Below are positions 1 to 64,000 of a stretch of DNA of 64,000 nt, one piece after another. Each line of letters begins with the position of its first letter. Position 1 is the stretch's first letter. Origin of the DNA: Luteolibacter rhizosphaerae (GTDB taxonomy: Bacteria; Verrucomicrobiota; Verrucomicrobiia; Verrucomicrobiales; Akkermansiaceae); NCBI RefSeq assembly GCF_025950095.1, contig NZ_JAPDDR010000005.1, forward strand, positions 62,001-126,000, given 5' to 3'. The notes under the pieces were generated by a model. The model made no database searches. It saw nothing but the letters and a program-made list of their open reading frames with translations, and had not been told where the DNA came from. Both the position numbers and the translations under genes were made by a program.

Positions 1-696
1 CGGAATGAAATCGACACCGTCCGGCAGCGTGCAGCCCGAGGCGGGAGTCACCGTCAGGAGCACATTGGCGCCATCGTTCGTGGCCTTGAATTCCCAGCCG
101 TCCGCCTTGATCGGCGCGGTCGTGCGGGCCGCTTCAAAGAGCGCTGTCTGGCTGGCATCCACCTCTGCGCTGTCCTTCACCGGCAGCGAAAGGGTGAAGC
201 TTCCCGCCTCATCCAGGCACTGGCCGGTCTTGCAAATCTGCCAGGTCGCACTCGCCTTGATCTCGGCCACCGAATCCTTCGCCAGCGTCGCCGGTGGGGT
301 GATCTCCACCATGAAGACCGGACTGCCCGAGAAGTAGAAGCTCTGGTTCTCCAGCAGGCCCACCTCGACCTTCGGCGCCGGCCACTGGATCGGCCCGGCG
401 CTGAATCCCTCGGGCAGCACCCACTCGATCTTCAGCCCCTGCTCGATCCCGCCGGAGTTCTGGTAGTAGCTGTGCCAACCCTCCGGGTGGCCCAGCCGCA
501 GCGCCACCGTGAATGGCTTGCCCGCTGCGATCGAATAAACTTCCGAGACCAAAGTGGCCGTGCTCTTCGCCTTGCCGCCCGCGGACTCCGCTCCCGGCAG
601 GCCGAAGCTCATTTTCTCCTCCTGCGCCGCGACGGGAAAGATCAGCAAAAGAGCGAGGAAAAGACGCAGGAATGGAAGATGAATGGCCATGAGCAT
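1..696 (-). CDS. DsbD/ScsB-type N-terminal domain protein (partial, runs off left edge)
   Basis: This is the N-terminal 232 codons of a minus-strand gene whose 3' end lies outside the window. Translation from ATG 696 (or the in-frame ATG at 690) gives a signal peptide (hydrophobic run LRLFLALLLIFPVAAQ), then a domain with the pattern GHPEGWHSYYQNSGG and WVLPEGFSAGPIQWPAPKV. These match the N-terminal extracytoplasmic domain of DsbD/ScsB thiol:disulfide interchange proteins (general form PGWHTYWknPGDsG...W.LP.Gf..gpi.WP.P). A CKTGQC motif near residue 148 would be the redox-active or structural cysteine pair of that domain. In the family this domain precedes a membrane electron-carrier domain and a C-terminal thioredoxin-like domain, which cannot be seen here. 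The likely role is passing reducing equivalents to envelope proteins. No partner gene is visible. Confidence 0.75.
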   Translation of the reverse strand, partial: MLMAIHLPFLRLFLALLLIFPVAAQEEKMSFGLPGAESAGGKAKSTATLVSEVYSIAAGKPFTVALRLGHPEGWHSYYQNSGGIEQGLKIEWVLPEGFSAGPIQWPAPKVEVGLLENQSFYFSGSPVFMVEITPPATLAKDSVAEIKASATWQICKTGQCLDEAGSFTLSLPVKDSAEVDASQTALFEAARTTAPIKADGWEFKATNDGANVLLTVTPASGCTLPDGVDFIP

Positions 697-820
697 GCCG
701 ACCGGCGGTGTCAGGCTAGAGAAGATGCCCCGTCGCTTCATCCAAAAATTTCGAGCCCTCTACCAGCCTCCTCCTCCACGGCACCCGTTCTTCTCCTATT
801 CATCCGATCCATCTTGGCCC

Positions 821-860
821 AAAAAAATACCGGACGAGCCTTGGAGACCCGACCGGTATT
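821..860 (-). terminator. Rho-independent terminator of the glycine-zipper gene
   Basis: Read on the minus strand, arms AATACCGG (853-860) and CCGGTATT (826-833) close a 19-nt loop that has further pairing potential, followed by a run of T (821-827). It lies 24 bp past the stop of the lipoprotein gene at 884. The rest of 697-883 holds no plausible gene. Confidence 0.75.
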
Positions 861-883
861 GAAAGGCGAAACAGGGGAAAGAT

Positions 884-1144
884 CTAGTAGCCCTCGTAGT
901 AACGGCGGCGGTTCTCCTGATCCTGCGCGTTGCCGATCGCGGCACCGCCGGCTGCACCCACGCCAGCGCCGATCAAGGCACCTTCTCCGGCTCGACCGGA
1001 CTGGTTGCCGATGACGGCACCTGCGGCGGCTCCGCCTAGGGCTCCGATGACAGCACCACGCTGGGTGTTCGGGCCGGCCGGTGCTGCGCAGTTGCTGAGG
1101 ACCCCGGCCGTGGCCAAGGCGATGAGTGCAAGGGATTTGTTCAT
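884..1144 (-). CDS. Small glycine-zipper lipoprotein
   Basis: The 86-residue product begins with a hydrophobic signal sequence ending in a lipobox-like VLSNC (Cys 19), so it is probably a lipoprotein. The body carries GxxxG-type runs (GAVIGALGGAAAGAVIGNQ and GALIGAGVGAAGGAAIG) typical of glycine-zipper 2TM proteins such as SlyB/OmpA-type zippers and the Gram-negative envelope stress family. The C-terminus is short and charged (QENRRRYYEGY). The function is unknown beyond membrane association; family members affect envelope integrity. It is monocistronic: its own terminator follows and pyrD lies 101 bp upstream on the same strand. Confidence 0.75.
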   Translation of the reverse strand: MNKSLALIALATAGVLSNCAAPAGPNTQRGAVIGALGGAAAGAVIGNQSGRAGEGALIGAGVGAAGGAAIGNAQDQENRRRYYEGY

Positions 1145-1245
1145 GGTGTTCGGATCAAGTTGCGGGGGAAAGTCCGCTAGATCCCTGCTTTCGCAAGGCG
1201 GAATGCAATTCCCGTCTGAATCGACGTGATACCGTCCTCATTTAT

Positions 1246-2283
1246 TCAGGCCTTCATGCCCTCAAGCGCCCGGGCGCAGTCGGTCACCAACCGCGGACCT
1301 TGGAAGATGAAGGCCGAGTAGATCTGCACTAGGCTCGCGCCCGCCTTGATCTTATCCACCGCGTCTTGGGCGCAGGAGATCCCGCCGACCCCGATGATCG
1401 GGATACGTCCGCCGAACTCTCCCGCAAAGGCCCGGATGATTTCCGTGCTGCGCTGCGTGAGGGGGCGACCGGAGAGCCCGCCCGCTTCATGAGCCCGCGG
1501 ATGGCCTGCTACAGGTTCGCGCGCCAACGTGGTGTTGGTCGCGATGAGCCCGTCCAGGCCACCCTCCAAGAACACCCGTGCCAAGGAACTCACGTGGGGG
1601 GGATCCAGATCCGGCGCCACCTTGAAGAGCAGGGGCACATGCCTCCCGTGCTCCTTCTCCAACGCGGCCTGCTCTTTCTTGAGCCGCTCTAGCAGCCGGG
1701 CGGAGGCTTCCTCGCTCTGTAAATCGCGTAGCCCCGGCGTGTTCGGGGAAGAGAGGTTCACCGCGATGTAGTCCGCCACCGGATAGGCGGCCCGCAGGCA
1801 GGCCAGGTAATCGTCCGCAGCATTCTGGTTCGGCGTGTCCTTGTTCTTGCCGATGTTGAAGCCGATGACTCCGTCGAAGTGCTTGGATCGGCGCACGTTT
1901 TCCACCCCTGCCTCGATCCCGGGATTGTTGAAGCCCATCCGGTTGATGATCGCCTCGTGCTCGACCAAGCGGAACAGGCGCGGCTTCGGATTACCCGCCT
2001 GCGGCCGCGGCGTGATGGTCCCGATCTCCACGAAACCGAAGCCGAGCCGGCCCAGCGCGTCGATCGTGTTGCCTTCCTTGTCCAACCCCGCCGCAAGTCC
2101 GACCCGGTTCGGGAAGCGCAGGCCCATCGCCTCCACCGGAGCGAGAAACTCCTCTTCGGGGAACATGAGCTTCAGCGCTCCGACTTTTTCTGCCAGTCGC
2201 AAGCCCCGAAGGCTCAAATGGTGGGCACTCTCGGCGTCCAGTTGGAACAGCAGGCTACGGGCAATCGAATAGGCGTCGGGCAC
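1246..2283 (-). CDS. pyrD: Dihydroorotate dehydrogenase (quinone), class 2
   Basis: Oxidises dihydroorotate to orotate with a membrane quinone as acceptor (fourth step of pyrimidine synthesis). The class 2 hallmarks are present in order: an N-terminal amphipathic helix segment (SIARSLLFQLDAESAH), FMN/substrate motifs GLAAGLDKEGN and GTITPRPQAGNPKPRLFRL, NRMGFNNPG, the catalytic loop NLSSPNTPGLR with the class 2 serine base, LIATNTT, GGLSGRPL, and the FMN phosphate site GVGGI...AGASLVQIYSAF. The open frame extends to a TTG at 2361, but the GTG at 2283 gives PDAYSIARSLLFQ near the N-terminus and 345 residues, close to the usual length of about 340, so I prefer it. It is the last gene of a minus-strand run fbp-hemW-pyrD. 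Nothing marks it as unusual. Confidence 0.93.
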   Translation of the reverse strand: MPDAYSIARSLLFQLDAESAHHLSLRGLRLAEKVGALKLMFPEEEFLAPVEAMGLRFPNRVGLAAGLDKEGNTIDALGRLGFGFVEIGTITPRPQAGNPKPRLFRLVEHEAIINRMGFNNPGIEAGVENVRRSKHFDGVIGFNIGKNKDTPNQNAADDYLACLRAAYPVADYIAVNLSSPNTPGLRDLQSEEASARLLERLKKEQAALEKEHGRHVPLLFKVAPDLDPPHVSSLARVFLEGGLDGLIATNTTLAREPVAGHPRAHEAGGLSGRPLTQRSTEIIRAFAGEFGGRIPIIGVGGISCAQDAVDKIKAGASLVQIYSAFIFQGPRLVTDCARALEGMKA

Positions 2284-2422
2284 CCCCGGACCCTGCACGT
2301 CCCGTTTCCATTCTCCAATCCCGAACCGCGTCTCAAAACATCGTTTTCGACGATGTTTCAACGGTATTTAGTGTTTGAATCGATGTCTTCCGGAAACTCG
2401 TCAAGACAGACATTTCCAGACC

Positions 2423-3508
2423 TCACACCAGCTCTGCCGCGATCGGATCGACCAGCGGCGAACCGGCCAGCGTCAGCACCAGCCGCCCGTCCTTCTCCTC
2501 CGCCAGCCCATGCTCGATCAGGCGCCCTACGCCCGCCCCATCGACCAATGAAAGCGGAACGCCCTCGTCGGTTCGTAACATCAGCGCGATCCGCTCCAAC
2601 CGCCGCTGCTCGGCGTCCAGCGATTCGGCCTCTTCCACCGCATTGCCCAAGCTAGCCACCATCCTTACATAGCCCGCCGTGTCAGCGATGTTCTTGCTTC
2701 TCAGGTTGCCCACGGTGGACACTGCGGAAGGCCCGAGCCCAAGATAGTCCTCACCCCGCCAATAGCCCCGGTTGTGGGAAGACCGATGTCCCGGCTTGGC
2801 ATAATTGGAAGTCTCGTAGTGCTCGAAGCCAGCCGCCTTCAGCATCTCGTCCGCCAGCAGGAAGAAGCGCGCGTTCACATCCTCGCTCTCGCTCACCTCG
2901 CCGCGTCTCAGCGATTCGAAGAAGGCGGTGTCTTCCTCGTAGGTGAGGTTGTAGGCCGAGATGTGATCGGGTTGCAGCGCGATCGCAGTCTTCAGGGTGG
3001 ATCGCCAGTCCTCCTCGGACTGACCGGGAATCGCGAACATCAAGTCGATGTTCACCTCCGGCATTCCGGCTTCCCGCAAGATACCCACGGCCGCAGCCGC
3101 CTCCTCGGCCGAGTGCTCGCGTCCCAGCTTCTCCAGCACATGGGGCGTGAAGGACTGGATGCCCAGCGAGACCCGAGTGACGCCCAGTTCCCTGAAAAGC
3201 CGAGCCTTCGCCACATCGAAGGTCGCCGGGTTCGCCTCAAAGGTCACTTCATCCAGGCCCTGCAGATCCAGCAACTCGCCCAAGCCGCCGAAGAGCTTCC
3301 GCAAGTGGGTGGGGGAGAGCATCGAGGGCGTGCCGCCGCCGAGGTAGAGCGTGCGCGGCTTTTCCTCCAAAGCTTCGATCCGGAGCTTCGCTTCCCGTAG
3401 CAAACCCTCCACAAACTCGCCTACCGGGGTGTTGCCCGGCGTGTGCTTGTAGAACGAGCAATAAGGGCAAACCCGGTGGCAGAACGGAATATGGAGGTAG
3501 AGCAGCAA
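2423..3508 (-). CDS. hemW: Radical SAM heme chaperone HemW (HemN-like)
   Basis: The 361-residue protein opens with LYLHIPFCHRVCPYCSFY, giving the CxxxCxxC cluster motif of radical SAM enzymes close to the N-terminus. It continues with YLGGGTPSML and a HemN-type C-terminal domain (for example NRGYWRGEDYLGLGPSA). Family knowledge: short HemN paralogues that start directly with the SAM domain are HemW, which bind and insert heme rather than oxidise coproporphyrinogen. True HemN carries an extra N-terminal extension that is missing here. The gene lies 59 bp downstream of the bisphosphatase gene and about 140 bp upstream of the chosen pyrD start, all on the minus strand. HemW is favoured over HemN by length and N-terminus. 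Confidence 0.85.
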   Translation of the reverse strand: MLLYLHIPFCHRVCPYCSFYKHTPGNTPVGEFVEGLLREAKLRIEALEEKPRTLYLGGGTPSMLSPTHLRKLFGGLGELLDLQGLDEVTFEANPATFDVAKARLFRELGVTRVSLGIQSFTPHVLEKLGREHSAEEAAAAVGILREAGMPEVNIDLMFAIPGQSEEDWRSTLKTAIALQPDHISAYNLTYEEDTAFFESLRRGEVSESEDVNARFFLLADEMLKAAGFEHYETSNYAKPGHRSSHNRGYWRGEDYLGLGPSAVSTVGNLRSKNIADTAGYVRMVASLGNAVEEAESLDAEQRRLERIALMLRTDEGVPLSLVDGAGVGRLIEHGLAEEKDGRLVLTLAGSPLVDPIAAELV

Positions 3509-3567
3509 ACGCGCACTCTTTCAGCCTCGCGCGCCGCGGTCAATGCGGGCTCCTGCGGAGCTTCGGC

Positions 3568-4617
3568 TCAATCCACCAGCAGCACCTCTCCCTTAGCGGA
3601 GCGCAGGCGGAAGGTCTTCGCGGAGAGATCGTGTGCGGCCTTGATCGAGCGGACGGTGCGGCTCTTCACGCGCATGAGCACGGAGTGGGTGCGTGCAATC
3701 TTGCCTTCGACCCTCACTCCCCGGAGCAGGGTGCTGTCGGAGATCCCTGTCGCACTGAAGAGAATGCGATCCCCTTTGGCTAGGTCCTTCGAGAGATAGA
3801 CCCGGTCGAGCAGCTTCTCGTAGCCCTCGGCGATCAAGAGGCGTCTTTCCAAACCGTCCTTCGGCCAGATCTTTGCTTGGAGTCCACCCCCAAGGCATCG
3901 CAGCCCGGCGGCCGAGAGCACGCCTTCCGGGGAGCCTCCGATGCCGACATAGAGATCCACATTGCTTTCGGGCAGGGCAGGAGCAATGGCTGCTGCAATA
4001 TCGCCATCCGAGATCATGCGCAGCTTCGCGCCGATGCGCCGGACGGCGTCCATGTAGGGCTCGTTGCGGGGGCGATCGAGGATCATCACAACGATGTCGC
4101 GGATGTCCTTCTCCAGGATCTTCGCGGTGATCTTGATCACTTCCTCCGTGGGCGCCTCCACGCTGATCGGCAGCTTCGGATCGGCCATGAAGGCTTTCCG
4201 GACTTTCTCGGGGTAAGCAAGTTTTTCGAGGTAGAAGGCCGGGATGTCCTCGAGCGCGCTCGCCTCGCCATCCATGGGGATCGCGGCGGCGATGCATGAG
4301 ACGGAGTTCGCCATGCCCTTGGAGACATTAGTCGTTCCATCGACGGGATCGAGGGCGATATGAAATTGTGGAGAGCCTTCCTCCCAGGTGCCGACCTTCT
4401 CGCCTTTGAAGATCCCGGGAGCCTCGTCCTTGATGCCCTCGCCGATCACGACCTCACCGCGCATGTCCATTAGGTCGAACATGCCGCGGATCGCATCGCA
4501 GGCAGCCGCATCCGCGGCCTCCTTGTCGCCGCGTCCCATCCAACGGTGGGCTACGATCGCAGCACCCTCCGTGGCACGGAGGAAGTCCATTTCGAAGATA
4601 CGTTCCGGGTCGATCAT
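3568..4617 (-). CDS. glpX: Fructose-1,6-bisphosphatase class II (GlpX type)
   Basis: Hydrolyses fructose-1,6-bisphosphate to fructose-6-phosphate in gluconeogenesis. The 349-residue frame from ATG 4617 starts MIDPERIFEMDFLRATEGAA and shows GlpX hallmarks: GRGDKEAADAAACDAIR, GEVVIGEGIKDEAP, the metal-binding DPVDGTTNVSKG, and GGSPEGVLSAAGLRCLGGG. The open frame extends upstream to 4830, but that part is arginine-rich, overlaps rhaB and is not conserved-looking, so ATG 4617 is chosen. It sits 47 bp behind rhamnulokinase. Rhamnulose-1-phosphate cleavage yields DHAP, so co-expression with a gluconeogenic bisphosphatase makes metabolic sense. The operon link is inferred from spacing only. Confidence 0.9.
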   Translation of the reverse strand: MIDPERIFEMDFLRATEGAAIVAHRWMGRGDKEAADAAACDAIRGMFDLMDMRGEVVIGEGIKDEAPGIFKGEKVGTWEEGSPQFHIALDPVDGTTNVSKGMANSVSCIAAAIPMDGEASALEDIPAFYLEKLAYPEKVRKAFMADPKLPISVEAPTEEVIKITAKILEKDIRDIVVMILDRPRNEPYMDAVRRIGAKLRMISDGDIAAAIAPALPESNVDLYVGIGGSPEGVLSAAGLRCLGGGLQAKIWPKDGLERRLLIAEGYEKLLDRVYLSKDLAKGDRILFSATGISDSTLLRGVRVEGKIARTHSVLMRVKSRTVRSIKAAHDLSAKTFRLRSAKGEVLLVD

Positions 4618-4664
4618 GAGAGGGAGAGAGGAAGCATTCCGTTGGCAAGGCTTAGCCGAATCCC

Positions 4665-6137
4665 TCAGCCGCCGATGACCGATTTGAATCGGTCGTATGC
4701 CTGCTGCCACTGGTCGCCGTTGCGGGCCTGATACACTTGGAAATCGAATGAGCGCCGAATCAGCGCTCGCCCGGCGGCGAGGTCGGGCAAGTTGCCGGTG
4801 GCGATCATCTGGACCACGATGTTGCCACATGAGGTGGCCTCAATCGGTCCGGCGATGACTTCGATGCCAAGGGCATCGGCGGTCGCTTGGGCAAGGAAGG
4901 CATTCTGGATCCCGCCGCCCCCGGCGTGAAGCCGCGTGAAGCGCTTGCCGGAAAGCTTGCAGAAGTTCTCGAAGACCACGCGGTATTTCAGCGCGAGCGA
5001 CTCGGAGGCGACCCGGAGAATCGTGCCTTTGTCGATCGGCACGGCCTGACCGCTCCGTTCGCACCAAGCGCGGATTTTTTCGGGCATGTCACCCGGTGCC
5101 GCGAAGATCGGATCGTCCGGATCGATGAAGGCGGAGAAGGCCGGCGCTGCTTCTGCCAGCTTGGCCATCTCTCCATACGAGATCGCCTCACCGTCCAAGG
5201 TCCATTGGCGCTTGCACTCCTGGATCAACCAGAGCCCTGCGATGTTCTTGAGAAAACGGACGGTGCCTTCGACGCCGAGTTCATTGCAGCAGCGGGCGGC
5301 GAATGCTTCCTGTGTGCGGATCGGCTCGCGGGTCTCCAGTCCCATGATCGACCACGTGCCGGAGGAGAGCCACAGCGCATCTTCTCCCTCCATCGGGATG
5401 CCCGCCACTGCGGCAGCGGTATCGTGTGTGGCGCCCGCGACGACCGGGATGCCTTCCATTCCGATTTCCCGTGCCACTTCCTTGCGGATGGGGCCGAGAA
5501 TCGTCCCGGGAGGGACGATTTTGTCGAAGATCTTCGCGGGCAAGCCCAGTGCCTCAATGGTTTCGAGAGACCATTCACCGGTCGCGGGATCGACGAGTTG
5601 GGAAGTGGAGGCGTTGGTCCTTTCCACCGCCATCACTCCGCTCAGCCAGTAAGCGAGCAGGTCAGGGATGAAAAGCAATCGATCCGCCGCCGCGAGGGCA
5701 GGTGAGCCGAGCTTCTTCTCCGCCATCAGGTGCAGCGAGGTATTGTAGAAATTCGTCGTGATGCCGGTGCGGGCATAGATCTCCGACTCCGGCAGCAGGG
5801 CATGCATCAGCTCCGGCATGCCTTCGTGGCGCGGGTCGCGATATTGATGCGGCATGCCTAACAGACGCCCGTGCTCGTCCAGCAATCCGAAGTCCACCGC
5901 CCAAGTGTCGATGCCGATGGCGCGGATGTCCTTGCCATACTTCTCCACCCCGCGGCGCAGGCCTTCGAGGATGTCGCGGAACAGGCCGAGGATATTCCAG
6001 TAAGAGCCGCCCGGCAGGTCCGTGCCGGGATTGTCGAAGCGGTGAATTTCTTCGAGGCTCAGGGTGTTGAGGTCGGTGACACCGGCGATCACGCGACCGC
6101 TGCCGGCCCCGAGGTCGATAGCAAGGAAAACAGACAT
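4665..6137 (-). CDS. rhaB: Rhamnulokinase (FGGY kinase)
   Basis: Phosphorylates L-rhamnulose to L-rhamnulose-1-phosphate. The 490-residue frame matches RhaB in length and motifs: N-terminal phosphate loop FLAIDLGAGSGRV, IGIDTWAVDFGLLDEHG, PHQYRDPR, TGITTNFYNTSLHLMAEK, and the second ATPase loop VVAGATHDTAAAVAGIP. The C-terminal FGGY half contains RLHAGGGGIQNAFLAQATADALG. It lies 51 bp downstream of the DeoR-type regulator on the same strand and opposite the aldolase/dehydrogenase gene, so the sugar assignment is supported by both sequence and context. No rhamnose isomerase (RhaA) or transporter is present in this window. Confidence 0.92.
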   Translation of the reverse strand: MSVFLAIDLGAGSGRVIAGVTDLNTLSLEEIHRFDNPGTDLPGGSYWNILGLFRDILEGLRRGVEKYGKDIRAIGIDTWAVDFGLLDEHGRLLGMPHQYRDPRHEGMPELMHALLPESEIYARTGITTNFYNTSLHLMAEKKLGSPALAAADRLLFIPDLLAYWLSGVMAVERTNASTSQLVDPATGEWSLETIEALGLPAKIFDKIVPPGTILGPIRKEVAREIGMEGIPVVAGATHDTAAAVAGIPMEGEDALWLSSGTWSIMGLETREPIRTQEAFAARCCNELGVEGTVRFLKNIAGLWLIQECKRQWTLDGEAISYGEMAKLAEAAPAFSAFIDPDDPIFAAPGDMPEKIRAWCERSGQAVPIDKGTILRVASESLALKYRVVFENFCKLSGKRFTRLHAGGGGIQNAFLAQATADALGIEVIAGPIEATSCGNIVVQMIATGNLPDLAAGRALIRRSFDFQVYQARNGDQWQQAYDRFKSVIGG

Positions 6138-6188
6138 GGGTTCAGAGAGACACGAAACAATCCAGACAGGGAGAGGGCGGGGGAGGGC

Positions 6189-6956
6189 TTACCTCGCGAA
6201 GCGCAGATCGAAGGGAGCATCCTTCAGATGGCTCTTCGCGAAGGCGCGGGATTCCCGGTCGGTGACGAGAGCTTCCAATTCATTCGGCGCGGCGAAAAAG
6301 TAGTCGGTCTTCACGCCGAACTTGGTGTGATCGAGAAGCGCGCAGCTCCAGGTGGCGTGCTCGAGCATCATGCGCTTGAGCCGGGCCTGCTCCGGATTCG
6401 GCTCGCTGACACCGAGGGTCGGATGCAAGCCACCGCCGGAGAAGAAGAAGCGGTCGATGCGCAGGGAGCGCAGCGAATTCTCAGTGATCATTCCGGAGAA
6501 ACGCCGTCCACGCTGCTCGAAGATTCCGCCGAGCTGCACCAGCTCGATGTCCTCGTCCCGCGAGGACAAGCGCTCTACCACGGCGAGGGAGTAAGTGACG
6601 ACCCGGAGCGGGAGACCTTCAGGAAGGGCACCCGCGAATTCCAAGGCCGTCGTCGAGGCGTCAAGCAGAATGGTCTCGCCGGGGAGCAGCAGCCGCACCG
6701 CCTCGCGGGCGATCGCCAGCTTTTCTTCAAGCTGCCGTGATTCACGCTCCTGCTGAGAAAGTTCGCCCAGAGGGGCAGTGGCATCCATGGCGCCCCCGTG
6801 GGTTCGGCGGAGGTGCCCCCGTCTCCCCAAAAGGTCCAAGTCCCGGCGGATGGTTTCCTCGGTGACGGAGAATCCTTTTGCCAAGTCGGTGGTACGAACC
6901 GTTCCATGTCGACGCACCTTCTCTAGGATCTGACGTTGTCGTTCTGCGGCCAGCAT
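6189..6956 (-). CDS. DeoR-family transcriptional regulator of rhamnose genes
   Basis: An N-terminal helix-turn-helix of the DeoR type (AAERQRQILEKVRRHG, then TTDLAKGFSVTEETIRRDLDLL) is followed by RRTHGGAM and a sugar-isomerase-like effector domain (ETILLDASTTALEFAGAL, VVTYSLAVVERL, SGMITENSLRSLRIDRFFFS). I chose ATG 6956 (MLAAERQRQIL, 255 residues). The upstream ATG at 7004 would add 16 residues and leave only 37 bp for two divergent promoters. DeoR regulators usually sense a sugar phosphate, here plausibly rhamnulose-1-phosphate, and repress flanking genes. Gram-negative enteric bacteria use AraC-type RhaR/RhaS instead. The effector and operator are inferred, not seen. Confidence 0.87.
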   Translation of the reverse strand: MLAAERQRQILEKVRRHGTVRTTDLAKGFSVTEETIRRDLDLLGRRGHLRRTHGGAMDATAPLGELSQQERESRQLEEKLAIAREAVRLLLPGETILLDASTTALEFAGALPEGLPLRVVTYSLAVVERLSSRDEDIELVQLGGIFEQRGRRFSGMITENSLRSLRIDRFFFSGGGLHPTLGVSEPNPEQARLKRMMLEHATWSCALLDHTKFGVKTDYFFAAPNELEALVTDRESRAFAKSHLKDAPFDLRFAR

Positions 6957-7041
6957 GTGGGATTCTGTGGGAAATTGCTTGCTTTCGTGGGTTTTGTTCA
7001 GCATTCCCCCGTCTCGTCAATCGCAAACGTAATAGCACTCC

Positions 7042-9237
7042 ATGTCCGCGCACTTCAAGCATGTGAATTTCTCCTGGGATGACGCCAAAGCCGCCTCTCT
7101 CGACCCCGTCGGCCGCCTCGTCTACCGCTCGAATATCCTCGGAGACGACCAGCGCGTGACGAACACCGGCGGCGGCAACACCTCTTCCAAGATCATCGAG
7201 AAGGACCCGCTCACCGGTGAGGACGTGGAAGTTCTTTGGGTGAAGGGATCCGGCGGTGACCTGCGCACCTCGAAGCGCGACAACTTCTCCTCGCTCTACC
7301 AGGACAAGCTCATCGCGATGCAGGGCCTCTATGGTGCCCGCGCCGACAAGGGCCTGAAGTCGCAGGCCGAGGACGAGATGGTGGCGATGTACTTCCACAC
7401 CACCTTCAACCTGAACCCGCGCGCGTCCTCGATCGACACGCCGCTGCACAGCTTCCTGCCGGGCAAGCATGTCGACCACATGCACCCGAACGCGATCATC
7501 GCGATCGCGGCTTCCGCAAACTGCGAGAAGCTCACGCAGGACATCTTCGGCGGAGAGATGGCCTATGTGCCATGGATGCGCCCGGGCTTCGAACTGGGCC
7601 TCGCCATGCAGGAGATCGCGAAGGCAAACCCTTCCGTGAAGGCGATCATGATGGGCCAGCACGGCTTCATTTCGTGGGATGACGACGAGAAGGTCTGCTA
7701 CCAGCGCACCCTCGAATTCATCGAGAAGGCCGCCGACTACATCGACTCCAAGTATCAGGCCAAAGGGGGGGATGCCGCAGCCTTCGGCGGGCAGAAGTAT
7801 CAGACCCTCCCGGAAGAGCAGCGCCGCGCCACGCTGGCCGCGATCCTTCCCTGGCTGCGCGGTCAGGTCTCGCAGCAAAAGCGCTTCATCGGCACCATCC
7901 AGGACGACGAGAAGATTCTGCGTTTCGTGAACTCCGCCGAGGCTCCGCGCCTCGCCGAGCTGGGAACTTCCTGTCCGGACCACTTCCTGCGGACGAAGAT
8001 CAAGCCGCTCTACGTCGCATGGAATCCGCAGTCCGAGGATCTCGCCGCACTGAAGGCCAAGCTGGCTGCCGGCCTCGAACAGTATCGCAAGGACTACGCC
8101 ACCTACTACGCGGCTTGCAAGCACGCCAACAGCCCGGCGATGCGCGACCCGAACCCGACCGTGGTGCTGATCCCGGGGCTCGGCATGATCGCCTGGGGTA
8201 AGGATAAGTCCGAGTCCCGCGTGACCGCGGAATTCTACAACTGCGCGGTCGAGGTGATGCGCGGTGCCGAGGCGATCGACAAATACATCGCCCTGCCGCA
8301 GCAGGAGGCATTCGACATCGAATACTGGCTCTTGGAAGAAGCGAAGCTCCAGCGCATGCCGGCCGAGAAGGAACTGGCGCGCCAGGTGGTCGTCGTCATT
8401 GGTGCCGGCTCCGGGATCGGTAAGGAGACCGCTCACCGCTTGGTGAAGGAAGGTGCGCACATCGTTTGCGTGGACCTGAACAAGGAGGCTGCAGAAGCGA
8501 CCGCGAAAGAGATCACGGACAAGTATGGCCTAGGCATCGGGGTGGCGGGGAGCGGTATCTCCGGTTGCGGCCCGGCCATCGGCCTCGCGGCGAACATCAC
8601 CGATCGCGCCAGCATCAGGACGATGCTTGATCAGGTGGCCCTTGCTTACGGCGGCTTCGACCACATCTGCGTGACCGCGGGCATCTTCGTGCCGAGCGAC
8701 ACCACCGGCCACATCCCGGACGACAAGTGGGCGCTCACCTTCAACATCAACGTCACCGGTTCCTACTTCGTGGCGGATGAAGCGGCGAAGACCTGGAAGG
8801 AGCAGGGCCTGAGGGGCAACCTCGTCCTAACCACCAGCGCGAATGCCGCCGTGGCGAAGAAGGGCAGCCTGGCCTACGACACCTCGAAGGCCGCCGCGAA
8901 CCACTTGGTCCGCGAACTCGCGATCGAGCTCGCGCCGCTGGTGCGCGTGAACGGCGTGGCACCTGCCACCGTGGTCCAGGGTTCGGCGATGTTCCCGCGC
9001 GACCGGGTGATCGGTTCGCTTGCGAAGTACGACATCGCTTACACCGACGACGAGGCCACCGAGTCGCTCGTGAGCAAGCTCGCTCAGTTCTACGCGGATC
9101 GCACGCTCACCAAGGCACCGATCACTCCGGCAGACCAAGCGGAAGCTTACTTCCTCCTCGTCACCAGCCGCCTGAGCAAGACCACCGGTCAGGTGATCAC
9201 CGTGGACGGTGGCCTGCACGAGGCCTTCCTGCGCTGA
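7042..9237 (+). CDS. rhaD: Bifunctional rhamnulose-1-phosphate aldolase / short-chain dehydrogenase
   Basis: A 731-residue fusion. Residues about 1-440 are a class II aldolase/adducin-type domain with TNTGGGNTSSK, the metal ligands in VDHMHPNAI (His 146 and 148) and a third histidine in GQHGFISWDD. From about residue 449 a short-chain dehydrogenase begins with VVVIGAGSGIGKETA (TGxxxGIG-type NAD site), followed by LTTSANAA and the catalytic YDTSK (YxxxK), ending GQVITVDGG. Family knowledge: this architecture splits L-rhamnulose-1-phosphate into DHAP and L-lactaldehyde and then oxidises the lactaldehyde, so both steps come from one chain. It is transcribed divergently from the DeoR regulator and rhaB. 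A 16-bp hairpin follows the stop codon. No clear Shine-Dalgarno sequence precedes ATG 7042. Confidence 0.93.
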   Translation: MSAHFKHVNFSWDDAKAASLDPVGRLVYRSNILGDDQRVTNTGGGNTSSKIIEKDPLTGEDVEVLWVKGSGGDLRTSKRDNFSSLYQDKLIAMQGLYGARADKGLKSQAEDEMVAMYFHTTFNLNPRASSIDTPLHSFLPGKHVDHMHPNAIIAIAASANCEKLTQDIFGGEMAYVPWMRPGFELGLAMQEIAKANPSVKAIMMGQHGFISWDDDEKVCYQRTLEFIEKAADYIDSKYQAKGGDAAAFGGQKYQTLPEEQRRATLAAILPWLRGQVSQQKRFIGTIQDDEKILRFVNSAEAPRLAELGTSCPDHFLRTKIKPLYVAWNPQSEDLAALKAKLAAGLEQYRKDYATYYAACKHANSPAMRDPNPTVVLIPGLGMIAWGKDKSESRVTAEFYNCAVEVMRGAEAIDKYIALPQQEAFDIEYWLLEEAKLQRMPAEKELARQVVVVIGAGSGIGKETAHRLVKEGAHIVCVDLNKEAAEATAKEITDKYGLGIGVAGSGISGCGPAIGLAANITDRASIRTMLDQVALAYGGFDHICVTAGIFVPSDTTGHIPDDKWALTFNINVTGSYFVADEAAKTWKEQGLRGNLVLTTSANAAVAKKGSLAYDTSKAAANHLVRELAIELAPLVRVNGVAPATVVQGSAMFPRDRVIGSLAKYDIAYTDDEATESLVSKLAQFYADRTLTKAPITPADQAEAYFLLVTSRLSKTTGQVITVDGGLHEAFLR

Positions 9238-9248
9238 GGACAATCGCT

Positions 9249-9890
9249 TTAGGCCAGTTGTGCGCCCTGTGAGGGTGCGCAACTGGCTTTCTTGCGTCCG
9301 TAAGACTCTGCGATGATGACCACATGCTTTTCGGGATACTGGTCGTATTCCACATGGCGGCACAGGCATCCCTCTTCATCGAGGATCCGCACGAAGCTCT
9401 CCACGCCGAGTGTGCTGTAGCCAAACTCCTCGCCTTGAAAGGAACCACGGATTTCACCGGCCTCACCCCCGCCGCAGGTGAAGATCAGGACTCCGCCAGC
9501 GCTTAGCCCGGCACAGAGCTTCCGCAGGACCGGTTCCTGTAGCGCCAAGGGAAGGTGAAAAGTGCTATCCCACGCGGAGATGAAGTCATACCGCTTCGGG
9601 AAGATCCACCCGCTGATGTCGGCCGTGTGATATCGCGAGAGGGGATCACGTTCCTGGGCTATAGCGATCATCTCGGCGGAAGCATCCAGTCCCTCCGTCT
9701 GGAAACCATGGGCCCTGAGGGCTTCCATGAAGCGACCTTGGCTGCCACAGCCTACATCCAGGGCGATCCCGGTCGTAGGCGCGAATCGTAGCGCGAGCCG
9801 TAGGGCGCTCAGACCGTAAACCGGAGGCGCATTCTCCTGCCACCAGCGGGCGATCCGGTCATAGCGGCTGGCGGTCTCGGCGGGACTCAT
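9249..9890 (-). CDS. Class I SAM-dependent methyltransferase
   Basis: A 213-residue protein with the Rossmann motif I IALDVGCGSQGRFMEAL, then TEGLDASAEMIAIAQ (motif II acidic residue) and a YDFISAWDS segment, typical of small methyltransferases of the methyltransferase 11/25 group. The substrate cannot be deduced. It converges on the aldolase/dehydrogenase gene; its stop codon is 11 bp from that gene's stop, and its last codons form part of a strong shared hairpin. It is followed upstream by the GH16 gene on the same strand with a 15-bp gap, so the two may be co-transcribed, though no functional link is evident. Confidence 0.85.
   Translation of the reverse strand: MSPAETASRYDRIARWWQENAPPVYGLSALRLALRFAPTTGIALDVGCGSQGRFMEALRAHGFQTEGLDASAEMIAIAQERDPLSRYHTADISGWIFPKRYDFISAWDSTFHLPLALQEPVLRKLCAGLSAGGVLIFTCGGGEAGEIRGSFQGEEFGYSTLGVESFVRILDEEGCLCRHVEYDQYPEKHVVIIAESYGRKKASCAPSQGAQLA
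9253..9290 (+). terminator. Terminator hairpin behind the rhamnose aldolase gene
   Basis: Arms 9253-9268 and 9272-9287 pair over 16 positions with two G-U pairs (starting GCCAGTTG and ending CAACTGGC), with a 3-nt loop, followed by TTTCTTG on the plus strand. It overlaps the last codons of the converging methyltransferase gene. Confidence 0.7.
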
Positions 9891-9905
9891 GATCGCAAGT
9901 CTTCT

Positions 9906-11771
9906 TCAGAGATCCTCCCTTTGCCAGATCCGCACATAGTCGATGACAAAGTGGTCCGGCAACTTGCTGTCGTCGATCGGGCTGTTGTCCCAGCCGCCCT
10001 GGGGCAGGGTGAAGAGCAGGCAGGAGGTCACGGAGGAGATCCGCTCATTCTCCCAGCGCGCCGTCTCGCTACCATTGATGTAGTAGATCGCCTGCCCCGG
10101 CAGCCACAGCAGCCCGGCGGTGATGAAGCCCTCCGCATCCGGCTGCATGTAGATCCGGTCGCTGCCGAAGTGCTTGTGCTGCTCTCCGTAGCCGTCCCAG
10201 TGCATCGCGATGTTGTTGCGATAGGGTCCCCAGCGGGTCAGCTGCTCGACCACGTCGAATTCCATGCCGCCATTCCCGGTATCCTGCCGCTGCCATTGCT
10301 CGCCCGCCTCCTTCCCGCGCTCCGGCATCAGCCAGAAGGCAGGCCAGAGCCCCGGCGCCGTCGGGAGCTTTACCCTCACCTCGAAGTAGCCGTAGCGTTG
10401 GGTCCACTTGTTGTAGGTATCCAGCAGACCGGTGGCGTAGTGGAACTCCTTGCCCTGCGGATCATCGTTGTGGCGGCCCGTCCGCTTCTCGTAGCGCAGC
10501 TTGGCCACGCCTCCACCCAGCCTCACGTTGTCACGGCTGAACCAACTCGCCTTATCCCAGTAGTTCGCGGCATGGACATTCCACTTCGATGGATCGATGC
10601 CATCCCCGTCGAACTCTTCCTTGAAAGCCTGCGTCCACTCCCCCTCGACCGGCGGGCGCTTGCCTAGCCAGTCCGGAAGCTTGGGCGCTGGTGGGACATC
10701 GGCACGGATGGAGCGGATGACGAAAGTGCTCTCCCGATCCCCTGTGATCACCACCTCCGATACGGCATCACTCCCGAAGGACGTTCCGCTTCCCTCCATC
10801 GTGCCTTGTCCCTTTCCATCGAAGTCCGGACGTCCCCGCCAAGGCTTCTCTGCCAAGAAGCAAATGGCCACATCCTTGCTGGCTCCCGCGGCGATCTCTC
10901 CTGCCGGGACTGTGGCCGTGGCTCCTCCGTTGCTCTCCAGTCGAAGGCTCGGGCTCGCCGCGCTTTCACCTTGGTTGTGAAGCGAGACAACGACTCGTAG
11001 GGATCGGGAGAGATCCCAGCGTCCTCGCTCGGGTCTGATCGCGGCTTCGGAGCCTTTGCCCGGAAGCCGAATCACGATCCCCTCGCTCGGCACCAGCTTG
11101 GGCACTGCGCCTCCGTTACCTTCCAAGCGCAGAGGTGGAGGTAGCTCCTCGCCTGGCTTGAAGATTAGACCTTTGTCAGGCACTAGGCGGATGCTGGCAG
11201 GCTCTGCCTCGGGGATCTCTCCCGGCTCGCCACCCGCGGTGATCGACTCGATTCGGAAAGACTTCGCGGTTTCGGTTTTGCCGGTGAAGAGCAGCAGCCT
11301 AACTATCGCGGAGGAATTGAGCGCGAAGCCCTTCTTATGCCCGAAGGAGTGCCCGAAAATCAGATGGATGTCGGCCTTCTGCCCCGGCTTCAGGATGAGG
11401 TTTTCCGTATTATAGGGCTCGTCCTTCCAATCACCGGCATTGTCCGCCCGCAGGCCGAGATCCAGATCCGTGCTGCCGGTGTTGGCGATGGCCGCTTTCA
11501 GGTGTCCGTATGCCGATAGATCGAATGGCTTGCCATCCGCGCGCGTGATGGAGAGCCCGGGATAGCCGTCAGCACCGGGCGCGATCTTCACCTCGATTCC
11601 TCCTGAGCTCTTTTCCGCGGCCACCTGAGAGGAATCCGCTTTAACGGCAAACCCCTCCACCTTGCCATCAACGATGACAATCGGTGCCTGCTCCGCCATC
11701 GATCTAATGGCCGAAGCTGAGAATATGCCGATAGCTACCGGCACGAGACAATGGAGAAAGGACCTGAACAT
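9906..11771 (-). CDS. Exported GH16 family glycoside hydrolase with N-terminal CBM-like region
   Basis: From ATG 11771 the 621-residue product starts with a signal peptide (MFRSFLHCLVPVAIGIFSAS). Residues about 25-180 resemble the beta-sandwich carbohydrate-binding region found before agarase-type catalytic domains (DLSAYGHLKAAIANTGS, DNAGDWKDEPYNTENL). The C-terminal about 250 residues are a GH16 jelly roll: EFDGDGIDPSKWNV, YGYFEVRVKLPTAPGLWPAFW, and the catalytic MEFDVVEQ near residues 502-509, matching ExDxxE with nucleophile and acid/base glutamates. GH16 enzymes cut beta-1,3/1,4-glucans or beta-galactans; the subfamily cannot be fixed by eye. The N-terminal extension to 11828 crosses a terminator and is rejected. 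It lies downstream of the porin terminator, so it probably has its own promoter. Confidence 0.87.
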   Translation of the reverse strand: MFRSFLHCLVPVAIGIFSASAIRSMAEQAPIVIVDGKVEGFAVKADSSQVAAEKSSGGIEVKIAPGADGYPGLSITRADGKPFDLSAYGHLKAAIANTGSTDLDLGLRADNAGDWKDEPYNTENLILKPGQKADIHLIFGHSFGHKKGFALNSSAIVRLLLFTGKTETAKSFRIESITAGGEPGEIPEAEPASIRLVPDKGLIFKPGEELPPPLRLEGNGGAVPKLVPSEGIVIRLPGKGSEAAIRPERGRWDLSRSLRVVVSLHNQGESAASPSLRLESNGGATATVPAGEIAAGASKDVAICFLAEKPWRGRPDFDGKGQGTMEGSGTSFGSDAVSEVVITGDRESTFVIRSIRADVPPAPKLPDWLGKRPPVEGEWTQAFKEEFDGDGIDPSKWNVHAANYWDKASWFSRDNVRLGGGVAKLRYEKRTGRHNDDPQGKEFHYATGLLDTYNKWTQRYGYFEVRVKLPTAPGLWPAFWLMPERGKEAGEQWQRQDTGNGGMEFDVVEQLTRWGPYRNNIAMHWDGYGEQHKHFGSDRIYMQPDAEGFITAGLLWLPGQAIYYINGSETARWENERISSVTSCLLFTLPQGGWDNSPIDDSKLPDHFVIDYVRIWQREDL

Positions 11772-11829
11772 GGGATCGTTCAACCCTAGTCCATATCTTC
11801 CTCCGGATTCCAGCTTCTTCCCCGGCACG

Positions 11830-11858
11830 AAAAAGCACCGGCCCTTGCGGACCGGTGC
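11830..11858 (-). terminator. Rho-independent terminator of the porin gene
   Basis: On the minus strand GCACCGG (11852-11858) pairs with CCGGTGC (11835-11841) across a 10-nt loop and is followed by TTTTT (11830-11834). It lies 32 bp beyond the porin stop codon. Confidence 0.85.
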
Positions 11859-11889
11859 CCAACCGTGATGCAGCTATGAAATCGCTTGC

Positions 11890-13194
11890 TTAGAAGGAGG
11901 AGCGGAACCCTACCAGCCAGGTGAGGGCGTCCACATCGCCGTCTCCCGCATTCGGGGTCTGGAGATTGGTGTATTCCGCACCGGCCTGGATCTTCAGGTT
12001 GTCCCCGCAGATCAGGTAGTTCAGGCCTGCGTAGAGGGTGTGCAGCTCGTCGCCGCGGCCACCGTTCACGACGTTCGGATTGCCACCGCCGCCGTAGTTG
12101 GTGGCGCGCACGTAGCGGCTGTTCACGCGGATGCCTTGGTCTTCCTCGGCACCGGCGTAGGTGTATTGCACCACCGCCTGCAGCTTGGCCGGCACGATCC
12201 AGTAGTAAGGAGTCGCGACGAAAGCCCAGAAGTTGCCGCGGCGTGCCGCGTTGGACTGCATCTCGGAGCCGCCATTGTCGCCGTAGAAGCCTTCCACGTT
12301 GATACCGCCCGCGCCGATGGCGTATTCGGCGGAGAAGGTGGTGGCCCAGCGGTAGTCGAGCAGCGAGTCCTCGTTGGCGAAGCGCTCGTCGGCGTTGTTG
12401 TAGAGAAATTCCCAACCGAAGCGAAGATCGTCCGTGGCGGAGTAGATCAACTCAATGTTATACATGAGATCATCGTTGTAGCCACCCCAGCCTTCGACGT
12501 TGCCGTCGTCCACGCCGGCGTCGTCGGTGCCTTCGTCGGTGCTGTAGATGCCGGCGATGGCATTCCACTGGCCCTTCACGGCATTCACGAAGAGGCCGGT
12601 CGGACGTGCGCTCTGATAGAGCTTGTTGGAGATCGCGGAGCGCTCGACGGTGAGAAGGGCGTTCGAGGAGGTGCGGGCCTCCAGGCCGCCGTGCCACTTG
12701 ATGCGGCCGTAGTTCAGCGTCAGGGCATCGAGACCGGAGAGGTTGAATGCCTTCAGCGCGTCGAAGGTGAAGTAGGACTCGTCGAAATCGATGTAGTCGT
12801 AGTCCAGTTCACCGCCGTTGAAGCGCTGGTCGTCCACGAGGTTCACCACGCCCTTGTAGGAGAAGTAGTTCAGGAAGCCGATCTTACCGCCGAGACGGAA
12901 GCGACGGGCGTCGGTGTAGTCCTCGCTGAAGTCCTGGCCATTGGTGCCTTCGCCATCCACATAGGCGGCGTTCCAGTGGTAGCGACCTTCGAAGACGAGG
13001 CTCTGCACCACCGGGTTTTCCGGGAGCTTGACGGTGCCGGGCTTGCTGGACAGCCAGGAGCAGAAGTCGAAGTCCGAGAACATCGAGCCGCTGTCCGCCG
13101 GGGCGGGGGCGGCCGGTGGCTCACCGGCGAAGGCGAGGCTGGAGAAACCGACGGCAAGCGCCACGGTCTGCTTACAAATGGTGTGGTGTTTCAT
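11890..13194 (-). CDS. Outer-membrane porin, OprP/OprO-like (phosphate-selective type)
   Basis: The 434-residue protein has a signal peptide (MKHHTICKQTVALAVGFSSLAFA) and, after residue about 60, an alternation of aromatic and charged residues typical of a beta-barrel. Recognisable segments are FEGRYHWNAAYVDGEG, ARRFRLGGKIGFLNYFSYKG, LNYGRIKWHGGLEARTSSN, and the closing aromatic strand TWLVGFRSSF. The pattern fits the phosphate-selective porin O/P family. Its position, divergent from pstSCAB with Pho-box-like repeats between them, supports a role in phosphate uptake across the outer membrane. Other small-anion or sugar uptake is possible on sequence alone. A terminator follows, so the transcript is monocistronic. 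Confidence 0.8.
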   Translation of the reverse strand: MKHHTICKQTVALAVGFSSLAFAGEPPAAPAPADSGSMFSDFDFCSWLSSKPGTVKLPENPVVQSLVFEGRYHWNAAYVDGEGTNGQDFSEDYTDARRFRLGGKIGFLNYFSYKGVVNLVDDQRFNGGELDYDYIDFDESYFTFDALKAFNLSGLDALTLNYGRIKWHGGLEARTSSNALLTVERSAISNKLYQSARPTGLFVNAVKGQWNAIAGIYSTDEGTDDAGVDDGNVEGWGGYNDDLMYNIELIYSATDDLRFGWEFLYNNADERFANEDSLLDYRWATTFSAEYAIGAGGINVEGFYGDNGGSEMQSNAARRGNFWAFVATPYYWIVPAKLQAVVQYTYAGAEEDQGIRVNSRYVRATNYGGGGNPNVVNGGRGDELHTLYAGLNYLICGDNLKIQAGAEYTNLQTPNAGDGDVDALTWLVGFRSSF

Positions 13195-13264
13195 GGATTG
13201 TGGTAAGACAAGGCGGGCCAGTGCTTGGGATAGCCTGCGTCTCGACGGCGGGAATCCAACGAAT

Positions 13265-13282
13265 GTGACGGTGGTGTGACAG
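13265..13282 (-). promoter_or_regulatory. Putative Pho box for the porin gene
   Basis: Read toward the porin this is CTGTCAC-ACCA-CCGTCAC, two 7-bp direct repeats with a 4-bp spacer, the same 7-4-7 layout as the enterobacterial PhoB box. It ends 71 bp before the porin start codon. Assignment to a PhoB-like protein is inferred; no phoB/phoR is in this window. Confidence 0.55.
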
Positions 13283-13290
13283 AACCGGAG

Positions 13291-13308
13291 TGTGACACTC
13301 CCGTCACA
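13291..13308. promoter_or_regulatory. GTGAC/GTCAC palindrome between porin and pstS
   Basis: TGTGAC (13291-13296) and GTCACA (13303-13308) form a perfect inverted repeat with a 6-bp spacer. It uses the same pentamer as the neighbouring Pho-box-like sites, so it probably belongs to the same operator cluster. Confidence 0.4.
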
Positions 13309-13380
13309 TTGGCTTTTGGAAGTCCAAGAGCCTCAGGGTGAGACGACTCGGACTGATCCGCCCAGAGGAACGTGGCGGTT

Positions 13381-13423
13381 TCGTGACAAACCCGTCACAA
13401 AGAGCCGTTGGACCTTTGTGACG
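13381..13423 (+). promoter_or_regulatory. Putative operator cluster upstream of pstS
   Basis: TCGTGAC-AAAC-CCGTCAC (13381-13398) has 7-4-7 spacing on the plus strand. The same region contains a perfect 10-bp inverted repeat, CGTCACAAAG (13393-13402) and CTTTGTGACG (13414-13423), with an 11-bp spacer. It lies 58-100 bp upstream of the pstS start codon. PhoB-like control is inferred. Confidence 0.5.
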
Positions 13424-13481
13424 ATGCTGGCATCCATGCCGTCGAGCGTCGCCTGCGGCGCGGAAATCCATCATCACACCA

Positions 13482-14294
13482 ATGCGCAATACCATTCGAT
13501 TCGCCGCCGCCAGCCTCTTCGCGGGAGCCATGCTCGCCGCCACCGCCGGTGCGCAGACCATCAGCATCAAGGGTTCCGACACCCTGGGCGCCAAGCTCGT
13601 CCCCCAGCTTGCCGAGAGCTTCCAATCGAAGAACGGCGGCGTGAAGTTCGAGATTGCCGCCGAAGGTTCCTCGACCGCTTTCCCGGCCCTTGCCAACGGC
13701 ACCGCCCACATCGGCATGTCTTCCCGCAAGGCCAAGCCGGAAGAAATCACCGCTGCCCGCGCAAAGGGCGTCAAACTGAATGAAGTGGAAGCCTGCCACG
13801 ACATGCTCGTGGTGATCGTCAACAAGAGCAGCAAGGTGAAGAGCCTGACCAAGGACCAAGTGCAAAAGATCTTCACCGGCGCGGTAAAGGATTGGAGCGA
13901 AGTCGGCGGTGCCCCGGGTGCCATCTCCGTTTATACCCGCAACACGGCTTCCGGCACCTACAAGGACTGGCAGACCCTCGCCATGGGCGGAAAGAACTAC
14001 CCCGGTAGCTCCCAGAAACTGGCGGGTAATGAGCAGATCGCCGAGGAAGTGGCCAAGAACAAGAACGGTATCGGCTATGTCGGCCTCGCCTACGCCAAGA
14101 AGAGCGGCATTCAGTCGGTCGTGATCGACAACGTCGCTCCGGAAGCTTCCAACGCGAAGAAGTATGTCTACAGCCGCGCCTGCTACTACTACATCCCGGA
14201 GAATGCCGATGCCACCGCCAAAGCATTTGTGGAGTTCGCCACCGGCCCGGAAGGCCAGAAAATCGCCAAGGGTCTCGGTTTCGTGCCGAACTAA
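13482..14294 (+). CDS. pstS: Phosphate ABC transporter substrate-binding protein
   Basis: The 270-residue protein has a signal peptide (MRNTIRFAAASLFAGAMLAA, cleavage about AGA/Q). The mature part begins with the phosphate-binding SIKGSDTLGAKLVPQLAE and continues with EGSSTAFPALANGTAHIGMSSRK and a third ligand loop, YTRNTASGTYKDWQ, the classic pattern of PstS/PBP-like II phosphate binders. There is no lipobox, so it is a soluble periplasmic protein. It is the first gene of pstS-C-A-B and is separated from pstC by a 103-bp gap holding a strong hairpin, which probably lets PstS be made in excess over the permease. Confidence 0.93.
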   Translation: MRNTIRFAAASLFAGAMLAATAGAQTISIKGSDTLGAKLVPQLAESFQSKNGGVKFEIAAEGSSTAFPALANGTAHIGMSSRKAKPEEITAARAKGVKLNEVEACHDMLVVIVNKSSKVKSLTKDQVQKIFTGAVKDWSEVGGAPGAISVYTRNTASGTYKDWQTLAMGGKNYPGSSQKLAGNEQIAEEVAKNKNGIGYVGLAYAKKSGIQSVVIDNVAPEASNAKKYVYSRACYYYIPENADATAKAFVEFATGPEGQKIAKGLGFVPN

Positions 14295-14319
14295 GGTTCA
14301 CGGCTGACGATTTCGACAC

Positions 14320-14360
14320 GCAATCCCGGCGAGGGGAAGCCCCGCCGGGATTGCCATTTT
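14320..14360 (+). terminator. Hairpin between pstS and pstC (partial terminator)
   Basis: GCAATCCCGGCG (14320-14331) pairs perfectly with CGCCGGGATTGC (14343-14354), 12 bp with an 11-nt loop, followed by CATTTTC. In operons of this type such a structure attenuates readthrough or protects the upstream transcript. Confidence 0.7.
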
Positions 14361-14397
14361 CACGACAGGCCTTCACGTTTGCCCCCGCACGTCGCGC

Positions 14398-16341
14398 ATG
14401 CCGGAATCCCCAAGCTCCAACACAGTTCCCGCTGGTCATCCCTTCCGCCGGAAGGGCAGGGGAACGGACGGCTTTTTCAAAGCCTTCTTCGCCGGTAATG
14501 CCGGCCTGACCATTGTCATTCTCATCCTGATCATCGTCTTCCTCATCCGCGAGGGGGCGGGCTTCTTCCCGAAGTATCGGGAGGAGCTCGAGATCTACCG
14601 CAGGGCGGGTCTCGAGTTCGTAGACATCCCGCGCCATGACCTGAAGGCGCACGAGCAGATGACATCCCTGCTCAACCGCGCCTATTACGCGCAGGTGAAT
14701 GCGGCCTGCCGCACCGAGTTCCTCCGTTCCTCGGAAGCCACCGCGGTGGTGAGCTACATCAACGAAGCCGTCACCCCGGCCCAGAGCGCGCTCCTGCGCG
14801 TGCAGGAGAATGCCGGCGAAACCGGCATTCCGAAGGAACTTCAGGACACGCTCTCGGCCAAATACAAGGAGCTGCTCGCCGAGGTGCTGGCCGGCAAGCG
14901 CGGCGACGGGATCCCGCCCACACCGCACCTGACGAAGGAGGAGCGCGAAGGCCTGCTGGCCGCGCTCGCAGCCCGCGATCCCATGTCCACGGACGATCCG
15001 CCGCAGATCGCGGCGATCGATGAACAACTTTCGCTCAAACAAGCCGCCGCGGGCGAGCCGCTGGTCGAGCTGCGCGCGACCATCGATGCCTTCTCCGAGT
15101 CCTCCGGAGCCCTCGACACGCTCGTGTCCGAGACGGGGGATGTGGTGAAAGCCTCCAAGGAGGGGGCTACCCTCCACGAGATTGAAATCACCCGTCGCAA
15201 CACGCTTCTCGAAGCGGCGAAGACCGCCAAGACCGCGGAGGCGAAAGCCGCCTTGAAGGCGGACGCCCTAGCCTCGGTGACCACGGAACCGGTTGATTTC
15301 AAGGTCGCCATGGAGCCGGTGCTCGCGCGCCTGCAGGAATTCCGCGATGCGAATGCCGCCATGACCAGGGCGGCGGAGGAGGTTCTGCCGAAGCTGCCCG
15401 CCAAGCTGGAGGACGAGAAGGCGGATCGCTACTTGTCCACCTTCCGCAAGGCCAGCGACGAGTATAAGAGAGAGCTCTCCGACACGACCGCAAAGATGGA
15501 GGCATGGAAGCTCGATGCGCCGGTGGGCCTCGGCTCGACCATCATGGGCTTCATCACCGGCAAGGACTGGATCACCGGTGGCGAATGGCAGGATTTCTAC
15601 GGCATCGTGCCCTTATTCGCGGGGTCCCTGTTGATCGCTCTCATCGCCCTGTCGCTTGCGATTCCGCTCGGTGTCGGTGCAGCGATCTACACCAACCAGT
15701 TGGCCGGCCGGCGCGAGCAGAATTTCATCAAGCCGACGATCGAGTTCCTCCAAGCGATTCCCTCCGTAGTGCTCGGCTTCCTGGGCATCGCGGTGCTGGG
15801 CACAATCCTGCAGGAAACCTCGATGAAGGACTCCTTCTCCTGGGTGCCGGGCTTCCCGATCCAGCAGCGCCTGAACATGTTCACCGCCGGCTGCCTGCTC
15901 GGCCTGATGGCGATTCCAACGATCTTCAGCCTTTCGGAAGACGCGCTGAACAACGTGCCCTCGGCCTTCGCGGAAGCTTCCGATGCGCTCGGTGCCTCGA
16001 AGCTCCAGACCATTTTCCGAGTGGTTCTCCCGGCCGCGGTCTCGGGCATCCTCGCGGCGGTGCTGCTAGGCCTCGGCCGTGTGATCGGCGAGACGATGGT
16101 GGTTCTGCTGGTGGCGGGTAACCGGATCGAAATTCCCGATTTTACCGAAGGCCTCGGGGTCTTCTTCCAGCCGGCGCACACCCTGACCGGGATCATCGCG
16201 CAGGAGCTGGGTGAGGTGCCCTTCGGCAGCGTTCACTACCGTGCGCTTTTCGTCGTCGGCATGGTCCTCTTCGCGATCGTGTTGGGCATCAACTGGACCG
16301 CCCAACGCATCCTCCACAAATTCCGCACCGCCCACGACTGA
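14398..16341 (+). CDS. pstC: Phosphate ABC transporter permease PstC with a large extra domain
   Basis: The 647-residue protein is about twice the usual length of PstC. TM1 is near residues 36-53 (AGLTIVILILIIVFLIREG). Then come about 330 mostly helical, Ala/Glu/Lys-rich residues (for example RRNTLLEAAKTAKTAEAKAA) that should lie outside the membrane. The typical permease core starts near residue 400 with LFAGSLLIALIALSLAIPLG, has IEFLQAIPSVVLGFLGIAVLG, and the cytoplasmic EAA loop ASDALGASKLQTIFRVVLP. PstC forms the channel with PstA. The extra segment has no recognisable motif; I infer a periplasmic, possibly coiled or alpha-solenoid-like, domain that might contact PstS or peptidoglycan. 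The gene overlaps pstA by one base (TGATG). Confidence 0.88.
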   Translation: MPESPSSNTVPAGHPFRRKGRGTDGFFKAFFAGNAGLTIVILILIIVFLIREGAGFFPKYREELEIYRRAGLEFVDIPRHDLKAHEQMTSLLNRAYYAQVNAACRTEFLRSSEATAVVSYINEAVTPAQSALLRVQENAGETGIPKELQDTLSAKYKELLAEVLAGKRGDGIPPTPHLTKEEREGLLAALAARDPMSTDDPPQIAAIDEQLSLKQAAAGEPLVELRATIDAFSESSGALDTLVSETGDVVKASKEGATLHEIEITRRNTLLEAAKTAKTAEAKAALKADALASVTTEPVDFKVAMEPVLARLQEFRDANAAMTRAAEEVLPKLPAKLEDEKADRYLSTFRKASDEYKRELSDTTAKMEAWKLDAPVGLGSTIMGFITGKDWITGGEWQDFYGIVPLFAGSLLIALIALSLAIPLGVGAAIYTNQLAGRREQNFIKPTIEFLQAIPSVVLGFLGIAVLGTILQETSMKDSFSWVPGFPIQQRLNMFTAGCLLGLMAIPTIFSLSEDALNNVPSAFAEASDALGASKLQTIFRVVLPAAVSGILAAVLLGLGRVIGETMVVLLVAGNRIEIPDFTEGLGVFFQPAHTLTGIIAQELGEVPFGSVHYRALFVVGMVLFAIVLGINWTAQRILHKFRTAHD

Positions 16342-17459
16342 TGGATAATCCGGAACAACTTATCCGCAAGGGTGTCCACCACGGAGCACTCAAACAGGGT
16401 GCCGTGAAGAGCCTGCTCGGCGGGCTGACCTGGGGCATCGTCCTGATCGCGCTGCTGATCTTCGGCCGCATTTGCTGGGACGGCGCCCCGGCGCTCATGA
16501 AGCCGGAGTTTCCCTACATCGATGTCAGTTTCCTCACCGAGCGGACACAGACCTTGCACGTCTTCGATGATGCGGCGGGCACCCGCCACAGCATTCCCTC
16601 GACCGAGTATCACGCCTGGGTGGAGAAGAACGGCGCGGAATCGATCTTCAACGAGCAGACCTACTCCTACTCCGGAGGCGGGATCATCGGTCCCATCGTC
16701 GGCACGGCCCTGCTCACCCTGTTGAGCGTGGTCCTGGCGCTGTTCTTCGGGGTGGCGGCTGCGATTTATCTCAGCGAGTACGCGAAGCAGGGGAAGTTCA
16801 TCAATCTCGTCCGGCTTGCCATCCTCAACCTGGCCGGGGTGCCGTCGATCGTATTCGGCCTTTTCGGTTTCGCGGTCTTCGTGCTGGCCGCGCCGGTCTT
16901 CACGGACAATCCGATCGACCGCAGCTTGTTCACGGTTCCGCTGGGCTTCACCTACCTCAGCTTCCAGGGTTGGAATTCCTCGCTGATCGCGGGTGCCGCC
17001 ACCTTGGCCTGTATGATCCTGCCGGTCATCATCACGGCCTCCGAGGAGTCCTTGAAGGCGGTGCCCCAAGGTTTCCGCGAGGCATCCCTAGCGCTGGGTG
17101 CGACCCGCTGGCACACCATCCGCAAGTGTGTCCTGCCCTTCGCCACGCCGGGCATCCTCACCTCCTCGGTGCTCTCGCTCGCGCGAGCCGCCGGGGAAAC
17201 CGCGCCGATCATGTTCACCGCCGCGGTGGCCGCAAAGGACAGCCTGCCGTGGGAAGGGGTCTCGAATCCCCTGGCCGTGCTCCAGAGCCAGGTCCAGGCA
17301 TTGCCGTATCACATCTACACGCTTTCGAAGATCCCTACCTCCGAATACACCCAGCGGGCCCAGTATGGTTCGGTGTTCGTGTTCCTGATGATGATCTTCC
17401 TCTTCTCGACGGTTTCCATCGTCCTGCGTCACCGCGTCCGCTCGAAGCTCAAATGGTAA
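16341..17459 (+). CDS. pstA: Phosphate ABC transporter permease PstA
   Basis: The 372-residue permease starts inside the stop codon of pstC. TM1 is around residues 30-50 ([20 protein letters not shown]). A periplasmic segment of about 65 residues follows, with [20 protein letters not shown] at the start of the core. [20 protein letters not shown] and the EAA loop [20 protein letters not shown] are canonical for PstA, as is the C-terminal [18 protein letters not shown]. With PstC it makes the inner-membrane phosphate channel energised by PstB. The first periplasmic loop is somewhat longer than in E. coli, which parallels the larger insertion in PstC. Confidence 0.93.
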
Positions 17460-18235
17460 ACGGCTCCTCCACCAACGGAACCCCGGCGATCGCCGTGGAC
17501 AATCTCCGCTTCAACTACGGTGCGAAGCAGGTGATCCATGACGTGAACCTGGAGATCGCCTCGCGCGAGATCACCGCTTTTATCGGCCCCTCCGGCTGCG
17601 GGAAGTCCACGCTGCTGCGTTGCTTCAACCGGATCAACGATCGCATTCCCGGAGCCCATGTCACCGCGGGCACGATCAAGATCGCCGGGATCGATATTGC
17701 CCGGCCGGATCTGGATATCCAGATGCTCCGCCGTCGCGTCGGCATGGTTTTCCAGAAGTGGAATCCCTTCCCGAAATCGATCTACGACAACATCGCCTAC
17801 GGTCTCCGCATCCATGGGGAGAAGAGCAGCAAGGCGATCGACGAACGGGTCGAGTATTGCCTGCGCCGTGTTGCCCTTTGGGATGATGTGAAGGATCGGC
17901 TCAAGTCCAGCGCCTTCGGTCTCTCCGGTGGCCAGCAGCAGCGTCTTTGCATCGCCCGCACGATCGCGACGAAGCCGGACATCATCCTGATGGACGAGCC
18001 TTGCTCGGCGCTCGATCCGCTTTCGACGCTCAAGGTCGAGGAGCTGCTGCTGGAGTTGAAGAACGATTACACCATCGTCATCGTGACTCACAATCTCGCG
18101 CAAGCGAGCCGCTGCTCCGATAAGACGGCGTTCTTCTATCTCGGCAAGCTGATCGAATTCGGGACGACCCAGAAAATGTTCTCGAACCCTTCGGTGAGAC
18201 AGACGGAGGAGTATGTCTCGGGTGCCTTCGGTTAG
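17453..18235 (+). CDS. pstB: Phosphate ABC transporter ATP-binding protein
   Basis: ATPase of the PstSCAB importer, 260 residues from ATG 17453, which overlaps the end of pstA by 7 bp. It shows Walker [10 protein letters not shown] (residues 45-53), the Q-loop [19 protein letters not shown], the signature [16 protein letters not shown], Walker [14 protein letters not shown] and the H-loop [13 protein letters not shown]. The longer open frame back to 16970 lies within pstA and is not used. No phoU follows, which is unusual because phoU commonly closes this operon; it must be elsewhere or absent. Confidence 0.94.
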
Positions 18236-18255
18236 TTGAGCAAGGGGGAGAGTGC

Positions 18256-18633
18256 CTAGCGAAGGTCCTGGTATGCCATGCCGAGTAGAGCGACAATCGT
18301 TGTCGCGGCTATTCCCGACAGAACAACCAGTGCCAGCATCGTGAATCTGGACTTGGTGAAAGAGCCGAGAATTCCAAGCAGACCGCAGGCCCCAAGGACA
18401 AGGCTCGTCAGCCGACGGTGCCGGAGCAGTAGCTTGGTGCACAGGGAGAAGCTCATGCCGAGCTCATGTTCCATCGTGCGAAGCTTGTCGGTGAAGAACA
18501 TCAATGTCCCCGCAAGGAACAAGGTGGTGATTCCGATGATGTAGGCGAGGAACCACAGGCGCTTGGGGTGCCCTCCTTTTCTCCTATCGGGGACCTCGGG
18601 GGAGGAGGAGGGGGGAGCGTAGGGCGAATCCAT
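18256..18633 (-). CDS. Small membrane protein of unknown function
   Basis: From ATG 18633 the product is 125 residues with about three hydrophobic segments (FLAYIIGITTLFLAGTLMFF, LVLGACGLLGILG, MLALVVLSGIAATTIVALLG) and a proline-rich N-terminus. No family is recognised. The frame could be extended to 18870, but that part is an Arg-rich shadow of the next gene and is rejected. The start lies 8 bp beyond the stop of the HupE-like gene on the same strand, so the two are probably co-transcribed. Confidence 0.6.
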   Translation of the reverse strand: MDSPYAPPSSSPEVPDRRKGGHPKRLWFLAYIIGITTLFLAGTLMFFTDKLRTMEHELGMSFSLCTKLLLRHRRLTSLVLGACGLLGILGSFTKSRFTMLALVVLSGIAATTIVALLGMAYQDLR

Positions 18634-18641
18634 CTGACGGC

Positions 18642-19775
18642 TTAGAGAAAGGTTAGGATCTCCACCTCCATCAGCCGCTCGATCACGAGGATCAAACCCG
18701 CGAGGCCGACCAGCACGGAGCCGGTCCACTTGACCCACACGAACCTGTCCTTCCACCAACCGAAGAGGGCGAAGGCTCCGAGCAGAACGGTGATCTGGCC
18801 TACCTCGACCCCAACATTGAAGCCGAAAAGTGCACCGGCGAGCTGCTCGGGATGATCCTTCGGCAGCCATTCCGAGAGGACGCTGGCAAAGCCGAGACCG
18901 TGGATGAGGCCGAACAGACCGACGAGTGCCAGACGCCCTTTGCCGAGTTCCTTCACCAGGAGGTTTTCAATGCCGACCCAGGCAATGCTGGCTGCGATCA
19001 GGATCTCCACCCAGCGTGACGCTTGGTCGGAGGAGGTATCCACCCATCCCAGCGAGGCCATGCCAAGCGTGATGGAATGAGCGATCGTGAAGATGATGGT
19101 CTGTTGAAGGAGGGGCCGCCACTTCGGCGCTAACAGGAACAGCCCAAGCACGAAGAGGATGTGATCCACTCCCAGCGGCAGGATGTGATGGAAGCCCAAG
19201 ATGATCCAATCGCCAATGGAGCGGGGCACCGGCGCGAGGTCGGTATCGCCACGCTCGGCGAGGGTCATGCGCTCACCGCTCACGATCGGCTTCACCTCGG
19301 CCTCCGCATCTTTCCGAACGGTGACAACGAGCACCACGCCGAATGGCTCTTTCCACGCCGCGTCCAGCTTGTGGACTCCCTCCGGAAGAGTCGCACGGAT
19401 CACCGCCTCGATCATCGGCAATTCCTCCGGCTCACCCTCGGTCATGAAAGGCGGTGAAGCTTCCTTCAACTCCGGAATATCGAGGCTCCAGTCCAGTTCC
19501 TTGCCGTCCGCTTCCAGTTTCAGGCAATCCTTCCAGAAGGTGCGTGTCGCTTCGCTGATCTTGGCCCAGCCTTCCGGGCCCTGTTGCCGCAGCCACACGA
19601 GATCCTTCGGCTCCTCGTCCTCGTCGCCTTGGAATTCCGGCAGCATGTAGGCTGCATCGACCTCCGCCGTGCAGACCGCGGTGTCACCTTCGATCTCCAA
19701 GGTGATGGCGATCTCCGCGATCTGATGAGCGTGCAGCACCAAGGGGCAGAGCAGAAGAAGCAGGAAGCGGAGCAT
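18642..19775 (-). CDS. HupE/UreJ-type membrane protein with an N-terminal extracytoplasmic domain
   Basis: The 377-residue protein from ATG 19775 has a signal peptide ([20 protein letters not shown]) and about 170 residues of acidic extracytoplasmic domain. The C-terminal six- or seven-helix region begins [20 protein letters not shown] and contains [37 protein letters not shown] and [10 protein letters not shown]. The repeated histidines in membrane segments and this order match the HupE/UreJ_2 family, whose members are proposed nickel/cobalt permease-like proteins, although this sub-branch has no proven substrate. No urease or hydrogenase gene is nearby. It is divergent from the uvrA-like gene with only about 35-75 bp between starts. 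Confidence 0.8.
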
Positions 19776-19810
19776 CGGCTTGTGCACGGGATATTCCGCG
19801 GAGGCCGGGA

Positions 19811-22696
19811 TTGGAACTTGGAACTTCCGGCCCGGAGCTTTTCCCTCCCCGGGTGGACAGCATCCGCATCCGGGGGGCAAGGCAGCACAATCTGAGGGGC
19901 ATCGACGTGGATATCCCGCGCGGGAAGCTCGTGGTCGTCACGGGGCCGAGCGGTTCAGGCAAGTCCTCGCTCGCCTTCCATACGCTCTTCGCCGAGGGCC
20001 AGCGGCGCTTCGTCGAGTCGCTCTCAGCCTATGCCCGGCAGTTCCTCGACCAGTTGGAGAAGCCGGATGTGGACTCCATCGAAGGCCTGAGCCCGGCGAT
20101 CGCGATCGAACAGCGAAGCGGCGGGCTCAACCCGCGCTCGACGGTGGCGACCGTGACCGAGATTCACGAGCATCTGCGAGTGCTTTGGGCGGCAGCAGGT
20201 GTTCCCCACGACCCCGTCACCGGAGAGAAGCTGGAACGCATGGGGGCCGGGGACATCGTCACGGCGATTTCCGCGATGGCCGAGGGGAGCAAGGTGGTGC
20301 TGCTCGCGCCCGTGCCGGAGGAAGAGTCCCGCGAGCCGGAACGCCTGATCGGCGACCTGCGGCGGCAGGGTTTCGTGCGGGTGCGGGTCGATGGCGAGAT
20401 CCACGACCTGGAGGATGCGCTGAAGTCGTGGCCGGAGCGGGCGACGATCGTGGAAGTCGTGGTGGACCGCCTGGTGGTAAGGCCCGGCGGCGAGGCCCGG
20501 CTGGCGGACTCGGTCGAAACGGCGCTGCGGATCTGCGGTAGCGAAGCCCGGGCGCTGGTCCAAGCGCCGGAGGACAAGGATTGGCGGGAAATCTCCTTCC
20601 AGACCAGCTACCGGAATCCCTCCACGGGATTCATGATCGGCGAACTGACGCCGCGGCATTTCTCCTTCAACTCCCATCTCGGGGCATGTCCGGCCTGCGA
20701 GGGTCTGGGCACGGAAACTTTTTGCGATCCCGAACTGCTATTGGCAGATCCTGCCCTCCCGATCGCGAGCGGCGGCATCAAGGGCTGGTGGAAGGTCGGG
20801 GCACAGCGGGGGAAGGCCTTCGCCAAGGAGGCCGCGGCGATCCTGCGGATGTTCGAGCTGCCGGAGAAGGCCAGCTACACCGATCTATCCGGAGAAGCGC
20901 GCGAGCTGCTTTTCCACGGCGGCATGCTGGATACCGGTTGGAAGATCGGCCCGGACAAGAAGAAGCAGGTCAAACGCTACGAGGGGCTATGCGTGGAAGC
21001 GGAGCGCAAGTTGCGCGAGGCCCGCAGCGAGGCGGTGCGCCGGCGGGTGGCCCGGGTGATGGCGGAGCGGCCCTGCAGTGCCTGCCAGGGGCGGCGCCTG
21101 CGCCCCGAGATCCTGGCCGTGCGGATCGAGGGCGAGGGGGGCAGATGGCTGGGCATCCAGGAGTTCTGCTCGCTCCCGGTGGAGGAGGCGGATGGCTGGC
21201 TCCGGGAACTGAATTTGCCGGAGGATCGGGCGGAGGTCTGCGGGCAGCTTGCCGGAGGAGTGGCGGAACGCTTGGGTTTCCTGTGCGAAGTGGGCCTGGG
21301 TTATCTCGGCCTCGATCGCTCGAGCGCCACCCTGTCCGGGGGGGAGGCCCAGAGAATCCGGTTGGCGACCCAGCTGGGCAGCGGACTCACCGGTGTGCTC
21401 TATGTGCTGGATGAACCGAGCATCGGCCTGCACGCGGAGGACACGGGGCGTCTGATTGCCGCGCTGAAGCGCCTGCGCGACCGCGGAAACACGGTGGTGG
21501 TGGTGGAGCACGACGAGGAGATGATCCGCGCGGCGGATTGGATGATCGAGCTGGGGCCCGGCGCAGGCAGGGACGGCGGGGCTCTGCTGGGTGTCGGCAC
21601 TCCGGAGGATTTTCCTGCCAGCTCGCCGACCCGGCAGTGGCTGGAGGCTCCGCCGGCGGCGCAGCCGGCTGCGGGAGGTTTCTCTCTGCTGGGGGATTCC
21701 CTGTGGGTGCGGGGGGCGAGCGAGCACAATCTGCGCGATTTCGACGTGCGAATCCCGCTGGGCGGCATTGTGTGCATCAGCGGTCCGAGCGGTAGCGGCA
21801 AGTCCACCTTGGCGGACGATATTCTTCTGCGAGCTCTGAAGCGGCATTTCAACGGCAGCGGTGATCCGCCGGGACGGCACCGGGCGGTGGAGGGCATGGG
21901 GCTGCTGGGTAAGGTGGTGGCGGTGGATCAGTCTGCCATCGGCCGCAGCCCGCGCTCGAATCCGGCGACCTTCACCGGGATGTTCGACTCGATCCGCGAT
22001 CTCTATGCGAAGCTGCCGCTGTCCCGGCAACGTGGATATGGGGCCGGGCGCTTCAGCTTCAACACCCACGGCGGGCGCTGCGAGAACTGCGAGGGCGCCG
22101 GGCGCCTGAAGATCGAGATGCATTTCCTGCCCGACGCTTGGATCACCTGCCGGGCCTGCGGGGGGAAGCGCTTCAACCGCGAGACGCTCGAGGTGCGGTT
22201 CAAGGGGATGAGTATCGCGGATGCGCTGGACCTCACGGCAGGGGAGGCGCTGGCAGCGTTCGCAGCGGTGCCGAAGTTGAAGCGCGGGCTGGAGGTGCTG
22301 GGTGAACTGGGGCTGGGCTACCTGCGTCTGGGGCAGGCGGCGAATACCCTATCGGGCGGCGAGGCCCAGCGACTGAAGCTGGCGGTGGAGCTCTCGAAGC
22401 CGGCGGCGCCCCATACCCTCTATTTCTTCGATGAACCGACCACGGGCCTGCACTTCGGCGATGTGGAGCGGTTGCTGGTCGCATTCCGGGGTCTGCGGGA
22501 GGCGGGGCACAGTGTGCTGGTGGTGGAGCATCACCTGGATGTTATCGCCATGGCCGACTGGGTGATCGACCTCGGGCCGGGTGGCGGCCGGGAAGGGGGG
22601 CTGGTGGTGGCGGAGGGACGGCCCGAGCAGGTGGCGAAGATCGTAGATTCCCCTACGGGCCGGGCGCTTGCGCGGCGCGGAACTCGCCATTTGTGA
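19811..22696 (+). CDS. uvrA: UvrA-family excision repair ATPase (divergent, one zinc site degenerate)
   Basis: A 961-residue protein with the two ABC modules of UvrA. The first begins with [36 protein letters not shown] and [15 protein letters not shown]; its signature [14 protein letters not shown] lies near residue 507. The second has Walker [10 protein letters not shown] near residue 657, a CENC...CRAC zinc module near 756-782 and signature [12 protein letters not shown] near 847. The first zinc module keeps only CPAC (in [12 protein letters not shown]); the upstream CxxC of ordinary UvrA is replaced by [13 protein letters not shown]. UvrA recognises DNA lesions with UvrB. It may be a second UvrA-like copy. 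The start is TTG 19811 (GGAGG 6 bp upstream) or GTG 19853, which gives a UvrA-like N-terminus. The symbol is by family, not proven orthology. Confidence 0.85.
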
Positions 22697-22727
22697 GACA
22701 AAGAGCTATGTTACCGGCGCTTATTCC

Positions 22728-23321
22728 ATGGATTCCGACGACAACGTGAGCAGCGCCCCCGCAGAAAGCCTCTCGCCCTCCACCGCCGCTTGGCGCGAGT
22801 GGCTGGCGGAGCATGGCCCGAGATTGATCCTCTTCGCCCGGCAGCAGTCGCGTTCCTCGGAGGATGCCGAGGACATCGTTCAGGACGCCTTGGTGAAGCT
22901 GGTGGAGAAGCTGGATGCGGGCGAATTCGTCGGCGGCCAGGAGGCGTGGATGCCGTATCTCTTCACCGCGATCCGTCGGCTTTCGATTGACCTAGGTCGC
23001 CGTGACGACCGTCGCAAGCGGCGCGAGGACTTCGTCGGCGGGGAGGCGGAAACCGACCAGAAGGATGCCTTTCATCCGTGGTTCGAGAGCGAGTCGTCGG
23101 ACGACGAGACCCGCCAGTTGTTGGAGGCGGGTTTGAAGGAACTGCCGCCGAAATTTGCCGAGGTGGTGGTGATGAAGGTGTGGGGAGAGCGCACTTTTGC
23201 GGAAATCGGTGAAGCTCTCGATATTTCTCCAAACACCGCGGCCTCGCGGTATCGCTATGGACTTGAAGCCTTGAAGAAAAAGCTCTCTTCGGCCCGCCGC
23301 AAAGGCGACCTCTCCATCTAA
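22728..23321 (+). CDS. ECF-type RNA polymerase sigma factor
   Basis: The 197-residue protein from ATG 22728 has sigma region 2 (ARQQSRSSEDAEDIVQDALV, then AWMPYLFTAIRRLSIDLGRR) and region 4 (LKELPPKFAEVVVMKVWGER, TFAEIGEALDISPNTAASRY), the standard ECF layout without regions 1 and 3. An acidic linker (SESSDDE) separates them. It heads a tight cluster with a single-TM partner and a PDZ protein, so it probably answers an envelope signal and is held by the next gene's product. The 20 extra N-terminal codons back to 22668 overlap the uvrA-like gene and are not used. Confidence 0.87.
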   Translation: MDSDDNVSSAPAESLSPSTAAWREWLAEHGPRLILFARQQSRSSEDAEDIVQDALVKLVEKLDAGEFVGGQEAWMPYLFTAIRRLSIDLGRRDDRRKRREDFVGGEAETDQKDAFHPWFESESSDDETRQLLEAGLKELPPKFAEVVVMKVWGERTFAEIGEALDISPNTAASRYRYGLEALKKKLSSARRKGDLSI

Positions 23322-23351
23322 CTTACGGTAACGATTTGTTGATTCGACTGC

Positions 23352-23993
23352 ATGGACTCCGAATTCCAAGACCTTGAGAACGCGCTGAAGGGCCTCCGCC
23401 CCGCTTCGCCGGACGATGCCTGCATGAGCCGCCTGCTGGCGGCCGTGGAAGGTCGCCTGCAGAAGCCGGAGATGTCCGCGAGCGGCATCGAGAGCCGTCT
23501 GGCCGCGATGCAGCCGGTGGCGCCCTCGCCGCAGGCCTTCGAGAAGATGTTGGAGACGGTGTCCCGTGTTCCCTTCCCGGTCAGCGACAAGGTGGTGCTT
23601 TTTCCCGGTGCTCCGAAGGCGGCGAAGGAGAGAGCAGCTTCCCGTCGCCCGTGGTATGCGGCGGCGGCTGCCGTGGCGGTGGCTGGTGCCTTCAGCGCGA
23701 TGATGGTGGACAAGACGCCGACGAACGCGGTGGTATCCAATCCCCAGCCGAAGGAATTCGCGCCGGTGCCAAAGATGGCGGGCAACGCGAACCCGAACGG
23801 GATCGTATCCGCTTCGCGAGGCTTGCAAGGGGCAACCGATCAAGGAGTGCGTTGGACGCCGGACGGCAAGCCGATGCGGATGGTGCAGGTGGAGTACAAG
23901 GACCGCGTGAAGGTTCTCGACAAGGACGGCAAGCCCGTCGAGGTCGAGGTGCCGCGATTCGAATATCTCTTCGTTCCAGAAAAAATCGACTGA
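23352..23993 (+). CDS. Probable membrane anti-sigma partner of the ECF factor
   Basis: A 213-residue protein starting 30 bp behind the sigma gene. About 95 N-terminal residues would be cytoplasmic and include two similar stretches (ENALKGLRPASPDDACMSRL and ESRLAAMQPVAPSPQAFEKM). One TM segment follows (WYAAAAAVAVAGAFSAMMVD), then about 95 extracytoplasmic residues with a DGKPMRMVQVEYKDRVKVLD segment. There is no HxxxCxxC zinc anti-sigma motif. Position, topology and size suggest a non-zinc anti-sigma factor; this is inferred from context because the sequence matches no family I recognise. Confidence 0.65.
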   Translation: MDSEFQDLENALKGLRPASPDDACMSRLLAAVEGRLQKPEMSASGIESRLAAMQPVAPSPQAFEKMLETVSRVPFPVSDKVVLFPGAPKAAKERAASRRPWYAAAAAVAVAGAFSAMMVDKTPTNAVVSNPQPKEFAPVPKMAGNANPNGIVSASRGLQGATDQGVRWTPDGKPMRMVQVEYKDRVKVLDKDGKPVEVEVPRFEYLFVPEKID

Positions 23994-24049
23994 AAGGCAA
24001 GATAAAAGGATTCATCTACTACGCTTCTAGTATGTTAACGCCAATCAAG

Positions 24050-25060
24050 ATGAACCAACGTTTCACATACGGATTCGCAACCCTATTGAGTCTCGCTTCG
24101 CCGGCTCTGGCGATCGAGCCGCCGCAGGCGATCGCTCCGGTGCCGCCGCGGGTGGTAGTGGAAGATCATGCCGAGGAGCGCAGCACCGCCGGCGCACCGC
24201 CGGTAGAGATGCCGCGCGAGAATGAAGTGGCCCCACCGGCCGAACTGGTCCGGCCCTATCTCGGGATCGGTGGTGCCACCGTGCCCGATTTGCTTTCCGA
24301 GCACCTGAATCTCGCCCAAGGCGAGGGAGTGGTGATCCGCACGCTGGATCCCGCCGGTCCGGCGGTGGCCGCAGGGCTGGCCCAGAACGACATCGTGACG
24401 AAGATCGCGGGCAAGCCGGTGGGATCCCACGACGGGCTGCGCGAAGCAATCTCGGGCAGCAAGCCGGGTGACCAGGTCGAGGTGGAATACATTCACCGCG
24501 GCGAATCGAAGACCGCGACGCTAACGCTGAGCAAGGCGCCGGCGCATCAGGACCAGATCGCACGCGGCGGCATGCCTCCGCTGGAGCGACTGAGGGAAGA
24601 CGGTATGCCGCAAGACCAGGCGCGCCGGATTCGCGAGGCGATCGAGCAGAACATGCGGATGTTCGAGGATGATCAAGGCACGGAGTTGATGGATCCCGGT
24701 CTGGCGATCGGGCGGGGGATGCACCAGCGCATGCAGCAGATGCTGCAGGGCATGGAGATGCAGATTCCGGATCTCAATGAAGCGCCGCAGCCGGGCATCA
24801 ACATCGGCGGCAATAGCTCGAGCTCGATCCGCATGCTGGATGACAACGGCAGCGTGGAGATCAAGTCCAAGAACGGGGACAAGCAAGTGCGAGTCCTCGG
24901 TAAGGACGGCAAGGTCGAGTGGGAAGGTGCCTACAACACGGACGAGGACAAGGCAGCCGTGCCGGAGGATGTTCGCGAGCGGATCGACCGGCTGAACATC
25001 GACATGGATTTCAAGGGTAATGGTATTCGTCTCCAGATGGGTCCCCGTGACCGACGCTGA
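24050..25060 (+). CDS. Exported PDZ-domain protein
   Basis: From ATG 24050 (an in-frame ATG also at 24032) the product is 336 residues with a signal peptide (MNQRFTYGFATLLSLASPALA). A PDZ domain covers about residues 60-165 (PYLGIGGATVPDLLSEHL, EGVVIRTLDPAGPAVAAGL, NDIVTKIAGKPVGSHDGL). The C-terminal half is rich in Gln, Met and Asp and has no known domain. No serine-protease triad is present, so it is not a DegP/DegS-type protease. It is third in the sigma/anti-sigma cluster and may sense or bind misfolded envelope proteins, or present the anti-sigma factor to a site-2 protease. That role is inference. A terminator follows. Confidence 0.8.
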   Translation: MNQRFTYGFATLLSLASPALAIEPPQAIAPVPPRVVVEDHAEERSTAGAPPVEMPRENEVAPPAELVRPYLGIGGATVPDLLSEHLNLAQGEGVVIRTLDPAGPAVAAGLAQNDIVTKIAGKPVGSHDGLREAISGSKPGDQVEVEYIHRGESKTATLTLSKAPAHQDQIARGGMPPLERLREDGMPQDQARRIREAIEQNMRMFEDDQGTELMDPGLAIGRGMHQRMQQMLQGMEMQIPDLNEAPQPGINIGGNSSSSIRMLDDNGSVEIKSKNGDKQVRVLGKDGKVEWEGAYNTDEDKAAVPEDVRERIDRLNIDMDFKGNGIRLQMGPRDRR

Positions 25061-25092
25061 GAGAGGAAGATAGTTAGGTAGTTCAGGAGGCG

Positions 25093-25130
25093 AAACGCCC
25101 GTTCCGGTTTAGGCCGGGGCGGGCGTTTTT
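25093..25130 (+). terminator. Terminator of the sigma/PDZ cluster
   Basis: AACGCCCG...CCGG pairs with CCGG...CGGGCGTT, with a short loop, and the run TTTTT (25126-25130) follows. It lies 33 bp after the PDZ gene. The converging rarA gene ends at 25181. Confidence 0.8.
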
Positions 25131-25180
25131 CTGTCGGGCCTGGACTGCTTCGCTGCGCAAGATCGGCGCTCTCCGACGGC

Positions 25181-26554
25181 TTACTTGGAAGCGGGAGGTG
25201 GGGCGGAGTTGCTCGCCAGTTCCCGGAGGTAGTCGAGGCGTTCCTTGATGCGCTTTTCGAGGCCGTTCTCGCCGGGGTGGTAGTAGATGCGGCCTTCGGG
25301 GAGGTAGGCTTGGGGGATGTAGCCGCCTTCGTAGTCGTGGGCGTAGAGGTAGCGCATCTTCTCCTCGTCGGTGCCACTGGCGGCGGCGAGCTTCTTGCGG
25401 GTCTTGGTGCGGAGGTGCTCGGGGACGGCGAGGGTGCGGCCCTTTTCGACATCGGCCAGAGCGGCATTGATGGCGGCGTAGGCGGTGTTCGATTTGGGCG
25501 CGGTGGCGAGATAGACGGTGGCGTGGGCGAGGGGGATGCGGCCCTCCGGCATGCCGACGAATTCGTAGGCCTGCTGGGCGGCCATGGCGACGCGGAGGGC
25601 ATTTGAATCGGCAAGGCCGATGTCCTCGCTGGCGGAGATGACGAGGCGACGGGCGATGAAGCGCGGGTCCTCCCCTGCGTGCAGCATCTTGGCGAGCCAG
25701 TAGAGCGCGGCATCGGGATCGGAGCCGCGGATGGACTTGATGAAGGCGGAGGCGGTGTCGTAGTGGGCGTCGCCATCGGCATCGTAGACGATGGCCTTGC
25801 GCTGGATGGATTCCTCCGCGACGGCGAGGGTTAGGTGGATGCTTCCATCCGCCTCCGGCGGGGTGGTGAGGACGGCGAGTTCGAGCGAGGTGAGGGCCTT
25901 GCGCACATCGCCATCGGACATGAGGGCGAGGTGGTGGATGGCCTCCGGGTCGGCTATGATGCTCATGCCGCCGAAGCCGCGCTCCTGATCGGTGAGGGCG
26001 CGGTGGAGGACGGGGAGGAGGTCCTCGGTAGAGACGGATTCGAGTTGGAAGATCTGGGAGCGGGAGACGAGGGGGGAATTGACGTAGAAGTAGGGATTGT
26101 GGGTGGTGGCGCCGATGAAGCGGACGGTGCCGCGCTCGATGTGGGGGAGGAGGACGTCCTGCTGGGCCTTGTTGAAGCGATGGATCTCGTCGATGAAGAG
26201 GACGGTCGTTTCGTTCCGGAGGTCGCGCCAAGTCTTGGCTTGGTCGATCTTGGCGCGGATCTCGGCGACATTGGACTCGACGCCATTGAGGGCCTCGAAG
26301 CGGGAGCCGGTGCTGCGGGCGATGACGCTGGCGAGGGTGGTCTTCCCGGTGCCGGGAGGGCCGTAGAAGATGAGGGAAGTGAAGCGGTCGGCCTCGATGG
26401 CGCGGCGGAGGAGCTTGCCCTCGCCGAGGATGTGGTGCTGGCCGGCGATCTCCTGAAGGGTGCGGGGGCGCATGCGGGATGCCAGCGGCTCGCCATCGCG
26501 GCGGGGTTCGCCGGGGACGGGGCCTGAGGGCTGGACATCGAAGAGATCGGGCAC
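25181..26554 (-). CDS. rarA: Replication-associated recombination protein RarA (MgsA), AAA+ ATPase
   Basis: The 457-residue protein carries [20 protein letters not shown], Walker A GPPGTGKT (residues 65-72), Walker [11 protein letters not shown], sensor GATTHNPYF, and the C-terminal MgsA region ([46 protein letters not shown]). RarA acts at stalled replication forks and is related to clamp-loader subunits. A longer open frame in another phase (25083-26666) is Arg/Pro-rich and is a shadow. The gene is divergent from the carbonic anhydrase gene. Confidence 0.93.
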
Positions 26555-26674
26555 GGGGGGAGCTTAAGCGGGGGGCTGCGGGTGCCAAGTGGAACCGCAA
26601 ATCCGGCGGGGCTGACAGCGATGGGACCTCGCGGGGGTGGACAAGTCGGGCATCCTCGTTTTCCATCGCCGCCG

Positions 26675-27271
<597 letters not shown>

Positions 27272-27371
27272 GCGGAGAGGTGGACGAAGGTTTCTGGAGA
27301 GGGCCGGTGCGGGTGCGCCGGTCCTCTTCTTTTTTGGTGGGGTGGGAGCGTGGTGAGGTGGCGGGGACTCC

Positions 27372-27470
27372 TTGCACCCCTTCAGGGTGCAAACTTGCAA
27401 GAAAGATCGACCCAGGGTTGCGTCGCGGTGCTCCTTACCCTGGGCTTTCTCCTTGCCGCCCCTTTGGGGC
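27372..27470. repeat. Three-hairpin element, possibly a dispersed intergenic repeat
   Basis: Hairpin 1 is TTGCACCC (27372-27379) with GGGTGCAA (27385-27392). Hairpin 2 is CCCAGGGT (27411-27418) with ACCCTGGG (27437-27444). Hairpin 3 is GCCCC (27458-27462) with GGGGC (27466-27470). All arms are perfect. The order and sequence resemble, from memory, hairpin-rich intergenic elements in Planctomycetota/Verrucomicrobiota genomes. Only one copy is in this window, so the repeat status is inferred. Confidence 0.4.
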
Positions 27471-27552
27471 TCTGGAGGCGCGGGGTGGGGATGGTTTGGG
27501 AGCTGCGTATCGGTGGGAAAGTGTGATGCTGTTAGGGCTGATGCGAGCAGCC

Positions 27553-27572
27553 GGAAGGACGAGAGTCCTTCC
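27553..27572. repeat. Short perfect hairpin
   Basis: GGAAGGAC (27553-27560) pairs with GTCCTTCC (27565-27572) across GAGA, a GNRA-type tetraloop. No T-run follows, so it is not an ordinary terminator. It may be a REP-like element. Confidence 0.45.
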
Positions 27573-27586
27573 GCTACCCTGAAGGG

Positions 27587-27622
27587 AAAAAAGAAGGCCG
27601 GGAGATTTCGCTCCCGGCCTTC
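27587..27622 (-). terminator. Terminator of the 1791-residue repeat-protein gene
   Basis: On the minus strand, 12-bp perfect arms GAAGGCCGGGAG and CTCCCGGCCTTC (27593-27604 with 27611-27622, 6-nt loop) are followed by TTTTTT (27587-27592), 29 bp after the stop codon. Confidence 0.9.
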
Positions 27623-27650
27623 AGCCCAATATTTACCCGGAAGATGATGG

Positions 27651-30600
27651 TCAGGGGGATTCGGTGATCTGGATGTCGATGAATCCCTTGGGTCCGCGGG
27701 GTGTGCCGCCGCCGATGTTTCCGTTGAGGCGGAAGCTGTGGTAGGTCCAGCCGGTATCGAGGGAGGGCATGCCGGCGGTGCTGGCTACAATCTCGCTGAC
27801 GCCTTGGTCGAAAACGCTGAGGTTATTGCCGCCGCGGATGGTGTAGATCACCTTGTCGATGGTGGCATCGGCGGCGGGACCAGGGAGGTTGTCGAAGGTG
27901 GCACCATTGCGGGCTGGCAGGGTGATGACGAGGGCTTGATTGCCCGCGACCGTTTCGATGCGGGAGCGGATCTTACCGCTGGCTGCACGGAGGGTGGGGT
28001 TCTCATTGAGCGCGAACTCCTCGAAGTTGCTGAGTCCGTCGCGATCGGGATCGGCGCTCTTGTCGGCATCGGGCCCGGTGAGGGTGGGATAGCCCGAGAT
28101 CCAGCCCGCAAAGGGATCCGACACGACGCGCAGCGATCCGCTGCCGGTGATGAGACCGGGGTGGGAGGTGCTGGTGAAGATGCCGGTGCCCTGGGCGGTG
28201 CCATTCACGAGGAAGGCGGCGACGGTGTCCTGCTGACCGTGGGTCAGATTCAAGGTGCCGCCGGTCTTCACTTCCACTGCCGCGGTATCGCTGAGGGTTG
28301 CGGTGGGCAGGGTGAGGGTGCCCAGCGAGACGGTAGTGGTGCCGGTGTGGGAGTAGCCGCCATTGAGGGCGAGCGTGCCGGCACCGGTCTTATCAAGATT
28401 GCCGGTGCCGCTGAGAGCGCCAGTGAAGGTGATGTTGTTCGCGGTGCCGGACGCATTTGCGGCTTTCACGGTGAAGTTACCGGAGGTCACGACGGGGAGT
28501 GAGGTGGACCACGGGGCCTTCGCGCCGAGGATACCGCCGGAGAGCTTGAGCGTGGCGACGAAGCCGGGAGCGGTGCTGCCGAGCACCATGCCGCCGGAGC
28601 CGACGTAGAGCTCGCCGATATTCATCACATTCACGGTGCTGGTGCCGGCGATGGCTCCTTGGCCGAATTGGATGCGCTCGACGGAGGCAACGCCGTTGCG
28701 GGCAAGCAGGGCGGCATTTCCCTGAAGCGGTCCGCCGAGGGTGATGCCTGCGGCGGCATCGCTGCTGGTAAAGGTGCCACCGTTGACATCGATGACCGAC
28801 CAGCGGCCGCCGTTGTTCAGACCGACGACGATCGGTCCGCCGATATCAAGGCTGCCAGAATCGATGCGGGCGGAGACCGAGGAATTCGCTCCGGAGGTGA
28901 CGCCCATCGAGAGACCGCCGGCGATATCGACATCGGCGCCATTCACGTAGAAGCCGATGCCGGTGGAACCTTCGACGGGCTCGGCAGTGTAGATGAGTCC
29001 GCCGCGGCCGATGCTCATGGATGAGGCGGTGAGGGTGCCGCCGATGGCGGAGATGAGGTAGTTGTTCGCGGAGTTGCCGGTGCCGTTCAGTCCTGCGGGG
29101 AAGCTGGCGGATCCGGTAACGAGCTCGAAGGTGGCGGGACCGGCGGGGCTATTCGCGACATTACCGGTTCCGACGGAGGTGATGGTGCCGCCATTGATCA
29201 CAAGGCGGCCGGTGGCTCCGACGTTGATGGCAGAGTTGTTAAGCACGGCGGTGGGCTCGATGACGAGGGTTCCGCCGTTCACGGCGGTGCTGCCGCTGAA
29301 GGTGTGAACGCCGCTGAGAGAGAGCGTGCCGGTGCCGGTCTTCACGAAAGAGCCGCTGCCGCTCAGAATGCCGGTGTAGCTGGTGGTCGCACCATTGCCG
29401 CCCGCGGTGAGGGCGACGGGGGTGGTGAAGATATTATCCAGCGCGAGGTCCTTGTTGCCCTCCAGCGCGCCGATGGTGGCGGCGAAGAGGTTGTCGAAGT
29501 CGAGCGTGCCGCCACCGTTGTTATAGAGCAGCGTGCTGTTCTGAAGCGCGAGGGCTTCGAGAAGCACGAGCTTCCCGCCTAGGATCGCGGTGGTCCCGGT
29601 GAAGGTATTCGCGCGGCTGAGGGCCTTGTCCCCCGCGCCGGTGAGGACGAGATCGCCGGAGCCGGTGATCAGGTTTCCGATCAGCGGGGAATCCGAACGA
29701 TTTACGGTAAGCGTCGTACCAACGGCGGTGAGGGCGATATCCCCGAGAACCGAGCCGGTGGTGCCGCCATTGCCAAGGGTGAGCGCTCCATTGAGGACGC
29801 TGACATTCCCGAGGAAGGTGGTGTCCGCCGCCAAGGTGAGGGTGCCGCCGCCGTCCTTGTTGAAGGGGGCGAGACCGGTGAGGCCGAAGTTATTGGCGAG
29901 GGTGACGTTGCTATCCATCAGGAAGGTAACCGGGCTATCGCCAAAGGTGATGGCGCGGTTCGAGATGTCCTGAGTATTCGATGGTGACCAAGCGAGGGTG
30001 GCGGCATTGAGGGTAAGGCTGCCGCTGCCGAGGCTGTTGTTGCCGAAGGTAAGCAAGCCGTTGCTGAAGTTGACGGCTCCGGCGAAGGTGTTCGAGCCAC
30101 CGAGGGAGAGATCGCCGGGGCTGGACTTGGTGATGCTGCCGGCACCACTGATGTCCCCGAGCAGGGCGATGGAATCCCCGGCATTGGCGAGCGTGACGAG
30201 CAGCGGGTCGGTGAGCGCGAGCTTGGCGGCGATGGTGTGATCGCCTTGGAGGATATTGATCTCGGAGCTGCCGGTGCTTTGGTCGAGCGTGAGAACGGGC
30301 GTGCTGCCGGTGATGGTGTAGGAGTTCGCGTTGTTGAACTGAAGGATGCCGGCGGTGCGGCTGGCATCGAGCGTGACGGTGCGCGGTCCGGTAATGGTGC
30401 TGCCGAAGGTGGCGGTGGCGCCGATACCATTGGGCGCACCGTTGAGCCAGTTGCCGGCGATGCTCCAGTTGCCCGCGGCATCGACATTCCAGATCGAGGG
30501 GAGAGCGCCGCCGACGGTGAGGCGGATCGAGTTGCCTGCGACGCTGAAGGTGTAGGTGAGTCCGGCCTGCTGGCTGGCGGGATCGACCTCGAAGAGATCA

Positions 30601-33026
30601 TTCGCATTACCCGTGAAGCTGCCGGCGAACTGGATGAGATCGTAGGTGCCGGGGGTGGTCCACTTCGCGGTGGAATTGGCGACTCGCAGATCGACCATGA
30701 CCGGATTCGCGAGCGATGCGGCGGCGGTGAGGCCGTTGGTATTGCTCACCACGATCTTATCGTAGACGGTGCTATCCGTGAACTCGGCATGGAGGGTGGT
30801 GCCGCCTGCGAGGGCGAGCGAGCCGGTGGTGAGGGTGCCGACGGCGGTCGCTGCAGGAGTGACTGCTCCGGGGCGGAGATGGGATCCGGAGGTGGTGGTG
30901 GTGGCCCCGGCGATGCTACCGGTGCCGCCAAGGGTGGCGCCGCCCGCGAGGCTAACAGCTCCGGTGGAGGTGGCACTGCCGCTAGCGTTTGCTGCAACCA
31001 AGGTGCCGGAGCTGATGGCGGTGCTGCCGCCATAGGTATTCGCGGCGGAGAGGGTGACGACGCCGCTTCCATTCACCGCAAGCGCACCGGCACCGCTGAT
31101 CGGGCTGGTGATCTCGTAGGAGTCCGCGGCGGTAGCGGCACCGAAGCTGGCGGTGATGCCGGAGGCGACGGTGAAGCTGCGTGGTGTGACGATGCCCGGC
31201 GCGGTGGCGATGATGCCGCCATTCGAGACGGTGAAGCTCACGGCGCCTGCGGCATCGCCCAAGGAGGCTGTGCTATTGATGCCGATGGTGCCGCCTTCGA
31301 TGGAAGTGCCGGCGGTGTAGGTGTTGATGCCGTTGAAGTTCACACGGCCGTTGCCGCGCTTGATCACGGTGCCGGGTCCGGAGAGGATGCCGGGGTAGAC
31401 GCTGTCCGCGGAGTTGTCGCGATCGAAGACGAGGGTAGTGCCAGCGGTCGTGATGACATTGGTGGCGGCGAGGCTGCCGGTGGCACCGTTGCCGACCTTG
31501 AGGGTGCCAGCGTTGAGCTGGGTATCGCCGGTGTAGGTGTTCGGGCCGCTCAGGGTGAGGGTGCCGGTGCCGACCTTGTAGAGGCGGGCGGCGCCGGTGG
31601 AATTGGCGATGATGCCGGCGTATTCGGAATCCTGGTTCAGCGCACCGACCTGCCAGTTGACGAAGCGGCCGTTCACGGTGCTGCCGCCCATGTAGGCGCT
31701 GGCGGTGCCGCTGAGCTTGCCGATGGCGTGGGTGGTGCCGATGGCGTTGTTCGGCGGATTGAAGATCTGGAAGACTCCGGCATTGGTAACGTGCAGGGAG
31801 AGTCCGGCGTGCAGCATGTTGGTGCCGTTCAAGCGCCACTCGGAATTCCCGGTGCCGGCGGATGAGGCGGTGACGGTACCGGTGAACCCGGTCCAGTTGC
31901 CGTTCATGTTACCACGGACATAGTTGCAGATCACATTGAGCGAGCCGCTGCCGGTGATGGTCGAATTGAAGTCGCCGCGCTGCATCGTGAAGACCGCGCC
32001 GGTCTGGCCGGCGGGGACGACGAGCGGATTGGTGAATCCGACCACGGTGGGGCCGTTGCTGCCGGTGGCACCGTTCAGCATGACCGAGCCACCTTCAAAG
32101 GTGATGGTCTTGGTGGCGGGTCCGATCGGTTCCTGATTGAGGGCTGCACCGGCGGCGCTGCTGGCGAGGTTTCCGCGGATGCGGAGTAGGCCGCCCTTGA
32201 TGGTCATGGGGCCGGTGAAAGTGGCGGCATTGAGACCGGAGAGGAGGACTTCGCCGTTGCCGTCCTTGGTGAAGTTCCCCGCGCCGGTGATGACGCCGCC
32301 GACATTCAGGCTGCCTGAATGGGAGGTGAGGGTAATGGCGGAGGGGATGGAGACGGCACCTGCGCCAAGGGCGAGATTTCCTGGGCCGGTGTAGCTGAAG
32401 TTCGAGTTCCAGTTCTGGGCGTTGTTATTGGTCAGGGTGACGGCTCCGACCGGGTTGCCGATATTGCCGCCGGAGATGGTCAGGGTGCTGGTGCCGATGG
32501 CGGTGGCATTGCTGAGATTGAGGGTGCCGGCATTGACCGCGGTGGTACCGCTGTAGGTATTCGCGCCGCTCAAGGTAAGGGTGCCGGGGCCTGCTTTCGC
32601 GAGGCCGGCCGTGCCGGTGATCTGTGCGCTGATCTCGGCGAGGGCATCGGTGCCGAGAGCGTTGACGGTGATGACCGGCGAGCCGTCGAGGGTGAGGATG
32701 TTCAGGGGGTCGACGTTGTTATCGATCACCCAGAATCCGGCGGAAGATGTATTGGTATCGCCGAAGGTGATGCTGCCGATCGTGCGCGGGGTATCAAGGG
32801 CGGCGATGAAGGTCCCGTCCGGGATATCGATGGTGCTAAAGTTCGCGGTATTGCCAGCGCCGTTGGCGATGGTGCCGCCGGACCAGTTGGCGCTATCGCT
32901 CCAGAGGCCGGGGCTGGCTGTGCCGGTCCAAGTGCCGTTCTGGGCGTGGGCGGAGGTGAAGGCGCATGCGGTGGCGCAGGCAAGCAGGGCGGCGCGGACA
33001 CCGCTCCCGGAAGGGGAGTTTTTCAT
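27651..33026 (-). CDS. Giant exported protein of autotransporter-associated beta-strand repeats
   Basis: The 1791-residue protein has a signal peptide (about residues 1-29, ending TSAHAQ) followed by GTWTGTASPGLWSDSANWSG. At least ten copies of the beta-strand repeat with core form GxGTLTLSGxNTYSGxT...GTL can be counted along most of its length. That is the passenger-associated repeat of autotransporter-like adhesins and forms a right-handed beta-helix. Near the C-terminus ADPDRDGLSNFEEF is a DxDxDG calcium-binding-type segment, followed by an about 110-residue terminal domain ending DIQITESP. No C-terminal beta-barrel is seen, so classical type V secretion is unlikely and surface attachment must use another route. 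It is the last gene of the locus, with its own palindrome upstream and a terminator. It may bind polysaccharide or form a coat; this is inferred. Confidence 0.85.
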   Translation of the reverse strand: MKNSPSGSGVRAALLACATACAFTSAHAQNGTWTGTASPGLWSDSANWSGGTIANGAGNTANFSTIDIPDGTFIAALDTPRTIGSITFGDTNTSSAGFWVIDNNVDPLNILTLDGSPVITVNALGTDALAEISAQITGTAGLAKAGPGTLTLSGANTYSGTTAVNAGTLNLSNATAIGTSTLTISGGNIGNPVGAVTLTNNNAQNWNSNFSYTGPGNLALGAGAVSIPSAITLTSHSGSLNVGGVITGAGNFTKDGNGEVLLSGLNAATFTGPMTIKGGLLRIRGNLASSAAGAALNQEPIGPATKTITFEGGSVMLNGATGSNGPTVVGFTNPLVVPAGQTGAVFTMQRGDFNSTITGSGSLNVICNYVRGNMNGNWTGFTGTVTASSAGTGNSEWRLNGTNMLHAGLSLHVTNAGVFQIFNPPNNAIGTTHAIGKLSGTASAYMGGSTVNGRFVNWQVGALNQDSEYAGIIANSTGAARLYKVGTGTLTLSGPNTYTGDTQLNAGTLKVGNGATGSLAATNVITTAGTTLVFDRDNSADSVYPGILSGPGTVIKRGNGRVNFNGINTYTAGTSIEGGTIGINSTASLGDAAGAVSFTVSNGGIIATAPGIVTPRSFTVASGITASFGAATAADSYEITSPISGAGALAVNGSGVVTLSAANTYGGSTAISSGTLVAANASGSATSTGAVSLAGGATLGGTGSIAGATTTTSGSHLRPGAVTPAATAVGTLTTGSLALAGGTTLHAEFTDSTVYDKIVVSNTNGLTAAASLANPVMVDLRVANSTAKWTTPGTYDLIQFAGSFTGNANDLFEVDPASQQAGLTYTFSVAGNSIRLTVGGALPSIWNVDAAGNWSIAGNWLNGAPNGIGATATFGSTITGPRTVTLDASRTAGILQFNNANSYTITGSTPVLTLDQSTGSSEINILQGDHTIAAKLALTDPLLVTLANAGDSIALLGDISGAGSITKSSPGDLSLGGSNTFAGAVNFSNGLLTFGNNSLGSGSLTLNAATLAWSPSNTQDISNRAITFGDSPVTFLMDSNVTLANNFGLTGLAPFNKDGGGTLTLAADTTFLGNVSVLNGALTLGNGGTTGSVLGDIALTAVGTTLTVNRSDSPLIGNLITGSGDLVLTGAGDKALSRANTFTGTTAILGGKLVLLEALALQNSTLLYNNGGGTLDFDNLFAATIGALEGNKDLALDNIFTTPVALTAGGNGATTSYTGILSGSGSFVKTGTGTLSLSGVHTFSGSTAVNGGTLVIEPTAVLNNSAINVGATGRLVINGGTITSVGTGNVANSPAGPATFELVTGSASFPAGLNGTGNSANNYLISAIGGTLTASSMSIGRGGLIYTAEPVEGSTGIGFYVNGADVDIAGGLSMGVTSGANSSVSARIDSGSLDIGGPIVVGLNNGGRWSVIDVNGGTFTSSDAAAGITLGGPLQGNAALLARNGVASVERIQFGQGAIAGTSTVNVMNIGELYVGSGGMVLGSTAPGFVATLKLSGGILGAKAPWSTSLPVVTSGNFTVKAANASGTANNITFTGALSGTGNLDKTGAGTLALNGGYSHTGTTTVSLGTLTLPTATLSDTAAVEVKTGGTLNLTHGQQDTVAAFLVNGTAQGTGIFTSTSHPGLITGSGSLRVVSDPFAGWISGYPTLTGPDADKSADPDRDGLSNFEEFALNENPTLRAASGKIRSRIETVAGNQALVITLPARNGATFDNLPGPAADATIDKVIYTIRGGNNLSVFDQGVSEIVASTAGMPSLDTGWTYHSFRLNGNIGGGTPRGPKGFIDIQITESP

Positions 33027-33048
33027 GGGTTTGGCGATTCTTGGGTTA

Positions 33049-33062
33049 GCCCCGGGCGGGGC
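33049..33062 (-). other. Leader hairpin of the repeat-protein transcript
   Basis: GCCCC (33049-33053) and GGGGC (33058-33062) form a short GC hairpin in the putative 5' leader, about 25 bp before the start codon at 33026. It may affect mRNA stability or translation; this is weak evidence. Confidence 0.3.
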
Positions 33063-33093
33063 ACCGCGGGGGTTCTCCGCAGTTACAAGAATC

Positions 33094-33099
33094 GTTATC
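33094..33099 (-). promoter_or_regulatory. Candidate -10 box of the repeat-protein gene
   Basis: GATAAC on the minus strand, 35 bp (centre to centre) downstream of the palindrome at 33124-33139 and about 68 bp before the start codon. There is no good -35 hexamer, as expected for an activated promoter. Read by eye only. Confidence 0.35.
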
Positions 33100-33123
33100 C
33101 ATGACGGACGAGAAAGCGTCGAT

Positions 33124-33139
33124 TACCCCAAGGGGGGTA
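33124..33139. promoter_or_regulatory. TACCCC/GGGGTA palindrome, copy 1
   Basis: TACCCC (33124-33129), spacer AAGG, GGGGTA (33134-33139), a perfect 6-4-6 inverted repeat. It sits in the 129-bp gap between the response-regulator stop and the repeat-protein start. The form resembles sites of NarL/LuxR-type regulators (TACYYMT-type half sites). Binding by the adjacent regulator is proposed. Confidence 0.5.
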
Positions 33140-33155
33140 TGACTCCCGCGTGGGG

Positions 33156-33824
33156 CTAGATAGGGAAGCGCGGCTCCTCCTTGGAGTCGCGGAACTTCAT
33201 GGCGGCCTCCGTGCGAGAGCGGACATGGAGCTTCTCGTAGACGTGCTTGAGGTGCACGCGGACGGTCTCCACGGAGATATTGAGACGGTCCGCGATCTCC
33301 TTGTTGGCGAGGCCTTCGCAGAGCAGTTCGAGGATCTCGGTCTCGCGCTTCGAGAGCTTGAGGTCATCGCTGGATTGCTCGGGCTTCGCCGGTTGGTGGA
33401 AGGCCTCGACGACGCGGCGCGCGATCTCGGCACTCATCGGAGCACCGCCGGAACGGACATCGCGGATGGCATCTCGCACATCGGAAGGAGTAGAGCGTTT
33501 GAGGAGATAGCCGGAGGCACCGGCCTTCAGGGCGGCGAAGATCTTGTCGTGATCGCGATAGACCGTGACCATGATGACCTGGATGTCCGGGAGATGCTGC
33601 TTCACGCGGGCGGTGGCCTCGATACCGGACATGCCGGGAAGATTGATGTCCATGAGCACCACGTGCGGGCGGAAGGCATCGATCTTCTTCAAGGCATCCT
33701 CGGCCGTGGTCCAGACTCCGACGCAGCGGCAGTCGGGCGCGGATTCGACGATCTTGCGGAGGCTCGAGCCAAGCGCGGCGTTGTCTTCCACGATGGCTAC
33801 ATCGGTGGCGGGTTCCTTGGGCAT
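33156..33824 (-). CDS. NarL/LuxR-type response regulator of the pectin locus
   Basis: A 222-residue regulator. The receiver domain has acidic residues in IVEDN, phospho-acceptor Asp 59 in VVLMDINLPGMSG, and a lysine in YLLKRSTPSD. The C-terminal LuxR-type helix-turn-helix is LSKRETEILELLCEGLANKE followed by IADRLNISVETVRVHLKHVY. It lies 11 bp behind the propeller histidine kinase gene, making an obvious cognate pair. It is probably an activator of the surrounding polysaccharide genes and of its own operon, since the operon containing it is preceded by the same palindrome as its neighbours. Target sites are inferred. Confidence 0.92.
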   Translation of the reverse strand: MPKEPATDVAIVEDNAALGSSLRKIVESAPDCRCVGVWTTAEDALKKIDAFRPHVVLMDINLPGMSGIEATARVKQHLPDIQVIMVTVYRDHDKIFAALKAGASGYLLKRSTPSDVRDAIRDVRSGGAPMSAEIARRVVEAFHQPAKPEQSSDDLKLSKRETEILELLCEGLANKEIADRLNISVETVRVHLKHVYEKLHVRSRTEAAMKFRDSKEEPRFPI

Positions 33825-33835
33825 GGTGAGTAAGA

Positions 33836-36655
33836 CTAGGATTCGCCGCCGGGTCTATCAAGCAGCGGGACGTTGAGGATGACCGTGGTGCCGCGGCCCT
33901 TGGCGGTTTCGATGTGGCAGGTGCCACCGGCTTCGGCCATGCGGCGTTCAAGATTGCCGAGGCCATCGCCCCCGCGGGCGTAGTCGAGGTGGAAGCCCTT
34001 GCCATTGTCCTCGATATGGATCCCCAGGGTGTCGTTCTCCAAGACGATCTTGAGCTTCACCTCGGTGGAGGCGGAGTGCTTCACGACATTGTTGAGCGCT
34101 TCGCGTGCGGCGAGGAAAATGCTGTGGCGTTCGGTCGTAGCGAGGGGACGATCCGGGATCTCGCGCATGACCTCGCTGCGGAGCGGGATGCGGGCGATAT
34201 CGAGGAACTCGCGGGCGAAGGCGGCGATGTACTCGACCAGCGAGCGCAGGGTGTCCTCACGCGGATTCACGGCCCAGACGATCTCGTCGAGAGCGCCGAC
34301 GACACCTTTCGCTTTCGATGAGAGTTGGTCGAGCGGCGGGTGGAAAGGGCTGCCGGTGGCGTCCTCCGCGGCGAGCGCGGCGAGGATGGAGATCTCGGTG
34401 AGGCTCGCGCCGAGGTCATCGTGAAGATCGCGCGCGATGCGGGAGCGCTCGGCCTCGCGGGCATTGCGGATCCTGAGCTTCTCGATGCGGCGCTTCATCT
34501 TGCGGCGTGCCAAGAGCCATCCGGCAGCGGCGGCGACGAGGAGGACGCAGAGGCTGGCCGAGATGAGGAACCATGCCGTTTCCCAAAAATGGGGACGAAT
34601 CACGATCTTCACGCTGGCGATGCGGTCGCTGCGAATGCCGTCTCCATTCACGGCCATGACCTCGAAGGTGTAGCGGCCCGGAGGCACGGCTTCGAAGGCG
34701 GCGATGCGCTGGGTGCCAAGCTCGCGCCAGACATCGTCGAGGCCGCTCATGCGGGCGCGGTAGGTGATCTTCTCAGGGGCGCTGTAGCCGAGACCGACGA
34801 AGCGGAACTCCACCCGGGAGCGGCCGGGGCCGGCTTCGATGTTGCCGCCGGTTGCATCGTGCTGCATGCCATTCACGCGGATGGATCGCAGGTAGACGGG
34901 CGGGGCGACCTTGTTGATCTCGACGAGTTCGGGGCGGACGCGGACGATGCCGTTGCCGGTCGGGAACCAGAGTCGACCGTCGCTGGCCTTCCATCCGGCG
35001 GGCTGATAGCCGCCGATGCATTCGCGCGATGGCAGGCCATCGGAACGATCGAGCCTGAGCCAATGGAGCGGGGCTTCGGGGTCTTTGATTCGCTGGAGGA
35101 GTTCCTTCCGGTTGGCGCGGAGGATGCCACCGAGCGAGCCGAACCAGAACTGCCCGCGGCCGTCGTCGAGCAGGCAGGTGAGACGTTCGTCAGGAAGGCC
35201 CTCGCCGGAGCCGAAGGAGTGCCAGCGCTTGCCATTCCAGAGGAAGAGTCCGCTGCCGAGGGTGCTGGCCCAGACCTCGTTCTCCGCCGCGAGGTGGATG
35301 CCGGAGATCCAGCGGTGCTGGAGATCGCTGCTTGCCCCGAGCGGCCTGAAGCGTCCCGGGCTGCCGAGGAGGACTTGTCCATCCGCAGTCCCAAAGACGA
35401 TGCCACTCTTGCCGCCATTCCCGATTACGGTGATGTCGGGCTCGGGAATGTTCGCGGTGGCAGCGTGCTGTTGGACCTGATCGTCCTTGAGCGAGGCCAA
35501 GCCTTGGGAACCGCCGAACCAGAGGGTGCCCGATGAATCCTGATGGATGGTCCTGACCTTCGATGGGACTTGGGTCTTGGCGAAGGGGGTCTTGAACACG
35601 CCGTCCTTGCCAGTGAAGACGCTGCCTTCGCGGGCTGCGGCCCACAGGGTGCGATCGCGGTCTTCAAACAAGGTGCCGATGGCGCGGTGGTAGCCGCCGG
35701 GCACGAGATCGATCTGCTCGGATCCTTGCGGAGTCCAGCGCGTGATGCCGCCGCTGCGGTTCGCGAGCCACCACTCACCGGAGCTGGCCTGCATCACCGC
35801 GAAGATCGCGTTGTCCGAGAGTCCGCCGGTCTTGTCCAGGACTTCGACCCGGCTAGTCTTCACACGGATCAGGCCATTGATCGGAGAAGCGACCCAGACA
35901 TTTCCTTCCCGGTCCTCTAACAGTTCATTCGCCGCTACGGGTGAACCTGCGCCCGGAAGCAACACCGGCAGAACGGTGCCATCGGAGGCTTTCAGTTCCA
36001 GCCCGCCCGAACTTGCTTCCGCCCAAGTGCCTCCGTCGCGGTCCTCCAGGCGTGGTGTGGCGGCGGGTTCCTCGCGCCTGCCTTTCCGTGCTTGGTCCGC
36101 GAAGTCCCGGTGAAAGCTTTCAATGATGGCGTCGGCAGGCTGGGCAACTTCGATGGCGATGCCGTTCTCGATGCGGTGGAATTCCTCGCCGCGCTTGATG
36201 TGGATCTCGCCTTGCTTCGTCTCCAGCAGTTGCGTGACGAGAGGGGGGCGGGGTTTGATGGCATCCGGCAAGACGCGCTCGAACTTCCCATCACGGATCA
36301 GGAAGAGCCCGCCCTGGAAGGTGGCCACCCATACGTCGTTCTTCCCGCTGGTGTAGAGGCGCCAGAAGGCGAAGCGGCTGCGGCGCTGCCGGCCATCGAG
36401 TTCGATCGGCTCGAACTCGATGCCGTCGAAGCGCGCGACTCCCTCCGCCGTCGCGACCCAGAGGTAGCCATCGCGGGACTGGATCACGGAACGGACGACG
36501 TTTCCCGGCAGGCCGTCCTCGGACTGCCACTGTCTCACCAGCAAGCGGCTCTCACCCTGCGCGATGGAGACGCGCAGCAAGAGAAGCAAGACGAGGAGAT
36601 AGAGACGCACGGGAACAGCTTGCACCGGGGCTACGGAACTTGTCGAGGAAAGCAC
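33836..36655 (-). CDS. Sensor histidine kinase with periplasmic beta-propeller (Reg_prop/Y_Y_Y/HisKA_3)
   Basis: The 939-residue kinase has an N-terminal hydrophobic export signal (VRLYLLVLLLLLRVSIAQ), then two-component-regulator propeller repeats (for example WQSEDGLPGNVVRSVIQSRD, DGYLWVATAEGVARFDG, LTCLLDDGRGQFWFGSLGGI) over about residues 40-600. A Y_Y_Y-type domain follows (YRARMSGLDDVWRELGTQ), then a TM helix near 690-710, a HisKA_3 dimerisation helix with SRIARDLHDDLGASLTEISI (phospho-acceptor His), and an ATPase domain (ALNNVVKHS, DNGKGFHLDYARGGDGLGNL). Such propellers sense oligosaccharides in Bacteroidetes hybrid systems; here the regulator is a separate LuxR-type protein. The ligand is presumably a pectin or RG-I fragment. 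The start is GTG 36655; GTG 36610 would place the signal peptide at the N-terminus and is equally likely. Confidence 0.92.
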   Translation of the reverse strand: MLSSTSSVAPVQAVPVRLYLLVLLLLLRVSIAQGESRLLVRQWQSEDGLPGNVVRSVIQSRDGYLWVATAEGVARFDGIEFEPIELDGRQRRSRFAFWRLYTSGKNDVWVATFQGGLFLIRDGKFERVLPDAIKPRPPLVTQLLETKQGEIHIKRGEEFHRIENGIAIEVAQPADAIIESFHRDFADQARKGRREEPAATPRLEDRDGGTWAEASSGGLELKASDGTVLPVLLPGAGSPVAANELLEDREGNVWVASPINGLIRVKTSRVEVLDKTGGLSDNAIFAVMQASSGEWWLANRSGGITRWTPQGSEQIDLVPGGYHRAIGTLFEDRDRTLWAAAREGSVFTGKDGVFKTPFAKTQVPSKVRTIHQDSSGTLWFGGSQGLASLKDDQVQQHAATANIPEPDITVIGNGGKSGIVFGTADGQVLLGSPGRFRPLGASSDLQHRWISGIHLAAENEVWASTLGSGLFLWNGKRWHSFGSGEGLPDERLTCLLDDGRGQFWFGSLGGILRANRKELLQRIKDPEAPLHWLRLDRSDGLPSRECIGGYQPAGWKASDGRLWFPTGNGIVRVRPELVEINKVAPPVYLRSIRVNGMQHDATGGNIEAGPGRSRVEFRFVGLGYSAPEKITYRARMSGLDDVWRELGTQRIAAFEAVPPGRYTFEVMAVNGDGIRSDRIASVKIVIRPHFWETAWFLISASLCVLLVAAAAGWLLARRKMKRRIEKLRIRNAREAERSRIARDLHDDLGASLTEISILAALAAEDATGSPFHPPLDQLSSKAKGVVGALDEIVWAVNPREDTLRSLVEYIAAFAREFLDIARIPLRSEVMREIPDRPLATTERHSIFLAAREALNNVVKHSASTEVKLKIVLENDTLGIHIEDNGKGFHLDYARGGDGLGNLERRMAEAGGTCHIETAKGRGTTVILNVPLLDRPGGES

Positions 36656-36664
36656 TCGAAGCTG

Positions 36665-39600
36665 CTAAGGAGTAAACTCGACGCGGTAGAAGGCGCGGCT
36701 GAAGGAGGCAGGATCCGTGAAGCTGGCGGTGCTGCCGATGCCACCCGTGACCGTGCCGATGGGCTCCCATGTGCCGCTTCCGAGGGCGAGGCGACGTTTC
36801 ACGGTGAAGACCACACCGGGTGCGCTGGGCCAGACGAGGGTGCGGCCGCTCACGCTGGTCCGGAAGGCGCTGCCTCCGTGGGCGGGATCGAGGCCGAGAC
36901 GCCATTCGACGAGGTTCGAGCTGCCATCGAGATCGGTATCATCGGTTGATGCTTGAGCGAGATTGCCGAAAGAGGAGAGTTCCCAAGAATCCGGCAGACC
37001 GTCTTCGTCACTGTCATCGATCACGAGGACCACTTGGCCGGGCATAAGGGTCGAGAGATGGGCGGTGGTGCCGGAGGGAATGCCAATGAGGGATGCGCTG
37101 CCGCTCAAGGTGCCACCGTAGCTGATGAGGGGGTAGCGACCGAATCCGGTGCCGGGTGCGAGGGCGATCTGGATGGTGCCGCCGAGAGCGAGATCGCCGG
37201 AGACGGCGAGCAGATCGGTGGAGCGTAGCTTGGTGAGGGAACCGGCACCGAGAAAGGCGCTGCCGTGAACTGCGAGAGTGCCGGAGGGACCGCTCGCGAA
37301 GCCGCGACCTTCGAGGGTGCCGTTGACGTTGAGATCCGCGGAGAGTGTTCCGTAGGCTGTCATGGATGCACCGGAGTCGAGCGAGACAACATCGGTGGCG
37401 AGGCTTCCGCCGCTGATCTTCAGGAAGGCCGCCGATGCGACATTCACGGCGCTATTGCTGGTGACACTGCCGGTGATTTCCAAGGTGCCTTGCTCCACCG
37501 TGGTGCCGCCTGCCCAGACACCGGTGCCGCTGAGGGTCCAGGTGCCGGAGCCTTGCTTGACGATATTGGTGAGTGTGGAGCCAGGGATCTGCTCGGCGAT
37601 GGTTCCGGCGAAGGTCGTGGAGCCACCTTTCGCTCCGATCAGATAGGTAAGTGCACGTCCGCCGGTGACGCCGCCCAAGAGGGTGGAACCTGAAGCACCC
37701 GAGAGTTGGCCGATGCGGATGGAAGTGCCCGCGCCTTGATTGAGGATGCCGGTGTGCTTCATCGCGACGCTTGCTCCCAGATACAGCGAGGCATTCGGGA
37801 AGCCATCGGGAGTGTAGTTCTCCGCCATACGGAATTCACTGCCGGTCGCGGAACTGACATTGAGCTGGCCGGTGAATGCGGACCAATCTCCATAGAAGTC
37901 GCCGCGAACGTAGCTGACGACGAGATTGAGTGTGCCGGCCCCGCTGAGGGTGCCGCTCAGCGAGCCGCGCTGCGGGCTGTGCAGGGTGCCGCTCTGGCCC
38001 GCGGGAACGATGAGTGCATTCGGGAGATCGCCTGCGCCGGGCAGGCCGGTGCCGGAATCGTGCATCCTGAGGGTGCCGCCAAGGAAGGTCACCGCGCCAG
38101 TGCCGAGGCCCCAGCGGTTCGCGGCTTCGTTGCCGAGCTGGATGGTGCTGCCGATAGCGATGGAGGTGCCGCCGCTGTAGCTATGGCGGGTGTGGTAGGT
38201 GAGTGTAGCAGTGGCCGCCGTGGCGGTGGTGGCGGACATGGTGAGGGTATTGCCCGAGATGCCGGTGATGGTGGTGCCGTAGGGGAAACCACCGCCCATG
38301 ACGACCATGCCCGGTGCGAGGCTTGCGGCATCCGTTACCGTTACCTGATTGCTTCCCGAGGTGGTGGTGCTGCTAAGGCTCAAGATGTCAGGAAGGAGCG
38401 TGAGCAAACCGTTGCCGGTTTTCACGAGCGAGGTGCTGCCGGCGATCATGCCGATGCCGTCGAAGGTGTAGGCGCGAGTGCTGTTAGAGATGGTGATCGC
38501 GCGGGGCTGGAGGGTGCCGTTGAGCATGACGGTGCCGACCGGGGAGCTGTCGTCGAAGATGACGGCATCGAGGTTGAAGAAGGTGGGCGTGGGGCCGCTG
38601 GTGAAGTTGGCGGTGGTATCGAGATCCCAAAGTCCACCACCCGCGGTGCCGCTCCAGACGAGCGAGGCCGGTGGGGTGCCGCTGACCACGAGATTCACGA
38701 AGGCGGGACTGCCGCCGCTGGATTGGCGCTGGACGGCGAAGGTCTGGCGGGAGCCGGGAGGGAGGCCGACGAGATTGAGGGCGGGTGCCGGATTCGCGGC
38801 CATGGTCGCTGCGCCGTCGATGAGGGGGTAGGTGCCATTGCCGAGCACGCCCTCGGTCGCGCTGACGTGGAGATTCACGGTGGCACCGGAGAGCGTGAGG
38901 GTGCCGCTGCTCACGTTGATCCGGTCGTTGGCTCCGGCGGGGGAGCCCGAGAGATCATAGCGGATGTTGCTGGTGCCGTTCAGGGTGAGGCCTGCGCCCG
39001 TACTGAGAGTGCCTGCGTGTCCTTGGGAAGGGCCGGGGTCGAGGGTGCTTCCGGAGGCGGCGGTGACGAGTCCGCCGATGCTGCCGCTGCCACCGAGGAT
39101 TGCGCCATTAGCGACGGTGGTGGCGGTATTGCCCAAGGTGCCATTCACCCGGAGCGTGCCTGCATTCACGCCGGTGATACCGCTGTAGGTGCTGGAGCCG
39201 GTGAGGGTCCAGGTGCCGCTGCCGACCTTGTTCAGGTTGGTTGCTCCGCCGCCATTGACGATGGCACCGGCGAAGGTGGCGGTGGTGTTGAGGCCGCCGA
39301 TGTTGTAAGTGCTGACGACGGTGCCGGTCTGGGTGCCGCTCAGGGTGGTGCCACTGCTGGTGGAGGTGAGTTCGCCGATCTCGAAGGGTGTGGTCGCGCT
39401 ACCATTGCGGTTCATCAGCTGCGAGGTGCCGCTGCCGAGATCGACGGCAACGGCGGCGCTGCCGAAGTTCAGGTTCGAGTTGCCATTGAGACGGATGCGG
39501 GGATTGCCGCTGCCTGCCACGATCCGCCCGGTGAAGCCGGACCAAGTGCCGCCGATGGTCCAGAGTTGGTTGGCGGTTGCATGGAGCGTGAGTGGCTGTG

Positions 39601-41746
39601 TGCCGGTCCAGCTGCCGCCGATCGCGTGCTGCGAGCCAATCGTGATGGTGGCGGGCTGGTTGAACTCGAGGAGGTTGCCGAGAGTACTGTTAGAGGGAGG
39701 GGCGAGGGCGAGTGAGCCGCCGTTCAGGGAGATCTTCGCGGTGCCTGCGGCAGCGGCGGTATTCAGGGCGAGGGTGCCTTGCTCGATGGAGACGCTGTTG
39801 AAGCTGTTGGTGCCGGTGTTATTGATGGTGAGATTGCCGCTGCCGCGCTTGGTGAGTGCATTGGTGGTGCTGATGGCACCGGCGCCGTTGAAACTATAGT
39901 TCGCGGAGGAGTCGACCTCGACGGTGGTGGCGAGGACTGCGGCGGGGAGATTGATCGCGGGCGATGCGGAGCCGGTGTCGCCGAAGCGGACGCGATCTCC
40001 GCTGGTGAAGGCGACGGGGGTGCCGTCGTTCAGCCAGTTGTTCGAAGTCGTGTCCCAATCGCCGGCTGTGCCGCGCCAATCGAGATCGGCAGGGGCGCTG
40101 TTGTTGGTGACGCAGATGAGGAACTGCTGGGTCCAAGTGCTGCCCTCCGTATCGGTCACGGTGAAGAGGAAGCCACCGCGTCCGGCACTGGCTTGGGTGT
40201 TAAAGGTTACGATGCGGTTGCCCGGGCCGCTTTGGGTGGCACTACCGCCGCCAATGCCGGTGAGGGTGAAGGCTGGAGCATTGGTGAAGCCGGCGGTGTA
40301 GCGCGAGAGATCGACGATGAGGGAGCCGCTCTTTACGACGAATGCGTGGGGCACCGCCTTGAAGTGGAGGTATTCCTCTAGCCGCGTGTATCCGCTCGCG
40401 CTGCCTGCCGGAAAGTAGGTGGTGCCGCTGACGGTGGTGTTGTGGTCCTGGGTCGCGGGATTCCAGCCGAGCGCGGTCTCGTAGGCATCCGGCATGGCGT
40501 CGCGGTCGGTGTCGATCGGAGCGGTGGCGGAAGCGAGGGTTCCGAAACCGCTGTTGCTTACACCGGCGAGATCGCTTTCACGGGTGATATGATTCGCGGT
40601 CTGGTTCGCGAGGTTCTGGAGGAGGCGCGTGTCCACCTCATCGCGGAGCGGGCCGGGGTGTGAGGCATCCAGGCGGAGTGGTCCGGCATTCGAGAGGATC
40701 TTCTTGTAGGCGAGCAGCGCGGGATCCGTGGTGACGGTGAGCGAGCCGGTATTCGCGTAAGGCGAAGCGAGCTGGATGTAGTTGCCGGTCGGGTTGGTTG
40801 CGGCGTTGTAGGCCGATCCACCGACGATGCTGTAGCCGCGGTCGGTGCCATTGAGGAGGCCGTCGCCATCGCGGTCGTGGAGGTTGTTCGCGACGTGGAC
40901 CGAGAAGTTCGGATAGCCGTTGCGATCGAGGCTGGCCTTCTCCAACGGCGTATTCCTGATATTCCCCGGCGGGCAGATGAAGTAGTTCCCGACGACGTTC
41001 GACTTCCATCCGGCGGGAGTCTGGGAGTCACCCATGATGAAGCCGATGTCCCAGTCGAAGGTGACATTGTTCACCCACTCTAACAGCCCGGCGGGTCGTG
41101 CCTTCGGGTTGCGGGTGTGATTGTGGGCCCAGAGGGTGTGATGGCAGGTGGCGTGGTTCTGGTCCCAGAGTCCGCCGCAGGAGTGGCTCTCCAGGCCCCA
41201 TGCATTCAGCGCCCACTGCATGGTGAGATTCTCCGGCGGGCTGCCGAAGGACGAGATGTTCTCGTCCGTGCTGAAGGCCATCGAGATATGGTCGAGGATC
41301 GCGTTCTGGCAGCCGCTATCGAGGTCGATGCAATCGCCGCCGGAGCCGTTCTTGCCGTGGCGGAAGCGCAGATGGCGGATCACGATGTCATCCGCGGAGA
41401 TCCGGAAGGTGCCGTTTCTCAGCCCGATGCCATCGCCCGGCGCGGTTTGGCCGGCGATGGTGATCTTGTTCTGCGTGATCCGCAGGTTCGATCCCGGCAC
41501 GTGAATGTATCCGCTGACCGCGAAGACGATGGTACGACCGCCGGAGGGCGCGGTGGCGATGCCCTCGGCAAGCGATCCGGCGCCGCTGCTGTTCAGGTTC
41601 GTGACGATGTAGACATCCCCGGTTCCGGTTCCCGAGGTGGTGCCGCGCCCGCCCTTGGCATAGGCCCCGTAGCCTTCGGCACCGGGGAATGCGGGGATTT
41701 GGGCAGCCGCAGTGAGGGCAAGGAGAAGAAAGAGGAGAGACTTCAC
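36665..41746 (-). CDS. PL1-type pectate lyase fused to beta-strand repeats
   Basis: The 1693-residue exported protein has a signal peptide MKSLLFLLLALTAAAQ. Residues about 17-440 are a pectate-lyase beta-helix of the type IPAFPGAEGYGAYAKGGRG, with VYIVTNLNSSGAGSL, IVFAVSGYIHV, TIAGQTAPGDGIGL, DIVIRHLRFRHG and DCIDLDSGCQNAILDHISM. A cadherin-like segment follows (about 465-560), then about 1000 residues of autotransporter-associated beta-strand repeats (for example GSGTWTLTGSSTYSG, GSGTWTLSGTGVWAGGTT). The C-terminus has DDSDEDGLPDSWEL and DTDLDGSSNLVEW calcium-type motifs and a terminal beta domain. It should cleave polygalacturonan while held on the cell surface. It overlaps the acetylesterase gene upstream by 4 bp (ATGA) and leads into the kinase gene with a 9-bp gap. 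Confidence 0.88.
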   Translation of the reverse strand: MKSLLFLLLALTAAAQIPAFPGAEGYGAYAKGGRGTTSGTGTGDVYIVTNLNSSGAGSLAEGIATAPSGGRTIVFAVSGYIHVPGSNLRITQNKITIAGQTAPGDGIGLRNGTFRISADDIVIRHLRFRHGKNGSGGDCIDLDSGCQNAILDHISMAFSTDENISSFGSPPENLTMQWALNAWGLESHSCGGLWDQNHATCHHTLWAHNHTRNPKARPAGLLEWVNNVTFDWDIGFIMGDSQTPAGWKSNVVGNYFICPPGNIRNTPLEKASLDRNGYPNFSVHVANNLHDRDGDGLLNGTDRGYSIVGGSAYNAATNPTGNYIQLASPYANTGSLTVTTDPALLAYKKILSNAGPLRLDASHPGPLRDEVDTRLLQNLANQTANHITRESDLAGVSNSGFGTLASATAPIDTDRDAMPDAYETALGWNPATQDHNTTVSGTTYFPAGSASGYTRLEEYLHFKAVPHAFVVKSGSLIVDLSRYTAGFTNAPAFTLTGIGGGSATQSGPGNRIVTFNTQASAGRGGFLFTVTDTEGSTWTQQFLICVTNNSAPADLDWRGTAGDWDTTSNNWLNDGTPVAFTSGDRVRFGDTGSASPAINLPAAVLATTVEVDSSANYSFNGAGAISTTNALTKRGSGNLTINNTGTNSFNSVSIEQGTLALNTAAAAGTAKISLNGGSLALAPPSNSTLGNLLEFNQPATITIGSQHAIGGSWTGTQPLTLHATANQLWTIGGTWSGFTGRIVAGSGNPRIRLNGNSNLNFGSAAVAVDLGSGTSQLMNRNGSATTPFEIGELTSTSSGTTLSGTQTGTVVSTYNIGGLNTTATFAGAIVNGGGATNLNKVGSGTWTLTGSSTYSGITGVNAGTLRVNGTLGNTATTVANGAILGGSGSIGGLVTAASGSTLDPGPSQGHAGTLSTGAGLTLNGTSNIRYDLSGSPAGANDRINVSSGTLTLSGATVNLHVSATEGVLGNGTYPLIDGAATMAANPAPALNLVGLPPGSRQTFAVQRQSSGGSPAFVNLVVSGTPPASLVWSGTAGGGLWDLDTTANFTSGPTPTFFNLDAVIFDDSSPVGTVMLNGTLQPRAITISNSTRAYTFDGIGMIAGSTSLVKTGNGLLTLLPDILSLSSTTTSGSNQVTVTDAASLAPGMVVMGGGFPYGTTITGISGNTLTMSATTATAATATLTYHTRHSYSGGTSIAIGSTIQLGNEAANRWGLGTGAVTFLGGTLRMHDSGTGLPGAGDLPNALIVPAGQSGTLHSPQRGSLSGTLSGAGTLNLVVSYVRGDFYGDWSAFTGQLNVSSATGSEFRMAENYTPDGFPNASLYLGASVAMKHTGILNQGAGTSIRIGQLSGASGSTLLGGVTGGRALTYLIGAKGGSTTFAGTIAEQIPGSTLTNIVKQGSGTWTLSGTGVWAGGTTVEQGTLEITGSVTSNSAVNVASAAFLKISGGSLATDVVSLDSGASMTAYGTLSADLNVNGTLEGRGFASGPSGTLAVHGSAFLGAGSLTKLRSTDLLAVSGDLALGGTIQIALAPGTGFGRYPLISYGGTLSGSASLIGIPSGTTAHLSTLMPGQVVLVIDDSDEDGLPDSWELSSFGNLAQASTDDTDLDGSSNLVEWRLGLDPAHGGSAFRTSVSGRTLVWPSAPGVVFTVKRRLALGSGTWEPIGTVTGGIGSTASFTDPASFSRAFYRVEFTP

Positions 41747-43944
41747 GGATCGGTGCGGAAGGGGGCGGCGGGGAGGTCCGCGGAGTTGTAGAGATTCGCG
41801 CCGACGGGATTGTCGGCCCAGGCATAGCGCACGTAGGCAGGGCGTGGGACGGCGGCGCTGTGGACGACTACCATCTCGCCATCGATCTCGGCATCGGCCC
41901 AGACGAACTTGCGGTCATCGCCCGCGATGGCGAATTGTTTGAGCGGCCCATCCTTCGCCACGAGGCCTCCGCCGATGTGATCGAAGTGAAGGCGCACGCG
42001 GCCGTCCTCGATCTCGGCCATCTTGAAGACGGGACCGCAGGGCTCAAGCTGTTGGCCATAGGTTCCGCCCAGCGCGAGAAGGGCGAGGCGCTTGCCGACA
42101 TCCTGCTTGTTGCGCGGATGGACGTCCTTTTCGTCGCCGATGTCGATGGTCACGGCCATGCCGGTGTTCGGCAAGGCGAGCGAGGTAGCCTGAGCCTCGC
42201 GCATGCTGGCGAGGCGGCTGTCTCCCGGAGCGGAAGGCGGGGCATTGTGCGCGGCAAGCTGGACGAAGTAGAAGGGGAAATCGCCGCGATTCCAGCGAGT
42301 GCGCCAGTCTTCGATCAGGTTTCTCTGCAGTACAGGGTAGAGTTTGCGGGTGCCGCCATTCGACTCACCCTGATACCAAATGGCACCGCGCATGCCATAG
42401 CCCACGACGGGTGCAATCATGCCGTTGTAGAGCACGGCGGGATTGTGCTGGTCCTGTAGCGGGTCGGGGTGCTTCGGTGCACGGCCTTTCTTGCCGGAGT
42501 CCAACCACTTCGCCTGCGAACTGCCGTATTTCTCGAAGGCTTTCGGATCGTCGCGATAGGCGATGAACTTTTTGCCGAAGGCATCCAGCAGAGGCTTGAG
42601 GCTGCTCTCCTCGCGCAGTTTCGGATCGCTGATCCATGCCTCCGCGGTGCTGGCTCCGTAGGCGCAGGTGATGAGACCCACGGGGACCTTGAGCGTGGAC
42701 TGGAGCTCGCGGGCGAAGAAGTAGGCTGCAGCGGAGAAGTCGCCGACGGTTTGCGGGGAGCATGGTTTCCACTCTCCTTCGATCTCGCGCTGGGGATCTT
42801 CGCGCATCGTCCACTCGGCGGTGAACATCCGAATCTGCGGGTGATCTGCTTGGGCTACTTCGTCCTCCCAATTGGTGGTTCCGGAGAAGTAGCGCTTCTC
42901 CGTCTTTGCCACGGTGAAGTCCATGTTCGACTGGCCGGAGCAAAGCCAGACCTCTCCTACATACACGTCGTCGAAGCGCTTGGGGACCCCCGCCGTCACC
43001 TCCAGCACATGCGGTCCTCCGGCGGGGAGCGCGGGGAGTTCCAAGCGAAAGTGGCCTTCTTGGTTTGCCTTGGTGCTCGTGGATTTCCCGGCGATCGAGG
43101 CTCTCACTTCGGCGCCGGGTGCGGTGCGGCCCCAGATGGGATTGGCGGAGTCGCGCTGGAGCACCATGTGGCGGGAGAAGATCCTCGGTAGCCAGAGGTT
43201 GGCGGGCAGGAGAGAGGGGCCAAGCCCGGTGGTGCGCAGGGCTTTGGCCAGTTCCGCGGCGTTGAATTCAGCGCCGGCATGACTGGTGTGCGTGTGGTCG
43301 CTTCCGGCGAAGAGAGTCGCGGTTTGTTCGGGGCCGATCGCTTCGTAACGGTCGGCGAGCAGGGAGTTGAAGTCGATGAAGGCGGCTCCCGCTTGTTCGG
43401 CGGCGATGCGAGCCCAGCCTGCATAGCTGTCTTGGGAGCGACCAACCTTGCCATCCTTCCAAAGATTCCGGGGGATAGGGGAGACGACGATTGGGGTGGC
43501 GCCCTTCGACTTCGCGTCCGCGACGTATTTCCGCAGATACCAGCCATAGCTGTGAACGGTCTCCGGCTTGCCATCGGTGGAGCGGATGATTTCTTCGGTC
43601 TCCTCGCCGGCTCCCTTGATCGAGGCCCGACAGCGCTCGTCATTGATCGGTCCGCCGTCGTTGTGGCCGAATTGCATCAGCACGAAGTCACCCGATTTCA
43701 GGTTTGCCATCACGGCGTCCCAGCGGCCTTCGGTAAGGAAGGTGCGGCTACTGCGACCGCCGATCGCGCGATTGATCACCTCGATCTTGGCAGGATCGAA
43801 CTCCGCGACCAAGGGATCGCCCCAGCCCTCCTGACCGGTGGTCTGATTGCGGACGGTGGAATCGCCGATGATGAAGAGGGTCGGCTTTGCCCCCAGAGCT
43901 GCGATCAGCCAACTGAAGAGGGAAAGCAGGAAAAGACTACGCAT
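41743..43944 (-). CDS. Fused rhamnogalacturonan acetylesterase (GDSL) and SASA-type acetylesterase
   Basis: The 733-residue exported protein from ATG 43944 has a signal peptide MRSLFLLSLFSWLIAALGA. Residues about 20-240 are a GDSL/SGNH hydrolase with FIIGDSTV (catalytic Ser 29), GGRSSRTF, FGHNDGG and the DHTHTS block with the catalytic His, matching rhamnogalacturonan acetylesterase. Residues about 245-733 are a sialate O-acetylesterase-type domain with VWLCSGQSNMDF (Ser near 335), AYGASTAEAW, IWYQGESN and DIGDEKDVHPRNK. Both halves remove O-acetyl groups from polysaccharide, so the fusion may strip acetyl from different positions of RG-I. The frame continues to 43971, but that would put the start within 11 bp of the palindrome, so ATG 43944 is chosen. 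First gene of a four-gene operon. Confidence 0.9.
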   Translation of the reverse strand: MRSLFLLSLFSWLIAALGAKPTLFIIGDSTVRNQTTGQEGWGDPLVAEFDPAKIEVINRAIGGRSSRTFLTEGRWDAVMANLKSGDFVLMQFGHNDGGPINDERCRASIKGAGEETEEIIRSTDGKPETVHSYGWYLRKYVADAKSKGATPIVVSPIPRNLWKDGKVGRSQDSYAGWARIAAEQAGAAFIDFNSLLADRYEAIGPEQTATLFAGSDHTHTSHAGAEFNAAELAKALRTTGLGPSLLPANLWLPRIFSRHMVLQRDSANPIWGRTAPGAEVRASIAGKSTSTKANQEGHFRLELPALPAGGPHVLEVTAGVPKRFDDVYVGEVWLCSGQSNMDFTVAKTEKRYFSGTTNWEDEVAQADHPQIRMFTAEWTMREDPQREIEGEWKPCSPQTVGDFSAAAYFFARELQSTLKVPVGLITCAYGASTAEAWISDPKLREESSLKPLLDAFGKKFIAYRDDPKAFEKYGSSQAKWLDSGKKGRAPKHPDPLQDQHNPAVLYNGMIAPVVGYGMRGAIWYQGESNGGTRKLYPVLQRNLIEDWRTRWNRGDFPFYFVQLAAHNAPPSAPGDSRLASMREAQATSLALPNTGMAVTIDIGDEKDVHPRNKQDVGKRLALLALGGTYGQQLEPCGPVFKMAEIEDGRVRLHFDHIGGGLVAKDGPLKQFAIAGDDRKFVWADAEIDGEMVVVHSAAVPRPAYVRYAWADNPVGANLYNSADLPAAPFRTDP

Positions 43945-43971
43945 GCCCGGTACTATGAATCTGCCGGGCAT
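43943..43971 (-). promoter_or_regulatory. Hairpin over the acetylesterase start codon, enclosing a -10-like box
   Basis: ATGCCCGG (43943-43950) and CCGGGCAT (43964-43971) are perfect 8-bp arms with a 13-nt loop containing, on the minus strand, TTCATAGT. If transcribed from upstream it would hide the start codon. Alternatively the loop holds the -10 element (CATAGT at about 43954-43959), about 33 bp from the palindrome centre, and the hairpin is incidental. Confidence 0.35.
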
Positions 43972-43980
43972 TTTTGTCGC

Positions 43981-43997
43981 TTACCCGCTTGGGGTAA
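43981..43997. promoter_or_regulatory. TACCC/GGGTA palindrome, copy 2
   Basis: TTACCC (43981-43986) and GGGTAA (43992-43997) with a 5-bp spacer, a perfect inverted repeat 37 bp upstream of the acetylesterase start codon. In the alignment used for the other copies it reads TACCCG-CTT-GGGGTA. Confidence 0.5.
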
Positions 43998-44014
43998 AGA
44001 CGACGACCGGCACC

Positions 44015-44911
44015 CTATTTCGCCCCTAGCTCTTTCTTGAAAAAATCGATCGTGCGCTGCCATGCCAGCTTGGCGGCGGCTTCGTCGTAGCGAGGGGTGG
44101 TGTCGTTGTGAAAGCCGTGATTTACGCCGGGGTAAATGAAGGCCTCATACTTCACTCCGGCTTTCTTCAGGGCTTCCTCATAGGCGGGCCATCCGGCATT
44201 CACGCGCTGGTCGTTCTCCGCATACTGGAGAAGGAGGGCTGCTTTGATTTTAGGGACATCATCGGCAGCGGGCTGACCACCGTAGAAAGGGACGGCAGCC
44301 TTGACGATATCAGGGAGACGGACTGCCAAGGTATTCGCCATCCCGCCGCCGAAGCAGAAGCCGACCGCGCCGACCTTGCCATTGCAGAACTCGTGGGCAT
44401 GCAGCCACTTGGTGGCGGCGATGAAGTCCTCCTCCATCTCTTCCTTCTTGCGCTGGGCTTGCAGGGTGCGTCCTTCGTCGTCGTTGCCGGGATAGCCGCC
44501 GAGCGGGGTAAGTGCGTCCGGCGCGAACGCGACGAAGCCGTCCACGGCGAGGCGGCGGGTCACATCCTCGATGTAGGGATTCAGGCCGCGGTTCTCGTGG
44601 ATGACGATCACGCCGGGCAGTTTGCCCTCCGCCTTCGCAGGGCGGGCGAGGTAGCCCTTGATCTTGCCGCCGCCTGCGGGCGAATCGTAGGTTTCGTAGG
44701 AGACCTTGATCCGTTCGTCTTCCTTTGCGACCTGCTCGGCGAGGGCATACTTCGGGCTCAGGGCGGCGAGAAGCCCGGCAGCCGTCACCCCGCCGACAGC
44801 GAAGCGCGAGGCGCGGTCGAGAAAGCCGCGGCGGCCGACCTGGCCGTGCACGTATTCATCGTATAGATCGAGCAGCTCCTGCGGGAAATCTTGTGCGGTT
44901 TTCCGGTCCAT
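44015..44911 (-). CDS. Dienelactone hydrolase family protein, Tat-type export signal
   Basis: The 298-residue alpha/beta hydrolase has a twin-arginine motif [10 protein letters not shown] followed by a hydrophobic stretch ([15 protein letters not shown]), so it is probably exported folded by Tat. The catalytic set is that of dienelactone hydrolases: nucleophile Cys in [10 protein letters not shown], Asp in [11 protein letters not shown] and His in [27 protein letters not shown] is the typical oxyanion region. Classical members open cyclic lactones in aromatic degradation; in this locus an ester of the pectic polysaccharide is a more likely substrate, but that is a guess from position. The start lies 55 bp beyond the rhamnosidase stop on the same strand. 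Confidence 0.87.
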
Positions 44912-44966
44912 CCCGATAGAACCGTGTCGGTGCGGGGAAAGTTGCTGTAGTCCCTGTCATCGCGCC

Positions 44967-47609
44967 CTAGCGAAGGGGGATGAGCTTCACGGGACCGAGT
45001 AGGCCTGAATCCATGGAGGTCCATCCGGCCGCATCGAAGGGCTTGTAGTGGATGTTGACGAAGTTGATCTCGTGGAAGGATTTCCATGAGACCTTCCGGC
45101 GGTCGAGGTCGGCGATGCGGTTCGCCGCGAGGTTCGTCACTTCGATCTCCAGAAGGTTCTTCCCCGGTTTCAGCGCATCGCCTGTCATCAAGCGGTGCGG
45201 GGGAGCCCAGCAGGAGCCGAGCGATGTCCGGTTAAGAGTTACGCGCGCAGTGTGGGCGATCGCGCCAAGATCGAGCAGGGCGGGGGACTCACCATTCCAA
45301 TCGAACTCCAAGCGGTAACGGGCGGTTCCGGAGAAGTTCCGGTAAGCATCGCCCTCGCGCTTGGCCCATGAGGAGAGTTCCTTGCTGTGATAGGCGGCTG
45401 GGAGCTCGGGGCCGCCTTCGATGAACTCGATCTGCCAGTCGCCAGCGAGAGTGATCGCCTCGCCCTGAACTTCCCGGTCGAGCCACGAGGGGCCTTCGGC
45501 TTGCTTGGCGCGGTAGGTTCGCAGGATTCGTGACTCTCCCGCCGCGAGGACGAGTCTGATCCCGCCTTCCGTGGAGGTTATTCCGCTGTTCCCGCGCATC
45601 GGGTCGAACATGGTGGCTGACTGGCAAGGGGTCGCCAGAGTGAGCTTGGTGTCGATGTCCGCGCCGGATGAGTTCACGATGAAGTAGCTCCAACCGTCCT
45701 CATGCTTGCGTCGCACGAAGCGGAGTTTCTTCCCGGCCATCGGCTCGACTTTCACTGCGGCGCCATCCAGAAGGCGGGCGAGGTCGCCACGCGAGATGAA
45801 GCTTGCGCCTACCGCTGAATCGGTGTTGTTCGCATAAGGGGCGAAGAGTGCGGTGAGCTCGCGGCTGCCCTCACCCTTGCCGTGGAAGCCGGGAGACTCC
45901 TGCGGCGGATCACCGAGGATGCCGATGCGGGCGCCCTTTCCTGCGAGGTCGAGTAGATGCCTGGCGGTCGCCGCACTCATGAAGCGCGTTTCCGGAATCA
46001 GCAGGGTCTTGTAGCTGCCTGTGCCCATGCGGATGCTGCCGCCTTCTACCTTGGCTCCGGAGAGGAGACGATCGGAGACGAAGTCACACGGGATGCCCTG
46101 CTGCCACATGGCCATGGCCGCACGGTAGAAGGACGAGGGGTGGAGCCACTTGTCCTGATTGTGCACGGTGAAGAGCGGCAGGCCCGCGGCGCCATCGTGC
46201 CACAGATCGTGCATGGGGAAGTAGAGCAGCACCTCGGCGTCCGGCGTGCCGGATTGCAGCATTGCCTGGCAGCGCGCGATGTAAGAGGTGAAGGCGGGCA
46301 TCTCCCTCCACAAACCGCCATTCGGGCCCATGTGGGTGGAGGCGTAGAAGAGCCAGCCGGGCCAGCCGGCATCCTGAGGCGAGTAGGGAATGCCGTGGAA
46401 GAAGATGTGGTTCACCCCACCCAGCCACACGAAGTCGGCGGCTTCCTTAAGCTTTGCGGGAGTTACCCGGAAGTGCTCGTCGAGCCAAGTGAAGGTCTCG
46501 GCGGAGACGAGATTCTTGCCACTCAGATGCGCCGCGGAAGAGGCAAATTGAAGCATCGGGATCTGAGCTTCATCGACGTGGCGAAAAATCTCCGTTTCCG
46601 GGATGTCGGCCACGGCGTAGTGATCTAACAGATTGCCCGGAGAGCCGTGTGCTTGATTGCGGGTAAGGCTGCCCCGGTCCTTCGCCCAGTCGTGCCACTT
46701 CGCCAGATAACCACGATGCAGGTCGCTCATGGTTTCGCGATAGTCGGCGCGGACCCGTGCTATCGTATCGGGATCTCCCTCGCCTTGGAGTGCGGGTAGC
46801 TGCGAGCGCAGGTCGTATCCCTGGAGTTCTTGGAAGCGCGCGAGGAGATCATCGGTCCAGGCCGCGCCGTAGTATTCGAAGGAGTCGTGAAAATGCGCGC
46901 GTGGCTCCGGAATATCGGGACGATCCAGAGCGGTGTCGAAGGCCTTCAGATAGGCTTCCATCGAACTTGTGGAGAAGGGATCGAGGACCAATCCGGCTCC
47001 TCCCGGTGCGGAGCGCTTCACCTTCTGGATGCCGTGCTTCGAGATCCAGCCATGGATCGACCACTTGCCCGCGGGAGGTGTCCAGAGCAGGCGGTCGCCG
47101 GTGATCTTGTCGGAGAGGTCGAGCGGTTCGCCGGACTCCGGCCATGCCTTCAACACTTCCACCCGGCCTTTCGGGAGGGGGAGTTCCACCTGCTTCCCAT
47201 CCGTGACTGTGATCTTCACGTCGATGAGGGAAGCCGAGGCAAGGTCTTCGCCCACCCAAGGTCCGCCGAAGGGCCAGCCGGTTCCGGTGGTGAGATCGAG
47301 GCCGAGGTCCAGTCGATCGGCTTCCGATGCGGCGTGGGCATAGGCGCGGGTCCATGCTTCGGAGAGGAAGGGAAGGTCGCGTTTCTCGTAGCCCTTGGCG
47401 CCATAGATCGGGCAGATCTCCACGCCTCCGAGCCCAGCCTTCGAGAAGTCTTCGAGCTGCTTGCTCAAGCCGGGGGCATCCACGCCGCTGCCAAGCCACC
47501 ACCAGCGGGTCCAGGGTTTCGCCTCCCTCGTCACGGCTGGCCATGCGGTGTCATCGGCGCTTGCCAAGGGGGCGACGAGGAGAGCGAGAAGCAAAGTGGG
47601 CTTTATCAT
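44967..47609 (-). CDS. GH106-type alpha-L-rhamnosidase
   Basis: An 880-residue exported enzyme (signal peptide MIKPTLLLALLVAPLASA). The start of the mature protein, KPWTRWWWLGSGVDAPGLS, and the segments GLGGVEICPIYGAKGYE, DLTTGTGWPFGGPWVG, HDSFEYYGAAWTD and NLVSAETFTWLDEHF match the large GH106-type glycosyl hydrolases, which release terminal L-rhamnose. The C-terminal region (GDWQIEFIEGGPELP, ATARYRLEFDW-like strands) is a beta-sandwich carbohydrate-binding part. It is tightly packed behind the PL1 gene (6 bp) and PL4 gene. Its product, L-rhamnose, is the substrate of the pathway encoded at 4.7-9.2 kb. Confidence 0.87.
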   Translation of the reverse strand: MIKPTLLLALLVAPLASADDTAWPAVTREAKPWTRWWWLGSGVDAPGLSKQLEDFSKAGLGGVEICPIYGAKGYEKRDLPFLSEAWTRAYAHAASEADRLDLGLDLTTGTGWPFGGPWVGEDLASASLIDVKITVTDGKQVELPLPKGRVEVLKAWPESGEPLDLSDKITGDRLLWTPPAGKWSIHGWISKHGIQKVKRSAPGGAGLVLDPFSTSSMEAYLKAFDTALDRPDIPEPRAHFHDSFEYYGAAWTDDLLARFQELQGYDLRSQLPALQGEGDPDTIARVRADYRETMSDLHRGYLAKWHDWAKDRGSLTRNQAHGSPGNLLDHYAVADIPETEIFRHVDEAQIPMLQFASSAAHLSGKNLVSAETFTWLDEHFRVTPAKLKEAADFVWLGGVNHIFFHGIPYSPQDAGWPGWLFYASTHMGPNGGLWREMPAFTSYIARCQAMLQSGTPDAEVLLYFPMHDLWHDGAAGLPLFTVHNQDKWLHPSSFYRAAMAMWQQGIPCDFVSDRLLSGAKVEGGSIRMGTGSYKTLLIPETRFMSAATARHLLDLAGKGARIGILGDPPQESPGFHGKGEGSRELTALFAPYANNTDSAVGASFISRGDLARLLDGAAVKVEPMAGKKLRFVRRKHEDGWSYFIVNSSGADIDTKLTLATPCQSATMFDPMRGNSGITSTEGGIRLVLAAGESRILRTYRAKQAEGPSWLDREVQGEAITLAGDWQIEFIEGGPELPAAYHSKELSSWAKREGDAYRNFSGTARYRLEFDWNGESPALLDLGAIAHTARVTLNRTSLGSCWAPPHRLMTGDALKPGKNLLEIEVTNLAANRIADLDRRKVSWKSFHEINFVNIHYKPFDAAGWTSMDSGLLGPVKLIPLR

Positions 47610-47615
47610 GGCGAA

Positions 47616-48698
47616 CTACTTCGGACCGGCATCCCGCTGGATCGATACTTCCACTTCGGCGGCGGGTTTGGCTTGGTAAGGGTAGGGGAGCTTCAGCGGA
47701 TCATTCCATTCGAATCCCCCGACCGAATTGAAGCGGAAGCCGGTGTTATCATCCGCCATCGGGCCGGGCTTCTTGCCGAGGCTCAGGGAGTCGACGACAC
47801 GGGTGATGCCGCCGCGGTTGTTTTCCTTCGAGTCGTCCGCGTGGGAGTTGCTCACCGCTACCTTGCAATCCCGGTAGACGCAGCCCTCAACCAAAGTGGC
47901 GGCACCGCAGACCGAGATGGTGGCGGTGCCGACGTGTTCGACGAGGTTGTTGAAGAAATGGAGATTCCCGTGTCTGAGCCGGGGTGCGCGTGAAGATAGC
48001 TCCTTGAACCAACAATCGTGAATGGTGACATTCAAGTGGCCCTTGTCCTGAGCCCTGGCGTTCTCCGATGAGGAGTTCCCGATCAGCATGCCCTTCTTCT
48101 GTGTCTGCCCGCCGCCGGATAAAATACAGTGCGAGATGGTCACCAAGTCCGAGCCGTGGATGATGTCGAGTTGCCCATCGTAGACCTTGCCGAAATCGCA
48201 GTGGTCCACCCACACGCGTCGCGAGCCCTTTTTCCCGGCGGAGCTGATGCGGATGTAGTCCCAGCCCATTTCATCGTATTCGCCGGATGGATCTTCTTCC
48301 CAAAGGTCGCGGAAGCGGAGGTTGCGGATGATGAGGTTCTCCACGCCCTTCAGCTCGATGGTCCCGCCGCGCAAGGTGGCCCCGCCGGGAGGACCTTCCA
48401 AGGTGGTGTGCGAACGCGGGCGAATAACGCCCACCTTCGTCAGGACCTTGCCCGACTTCTCGTTCGCCAGCTCACCGAGATCGATATCTCCGGACAGCCG
48501 GATCACCCGTGGTGTGGAGTCTCTCCGCTCTTTCGGTTGATCCAAGCGCTCGACAGCGCTCCGTAGCTCCTCCGCGGTCTTCACCAGCACGGGCTTTCGA
48601 TCTCCACCTCCGTCCGTGCCGCCATCCAGGGATGCGAATCCGAGCGGACCCGCGTGGAGCAGCGTGATCATCAGAAAGAAGGGAACGAGAATGCGCAC
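47616..48698 (-). CDS. Secreted PL1 pectate lyase
   Basis: A 360-residue protein with a signal peptide (MRILVPFFLMITLLHAGPL) and the full PL1 beta-helix core: LIIRNLRFRDLWEED, RRVWVDHCDFGKVYDGQLD, IIHGSDLVTISHCILSG, and the C-terminal catalytic block VTIHDCWFKELSSRAPRLRHG with the conserved RxPRxRxG arginines, then NLHFFNNLVEH. It cleaves polygalacturonan by calcium-dependent beta-elimination. It is a compact single-domain lyase, in contrast to the giant fused lyase at 36.7-41.7 kb. It sits between PL4 and GH106 with gaps of 12 and 6 bp, so the three should be one transcript. Confidence 0.93.
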   Translation of the reverse strand: MRILVPFFLMITLLHAGPLGFASLDGGTDGGGDRKPVLVKTAEELRSAVERLDQPKERRDSTPRVIRLSGDIDLGELANEKSGKVLTKVGVIRPRSHTTLEGPPGGATLRGGTIELKGVENLIIRNLRFRDLWEEDPSGEYDEMGWDYIRISSAGKKGSRRVWVDHCDFGKVYDGQLDIIHGSDLVTISHCILSGGGQTQKKGMLIGNSSSENARAQDKGHLNVTIHDCWFKELSSRAPRLRHGNLHFFNNLVEHVGTATISVCGAATLVEGCVYRDCKVAVSNSHADDSKENNRGGITRVVDSLSLGKKPGPMADDNTGFRFNSVGGFEWNDPLKLPYPYQAKPAAEVEVSIQRDAGPK

Positions 48699-48710
48699 CG
48701 GGATAATCTG

Positions 48711-50597
48711 TTAGAGGGTTCCGCCCGCGCGTGTCGAGTCGATCTGCTCCAGACGCAGGTAATCGTAGAGAAGTCCCTGATGCCATACGCGGCCTTCGAG
48801 CCGGAGTTCGAGGACATTGCCGGTCTTTTTCAGGACCTCGGCCGGGATCCTGAAGCTCAGTTCCGTGAGCAGGCCGCGGTGACCGTCCCGGTGCATTACT
48901 CCATTCTCATGCAAGCGGCCGCTGTCGCCGATCGCTTGGCCGTTGGCGGTGATGACGAGCTTGTCATTCTCACGATGGCCGCAGAGCGCGATCCGCAAGC
49001 GATGGTCGACCGCGTCCTTGAGATCGAAGCGGACTCTCCATGTCGAGGCTCCGAGCACCTTGCCTTTGTCATCGAGCTCAAGAGGCTGGCAGAGGTTCCA
49101 ATCCTTTTTCCAATCGCTCTTGCCTATGGTGAAATCGACGCCTCGCGGGAACTCTTTCCGATACTGGAGATGATGGCCCCAGAGCCAATAGCGGTCACCG
49201 TTGCGGAACTCCGCCGCACTGCGGTCCGGGATGCCGATCTCCCACGCCACGGGGCCCGATCTCTCCACCTGCCATGCGAGATCACCGAGTCTCATGGCCT
49301 TGCCGGGCTCGACCCGCACTTGCTCCTTGCTGAACTCGCCGAGTATTCCATCGGCAAAAGCGTGAAGCGTGTAGGTCCCGGGCCGGACCGAGGCGATCCG
49401 GAAGCTGCCATCTGCTGCGGCCCTAGCCCAATACTGGTAATGTTTGCCATTGCGTTGCCAGCTTACCTTCTCCCTGCCGGAACGTGATCTTACTTCGTAG
49501 TCGGGAGCCGTAAGCCCCACCCACATTGTGCCCGGCTTGTTGGCGGCGAGCGGGTCTTTCAGGGTCAGCTTGCCCGTTACCGCGACGCGTTCCTTCGCCG
49601 CATAGAGCGGGCTATCCACCCAGGGATAGGGCCATTGCTTGATCTCGGTGACAGCAGTTCGCATCGCGTCGCGCCACATGCCGAGGGCGTTGTCGCCTTG
49701 GTTGGTGTGCAGCAGGAAGGGGCCGACGAGCATCGACCAATCCTCGCCCTTCGCGACACTCAGCGAAGTTCCGCCGTAATGGCTGCCGTGCCACATGTTC
49801 AGCAGCACGGGGCGACCGCCGGGATTCACGTCGAGATGTCCCGTGAGTTCCGGCTTGGTCGGTCCTCCGGCGATGTATTCGAGCGAGGGGTTTACCATCC
49901 ACAGCCCGATCTTCCTTTCCGAGGACGACCAGCCGTAGGCCGGAGAATCGGAGAAGAGGGCGGAGTAGCCATACTTGTGCTCCACCTCTCCCTTGTGAAT
50001 GCCGCTGGTGAGGAGGCGGGCTTCTTTCAGATTCGCCTCCGTGCCGCGGTCCCAGTCCTGACCCGTTGGCATCTGGCGCGAGCGGGGGGCATCCACCGTG
50101 AACCAATCGAAGACCTGCGGATCCGGCTTCACCACGTAACGTGCCTCCCCGATGCCGAAGCCGGGTAGCTCCGCGGGATGCTCGAAGATGCCGTAGATGT
50201 AGACGCCTTCGGCAGACTCGGTGAGGGCGTAGCGGAAGGAAACATGCGCGGGCAGGGTGCCCGGGGCTCCATCGTAGAGGCAATCGATGGCGACTTCTCC
50301 CACCGCTCCGCCTGTCAGGGTGATCCTGCCGCCGCCGGATCCCGGGGAGCCTTGGATCCGGCCCTTGTCGGAGCCGCCGCTGAAGGACCAGTAGCCCGTC
50401 CCGCCACGGATCAGCTCCAGATCACCGCGTTTGAGCGAGACCAAGGTCGCCTTCGCTTTGTCGACCCGGGCCGAGATCTTTCCGTTTCGGAGGAGGAAGG
50501 TCTTTCCTTCGTCGCGCACTTCGACCGCCGCCCGGGCGAGAGGGGTGAGAGCGAGACTCAGAGAGGCAAGGAATCGAAAGTAAAACGCTGGTTTCAA
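48711..50597 (-). CDS. PL4-type rhamnogalacturonan lyase
   Basis: A 628-residue exported enzyme (signal peptide MKPAFYFRFLASLSLALTPL). The N-terminal catalytic super-sandwich has FLLRNGKISARVDKAKATLV, YWSFSGGSDKGRI and the segment YVVKPDPQVFDWFTVDAPRS. A fibronectin-III/CNA-like domain follows (SVRPGTYTLHAFADGILGEF), then a C-terminal jelly-roll carbohydrate-binding domain (WGHHLQYRKEFPRGVDFTIG, LRIALCGHRENDKLVITANG). These three parts in this order are the PL4 layout. It splits the RG-I backbone between rhamnose and galacturonate, leaving rhamnose ends for GH106. First gene of the PL4-PL1-GH106 unit, with palindrome copy 3 about 64 bp upstream. Confidence 0.9.
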   Translation of the reverse strand: MKPAFYFRFLASLSLALTPLARAAVEVRDEGKTFLLRNGKISARVDKAKATLVSLKRGDLELIRGGTGYWSFSGGSDKGRIQGSPGSGGGRITLTGGAVGEVAIDCLYDGAPGTLPAHVSFRYALTESAEGVYIYGIFEHPAELPGFGIGEARYVVKPDPQVFDWFTVDAPRSRQMPTGQDWDRGTEANLKEARLLTSGIHKGEVEHKYGYSALFSDSPAYGWSSSERKIGLWMVNPSLEYIAGGPTKPELTGHLDVNPGGRPVLLNMWHGSHYGGTSLSVAKGEDWSMLVGPFLLHTNQGDNALGMWRDAMRTAVTEIKQWPYPWVDSPLYAAKERVAVTGKLTLKDPLAANKPGTMWVGLTAPDYEVRSRSGREKVSWQRNGKHYQYWARAAADGSFRIASVRPGTYTLHAFADGILGEFSKEQVRVEPGKAMRLGDLAWQVERSGPVAWEIGIPDRSAAEFRNGDRYWLWGHHLQYRKEFPRGVDFTIGKSDWKKDWNLCQPLELDDKGKVLGASTWRVRFDLKDAVDHRLRIALCGHRENDKLVITANGQAIGDSGRLHENGVMHRDGHRGLLTELSFRIPAEVLKKTGNVLELRLEGRVWHQGLLYDYLRLEQIDSTRAGGTL

Positions 50598-50653
50598 TAG
50601 AATCGGAAGCGGGGTGCCGGTCGAAAACTACGTTGGAACCAAGCCTGTAGCCA

Positions 50654-50668
50654 CTCCCCGTTGGGGTT
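50654..50668. promoter_or_regulatory. CCCC-GTT-GGGG palindrome, copy 3
   Basis: CTCCCC-GTT-GGGGTT, 6-3-6 spacing as in copy 2 but with degenerate outer bases. The centre (50661) is 64 bp upstream of the PL4 start codon, and a weak -10-like TAGTTT (minus, 50625-50630) lies about 33 bp downstream. It also lies 86 bp upstream of the divergent topoisomerase gene, so its target is less certain. Confidence 0.4.
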
Positions 50669-50753
50669 AGGGCCCTCCACCCGGCCGGTCCGGGCGGCCT
50701 GTCCGCATCCGGTCTTGCGCCTACCCCCCGGACCCGCCATTGATCCGCCCGAC

Positions 50754-52733
50754 ATGATGCACGACCCGGACCAGCACGCCTCCCTCGGGGCGATGTATTC
50801 CGACTATTTCCTCGATTACGCCTCCTACGTCATCCTTGAGCGCGCGGTGCCGCACCTCAATGACGGCCTGAAGCCGGTCCAGCGCCGTATCCTGCACTCC
50901 ATGAAGGAGTTGGACGACGGGCGCTACAACAAGGTGGCGAATGTGGTGGGGAATACGATGAAGTATCACCCCCACGGCGATACCTCGATCGGCGACGCGA
51001 TGGTCCAGCTCGGGCAGAAGGAACTGCTGATTGATACGCAGGGAAACTGGGGCAACACCCTGACCGGTGACGGTGCCGCGGCACCCCGATACATCGAGGC
51101 GCGGCTCACGAAGTTCGCCCTCGACATCACTTTCAATCCGAAGACCACCGAGTGGACTCCGTCCTATGATGGCCGGAACAAGGAGCCGGTGACCTTCCCG
51201 GTGAAGTTCCCGCTCCTGCTCGCCCAAGGGGTGGAGGGGATCGCGGTGGGTCTTGCGTGCAAGATGCTGCCGCACAACTTCATCGAGCTGATCGACGCCT
51301 CGATCGCGGTGCTGCGGAAGGCCCCCTTCGAACTGCTCCCCGACTTCCCGACAGGCGGGATCATGGATGCGAGCGAATATCGGGACGGCCTGCGGGGTGG
51401 GCGCGTGCGGGTCCGGGCGCGGATCTCCACGGAGAAGAAGGGCATCCTGCGCATCACGGAGATCCCCTTCGGGACCACGACGGGTGCCTTGATGGACTCG
51501 ATCGTGGCGGCGGCGGACAAGGGTAAGATCAAGATCGCGAAGATCGAAGACAACACCGCCGCACACGTGGACATTCTCGTCCATCTGCCCGCCGGTGTGG
51601 ATGCGGAGAACCTGCGTTCGGCGCTTTATGCCTTCACGGATTGCGAGCTGAGCATCTCCTCGAACGCCTGCGTCATCGCGGATGACAAGCCTCAGTTCCT
51701 CGGGGTGTCCGAGATCCTGCGGCGCAATACCGAGCAGACCCGCGACCTGTTGCGGCAAGAGCTGGAGATCCGCTTGGCCGAGCTGGCCGAGAAGTGGCAC
51801 TTCAGTTCGCTGGAGAAGATCTTCATCGAGAACCGCATCTACCGCGACATCGAAGAACAGACGACCTGGGAAGGCGTGATCGGCGCGATCGACAAGGGCT
51901 TGAAGCCCTTCAAGAAGCTGCTCAAGCGCGAGGTGACCGAGGAGGACATCGTCCGCCTTACCGAAATCAAGATCAAGCGGATCTCCAAGTTCGACTCCTT
52001 CAAGGCCGACGAGGAGATCCGGGGGCTGGAGAATGACATCGCGGAAACCGAGAAGAACCTCAAGCAGCTCACCAAATACACCATCCGCTGGTTCGAGGAC
52101 CTGAAGAAAAAGTATGGCAAGGGCCGTGAGCGGAAGACGGAGATCTCTTCTTTTGATCGCGTGGATCGCAGCCAGGTGATCCTCGCCACCGAGACACTCT
52201 ATCTCGACGAGAAGAACGGCTTCGCTGGCTACGGGCTCAAGAAGGAGACGCCTGTCGAGAAGTGCTCCACGCTCGATGACGTGATCATCTTCGGGCAGGA
52301 CAGCAAGATGCGGATCGTGAAGGTGGCGGAGAAGTTCTTCGTGGGCCCGCGTCCGATGCGTGTGGCGATCTGGAAGAAGGATGAGGACCTGATCTATTCG
52401 CTGATTTATCGGGACGGAAAGGAAGGTGCCATCCTCGCCAAGCGTTTCCGGGTCGGCGGGATCACCCGTGACAAGGACTACGAACTGACCAAGGGCACGC
52501 CCGGGAGCCGGATCTTCTATTTCGCCGTTCATCGCAGCGAGGCGGAGAGCTCCGAACAGGTATTGATCGTGCACATCAAGCCGGCCCTGCGCCTGCGGAA
52601 TGTGAGCCGACCCTTCAACTTCGGCGAGGTGCCGATCAAGGGCCGCAGCAGCGGCGGGAACATCGTGACCAAGCTGCCGATCGACCGGATCGTGCGCGCG
52701 CCGAAGGACTACGATCCCGAGGCCGAGGCTTGA
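50754..52733 (+). CDS. parC: DNA gyrase/topoisomerase IV subunit A (short form)
   Basis: The 659-residue protein from ATG 50754 contains the type IIA topoisomerase A-subunit core: YASYVILERAVPHLNDGLKP, QRRILHSMKEL, KVANVVGNTMKYHPHGD, and the catalytic tyrosine in AAAPRYIEARLTKFAL. It continues with LLLAQGVEGIAVGLACKMLP and DFPTGGIMDASEY. The C-terminal pinwheel is shortened (LILATETLYLDEK-type and RSSGGNIVTKLPIDRI strands) and lacks a GyrA box of the QRRGGKG type, so topoisomerase IV-like (ParC) activity, decatenation, is favoured over supercoiling. The usual B-subunit gene is not adjacent; the upstream neighbour is divergent PL4. The symbol is by similarity, not by proven activity. Confidence 0.85.
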   Translation: MMHDPDQHASLGAMYSDYFLDYASYVILERAVPHLNDGLKPVQRRILHSMKELDDGRYNKVANVVGNTMKYHPHGDTSIGDAMVQLGQKELLIDTQGNWGNTLTGDGAAAPRYIEARLTKFALDITFNPKTTEWTPSYDGRNKEPVTFPVKFPLLLAQGVEGIAVGLACKMLPHNFIELIDASIAVLRKAPFELLPDFPTGGIMDASEYRDGLRGGRVRVRARISTEKKGILRITEIPFGTTTGALMDSIVAAADKGKIKIAKIEDNTAAHVDILVHLPAGVDAENLRSALYAFTDCELSISSNACVIADDKPQFLGVSEILRRNTEQTRDLLRQELEIRLAELAEKWHFSSLEKIFIENRIYRDIEEQTTWEGVIGAIDKGLKPFKKLLKREVTEEDIVRLTEIKIKRISKFDSFKADEEIRGLENDIAETEKNLKQLTKYTIRWFEDLKKKYGKGRERKTEISSFDRVDRSQVILATETLYLDEKNGFAGYGLKKETPVEKCSTLDDVIIFGQDSKMRIVKVAEKFFVGPRPMRVAIWKKDEDLIYSLIYRDGKEGAILAKRFRVGGITRDKDYELTKGTPGSRIFYFAVHRSEAESSEQVLIVHIKPALRLRNVSRPFNFGEVPIKGRSSGGNIVTKLPIDRIVRAPKDYDPEAEA

Positions 52734-52773
52734 GCCCGGCTGGACGGAGACGGTCATTCGCATTGCTATTCAG

Positions 52774-52798
52774 TGCCTCATGATCTTGATCTGAGGCA
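52774..52798 (+). other. Hairpin covering the kinase ribosome-binding region
   Basis: TGCCTCA (52774-52780) and TGAGGCA (52792-52798) pair perfectly around an 11-nt loop. The second arm includes the GAGG of the ribosome binding site and the first base of the start codon of the kinase at 52798. It could limit translation or end the topoisomerase transcript weakly (no T-run). Confidence 0.45.
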
Positions 52799-53883
52799 TG
52801 GAAGAAGCAAACGCGGCGGCGATGGATGGCAGCAGTCCCGCCGGACTTTTCACCACCCGGTCCCGTCCGTGGGCGGCGGTGGTGCTGGCGTCGCTGATGA
52901 TCCTGATCATCGGCAGCATCGATTTCCAGGTCCAGGCGCCGCTTAGCATTACGATTTTCTACCTCCTGCCGGTGCTGCTGGTCAGCCGGCACGCGGGGTT
53001 CCTGGCGACCGTGATCTGTGCCTTGGCCGCGACCCTGATGTCACTGGTGGCGAACTATTCTTCGGACTATCGGGACGGAGCACCTTGGGTTCCCTACGGG
53101 AACGCCGCGCTGCGTCTGGGAGTGATGTCCCTGATGATCTGGCTGGTGCGTTCCCTGCGCGCCTTGAACGACTCGCTCGACCAACGTGTGCGGGATCGGA
53201 CCTCCCGTTTGCAGGCTGAAGTGAAGGCGCGCCTGAAGCTGGAGAACCGCATCATTGAGGCCCGCGAATCCGAGCAGGCGCGAATCGGGCAGGATCTTCA
53301 CGACGGGCTTTGCCAGCATTTGGTAGCCACCGCGTTCTCGGCGGGGATGCTGCAACGAAAGCTGCAGGAAAGCGGGACACCCGGTGCGGATGACGCGGGG
53401 GAGATCGTGTCGATGATCGACGAGTCGATCACGCAGGCGCGCGACCTGGCGAAGGGCCTTTATCCGGTTCCGCTGGAGGAAGAGGGGCTTGAGACCGCAC
53501 TCCGCGCCTTGGCTGCCAACACCGAAAAACGCACCGGTGTGAAGTGCGTGGTGACCGGTGACGGGCCGCCCTCGCAGCTGCCGATCGAGGTCGCGATCCA
53601 TCTCTACCGGATTGCCCAGGAAGCCTTGAACAACGCGCTCAAACATGCCGAGGCGGAGCGGATCGAGATACGCTTGGAGTCCAGCCGGGAGAGCTTCGAT
53701 TTGATGGTGGAAGATGACGGCCGCGGCATCAATGCCGACGAGTCGAATGGGGGAGGTATGGGACTGCATATCATGGAGTACCGGGCGCGCGCCATCGAGG
53801 CCGCGCTCTCGGTCTCGAAAGGAAAGACTGGCGGAACCCGCATCCGCTGTGTTTCAACCGGCCAGCCCGAGTCCGATGAGTGA
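52798..53883 (+). CDS. Membrane histidine kinase (HisKA_3 type)
   Basis: A 361-residue kinase. Residues about 24-120 hold four hydrophobic segments (WAAVVLASLMILIIGSI, ITIFYLLPVLLVS, GFLATVICALAATLMSLV, LRLGVMSLMIWLVRSL). A short coiled linker (LDQRVRDRTSRLQAEVKARL) leads to the HisKA_3 helix with SEQARIGQDLHDGLCQHLVA (His about 168) and an ATPase domain (IAQEALNNALKHAEAE, VEDDGRGIN, GGGMGLHIMEYRARAI). There is no large periplasmic sensor, so it may sense through its membrane domain. Its last 8 bp overlap the regulator gene that follows, forming a pair. Confidence 0.9.
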   Translation: MEEANAAAMDGSSPAGLFTTRSRPWAAVVLASLMILIIGSIDFQVQAPLSITIFYLLPVLLVSRHAGFLATVICALAATLMSLVANYSSDYRDGAPWVPYGNAALRLGVMSLMIWLVRSLRALNDSLDQRVRDRTSRLQAEVKARLKLENRIIEARESEQARIGQDLHDGLCQHLVATAFSAGMLQRKLQESGTPGADDAGEIVSMIDESITQARDLAKGLYPVPLEEEGLETALRALAANTEKRTGVKCVVTGDGPPSQLPIEVAIHLYRIAQEALNNALKHAEAERIEIRLESSRESFDLMVEDDGRGINADESNGGGMGLHIMEYRARAIEAALSVSKGKTGGTRIRCVSTGQPESDE

Positions 53884-54541
53884 GTCCCCCAACCGCACCC
53901 GAATCGTCCTTGTCGATGACCATCCGATGGTCCGCGAGCGCCTTGCCGAAGTCATCAACCGCGAGGACGACATGGTCGTCTGTGGCGAGGCGGAAGACCG
54001 AGGCAGCGCCCTCGACGTGATCGGGCGGGAGCTGCCGGACCTCGCGATCGTGGATTTGACGCTGAAGCGTTCCAATGGCCTCGACCTGATCAAGGACCTG
54101 CACGTGATGCACCCGAAGCTGCTGCTGCTGGTGCTCTCGATGCAGGACGAAACCCTTTATGCGGAGCGGGTGATCCGGGCCGGTGCGCATGGCTACATCA
54201 CCAAGCAGGAGGCCACCCGGAAGATCCTGAACGCCATCCGCGAGGTTCTGGGCGGGAAGGTTTTCCTGAGCCCGGAGATTTCCGCGGACATCCTTTCCCG
54301 GATGCTCGGCAAGTCCAAGGGCGCGATTCGTTCGCTTGAGGTTCTTTCCGACCGCGAGTTGCAGGTGTTCGATCTGGTGGGGCAGGGATTCGGGACCCGT
54401 CAGATCGCAGAGCAGCTCGGCCTGGACGTGAAAACGGTGGAAACCTACCGCTCCCGGATCAAGGAGAAGCTGGAGATCCGGGATGCCTCCGAACTCCTGC
54501 GGAAGGCGATCGCGTGGAAGCACGATCATCCCAACGAGTAA
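53876..54541 (+). CDS. NarL/LuxR-type response regulator
   Basis: From ATG 53876, inside the end of the kinase gene, the product is 221 residues. The receiver has VLVDDHPMVRERL and phospho-acceptor Asp 60 (LAIVDLTLKRSNGLD), then GAHGYITKQEATRKIL. The LuxR-type helix-turn-helix is LSDRELQVFDLVGQGFGTRQ followed by IAEQLGLDVKTVETYRSRIK. It is partner of the preceding kinase. Its targets may include the following ligase/acyltransferase genes; an 8-bp inverted repeat begins 10 bp after its stop codon. That regulatory link is inferred. Confidence 0.93.
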   Translation: MSESPNRTRIVLVDDHPMVRERLAEVINREDDMVVCGEAEDRGSALDVIGRELPDLAIVDLTLKRSNGLDLIKDLHVMHPKLLLLVLSMQDETLYAERVIRAGAHGYITKQEATRKILNAIREVLGGKVFLSPEISADILSRMLGKSKGAIRSLEVLSDRELQVFDLVGQGFGTRQIAEQLGLDVKTVETYRSRIKEKLEIRDASELLRKAIAWKHDHPNE

Positions 54542-54550
54542 GACCAGACT

Positions 54551-54571
54551 TTGTAGGGTTATGCCTTACAA
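54551..54571. promoter_or_regulatory. Inverted repeat after the response regulator gene
   Basis: TTGTAGGG (54551-54558), spacer TTATG, CCTTACAA (54564-54571), 8-bp arms with one mismatch. No T-run follows. It lies about 220 bp upstream of the acyl-ligase start and has the shape of a LuxR/NarL-type site. Confidence 0.35.
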
Positions 54572-54638
54572 GGTGATCAGGGATATCATGGCGGGGAATC
54601 ATGGGCTGAGCTGATAGACCGATTTCCCATTTCAAGGC

Positions 54639-54665
54639 ACCCTCCTTGCTAACGCATCGGAGGGT
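54639..54665. other. Hairpin in the leader of the acyl-ligase gene
   Basis: ACCCTCC (54639-54645) pairs with GGAGGGT (54659-54665), 13-nt loop. It lies in the 247-bp gap between the response regulator and the ligase gene, which otherwise holds no gene. Its function is unknown. Confidence 0.3.
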
Positions 54666-54788
54666 TCATCCATGGTGTAATACCCGGGGGGGGACGACTC
54701 ACGGGTGAGCTCCTCCCGATGCCCCATCTTTCCTGTATCCGTCCTCCTACGGTTACCGGCAAGTCCCCCCCAGCCCCCATCCCCCCAG

Positions 54789-56342
54789 ATGAATTTCACC
54801 CCACCCCTTGGCGGAGCTCCGGCTCCGGCCCGGCGCCCGTTCTGGCAGATCGCTGCGGACGCTTTCGATTCGAGCTGCCTCGTGACCGACGATGGCAAGA
54901 AGCTGAGCAAGGCGGAACTGCAGGCGCATGTGGATGCCATCAAGGCCCACCTGAACTTCCCGCGGAAGGCTCTCGGATTCGTGCTGTGCCGGAACGACCT
55001 GCCTTCGCTCGCGGCTTATCTGGCCTGCTTGCAGAAAGGGCACGCGGTGCTGCTGCTGCCACATGACATGGAGGCGAGCTTGCTCGATCCACTTGCGGAG
55101 GCCTACCAGCCGGACTTCGTGTGGTCCCCGCGCAGCGAGGGGCACGCCGGATTCATGCCGAACGGCCTGTTGATGGATGGACATCGCCTGCACCGCCTCA
55201 AGCGGAACGCCGATCATCCCCCGATCCATCCGGAACTCGCGTTGCTACTTTCGACCTCCGGCTCGACCGGGAATCCGAAGCTGGTGCGCCTGTCCTATGC
55301 GAACTTGCAGGCAAACGCCGCTTCCATCGCCGACTATCTGGGACTCGGCGCGGACGAGCGGCCGATCACCTCGCTGCCGATGCACTACTCCTACGGGCTA
55401 TCGGTGATCAACAGCCACCTCTTCGCGGATGCGACGATCCTGCTGACCGGGCGAAAGATCCGCTCGCAGGAGTTCTGGAGTCATTTCAATGAGCACGGTG
55501 CCACTTCCATGTCGGGAGTGCCCTATGTGTATCAGATGCTCTCTGAACTCGGCTTTGAAAACATGGAGCTGCCCACGCTACGGACCCTGACCCAGGCCGG
55601 GGGACACCTCGATGTGAAGCTACAGGAGCACTTCATGAAGTGGTCCCGCGAGCGCAACGTCCGCTACTACACGATGTATGGCCAGACCGAGGCCACCGCG
55701 CGCATCGCGTATGTCCCGCCGGACCGAGCCGACGATTGCCGTGGCTCGATCGGTGTTCCGATCCCGGGAGGCAAGATCGATATCGTGGATGGCGAGCTGG
55801 TCTATAGCGGCGCGAACGTGATGCTGGGCTACGCCGAGAGCCGTGCGGATCTGGCCAAAGGCGATGAACTGGGCGGGCGCCTGCACACCGGGGATATCGC
55901 GAGAATCGACGAGAACGGCTTCTGCTACATCGTCGGGCGCAAGAAGCGCTTCATCAAGATCATGGGGCTGCGGATCAACTGCGACGACGTGGAGCGCCAG
56001 CTTTCGAGCGAGTTCGGGCAGCGGTGCGTGGTGATCGGCACCGATTCCCACATGACCGTGGCGACCGATGCTTCCGGCCCGGAAGAAGCGATTATCGAGT
56101 TTATCCGCCGTACCTACCACATCAAGGGCAGCCTCTGCTCGGTCAGGGTAGTGGCGGAGCTTCCGCTGCTTTCCAATGGAAAGGTCGACTACTGCGAGCT
56201 CAAGCGGATGATCGAACAAGAAGGGGCCGACTGCCCCCGTTCGGGCGGGCTTTTCCCGATTCCTTCCGCTGCAGACGCGCTGCAAGCGCTGCGCGATCGC
56301 GGCAATGGCGCCGCGCTTCACCGTCCGGCCGGAGCCGCCTGA
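54789..56342 (+). CDS. AMP-forming acyl/amino-acyl ligase
   Basis: A 517-residue adenylate-forming enzyme from ATG 54789. Motifs in order: phosphate loop LLLSTSGSTGNPKLVRLSY (A3), LPMHYSYGLSVINSHLF (A4), YYTMYGQTEATARIAYVP (A5), GELVYSGANVMLGYAES, GGRLHTGDIARIDENGF (A7), VGRKKRFIKIMGLRINCDDV (A8), and a C-terminal LSNGKVDYCELK with the catalytic-type lysine (A10). It activates a carboxylic acid as an acyl-adenylate. There is no carrier or condensation domain. The next gene is a membrane acyltransferase, so the activated acyl group may be passed to a surface sugar polymer; substrate and acceptor are unknown. The start is chosen at MNFTPPLGG because upstream codons are low-complexity. Confidence 0.85.
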   Translation: MNFTPPLGGAPAPARRPFWQIAADAFDSSCLVTDDGKKLSKAELQAHVDAIKAHLNFPRKALGFVLCRNDLPSLAAYLACLQKGHAVLLLPHDMEASLLDPLAEAYQPDFVWSPRSEGHAGFMPNGLLMDGHRLHRLKRNADHPPIHPELALLLSTSGSTGNPKLVRLSYANLQANAASIADYLGLGADERPITSLPMHYSYGLSVINSHLFADATILLTGRKIRSQEFWSHFNEHGATSMSGVPYVYQMLSELGFENMELPTLRTLTQAGGHLDVKLQEHFMKWSRERNVRYYTMYGQTEATARIAYVPPDRADDCRGSIGVPIPGGKIDIVDGELVYSGANVMLGYAESRADLAKGDELGGRLHTGDIARIDENGFCYIVGRKKRFIKIMGLRINCDDVERQLSSEFGQRCVVIGTDSHMTVATDASGPEEAIIEFIRRTYHIKGSLCSVRVVAELPLLSNGKVDYCELKRMIEQEGADCPRSGGLFPIPSAADALQALRDRGNGAALHRPAGAA

Positions 56343-56373
56343 GCCAATCAAACTGTTCCCCCGATCCTTTCCC

Positions 56374-57606
56374 ATGCACATGCAAGTTTCCGAGGTCCCG
56401 GCGAGCTCCGTCACAACGGCGCCGGCACCCGCACCCGCGAAGAGCCCTTCCAAGCGCTACTTCCATCTCGATGCCCTGAAGGGCGTCATGATCCTCTGGG
56501 GTATCCCCGTTCATGCCAGTACCGTCGGCACTTCCGCGTTTTTTGACAAAGTGGCGGAGATCTCGGGATGGGTGCGGATGGAGGCCTTCTTCATCATTTC
56601 CGGGTTGCTCTCCTATATGCTGATCAAGCGTTACGGGGCGAAGCCGATCATGAAGCGGCGCCTGACTGCGGTGGGCATTCCCTTGCTGAGCGTGCTGGTC
56701 CTGCTCAACCCGCTGACGAACTACCTGATCCTCAAGTATCATAATGCCGCCACGGCTCCGTCATTCCCCGACTTCATGATGGGACGGATTCCGGAAGGCA
56801 TGCACGGCACGTGGAACTGGCACCTGCATATTTGGTTCCTGGGCGTGCTGCTCTGCCTGGCGGCAATCTTCTCGACGACGGCCATGCGCTGGATGGACGC
56901 GACGGTGAACTTCCTGCGTCCGAAGCTGAGCAAGCTACCGGACGGAGCGCTGCTTCTCACAGCCGCCTGCGTGGTGGGTGCCGCCGCCCTGACGGCCCGC
57001 GTGGGCTATGAGGCGGCGGTGAAGCCTAACGTCTCGGAGTCCTTCCATTTCCCGCTGCGGGCGATCGGCTACTATGCCGGCTTCTATTGCTTCGGCATGC
57101 TGATGTTTGCCTCGCCGCGTTTGCTAGCCACATTCCATCGCTTCAACTGGATCCAGATCGTGGCGTCCGCGCTGCTGCTCTGGGGTGCCCAGACGATCCA
57201 GCCGCAGCTCCCGAACAAGGTCGGCGAGGTGGTGCGCCTGCTGGCGGAAGTCTACTTTGCGCTGATGTTCGCGAGCGTGCTCTTCGCTTCCTTCGAGAAG
57301 TTCTTCTCGAAGCCGACGCCGGTGATGAAGTTCATCGCGGAGTCCGCCTTCACGGTTTACCTCTTCCACTACCTGGCGATCTACCTCTGCGCCTTCGCGA
57401 TCCGGCCTTATGTCGGTGACCAATTCACGCTGGGCCTGCTGGTGACGCTCACCACCACCGTGGTGACCATGCTGGGCTATGAGTTTTTCATCTGCCGCTC
57501 GCCGGTGTTCCGGGCGCTTTTCCTCGGGAAGTTCTCGAAGCAGCCCGAGCCAACCAAGGAGGGCGGGGCACCCCAAGCGGTGGCCAGCGTGCAGAGCGGG
57601 TCCTGA
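56374..57606 (+). CDS. Membrane acyltransferase (acyltransferase 3 / OpgC-like)
   Basis: A 410-residue protein, 31 bp after the ligase gene. The motif YFHLDALKGVMILWGIPVHA with its histidine, followed by RMEAFFIISGLLSYML and RRLTAVGIPLLSVLVLL, is the start of acyltransferase-3 domains. About ten membrane helices follow (for example IWFLGVLLCLAAIF, LRAIGYYAGFYCFGMLMF, FTVYLFHYLAIYLCAFAI). OpgC/MdoC proteins of this family succinylate periplasmic glucans; others O-acetylate polysaccharides or lipids. Paired with an adenylate-forming ligase it may transfer a less common acyl group to a cell-surface glycan; this is inferred. A strong terminator follows. Confidence 0.87.
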   Translation: MHMQVSEVPASSVTTAPAPAPAKSPSKRYFHLDALKGVMILWGIPVHASTVGTSAFFDKVAEISGWVRMEAFFIISGLLSYMLIKRYGAKPIMKRRLTAVGIPLLSVLVLLNPLTNYLILKYHNAATAPSFPDFMMGRIPEGMHGTWNWHLHIWFLGVLLCLAAIFSTTAMRWMDATVNFLRPKLSKLPDGALLLTAACVVGAAALTARVGYEAAVKPNVSESFHFPLRAIGYYAGFYCFGMLMFASPRLLATFHRFNWIQIVASALLLWGAQTIQPQLPNKVGEVVRLLAEVYFALMFASVLFASFEKFFSKPTPVMKFIAESAFTVYLFHYLAIYLCAFAIRPYVGDQFTLGLLVTLTTTVVTMLGYEFFICRSPVFRALFLGKFSKQPEPTKEGGAPQAVASVQSGS

Positions 57607-57633
57607 AAATCCCGAACATCCTCTGGTTTTGGC

Positions 57634-57664
57634 AAAGGCCGCGGATCGAATCCGCGGCCTTTTT
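57634..57664 (+). terminator. Terminator of the ligase/acyltransferase operon
   Basis: AAAGGCCGCGGAT (57634-57646) and ATCCGCGGCCTTT (57650-57662), 13 bp perfect with a 3-nt loop, run into TTTT (57661-57664). It starts 28 bp past the stop codon. Confidence 0.9.
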
Positions 57665-57708
57665 GGGTTGGCTCCGGAGGAGTTGGCGGGCTTGTCTGGC
57701 GGCCACGG

Positions 57709-59883
57709 ATGCGAGCCGGTTCCGCCATACTGCCCCTTTACGGCTTCACGATCTTCTTGGGAGCCGCGCTGCTGTTCCTGCTGCAACTCGTCTTCGCACG
57801 TCTGGCGTTGCCGTTGCTGGGGGGCGCGCCTGCGGTTTGGAACACCGCGATGGTCTTCTACCAAGCCGTGCTGCTGGCGGGATACGGATATGCGCACTGG
57901 ATGGGTATGCGGCCCGCCTCGTGGAATCGAATCGTCGTGCATGGCGTTGTGATGCTGTTGCCCCTGGTCCTGCTGCCCTTCGCGATTCCCGGCGGGTGGC
58001 TTTCGCCTGCGGGGAGTTCGCCGGTGGTCTGGCTGCTGGGCCTGCTTGCGATCGCGGTGGGCGGGCCTTTCTTCGCCGTATCCACCACCGGTCCTCTCCT
58101 GCAGAAGTGGTTCGCCAGCACGGGTCATTCCGCGGCCAAGGACCCGTACTTTCTCTATGCCGCGAGCAACGCGGGCAGTTTGCTTGGATTGCTGGCTTAC
58201 CCGTTCCTGATCGAACCCCACACAAGCCTGAGAATCCAGTCACAGGCCTGGATGCTGGGTTTTACCTTGTTAGGTGTGCTTTCAATTCTCTGCGCTTTCA
58301 TCGCGCGAAAGCAAGGGACGGACCCCGCGGTGTCCGTGTCGTCAGGGGGAGAAGTCGTTCCCACGCTAGCCAGACGTTTGCGGTGGGTTGCTTACGGTGC
58401 CGTGCCATCCAGCCTGATGCTGAGCGTGACAGCTCACATCTCGAGCGAGATCGCCGCCGTGCCGCTACTGTGGGTCATCCCGCTCGCATTCTATTTGGCG
58501 ACATTCATCATCGCGTTCTCGCGGAAGGCATTCCTTCCCTCGGGCTGGGTCGTGCGCATGCTGGCTCTTGCGATGACCACGGTGGTGATGACGATGGCAA
58601 TGGGTGCCACCACGCCGATGCCCTTGCTAGTCGCGCTCCATCTCATCTGCTTCTTCCTCGCCGCGCTGGCCTGTCACGGTTTGCTTGCCGCGGACCGGCC
58701 CGCGCCACGATTTCTCACCGGATTCTATCTTTGGATGTCATTCGGCGGAGTTGTCGGTGGGGCTTTCACCGCGCTGATCGCGCCGCTGCTGCTTACTTCG
58801 ACCGCGGAGTATCCGCTCATGCTGGTCGCGGCGATCCTGCTGGTGTTTCCCAAGCTTGAGACGCGGCCGAAGTTTCTGCTCATGGCGCTCCTGCCCGGCC
58901 TCCTTGCCGCCGGGGTGAGCTTTACCGGGGCGGGCGAAGGTAATCCTTCTCTCCGGCAGTTGCTGGTGTTCGGCATTCCGGCGTTGCTATGCTTCACGCT
59001 TTCGCGGGACCGCTATCGCTATGCCGTCGCCATCGCGGGAGTTCTGCTTGCGGCTCATTTGCTTCCTGCCCGCGGCATGTCGCTGGTGCACGCGACGCGC
59101 AGTTTCTTCGGCATTCATCGGGTGACGAGCGATTCAAAGAACGGGTTTCACTACCTTTTCCACGGCAAGACGGTGCACGGGATCCAGAACCGGAAGGAAG
59201 TGGAACGGCGCACACCACTGGGCTACTATCATCCATCCGGGCCTTTGGGCGATGTCTTTGCGGAACGGGGTGATAATCCTGTTGCCGCGGTAGGCTTGGG
59301 GGCAGGGGCGGTAGCAGCCTACGGCAGACCCGGGCAGGAGATGCATTTCTACGAGATCGATCCCGCGGTGAAGGAGATCGCTTTGAATCCCGCCTATTTT
59401 ACCTACCTGAGCGATTCCCCCGCACGGATCATAGTGACTATCGGTGATGCCCGCCTGAAACTGAACGATGCTCCGGACGGACATTTCCAGCTCATCGTGA
59501 TGGACGCGTATGGCTCCGACTCCGTGCCGGTGCATCTGCTGACCCGGGAGGCGATGGCGCTCTATCTGCGGAAACTGGCTCCGGACGGGGCGATCGCCTT
59601 CCACATCTCGAACCTGCACCTCGACTTGAGGCCGGTCATCGCGAATCTGGCGGCGGATGCCGGGCTGGCCTGCGTCTTCCGTGAAGATGCGGACTTCCCC
59701 GAGGAGGAGCAGGTCAAGGGGCGCTGGCCCTCGCGCTGGGCCGTGATGGCAAGGGAGACCGGCGACTTGGGTGAAGCGGGGAAGTCCCCGCTATGGTCGC
59801 CGCTGGAGCCGAGCCCGGGCCTGAAGGTCTGGACGGACGACCACTCGAGCATCCTGCCGCTGCTCGACCTGCGTTTGCGCTAA
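57709..59883 (+). CDS. Membrane protein with a spermidine-synthase-like C-terminal domain
   Basis: A 724-residue protein. Residues about 1-465 contain some twelve or more hydrophobic segments, starting FTIFLGAALLFLLQLVFARL and AVWNTAMVFYQAVLLAGYGY, as in fused spermidine synthase-like transporters. The C-terminal about 250 residues form a Rossmann methyltransferase/aminopropyltransferase-like fold (NPVAAVGLGAGAVAAYGRPG, MHFYEIDPAVKEIALNP, IIVTIGDARLKLNDAPDGHF, LIVMDAYGSDSVPVHLLT). The SpeE proton-abstraction motif is not cleanly present and no SpeD is nearby, so polyamine synthesis is not established. Such fusions are common and mostly uncharacterised. Confidence 0.8.
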   Translation: MRAGSAILPLYGFTIFLGAALLFLLQLVFARLALPLLGGAPAVWNTAMVFYQAVLLAGYGYAHWMGMRPASWNRIVVHGVVMLLPLVLLPFAIPGGWLSPAGSSPVVWLLGLLAIAVGGPFFAVSTTGPLLQKWFASTGHSAAKDPYFLYAASNAGSLLGLLAYPFLIEPHTSLRIQSQAWMLGFTLLGVLSILCAFIARKQGTDPAVSVSSGGEVVPTLARRLRWVAYGAVPSSLMLSVTAHISSEIAAVPLLWVIPLAFYLATFIIAFSRKAFLPSGWVVRMLALAMTTVVMTMAMGATTPMPLLVALHLICFFLAALACHGLLAADRPAPRFLTGFYLWMSFGGVVGGAFTALIAPLLLTSTAEYPLMLVAAILLVFPKLETRPKFLLMALLPGLLAAGVSFTGAGEGNPSLRQLLVFGIPALLCFTLSRDRYRYAVAIAGVLLAAHLLPARGMSLVHATRSFFGIHRVTSDSKNGFHYLFHGKTVHGIQNRKEVERRTPLGYYHPSGPLGDVFAERGDNPVAAVGLGAGAVAAYGRPGQEMHFYEIDPAVKEIALNPAYFTYLSDSPARIIVTIGDARLKLNDAPDGHFQLIVMDAYGSDSVPVHLLTREAMALYLRKLAPDGAIAFHISNLHLDLRPVIANLAADAGLACVFREDADFPEEEQVKGRWPSRWAVMARETGDLGEAGKSPLWSPLEPSPGLKVWTDDHSSILPLLDLRLR

Positions 59884-59932
59884 AGGGCATTTCCACTCTT
59901 TCGCCGCGCGATTCGGGTGTTAGACTTCGCGG

Positions 59933-60829
59933 GTGTTTCGCATCCGACGACTCCGATCCATCCTCTTCTGGCGGCGCATGAGCCGCCGCTGGGTGCATCA
60001 TCGTCATACGGACAATGCCGCCGCGCTGGCCTTCTATGCCCTGATCTCCCTGCCGCCGCTGCTGCTCATCGGTGTGACCGTGGCAGGTCTGGTGCTGGGT
60101 GAGAAGGCGGCCCATGGCGAGCTGGAAAAGCAGCTCACGGCGGTACTGGGAAGTGAACTCGCCCAGACCATCGAGAACATCATTCAGAGCGCACGAATCG
60201 CGCCACGGTCGCAGCCTTTTGCCTTCGTCGTGGCCATGGTAACGCTGGCCTACGCGGGATCCCATGTGCTTTCAAAGCTCCGCAAAACCCTGAACGTGGT
60301 GAACGAGGCCGCGCCTGCGGATCCTTCCCGCCCATGGCTACGGCGTTTCGGGGCCCGGATGCTCTGTGCCGGTCTGATCCTCTCCTTCGGCATCCTACTG
60401 GTGGTGGCCACGGCCGCGCAGGGATTCGCTTCCTACGTGGCCTCCTACATGGATGCGCCGTGGCTGGCGGATCTGGATCTGTTGCAACGCTTCGGCTGGG
60501 TCTCCACCTATCTCCTGCTCACCATCGCCTTCGCCCTGATCATGAAGGTGCTGCCGCGCCGGCGCCCGCAGTGGAAGTATGCTTTTGTCGGAGCTGCCTT
60601 TGCTGCGGTGACGACAGGCTCGCTAAAGAGCGTGCTCGATGTCTACCTGCGCCACACCTTCTGGGGCTCCTTCATCGGTGGCGGCCTGAATCTGCTGCTA
60701 TTCCTCTTCTGGCTTTTCGTTTCGATCCAAGCTTTCCTTGCGGGAGCGGAGATCGCCGCCTGGCTCGGGCGAACCAAGCGGCGAAAGGAGTCTCAGCGCG
60801 AGGGAATTTCGCGGGCGGCCATCAAGTAG
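59933..60829 (+). CDS. YihY/BrkB-family inner-membrane protein
   Basis: A 298-residue integral membrane protein with a GTG start at 59933, or ATG 59978. It shows the family pattern: an N-terminal segment with HTDNAAALAFYALISLPPLL, FVVAMVTLAYAGSHVLSKLR, FGARMLCAGLILSFGILLVV, MKVLPRRRPQWKYAFVGAAF and the closing WGSFIGGGLNLLLFLFWLFV with SIQAFLAGAEIAA. The family (once called ribonuclease BN by mistake) has six helices and unknown transport function. It converges on and overlaps the GH76-type gene by 37 bp. Confidence 0.87.
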   Translation: MFRIRRLRSILFWRRMSRRWVHHRHTDNAAALAFYALISLPPLLLIGVTVAGLVLGEKAAHGELEKQLTAVLGSELAQTIENIIQSARIAPRSQPFAFVVAMVTLAYAGSHVLSKLRKTLNVVNEAAPADPSRPWLRRFGARMLCAGLILSFGILLVVATAAQGFASYVASYMDAPWLADLDLLQRFGWVSTYLLLTIAFALIMKVLPRRRPQWKYAFVGAAFAAVTTGSLKSVLDVYLRHTFWGSFIGGGLNLLLFLFWLFVSIQAFLAGAEIAAWLGRTKRRKESQREGISRAAIK

Positions 60830-61938
60830 GCCCGCGCCGGGCTAGCTTGATTGAGCAGCATGACTTCCTCCATCGGTCCCGGGCGGCGGCGGTCCCAGCG
60901 GTGGGGATAGCGGCCGTTTTCATCCCGCATCTTCTCACGCAGGTGGACCAGGCAACGGCTCACGGTTTCATGCCAGTGCGGGTTCTTATCGCGGTCCTCA
61001 AGCTCCAGCAGCGCCTCTAACAAGAGGTGCGCGAAGCGCCCGCTATCCGAGATGGCACCGGTCGGATGGATCCAAAGCTTCTCGGCCGAGGTGGCGATCC
61101 GCTTTGCCTCATCCAGATACTTGGCTTCGTCCGTGATCTCGTGAAGGAGACAGTTGGCCCGGATCATGAGGGCTGAATTGTAGGTGAATTTCCGGCGGTC
61201 GACCCGGCCATTGAGACGGATGTTATCCCAGAATAGCCCGTCCTCGTCCTGCAGCGTCTTGTTTGTCCATGCGTAGATCCGTTTTGCCGTTTCCAGATAC
61301 TTCTCGTCCTTGGTGAGCTGATACAACCTCAGGGCAGAGACGATGGTCGGAGCATTGGTGCAGGTATTCTTGGAGCTCTTCTCCACCTCGCGCCAATAAA
61401 GACCTCCGCCGAGCTTGTCGTCCTCGCCGCTCATCACGAAGCGGAAGGTGGCTTCGGAGCGATCGAGATACTTCTTCTCCTTGGTGAGCTCGTGGACTTC
61501 GGCCAGAGCCAGCACGAGCCACGCATTGTCGTCGTAATAGCGGTCGGATGATTTCGGTCCTGGCTGCACGTCGAAGCCCTCGATGCCGTCATGCTTCCAC
61601 CAGTAGACTTGGATGGCATCCGCATACTCTTGCATGGGGCTGAGATACTTCTCCGGTTCCAAGCTCGCGGCAGCGGCCATGGCAGAGAGCTGCACGCCCA
61701 CACCCCACATGAAGGCCGGATGATCCTGCTTGTTCTGGGCCACATTCGCCTTCTCGGCGTAGAGCTTTTTGTCGGGGAGCCAGAGATCCTTCTGCAGCAC
61801 TTCCATGGCCTCTTTCCCCCAGTCCTTGAAGGGTGGGGTAGGGACCTTATCCGGGTCGGCCTGAGCGATCGCGGGGCTCAGGGCGAGGATGGCGAATGCG
61901 CGCCGGAATTGGCCCGCAGAAAGCGTTTGAAGGAGCAT
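60793..61938 (-). CDS. Exported GH76-type glycoside hydrolase
   Basis: The 381-residue protein from ATG 61938 has a signal peptide (MLLQTLSAGQFRRAFAILAL). An (alpha/alpha)6-barrel sequence has repeated aromatic/helical motifs, and the tandem aspartate RYYDDNAWLVLALAEVHEL matches the catalytic DD of GH76 endo-alpha-1,6-mannanases. KNTCTNAPTIVSALRLYQLT and FTYNSALMIRANCLLHEIT are also GH76-like. The substrate may be an alpha-1,6-mannan, but related barrels include other enzymes, so the exact specificity is open. It begins 41 bp after the GH97 stop and is probably in the same operon. Confidence 0.8.
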   Translation of the reverse strand: MLLQTLSAGQFRRAFAILALSPAIAQADPDKVPTPPFKDWGKEAMEVLQKDLWLPDKKLYAEKANVAQNKQDHPAFMWGVGVQLSAMAAAASLEPEKYLSPMQEYADAIQVYWWKHDGIEGFDVQPGPKSSDRYYDDNAWLVLALAEVHELTKEKKYLDRSEATFRFVMSGEDDKLGGGLYWREVEKSSKNTCTNAPTIVSALRLYQLTKDEKYLETAKRIYAWTNKTLQDEDGLFWDNIRLNGRVDRRKFTYNSALMIRANCLLHEITDEAKYLDEAKRIATSAEKLWIHPTGAISDSGRFAHLLLEALLELEDRDKNPHWHETVSRCLVHLREKMRDENGRYPHRWDRRRPGPMEEVMLLNQASPARAYLMAAREIPSR

Positions 61939-61979
61939 GGCAGCGGATTCGTAGCAAAACGCCCGAATCTTGCGCCAGA

Positions 61980-64000
61980 TCAACGTTTCTCAAGAATCAT
62001 GACGAAACCGCCGCCGGGTTCCATGCTTACCGCGACCCGGTCGCCGGGCTTCACGGCGCCTTGTCCGATCACCAGCTTGGTTTTGGATTCGTGTGAGTCG
62101 GAGTAACTCGTTTGTTTCCAGTCTCCGGATCCGATAAAGTCGAGAGCGAGGGGATATTCTTTCCGTGAGTCGGTCCCGTTGATCACGGCAATCCACCATT
62201 GGCCGCCCGAGCGGCGGGCAAGCGCGGCGATTTCGCCAATCTTGCTCCCCGGCAGGACGCGGAGTTCGTCCCAGATCACCGGCTTAGTGCGAATGAAAGT
62301 CTGAATCTCCTCAGGCTGGGCCAAGTAAGATTTCGCGCTATCCGCCCAGTGGTTCAAAGGCGAGTTGTAGGCCACCGCGGTGGCCATCTGGGATCCGGCG
62401 GTGGTCTTGCCCATCGGGCCGCTGCGGAAGGCCATCGGGGTGAAGTCCGCAGGACCCGTGACGAGGCGGGTGAAGGGTAGGGCTGCGAGATGGTAGCGGG
62501 CGATATTGCCGCCCTGCTCCATCCCGTAAATCGCCTCGCGGGTCATCCAGTGCGGGTAGGTGCGTTCCTCTCCTGCGGGTTTGTTGGCGCCATGGAAGTT
62601 GATGAGGATCTTGTGCCTTGCTCCGATCTCGAGACAGGACTTGAAGAAGGCGAGGCGCTCCTGGCTCTCGCTATCCATGAAGTCGATCTTCACGCCGACG
62701 GCACCGGCCTCCGATACCTTCCTGAAAAACTCCTCACGGTTGGTTGGTTCGCGAAGGCGCTCCCAGTGCTCCCAGACCATGATCTTCACCTTCTTGGTCG
62801 CGGCGTAGTCGCAGACCTCCTTGAGCCCTGCCCACTCGTCCTTGCCATTGCGGTGCCAGCCCATCTTCGGCTCCCGCCACGGGTCATCGATGGTGTAGTA
62901 TTCGCAGCCCAGTTTCGCCGCGTCGTCCACGAAGCCCCTGATACGATCCCATTGCGCGGTGTCCCACTGGCCGAAGCCCCAAGTCCAGAAGGCACGGCCG
63001 GGTTTGATCCAATCCGTCTTCGCTCCTTGCGGGAATAGCCCGGGGTCCGGGACGGGGGCGACGTTGTAAACGATGCTCTGGTTGACCAGGTCGGTCAGGT
63101 CCTTCGCGGCGATGACGATGCGCCAAGGGCTGGTGATTTCTCCCTCCACCGTCCAGCCCTTCGGGTCGTCTTCGAAGATGGCGCTGAGGATCCGCCCGCG
63201 CGGTCCGAGAGTCATGCCGCTGTAGCCGAACATGTCCGCCTCGGTGATGCAGGCGTATCCGCCGCCGGGCAACTCGACGGTCACCGGCATGGTGATCTGC
63301 CGTGTCGGGGCATTGTTCTCCGTCGTGAAGCGCAGGTAATTCGCTTCGTAGTTGCCGGTATTATGATGACTCCAGTAGGTGGCCCCTTCCGGCAGCAGGA
63401 AGGAAGTGGCTTCCCCGTTTACCTTGCGAGGGCCGCTGCCGGGCACGATGTAACGCCACGCGATGCCATCATTGTAGGCCCGGAGGTCGAGGAGCCAGGT
63501 CCCGGGAAAGCCCTCCGATTTAAGGCGGACCTTCAAGCCCTTGAAGTGGTCGCGCAGGGTCCGTGTATTGCCGATCCAAGGATAGGTGCTGTCGCCAGTG
63601 TACTCGTCCATGCCGACGATCTTAGCCTTCTTACCGACTTCGTGTCCTCCCACGGTGAGGCCGATCAGAGAGGGAAGGAGGATGGGGCGCTTCGCGAGCG
63701 TTGCTTGGAGCATGAGTTGATCGCCTTCCAGCACGCCCGCCGCCACCTGGCCGTCAGGACTTGCGAGAGCTTGATTGAGCGCCAGCAAGGGTAGGCGGTC
63801 GTTGACCGAGGTGTGATGAGGTAGCTCCATCACCCAGCGAGGCGACATCAAGGGAGGCTTGCCGCCGTGAACGAACTTCGCCTCCGCCCAGTCCGCGTGG
63901 TCGTAGTTCTTGCCATCGCCGCCGTCCGTGACGCGGAGCTCGATCACCTTCTTACCGCTGAGATCGACGTCGATCTTCCTGGCGGCTTCGCCTTTGCGGA
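61980..64000 (-). CDS. GH97 glycoside hydrolase with N-terminal NPCBM-like module (partial, runs off right edge)
   Basis: The open frame continues in phase to the window end, so the true start lies outside; the GTG at 63947 is internal. The most upstream visible codons (KGEAARKIDVDLSGKK, then ELRVTDGGDGKNYDHADWA) match the end of an NPCBM carbohydrate-binding module. The GH97 part follows: LRAYNDGIAWRYIVPG, GRAFWTWGFGQWDTAQWDRI, YYTIDDPWREPKMGWHRNG, GVKIDFMDSESQERLAFFKS, LINFHGANKPAGEERTYPH and AFRSGPMGKTTAGSQMATAV, ending with the beta domain VSMEPGGGFVMILEKR. GH97 members are alpha-glucosidases (inverting) or alpha-galactosidases (retaining); the catalytic type cannot be settled by eye. Followed by the GH76-type gene. 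Confidence 0.85.
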   Translation of the reverse strand, partial: RKGEAARKIDVDLSGKKVIELRVTDGGDGKNYDHADWAEAKFVHGGKPPLMSPRWVMELPHHTSVNDRLPLLALNQALASPDGQVAAGVLEGDQLMLQATLAKRPILLPSLIGLTVGGHEVGKKAKIVGMDEYTGDSTYPWIGNTRTLRDHFKGLKVRLKSEGFPGTWLLDLRAYNDGIAWRYIVPGSGPRKVNGEATSFLLPEGATYWSHHNTGNYEANYLRFTTENNAPTRQITMPVTVELPGGGYACITEADMFGYSGMTLGPRGRILSAIFEDDPKGWTVEGEITSPWRIVIAAKDLTDLVNQSIVYNVAPVPDPGLFPQGAKTDWIKPGRAFWTWGFGQWDTAQWDRIRGFVDDAAKLGCEYYTIDDPWREPKMGWHRNGKDEWAGLKEVCDYAATKKVKIMVWEHWERLREPTNREEFFRKVSEAGAVGVKIDFMDSESQERLAFFKSCLEIGARHKILINFHGANKPAGEERTYPHWMTREAIYGMEQGGNIARYHLAALPFTRLVTGPADFTPMAFRSGPMGKTTAGSQMATAVAYNSPLNHWADSAKSYLAQPEEIQTFIRTKPVIWDELRVLPGSKIGEIAALARRSGGQWWIAVINGTDSRKEYPLALDFIGSGDWKQTSYSDSHESKTKLVIGQGAVKPGDRVAVSMEPGGGFVMILEKR

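Follow-up and report, generated by a model that had tools for sequence, protein, structure and literature searches.

A conserved 7-2-7 palindrome at a Verrucomicrobiota pectin locus is very probably the operator of a NarL-like response regulator

The window, the whole 64-kb stretch of DNA that was analysed, comes from a Luteolibacter-like bacterium and contains a pectin/RG-I locus whose genes, like the operators and promoter hexamers given below, lie on the minus strand. The first target is the gene for a 1791-residue protein of beta-strand (PATR) repeats whose N-terminus is signal-peptide-like (27651-33026). A second unit begins with a two-domain GDSL/SASA acetylesterase (41743-43944), whose start was set at 43944, where the N-terminus is signal-peptide-like and aligned with the orthologues, and not at the upstream ATG at 43971. 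It continues with a 1693-residue protein (36665-41746) that combines an N-terminal pectate-lyase-like part, matched by the PelZ model below its cut-off, with PATR repeats, then a sensor kinase (33836-36655) and a NarL-type response regulator (33156-33824). The third unit consists of a PL4 rhamnogalacturonan lyase (48711-50597), a PL1-type pectate lyase with a Pectate_lyase_4 domain (47616-48698), a GH106 alpha-L-rhamnosidase (44967-47609) and, at its end, a dienelactone-hydrolase family protein (44015-44911).

The kinase is composed of a Reg_prop propeller, Y_Y_Y, HisKA_3 and HATPase_c domains, matching PF07730 and PF02518, and the adjacency of the two genes suggests that the regulator is its partner. 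The regulator has a PF00072 receiver (E 2.1e-25) and a PF00196 GerE/LuxR helix-turn-helix (E 3.5e-21), the NarL/FixJ architecture. Its closest relative among solved structures is NarL itself, and it scored 149.6 bits against the NCBIfam NarL equivalog, short of the 250-bit cut-off. NarL contacts bases through K188, V189 and K192. The corresponding residues of the regulator, in the recognition helix ETVRVHLKHVYEKL, are R, V and K, the numbering being by hand count. A literature search for papers naming the NarL contact residues found none.

A 16-bp palindrome of the NarL 7-2-7 type, TACCCC-N4-GGGGTA, lies upstream of these units. Operator 1 (site P, 33124-33139) is TACCCCCCTTGGGGTA, read as TACCCCAAGGGGGGTA on the plus strand, and is located 5' of the repeat protein gene. 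Operator 2 (site S, 43982-43997) is TTACCCCAAGCGGGTA, with the palindrome TACCCGCTTGGGGTA at 43982-43996, 5' of the acetylesterase operon. The third site (50654-50669), TAACCCCAACGGGGAG, between parC and the PL4 gene, is weak and is without the GGTA end. Palindromes of the form TACCCN{3,7}GGGTA occurred in the window only at sites 1 and 2, where 0.02 were expected from shuffles. A matrix built from 15 sites of other genomes, none from this window and with the G005 sites excluded, gave its highest score among 63,985 window positions to site 1 (22.0) and the next to site 2 (16.1), while site 3, at 11.9, was the fourth distinct place. These ranks agree with the initial annotation, which had described inverted repeats of one type in three intergenic regions. 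Its remark that the other intergenic regions have no good copy also holds, since the sole additional match that outranks site 3, at 34580, is inside the kinase gene. Site 3 was missed by the promoter-element model at E<=1. The comparison with inverted NarL heptamers of the form TACYYMT holds: positions 1-6 of each heptamer fit (TACCCCC-CT-TGGGGTA), and position 7 is C/A rather than T.

Both strong sites are followed by the same promoter arrangement, a -35-like hexamer 1 bp downstream of the palindrome, a 17-bp spacer and a -10-like hexamer. At site 1 these hexamers are TCGACG (33117-33122) and GATAAC (33094-33099), the latter identical in 7 aligned genomes; at site 2 they are GCGACA (43975-43980) and CATAGT (43952-43957). 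No convincing -10 was found at site 3. The -10-like hexamer had been placed about 33-35 bp from the palindrome centre, and the measured distance is 35 bp centre to centre at both sites. From the order of the elements, the palindrome centre was estimated to be near -44.5. The class II activator geometry that had been proposed corresponds to the ogt promoter of E. coli, which NarL activates from -44.5, adjoining the -35 (PMC7419079).

The possibility was considered that the regulator binds but represses, blocking the -35 region until its phosphorylation changes. A protein occupying the operator, which abuts the -35, could also exclude polymerase. The poor hexamers resemble those of promoters that depend on an activator, and induction is the usual mode of control at such catabolic loci. 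NarL itself represses frdA (PMC4549865), but the site here lies upstream of the promoter, not over it, and at the -44.5 position from which NarL activates (PMC7419079). Repression is thus unlikely.

The initial annotation had suggested that upstream regions of orthologous loci be compared, and the motif is conserved there. Ten genomes have a close orthologue of the regulator (group I); 9 of them keep site 1 and 8 keep site 2, with one further probable copy of site 2 at a contig edge; S orthologues were unreadable in G007 (contig edge) and G011 (without a close orthologue). Site 3 is kept in all four genomes that have the parC-PL4 junction. Zero-mismatch matches to TACCCCNNNNGGGGTANNCGAC numbered 6 in a set of 18 congeneric genomes that includes the present one, and each lies at the site-1 equivalent; for the match in G011 the contig stops before the downstream gene. 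The longer pattern GGGGTAATCGACG-N16-GGATAACGAT, with <=3 mismatches, was found once in each of 7 of the 18 genomes, and its reversed control in none of the 18. G004 and G010 have such a match even though gene and regulator are unlinked there, and in both the outer half of the operator is degraded. The acetylesterase promoter element is likewise distant from the regulator in G001, G002, G004 and G009. An operator also precedes the kinase gene in three congeners and in one genome of another genus. A faint look-alike is present 5' of the acetylesterase of G016, which has no regulator.

Identities for flank, operator, -35, spacer and -10 were.26,.85,.96,.53 and 1.0 for P and.26,.66,.88,.39 and.70 for S, and in the site-1 promoters the operator half adjoining the -35 varies less than the outer one. 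A 16-mer matrix made from P sites alone recognised 6 of 8 S sites and all 4 PL4 sites at a positional p <=2.1e-4, the acetylesterase sites of G002 and G006 reaching only 9e-4 and 1.8e-3. Longer P-only matrices that include the -35 and -10 were poorer at recognising the S and PL4 sites. G014_P, with a -10 displaced by one base, was for that reason omitted from model R1.

The palindrome might instead act in RNA, as a hairpin or a terminator ending the preceding gene: site 1, located 16 bp past the stop codon of the regulator gene, is able to fold (-8.1 kcal/mol). However, no run of T follows it, and in genomes where regulator and target promoter are no longer neighbours the element has remained at the downstream promoter. 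Moreover, covariation between the arms was not above that of shuffles, with 21 of 96 cells unpaired, and on this test a role in RNA was rejected as very improbable.

In the family scan the model gave 18 matches in 11 of 195 genomes, and all 11 have a regulator orthologue, 10 of them having supplied training sites. The orthologue is present in 20 of the 195. With 31 candidates scored per genome, no match was found in the 175 family genomes without a detected orthologue. Furthermore, sites cluster beside the regulator and kinase genes at 13 held-out regulator loci (189.3 vs. 89.7, sd 15.7), a value reached in 0 of 20,000 shifts, a count that is not a strict probability since the loci are mutually related. 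The signal comes from regulators with the NarL-like helix VRVHL[KR] (n=9; 160.6 vs. 63.6), whereas the loci with other helices, among which G017c (VRVHVKH) was placed, gave 28.7 vs. 26.2 (n=4). The 400-bp test regions were picked once three loci had shown top matches in them, and the helix groups were set afterwards, so these tests were not fully pre-specified. Five column-permuted matrices gave no enrichment on the held-out loci. No clear site was present at G171, G091, G072b, G039 or G017b, and G072a and G017c have marginal sites only. Three orthologue loci carry the helix VRGHLKN, in which V is replaced by G.

The site could be a true operator for a different protein, for instance a NarL-type paralogue, while the adjacent regulator controls something else. 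Eight further regulator-like proteins match at E<=1e-25 in this genome, and a second NarL/LuxR-type regulator is encoded on the parC side, 3 kb from site 3. In the comparison, which covered NarL-type paralogues, the position equivalent to NarL 189 is W, W, T, F, T, M, E or S, and V in none of the eight. The parC-side regulator has a different helix, KTVETYRSRIKEKL, which disfavours it as the binder. The sites track orthologue loci with VRVHL[KR], and the model gave no match in the 175 family genomes without a detected orthologue. A different reader is accordingly improbable, somewhat more so than repression.

Genome-wide abundance was rejected as evidence since relaxed patterns were fewer than their reversed controls. 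Looser palindromes were not enriched in this genome (9 vs. 17 control matches; 72/80 vs. 183/164) or over the 18 genomes (33 vs. 43). The proposal survived the genome scan that had been suggested as a check, as it did the comparison of orthologous upstream regions: near-perfect copies accompanied by the promoter box do not turn up here and there among unrelated genes, although bare looser palindromes are at chance level. Seven other palindromes of this genome were read by eye, and none has a correctly placed CGAC box with this promoter, with one exception. The palindrome at C1:712313 has CGAC yet sits within a 995-residue reading frame; that at C3:171359 is intergenic, before a gene read by eye as LysR-like, and has no box. 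Model matches at E 0.003-1 (37 among the matches listed) were not accepted; those in G013, G016, G008, G007 and G000:C1 were read individually, and the one in G013 is near a paralogous regulator. A match in G005 (E 0.0014, model positions 2-34 only) before a GH43 gene was not counted as confirmed.

The lack of enrichment of looser forms is what would be expected if the resemblance of the sites were due to chance or to residual common ancestry without function. This explanation is strongly disfavoured by flanks at chance identity (0.26-0.30) beside sites at 0.66-0.89, by the occurrence of one element in the promoters of three unrelated genes and by the clustering at held-out loci.

The palindrome is very probably the binding site of the NarL-like regulator encoded at 33156-33824, since it is kept 5' of pectin genes in relatives carrying the same regulator. 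The initial proposal of such an operator is supported, at the level of sequence, by orthologue conservation, kinship with NarL, the 7-2-7 match and the ogt-like geometry. Binding, activation, ligand and autoregulation are what we infer. The propeller-type kinase would respond to a pectin/RG-I fragment by phosphorylating the regulator, and a regulator dimer would bind the 7-2-7 site abutting the weak -35 and centred near -44.5. RNA polymerase would then be recruited to the acetylesterase/lyase/kinase/regulator operon and likewise to the gene for the 1791-residue repeat protein, and the poorer site 3 probably serves the PL4-PL1-GH106-DLH operon. The operon downstream of site 2 ends with the regulator gene, so that the circuit would be self-amplifying. 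Self-activation is plausible in this genome, but it need not be complete, since a conserved TCGACA promoter-like element is found at the annotated 5' end of the kinase gene. We place considerable confidence in the full reading, that of the regulator's operator, activation of the pectin units and self-amplification.

We know of no NarL/FixJ-family activator tied to pectin use in Verrucomicrobiota. Among the matches listed in a literature search (titles and abstract openings), none dealt with the operator of a response regulator in Luteolibacter-like Verrucomicrobiota or with what regulates their pectin genes. The analysis supplies a precise predicted operator, the layout of its promoters, a sensor and a set of targets. 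The orthologues with differing recognition helices, with and without the site, constitute a natural series for the evolution of specificity in the NarL family.

The Reg_prop and Y_Y_Y sensor beside glycan-degrading genes resembles the hybrid two-component systems (HTCS) of Bacteroidota polysaccharide utilisation loci. In HTCS, however, sensor, kinase and AraC output are fused in one protein, whereas here the kinase, of the HisKA_3 type, and the regulator are separate and the output is LuxR/GerE. Activators of the NarL/FixJ family bind near -41 to -45, and the dyad operator adjoining the -35 is like theirs. The closest likeness is to E. coli NarL, which shares the receiver and LuxR/GerE architecture and has the helix VKVHVKH where VRVHLKH is found here. 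The sensor differs, being a propeller/Y_Y_Y kinase and not NarX/NarQ, and the targets are pectin genes rather than those of nitrate respiration. TACCCC-N4-GGGGTA equals the arms of the NarL gel-shift probe TACCCCTAAAGGGGTA (PMC4549865) and resembles the 7-2-7 operators of ogt and yeaR; as at ogt, the site abuts the -35 near -44.5. There is about an even chance that the E. coli nitrate regulator and a pectin regulator of Verrucomicrobiota coupled to an HTCS-like propeller sensor share one NarL code, in which the V189 equivalent reads TACCCC half sites of a 7-2-7 dyad next to the -35. The V to G change at the three VRGHLKN loci would then go with site loss, relocated targets would keep their operator, and the whole would form a very small, self-amplifying and evolutionarily traceable regulon.

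All three predicted operators and their targets are read on the minus strand of the window (62001-126000 of contig 5 of a 6.23-Mb Luteolibacter/Haloferula-like Verrucomicrobiota genome). Site 1 (33124-33139) precedes the gene of a 1791-residue beta-strand repeat protein (33026 to 27651), site 2 (43982-43997) the unit of acetylesterase, 1693-residue lyase/repeat protein, propeller kinase and NarL-type regulator (43944 to 33156; -4, 9 and 11 bp between the genes), and site 3 (50654-50669) the unit PL4-PL1-GH106-DLH (50597 to 44015). The regulator (33156-33824), which the initial annotation had rightly placed in the second unit as NarL/LuxR-type, is the last gene behind site 2; its close relatives are from Haloferula sp. 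BvORR071, Luteolibacter soli and Luteolibacter marinus. Two exact palindromes were found in the window, against 0.02 in shuffles. When the 63,985 window positions were ranked with a matrix of 15 sites, all from other genomes, site 1 came first, site 2 second and site 3 fourth.

The promoters at sites 1 and 2 read TACCCCCCTTGGGGTA-A-TCGACG-N17-GATAAC and TTACCCCAAGCGGGTA-A-GCGACA-N17-CATAGT (minus strand). If +1 is taken as about 7 bases past the -10 box, the operator centre would lie near -44.5. Over 7 sequences of the 1791-residue protein gene, identity was 0.26 in the flank, 0.85 in the operator, 0.96 in the -35 box, 0.53 in the spacer and 1.0 in the -10 box; over 8 acetylesterase sequences the values were 0.26, 0.66, 0.88, 0.39 and 0.70. 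The boxes are kept at a fixed distance while the spacer is freer, indicating a promoter with an adjoining operator. Past the site-1 -10 box, a block of about 12 bases (33082-33093, minus; GATTCTTGTAA...) is 88% identical in 7 genomes and better kept than the promoter spacer; it may be a start region, a second site or a leader signal. An inverted repeat, ATGCCCGG-N13-CCGGGCAT (43943-43971, minus), has the acetylesterase start codon in one arm, possibly by chance; no such repeat was seen by eye in the other acetylesterase upstream sequences compared.

Of 18 genomes in the genus, 10 have a regulator 85-100% identical to that of the window and are termed group I. Comparison of regulator neighbourhoods revealed the site-1 element in nine of the ten (the window's own genome, G000, and G001, G004, G006, G007, G009, G010, G011 and G014), G011 being counted by position beside the regulator, where its contig stops short of the downstream gene. 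The motif thus recurs upstream of orthologues, as the initial annotation had proposed to check. In the tenth genome, G002, no full-length match to the 1791-residue protein was found. The joint pattern of half-operator, -35 and -10 matched exactly once in each of 7 genomes, and its reversed control had 0 matches in all 18. Roughly 175 kb (G004) and 244 kb (G010) separate the 1791-residue protein gene from the regulator in two of these genomes; the promoter is kept in both, and its outer half site is weaker (TAACAC and TAACTC).

In 8 group-I genomes the acetylesterase promoter also has the element, in 4 of them far from the regulator. Its quality is uneven (G002 and G006 are weak), and the contig-edge copy of G007 was assigned to this promoter by likeness to G014 alone; no close acetylesterase orthologue was found in G011. 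By eye, a recognisable weaker element precedes the orthologues of G003, G017 and G005, and a faint look-alike that of G016, a genome without the regulator. All four genomes with a parC-PL4 junction (identified by eye in G004 and G006) keep the block TAACCCCATCGGGGGGCT at PL4, with an identity of 0.89 vs 0.30 for the upstream flank; the window copy differs at a few positions. A fifth PL4 orthologue (G005) is located elsewhere. The block is without the GGTA end and is missed by the general 48-position model; the initial annotation had called site 3 degenerate. An internal cross-check used a 16-mer matrix trained solely on the 9 site-1 copies: it placed 6/8 acetylesterase and 4/4 PL4 sites at positional p <=2.1e-4; site-1 matrices extended with the -35 and -10 boxes scored both less well.

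Thirteen of 23 regulator loci lay outside matrix training, and the scoring in them covered 400-bp regions, one 3' to the regulator gene and one about the start of the kinase. The top position of the whole stretch fell inside a scored region in four (G029, G048, G132 and G003), with the second-best inside the other region in the first three; G005 and G017a gave ranks 2 and 3. The summed score was 189.3 vs 89.7 (sd 15.7) in 20,000 circular shifts, 0 of which were as high, for loci that are related and regions and helix grouping that were picked after first looks. Five column-permuted matrices gave no signal on these loci. The signal came from the nine loci with the regulator helix VRVHL[KR] (160.6 vs 63.6), among which G171 and G091 were without a clear site and G072a was marginal; the four with other helices gave none (28.7 vs 26.2).

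A 48-position model of 16 sites (R1) was employed across the genus, scoring 150 candidates in each genome, and across 195 family genomes from a larger group, scoring 31 in each. With a cut-off of E<=0.01 there were 18 matches in 11 genomes among the candidates scored, every genome carrying a regulator orthologue. Such orthologues (E<=1e-95) occur in 20 of the 195, and with 31 candidates scored per genome the other 175 had no match at E<=0.01. Because 10 of the 11 matching genomes also supplied training sites, the new information lies in those 175 genomes and in one new G005 site, before a GH43 gene. This lone operator-like promoter (C16:42861) may mark an extra regulon member, in a genome whose regulator is more distant. 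The window's genome had sites 1 and 2 only at this threshold among the candidates scored. Looser patterns, in the genome and genus scans, gave counts at or below control; this suggests a small regulon and gives abundance no weight as evidence. In G013 a weak operator-like site (C217:9626) and a paralogous NarL-type regulator are about 1.6 kb apart, and the product of the gene after the site begins, by eye, like a pilus-assembly minor protein.

We infer that the propeller kinase would most likely sense a pectin/RG-I product, and that the phosphorylated regulator would most likely bind the 7-2-7 dyad (inverted heptamers parted by 2 bp) and then recruit polymerase. Autoregulation is plausible in the window, where the regulator is encoded in the operon that follows site 2. 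Where the acetylesterase is on another contig (G001, G002 and G009), an operator is instead found upstream of the kinase; the acetylesterase of G004 is likewise unlinked, and the matrix scan revealed no operator before the kinase there. Of the 10 group-I genomes, 9 (the window's included, G004 excepted) have a TCGACA element upstream of the kinase start, so kinase and regulator probably have a basal supply that does not depend on site 2. A GTG some 30 bases beyond this element (36610-36655, minus) suggests that the kinase starts later than annotated, perhaps on a leaderless transcript.

The initial observation of the palindromes is confirmed, and the proposal that the palindrome is the regulator's operator is well supported at the sequence level by conservation, the held-out loci and a NarL-like helix. 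The best solved relative of the regulator is E. coli NarL, whose recognition helix, STVKVHVKHMLKKM, aligns with ETVRVHLKHVYEKL of the regulator; the latter is invariant in 10/10 group-I regulators. At the position where the regulator and NarL have V, eight further regulators found in the window's genome (E<=1e-25) carry W, W, T, F, T, M, E or S, and among 16 paralogue loci fetched from the genus none has this V. A second HisKA_3 kinase and NarL/LuxR-type regulator pair, downstream of parC (52798-54541), has a different recognition helix. A search of titles and abstract openings found no description of the system among the matches listed. NarL targets are TACYYMT heptamers (PMC4886647), as initially annotated, and these are arranged as inverted 7-2-7 pairs; the six-base arms of site 1 are those of the engineered NarL gel-shift site TACCCCTAAAGGGGTA (PMC4549865). 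At ogt, NarL sites have their centres at -44.5, abutting the -35 box, and at -77.5 (PMC7419079); the operators 37-39 bp upstream of the kinase -35 box (G001, G002, G009 and G048) recall the latter. The system is of NarL/FixJ type, and is neither NarL itself nor an HTCS.
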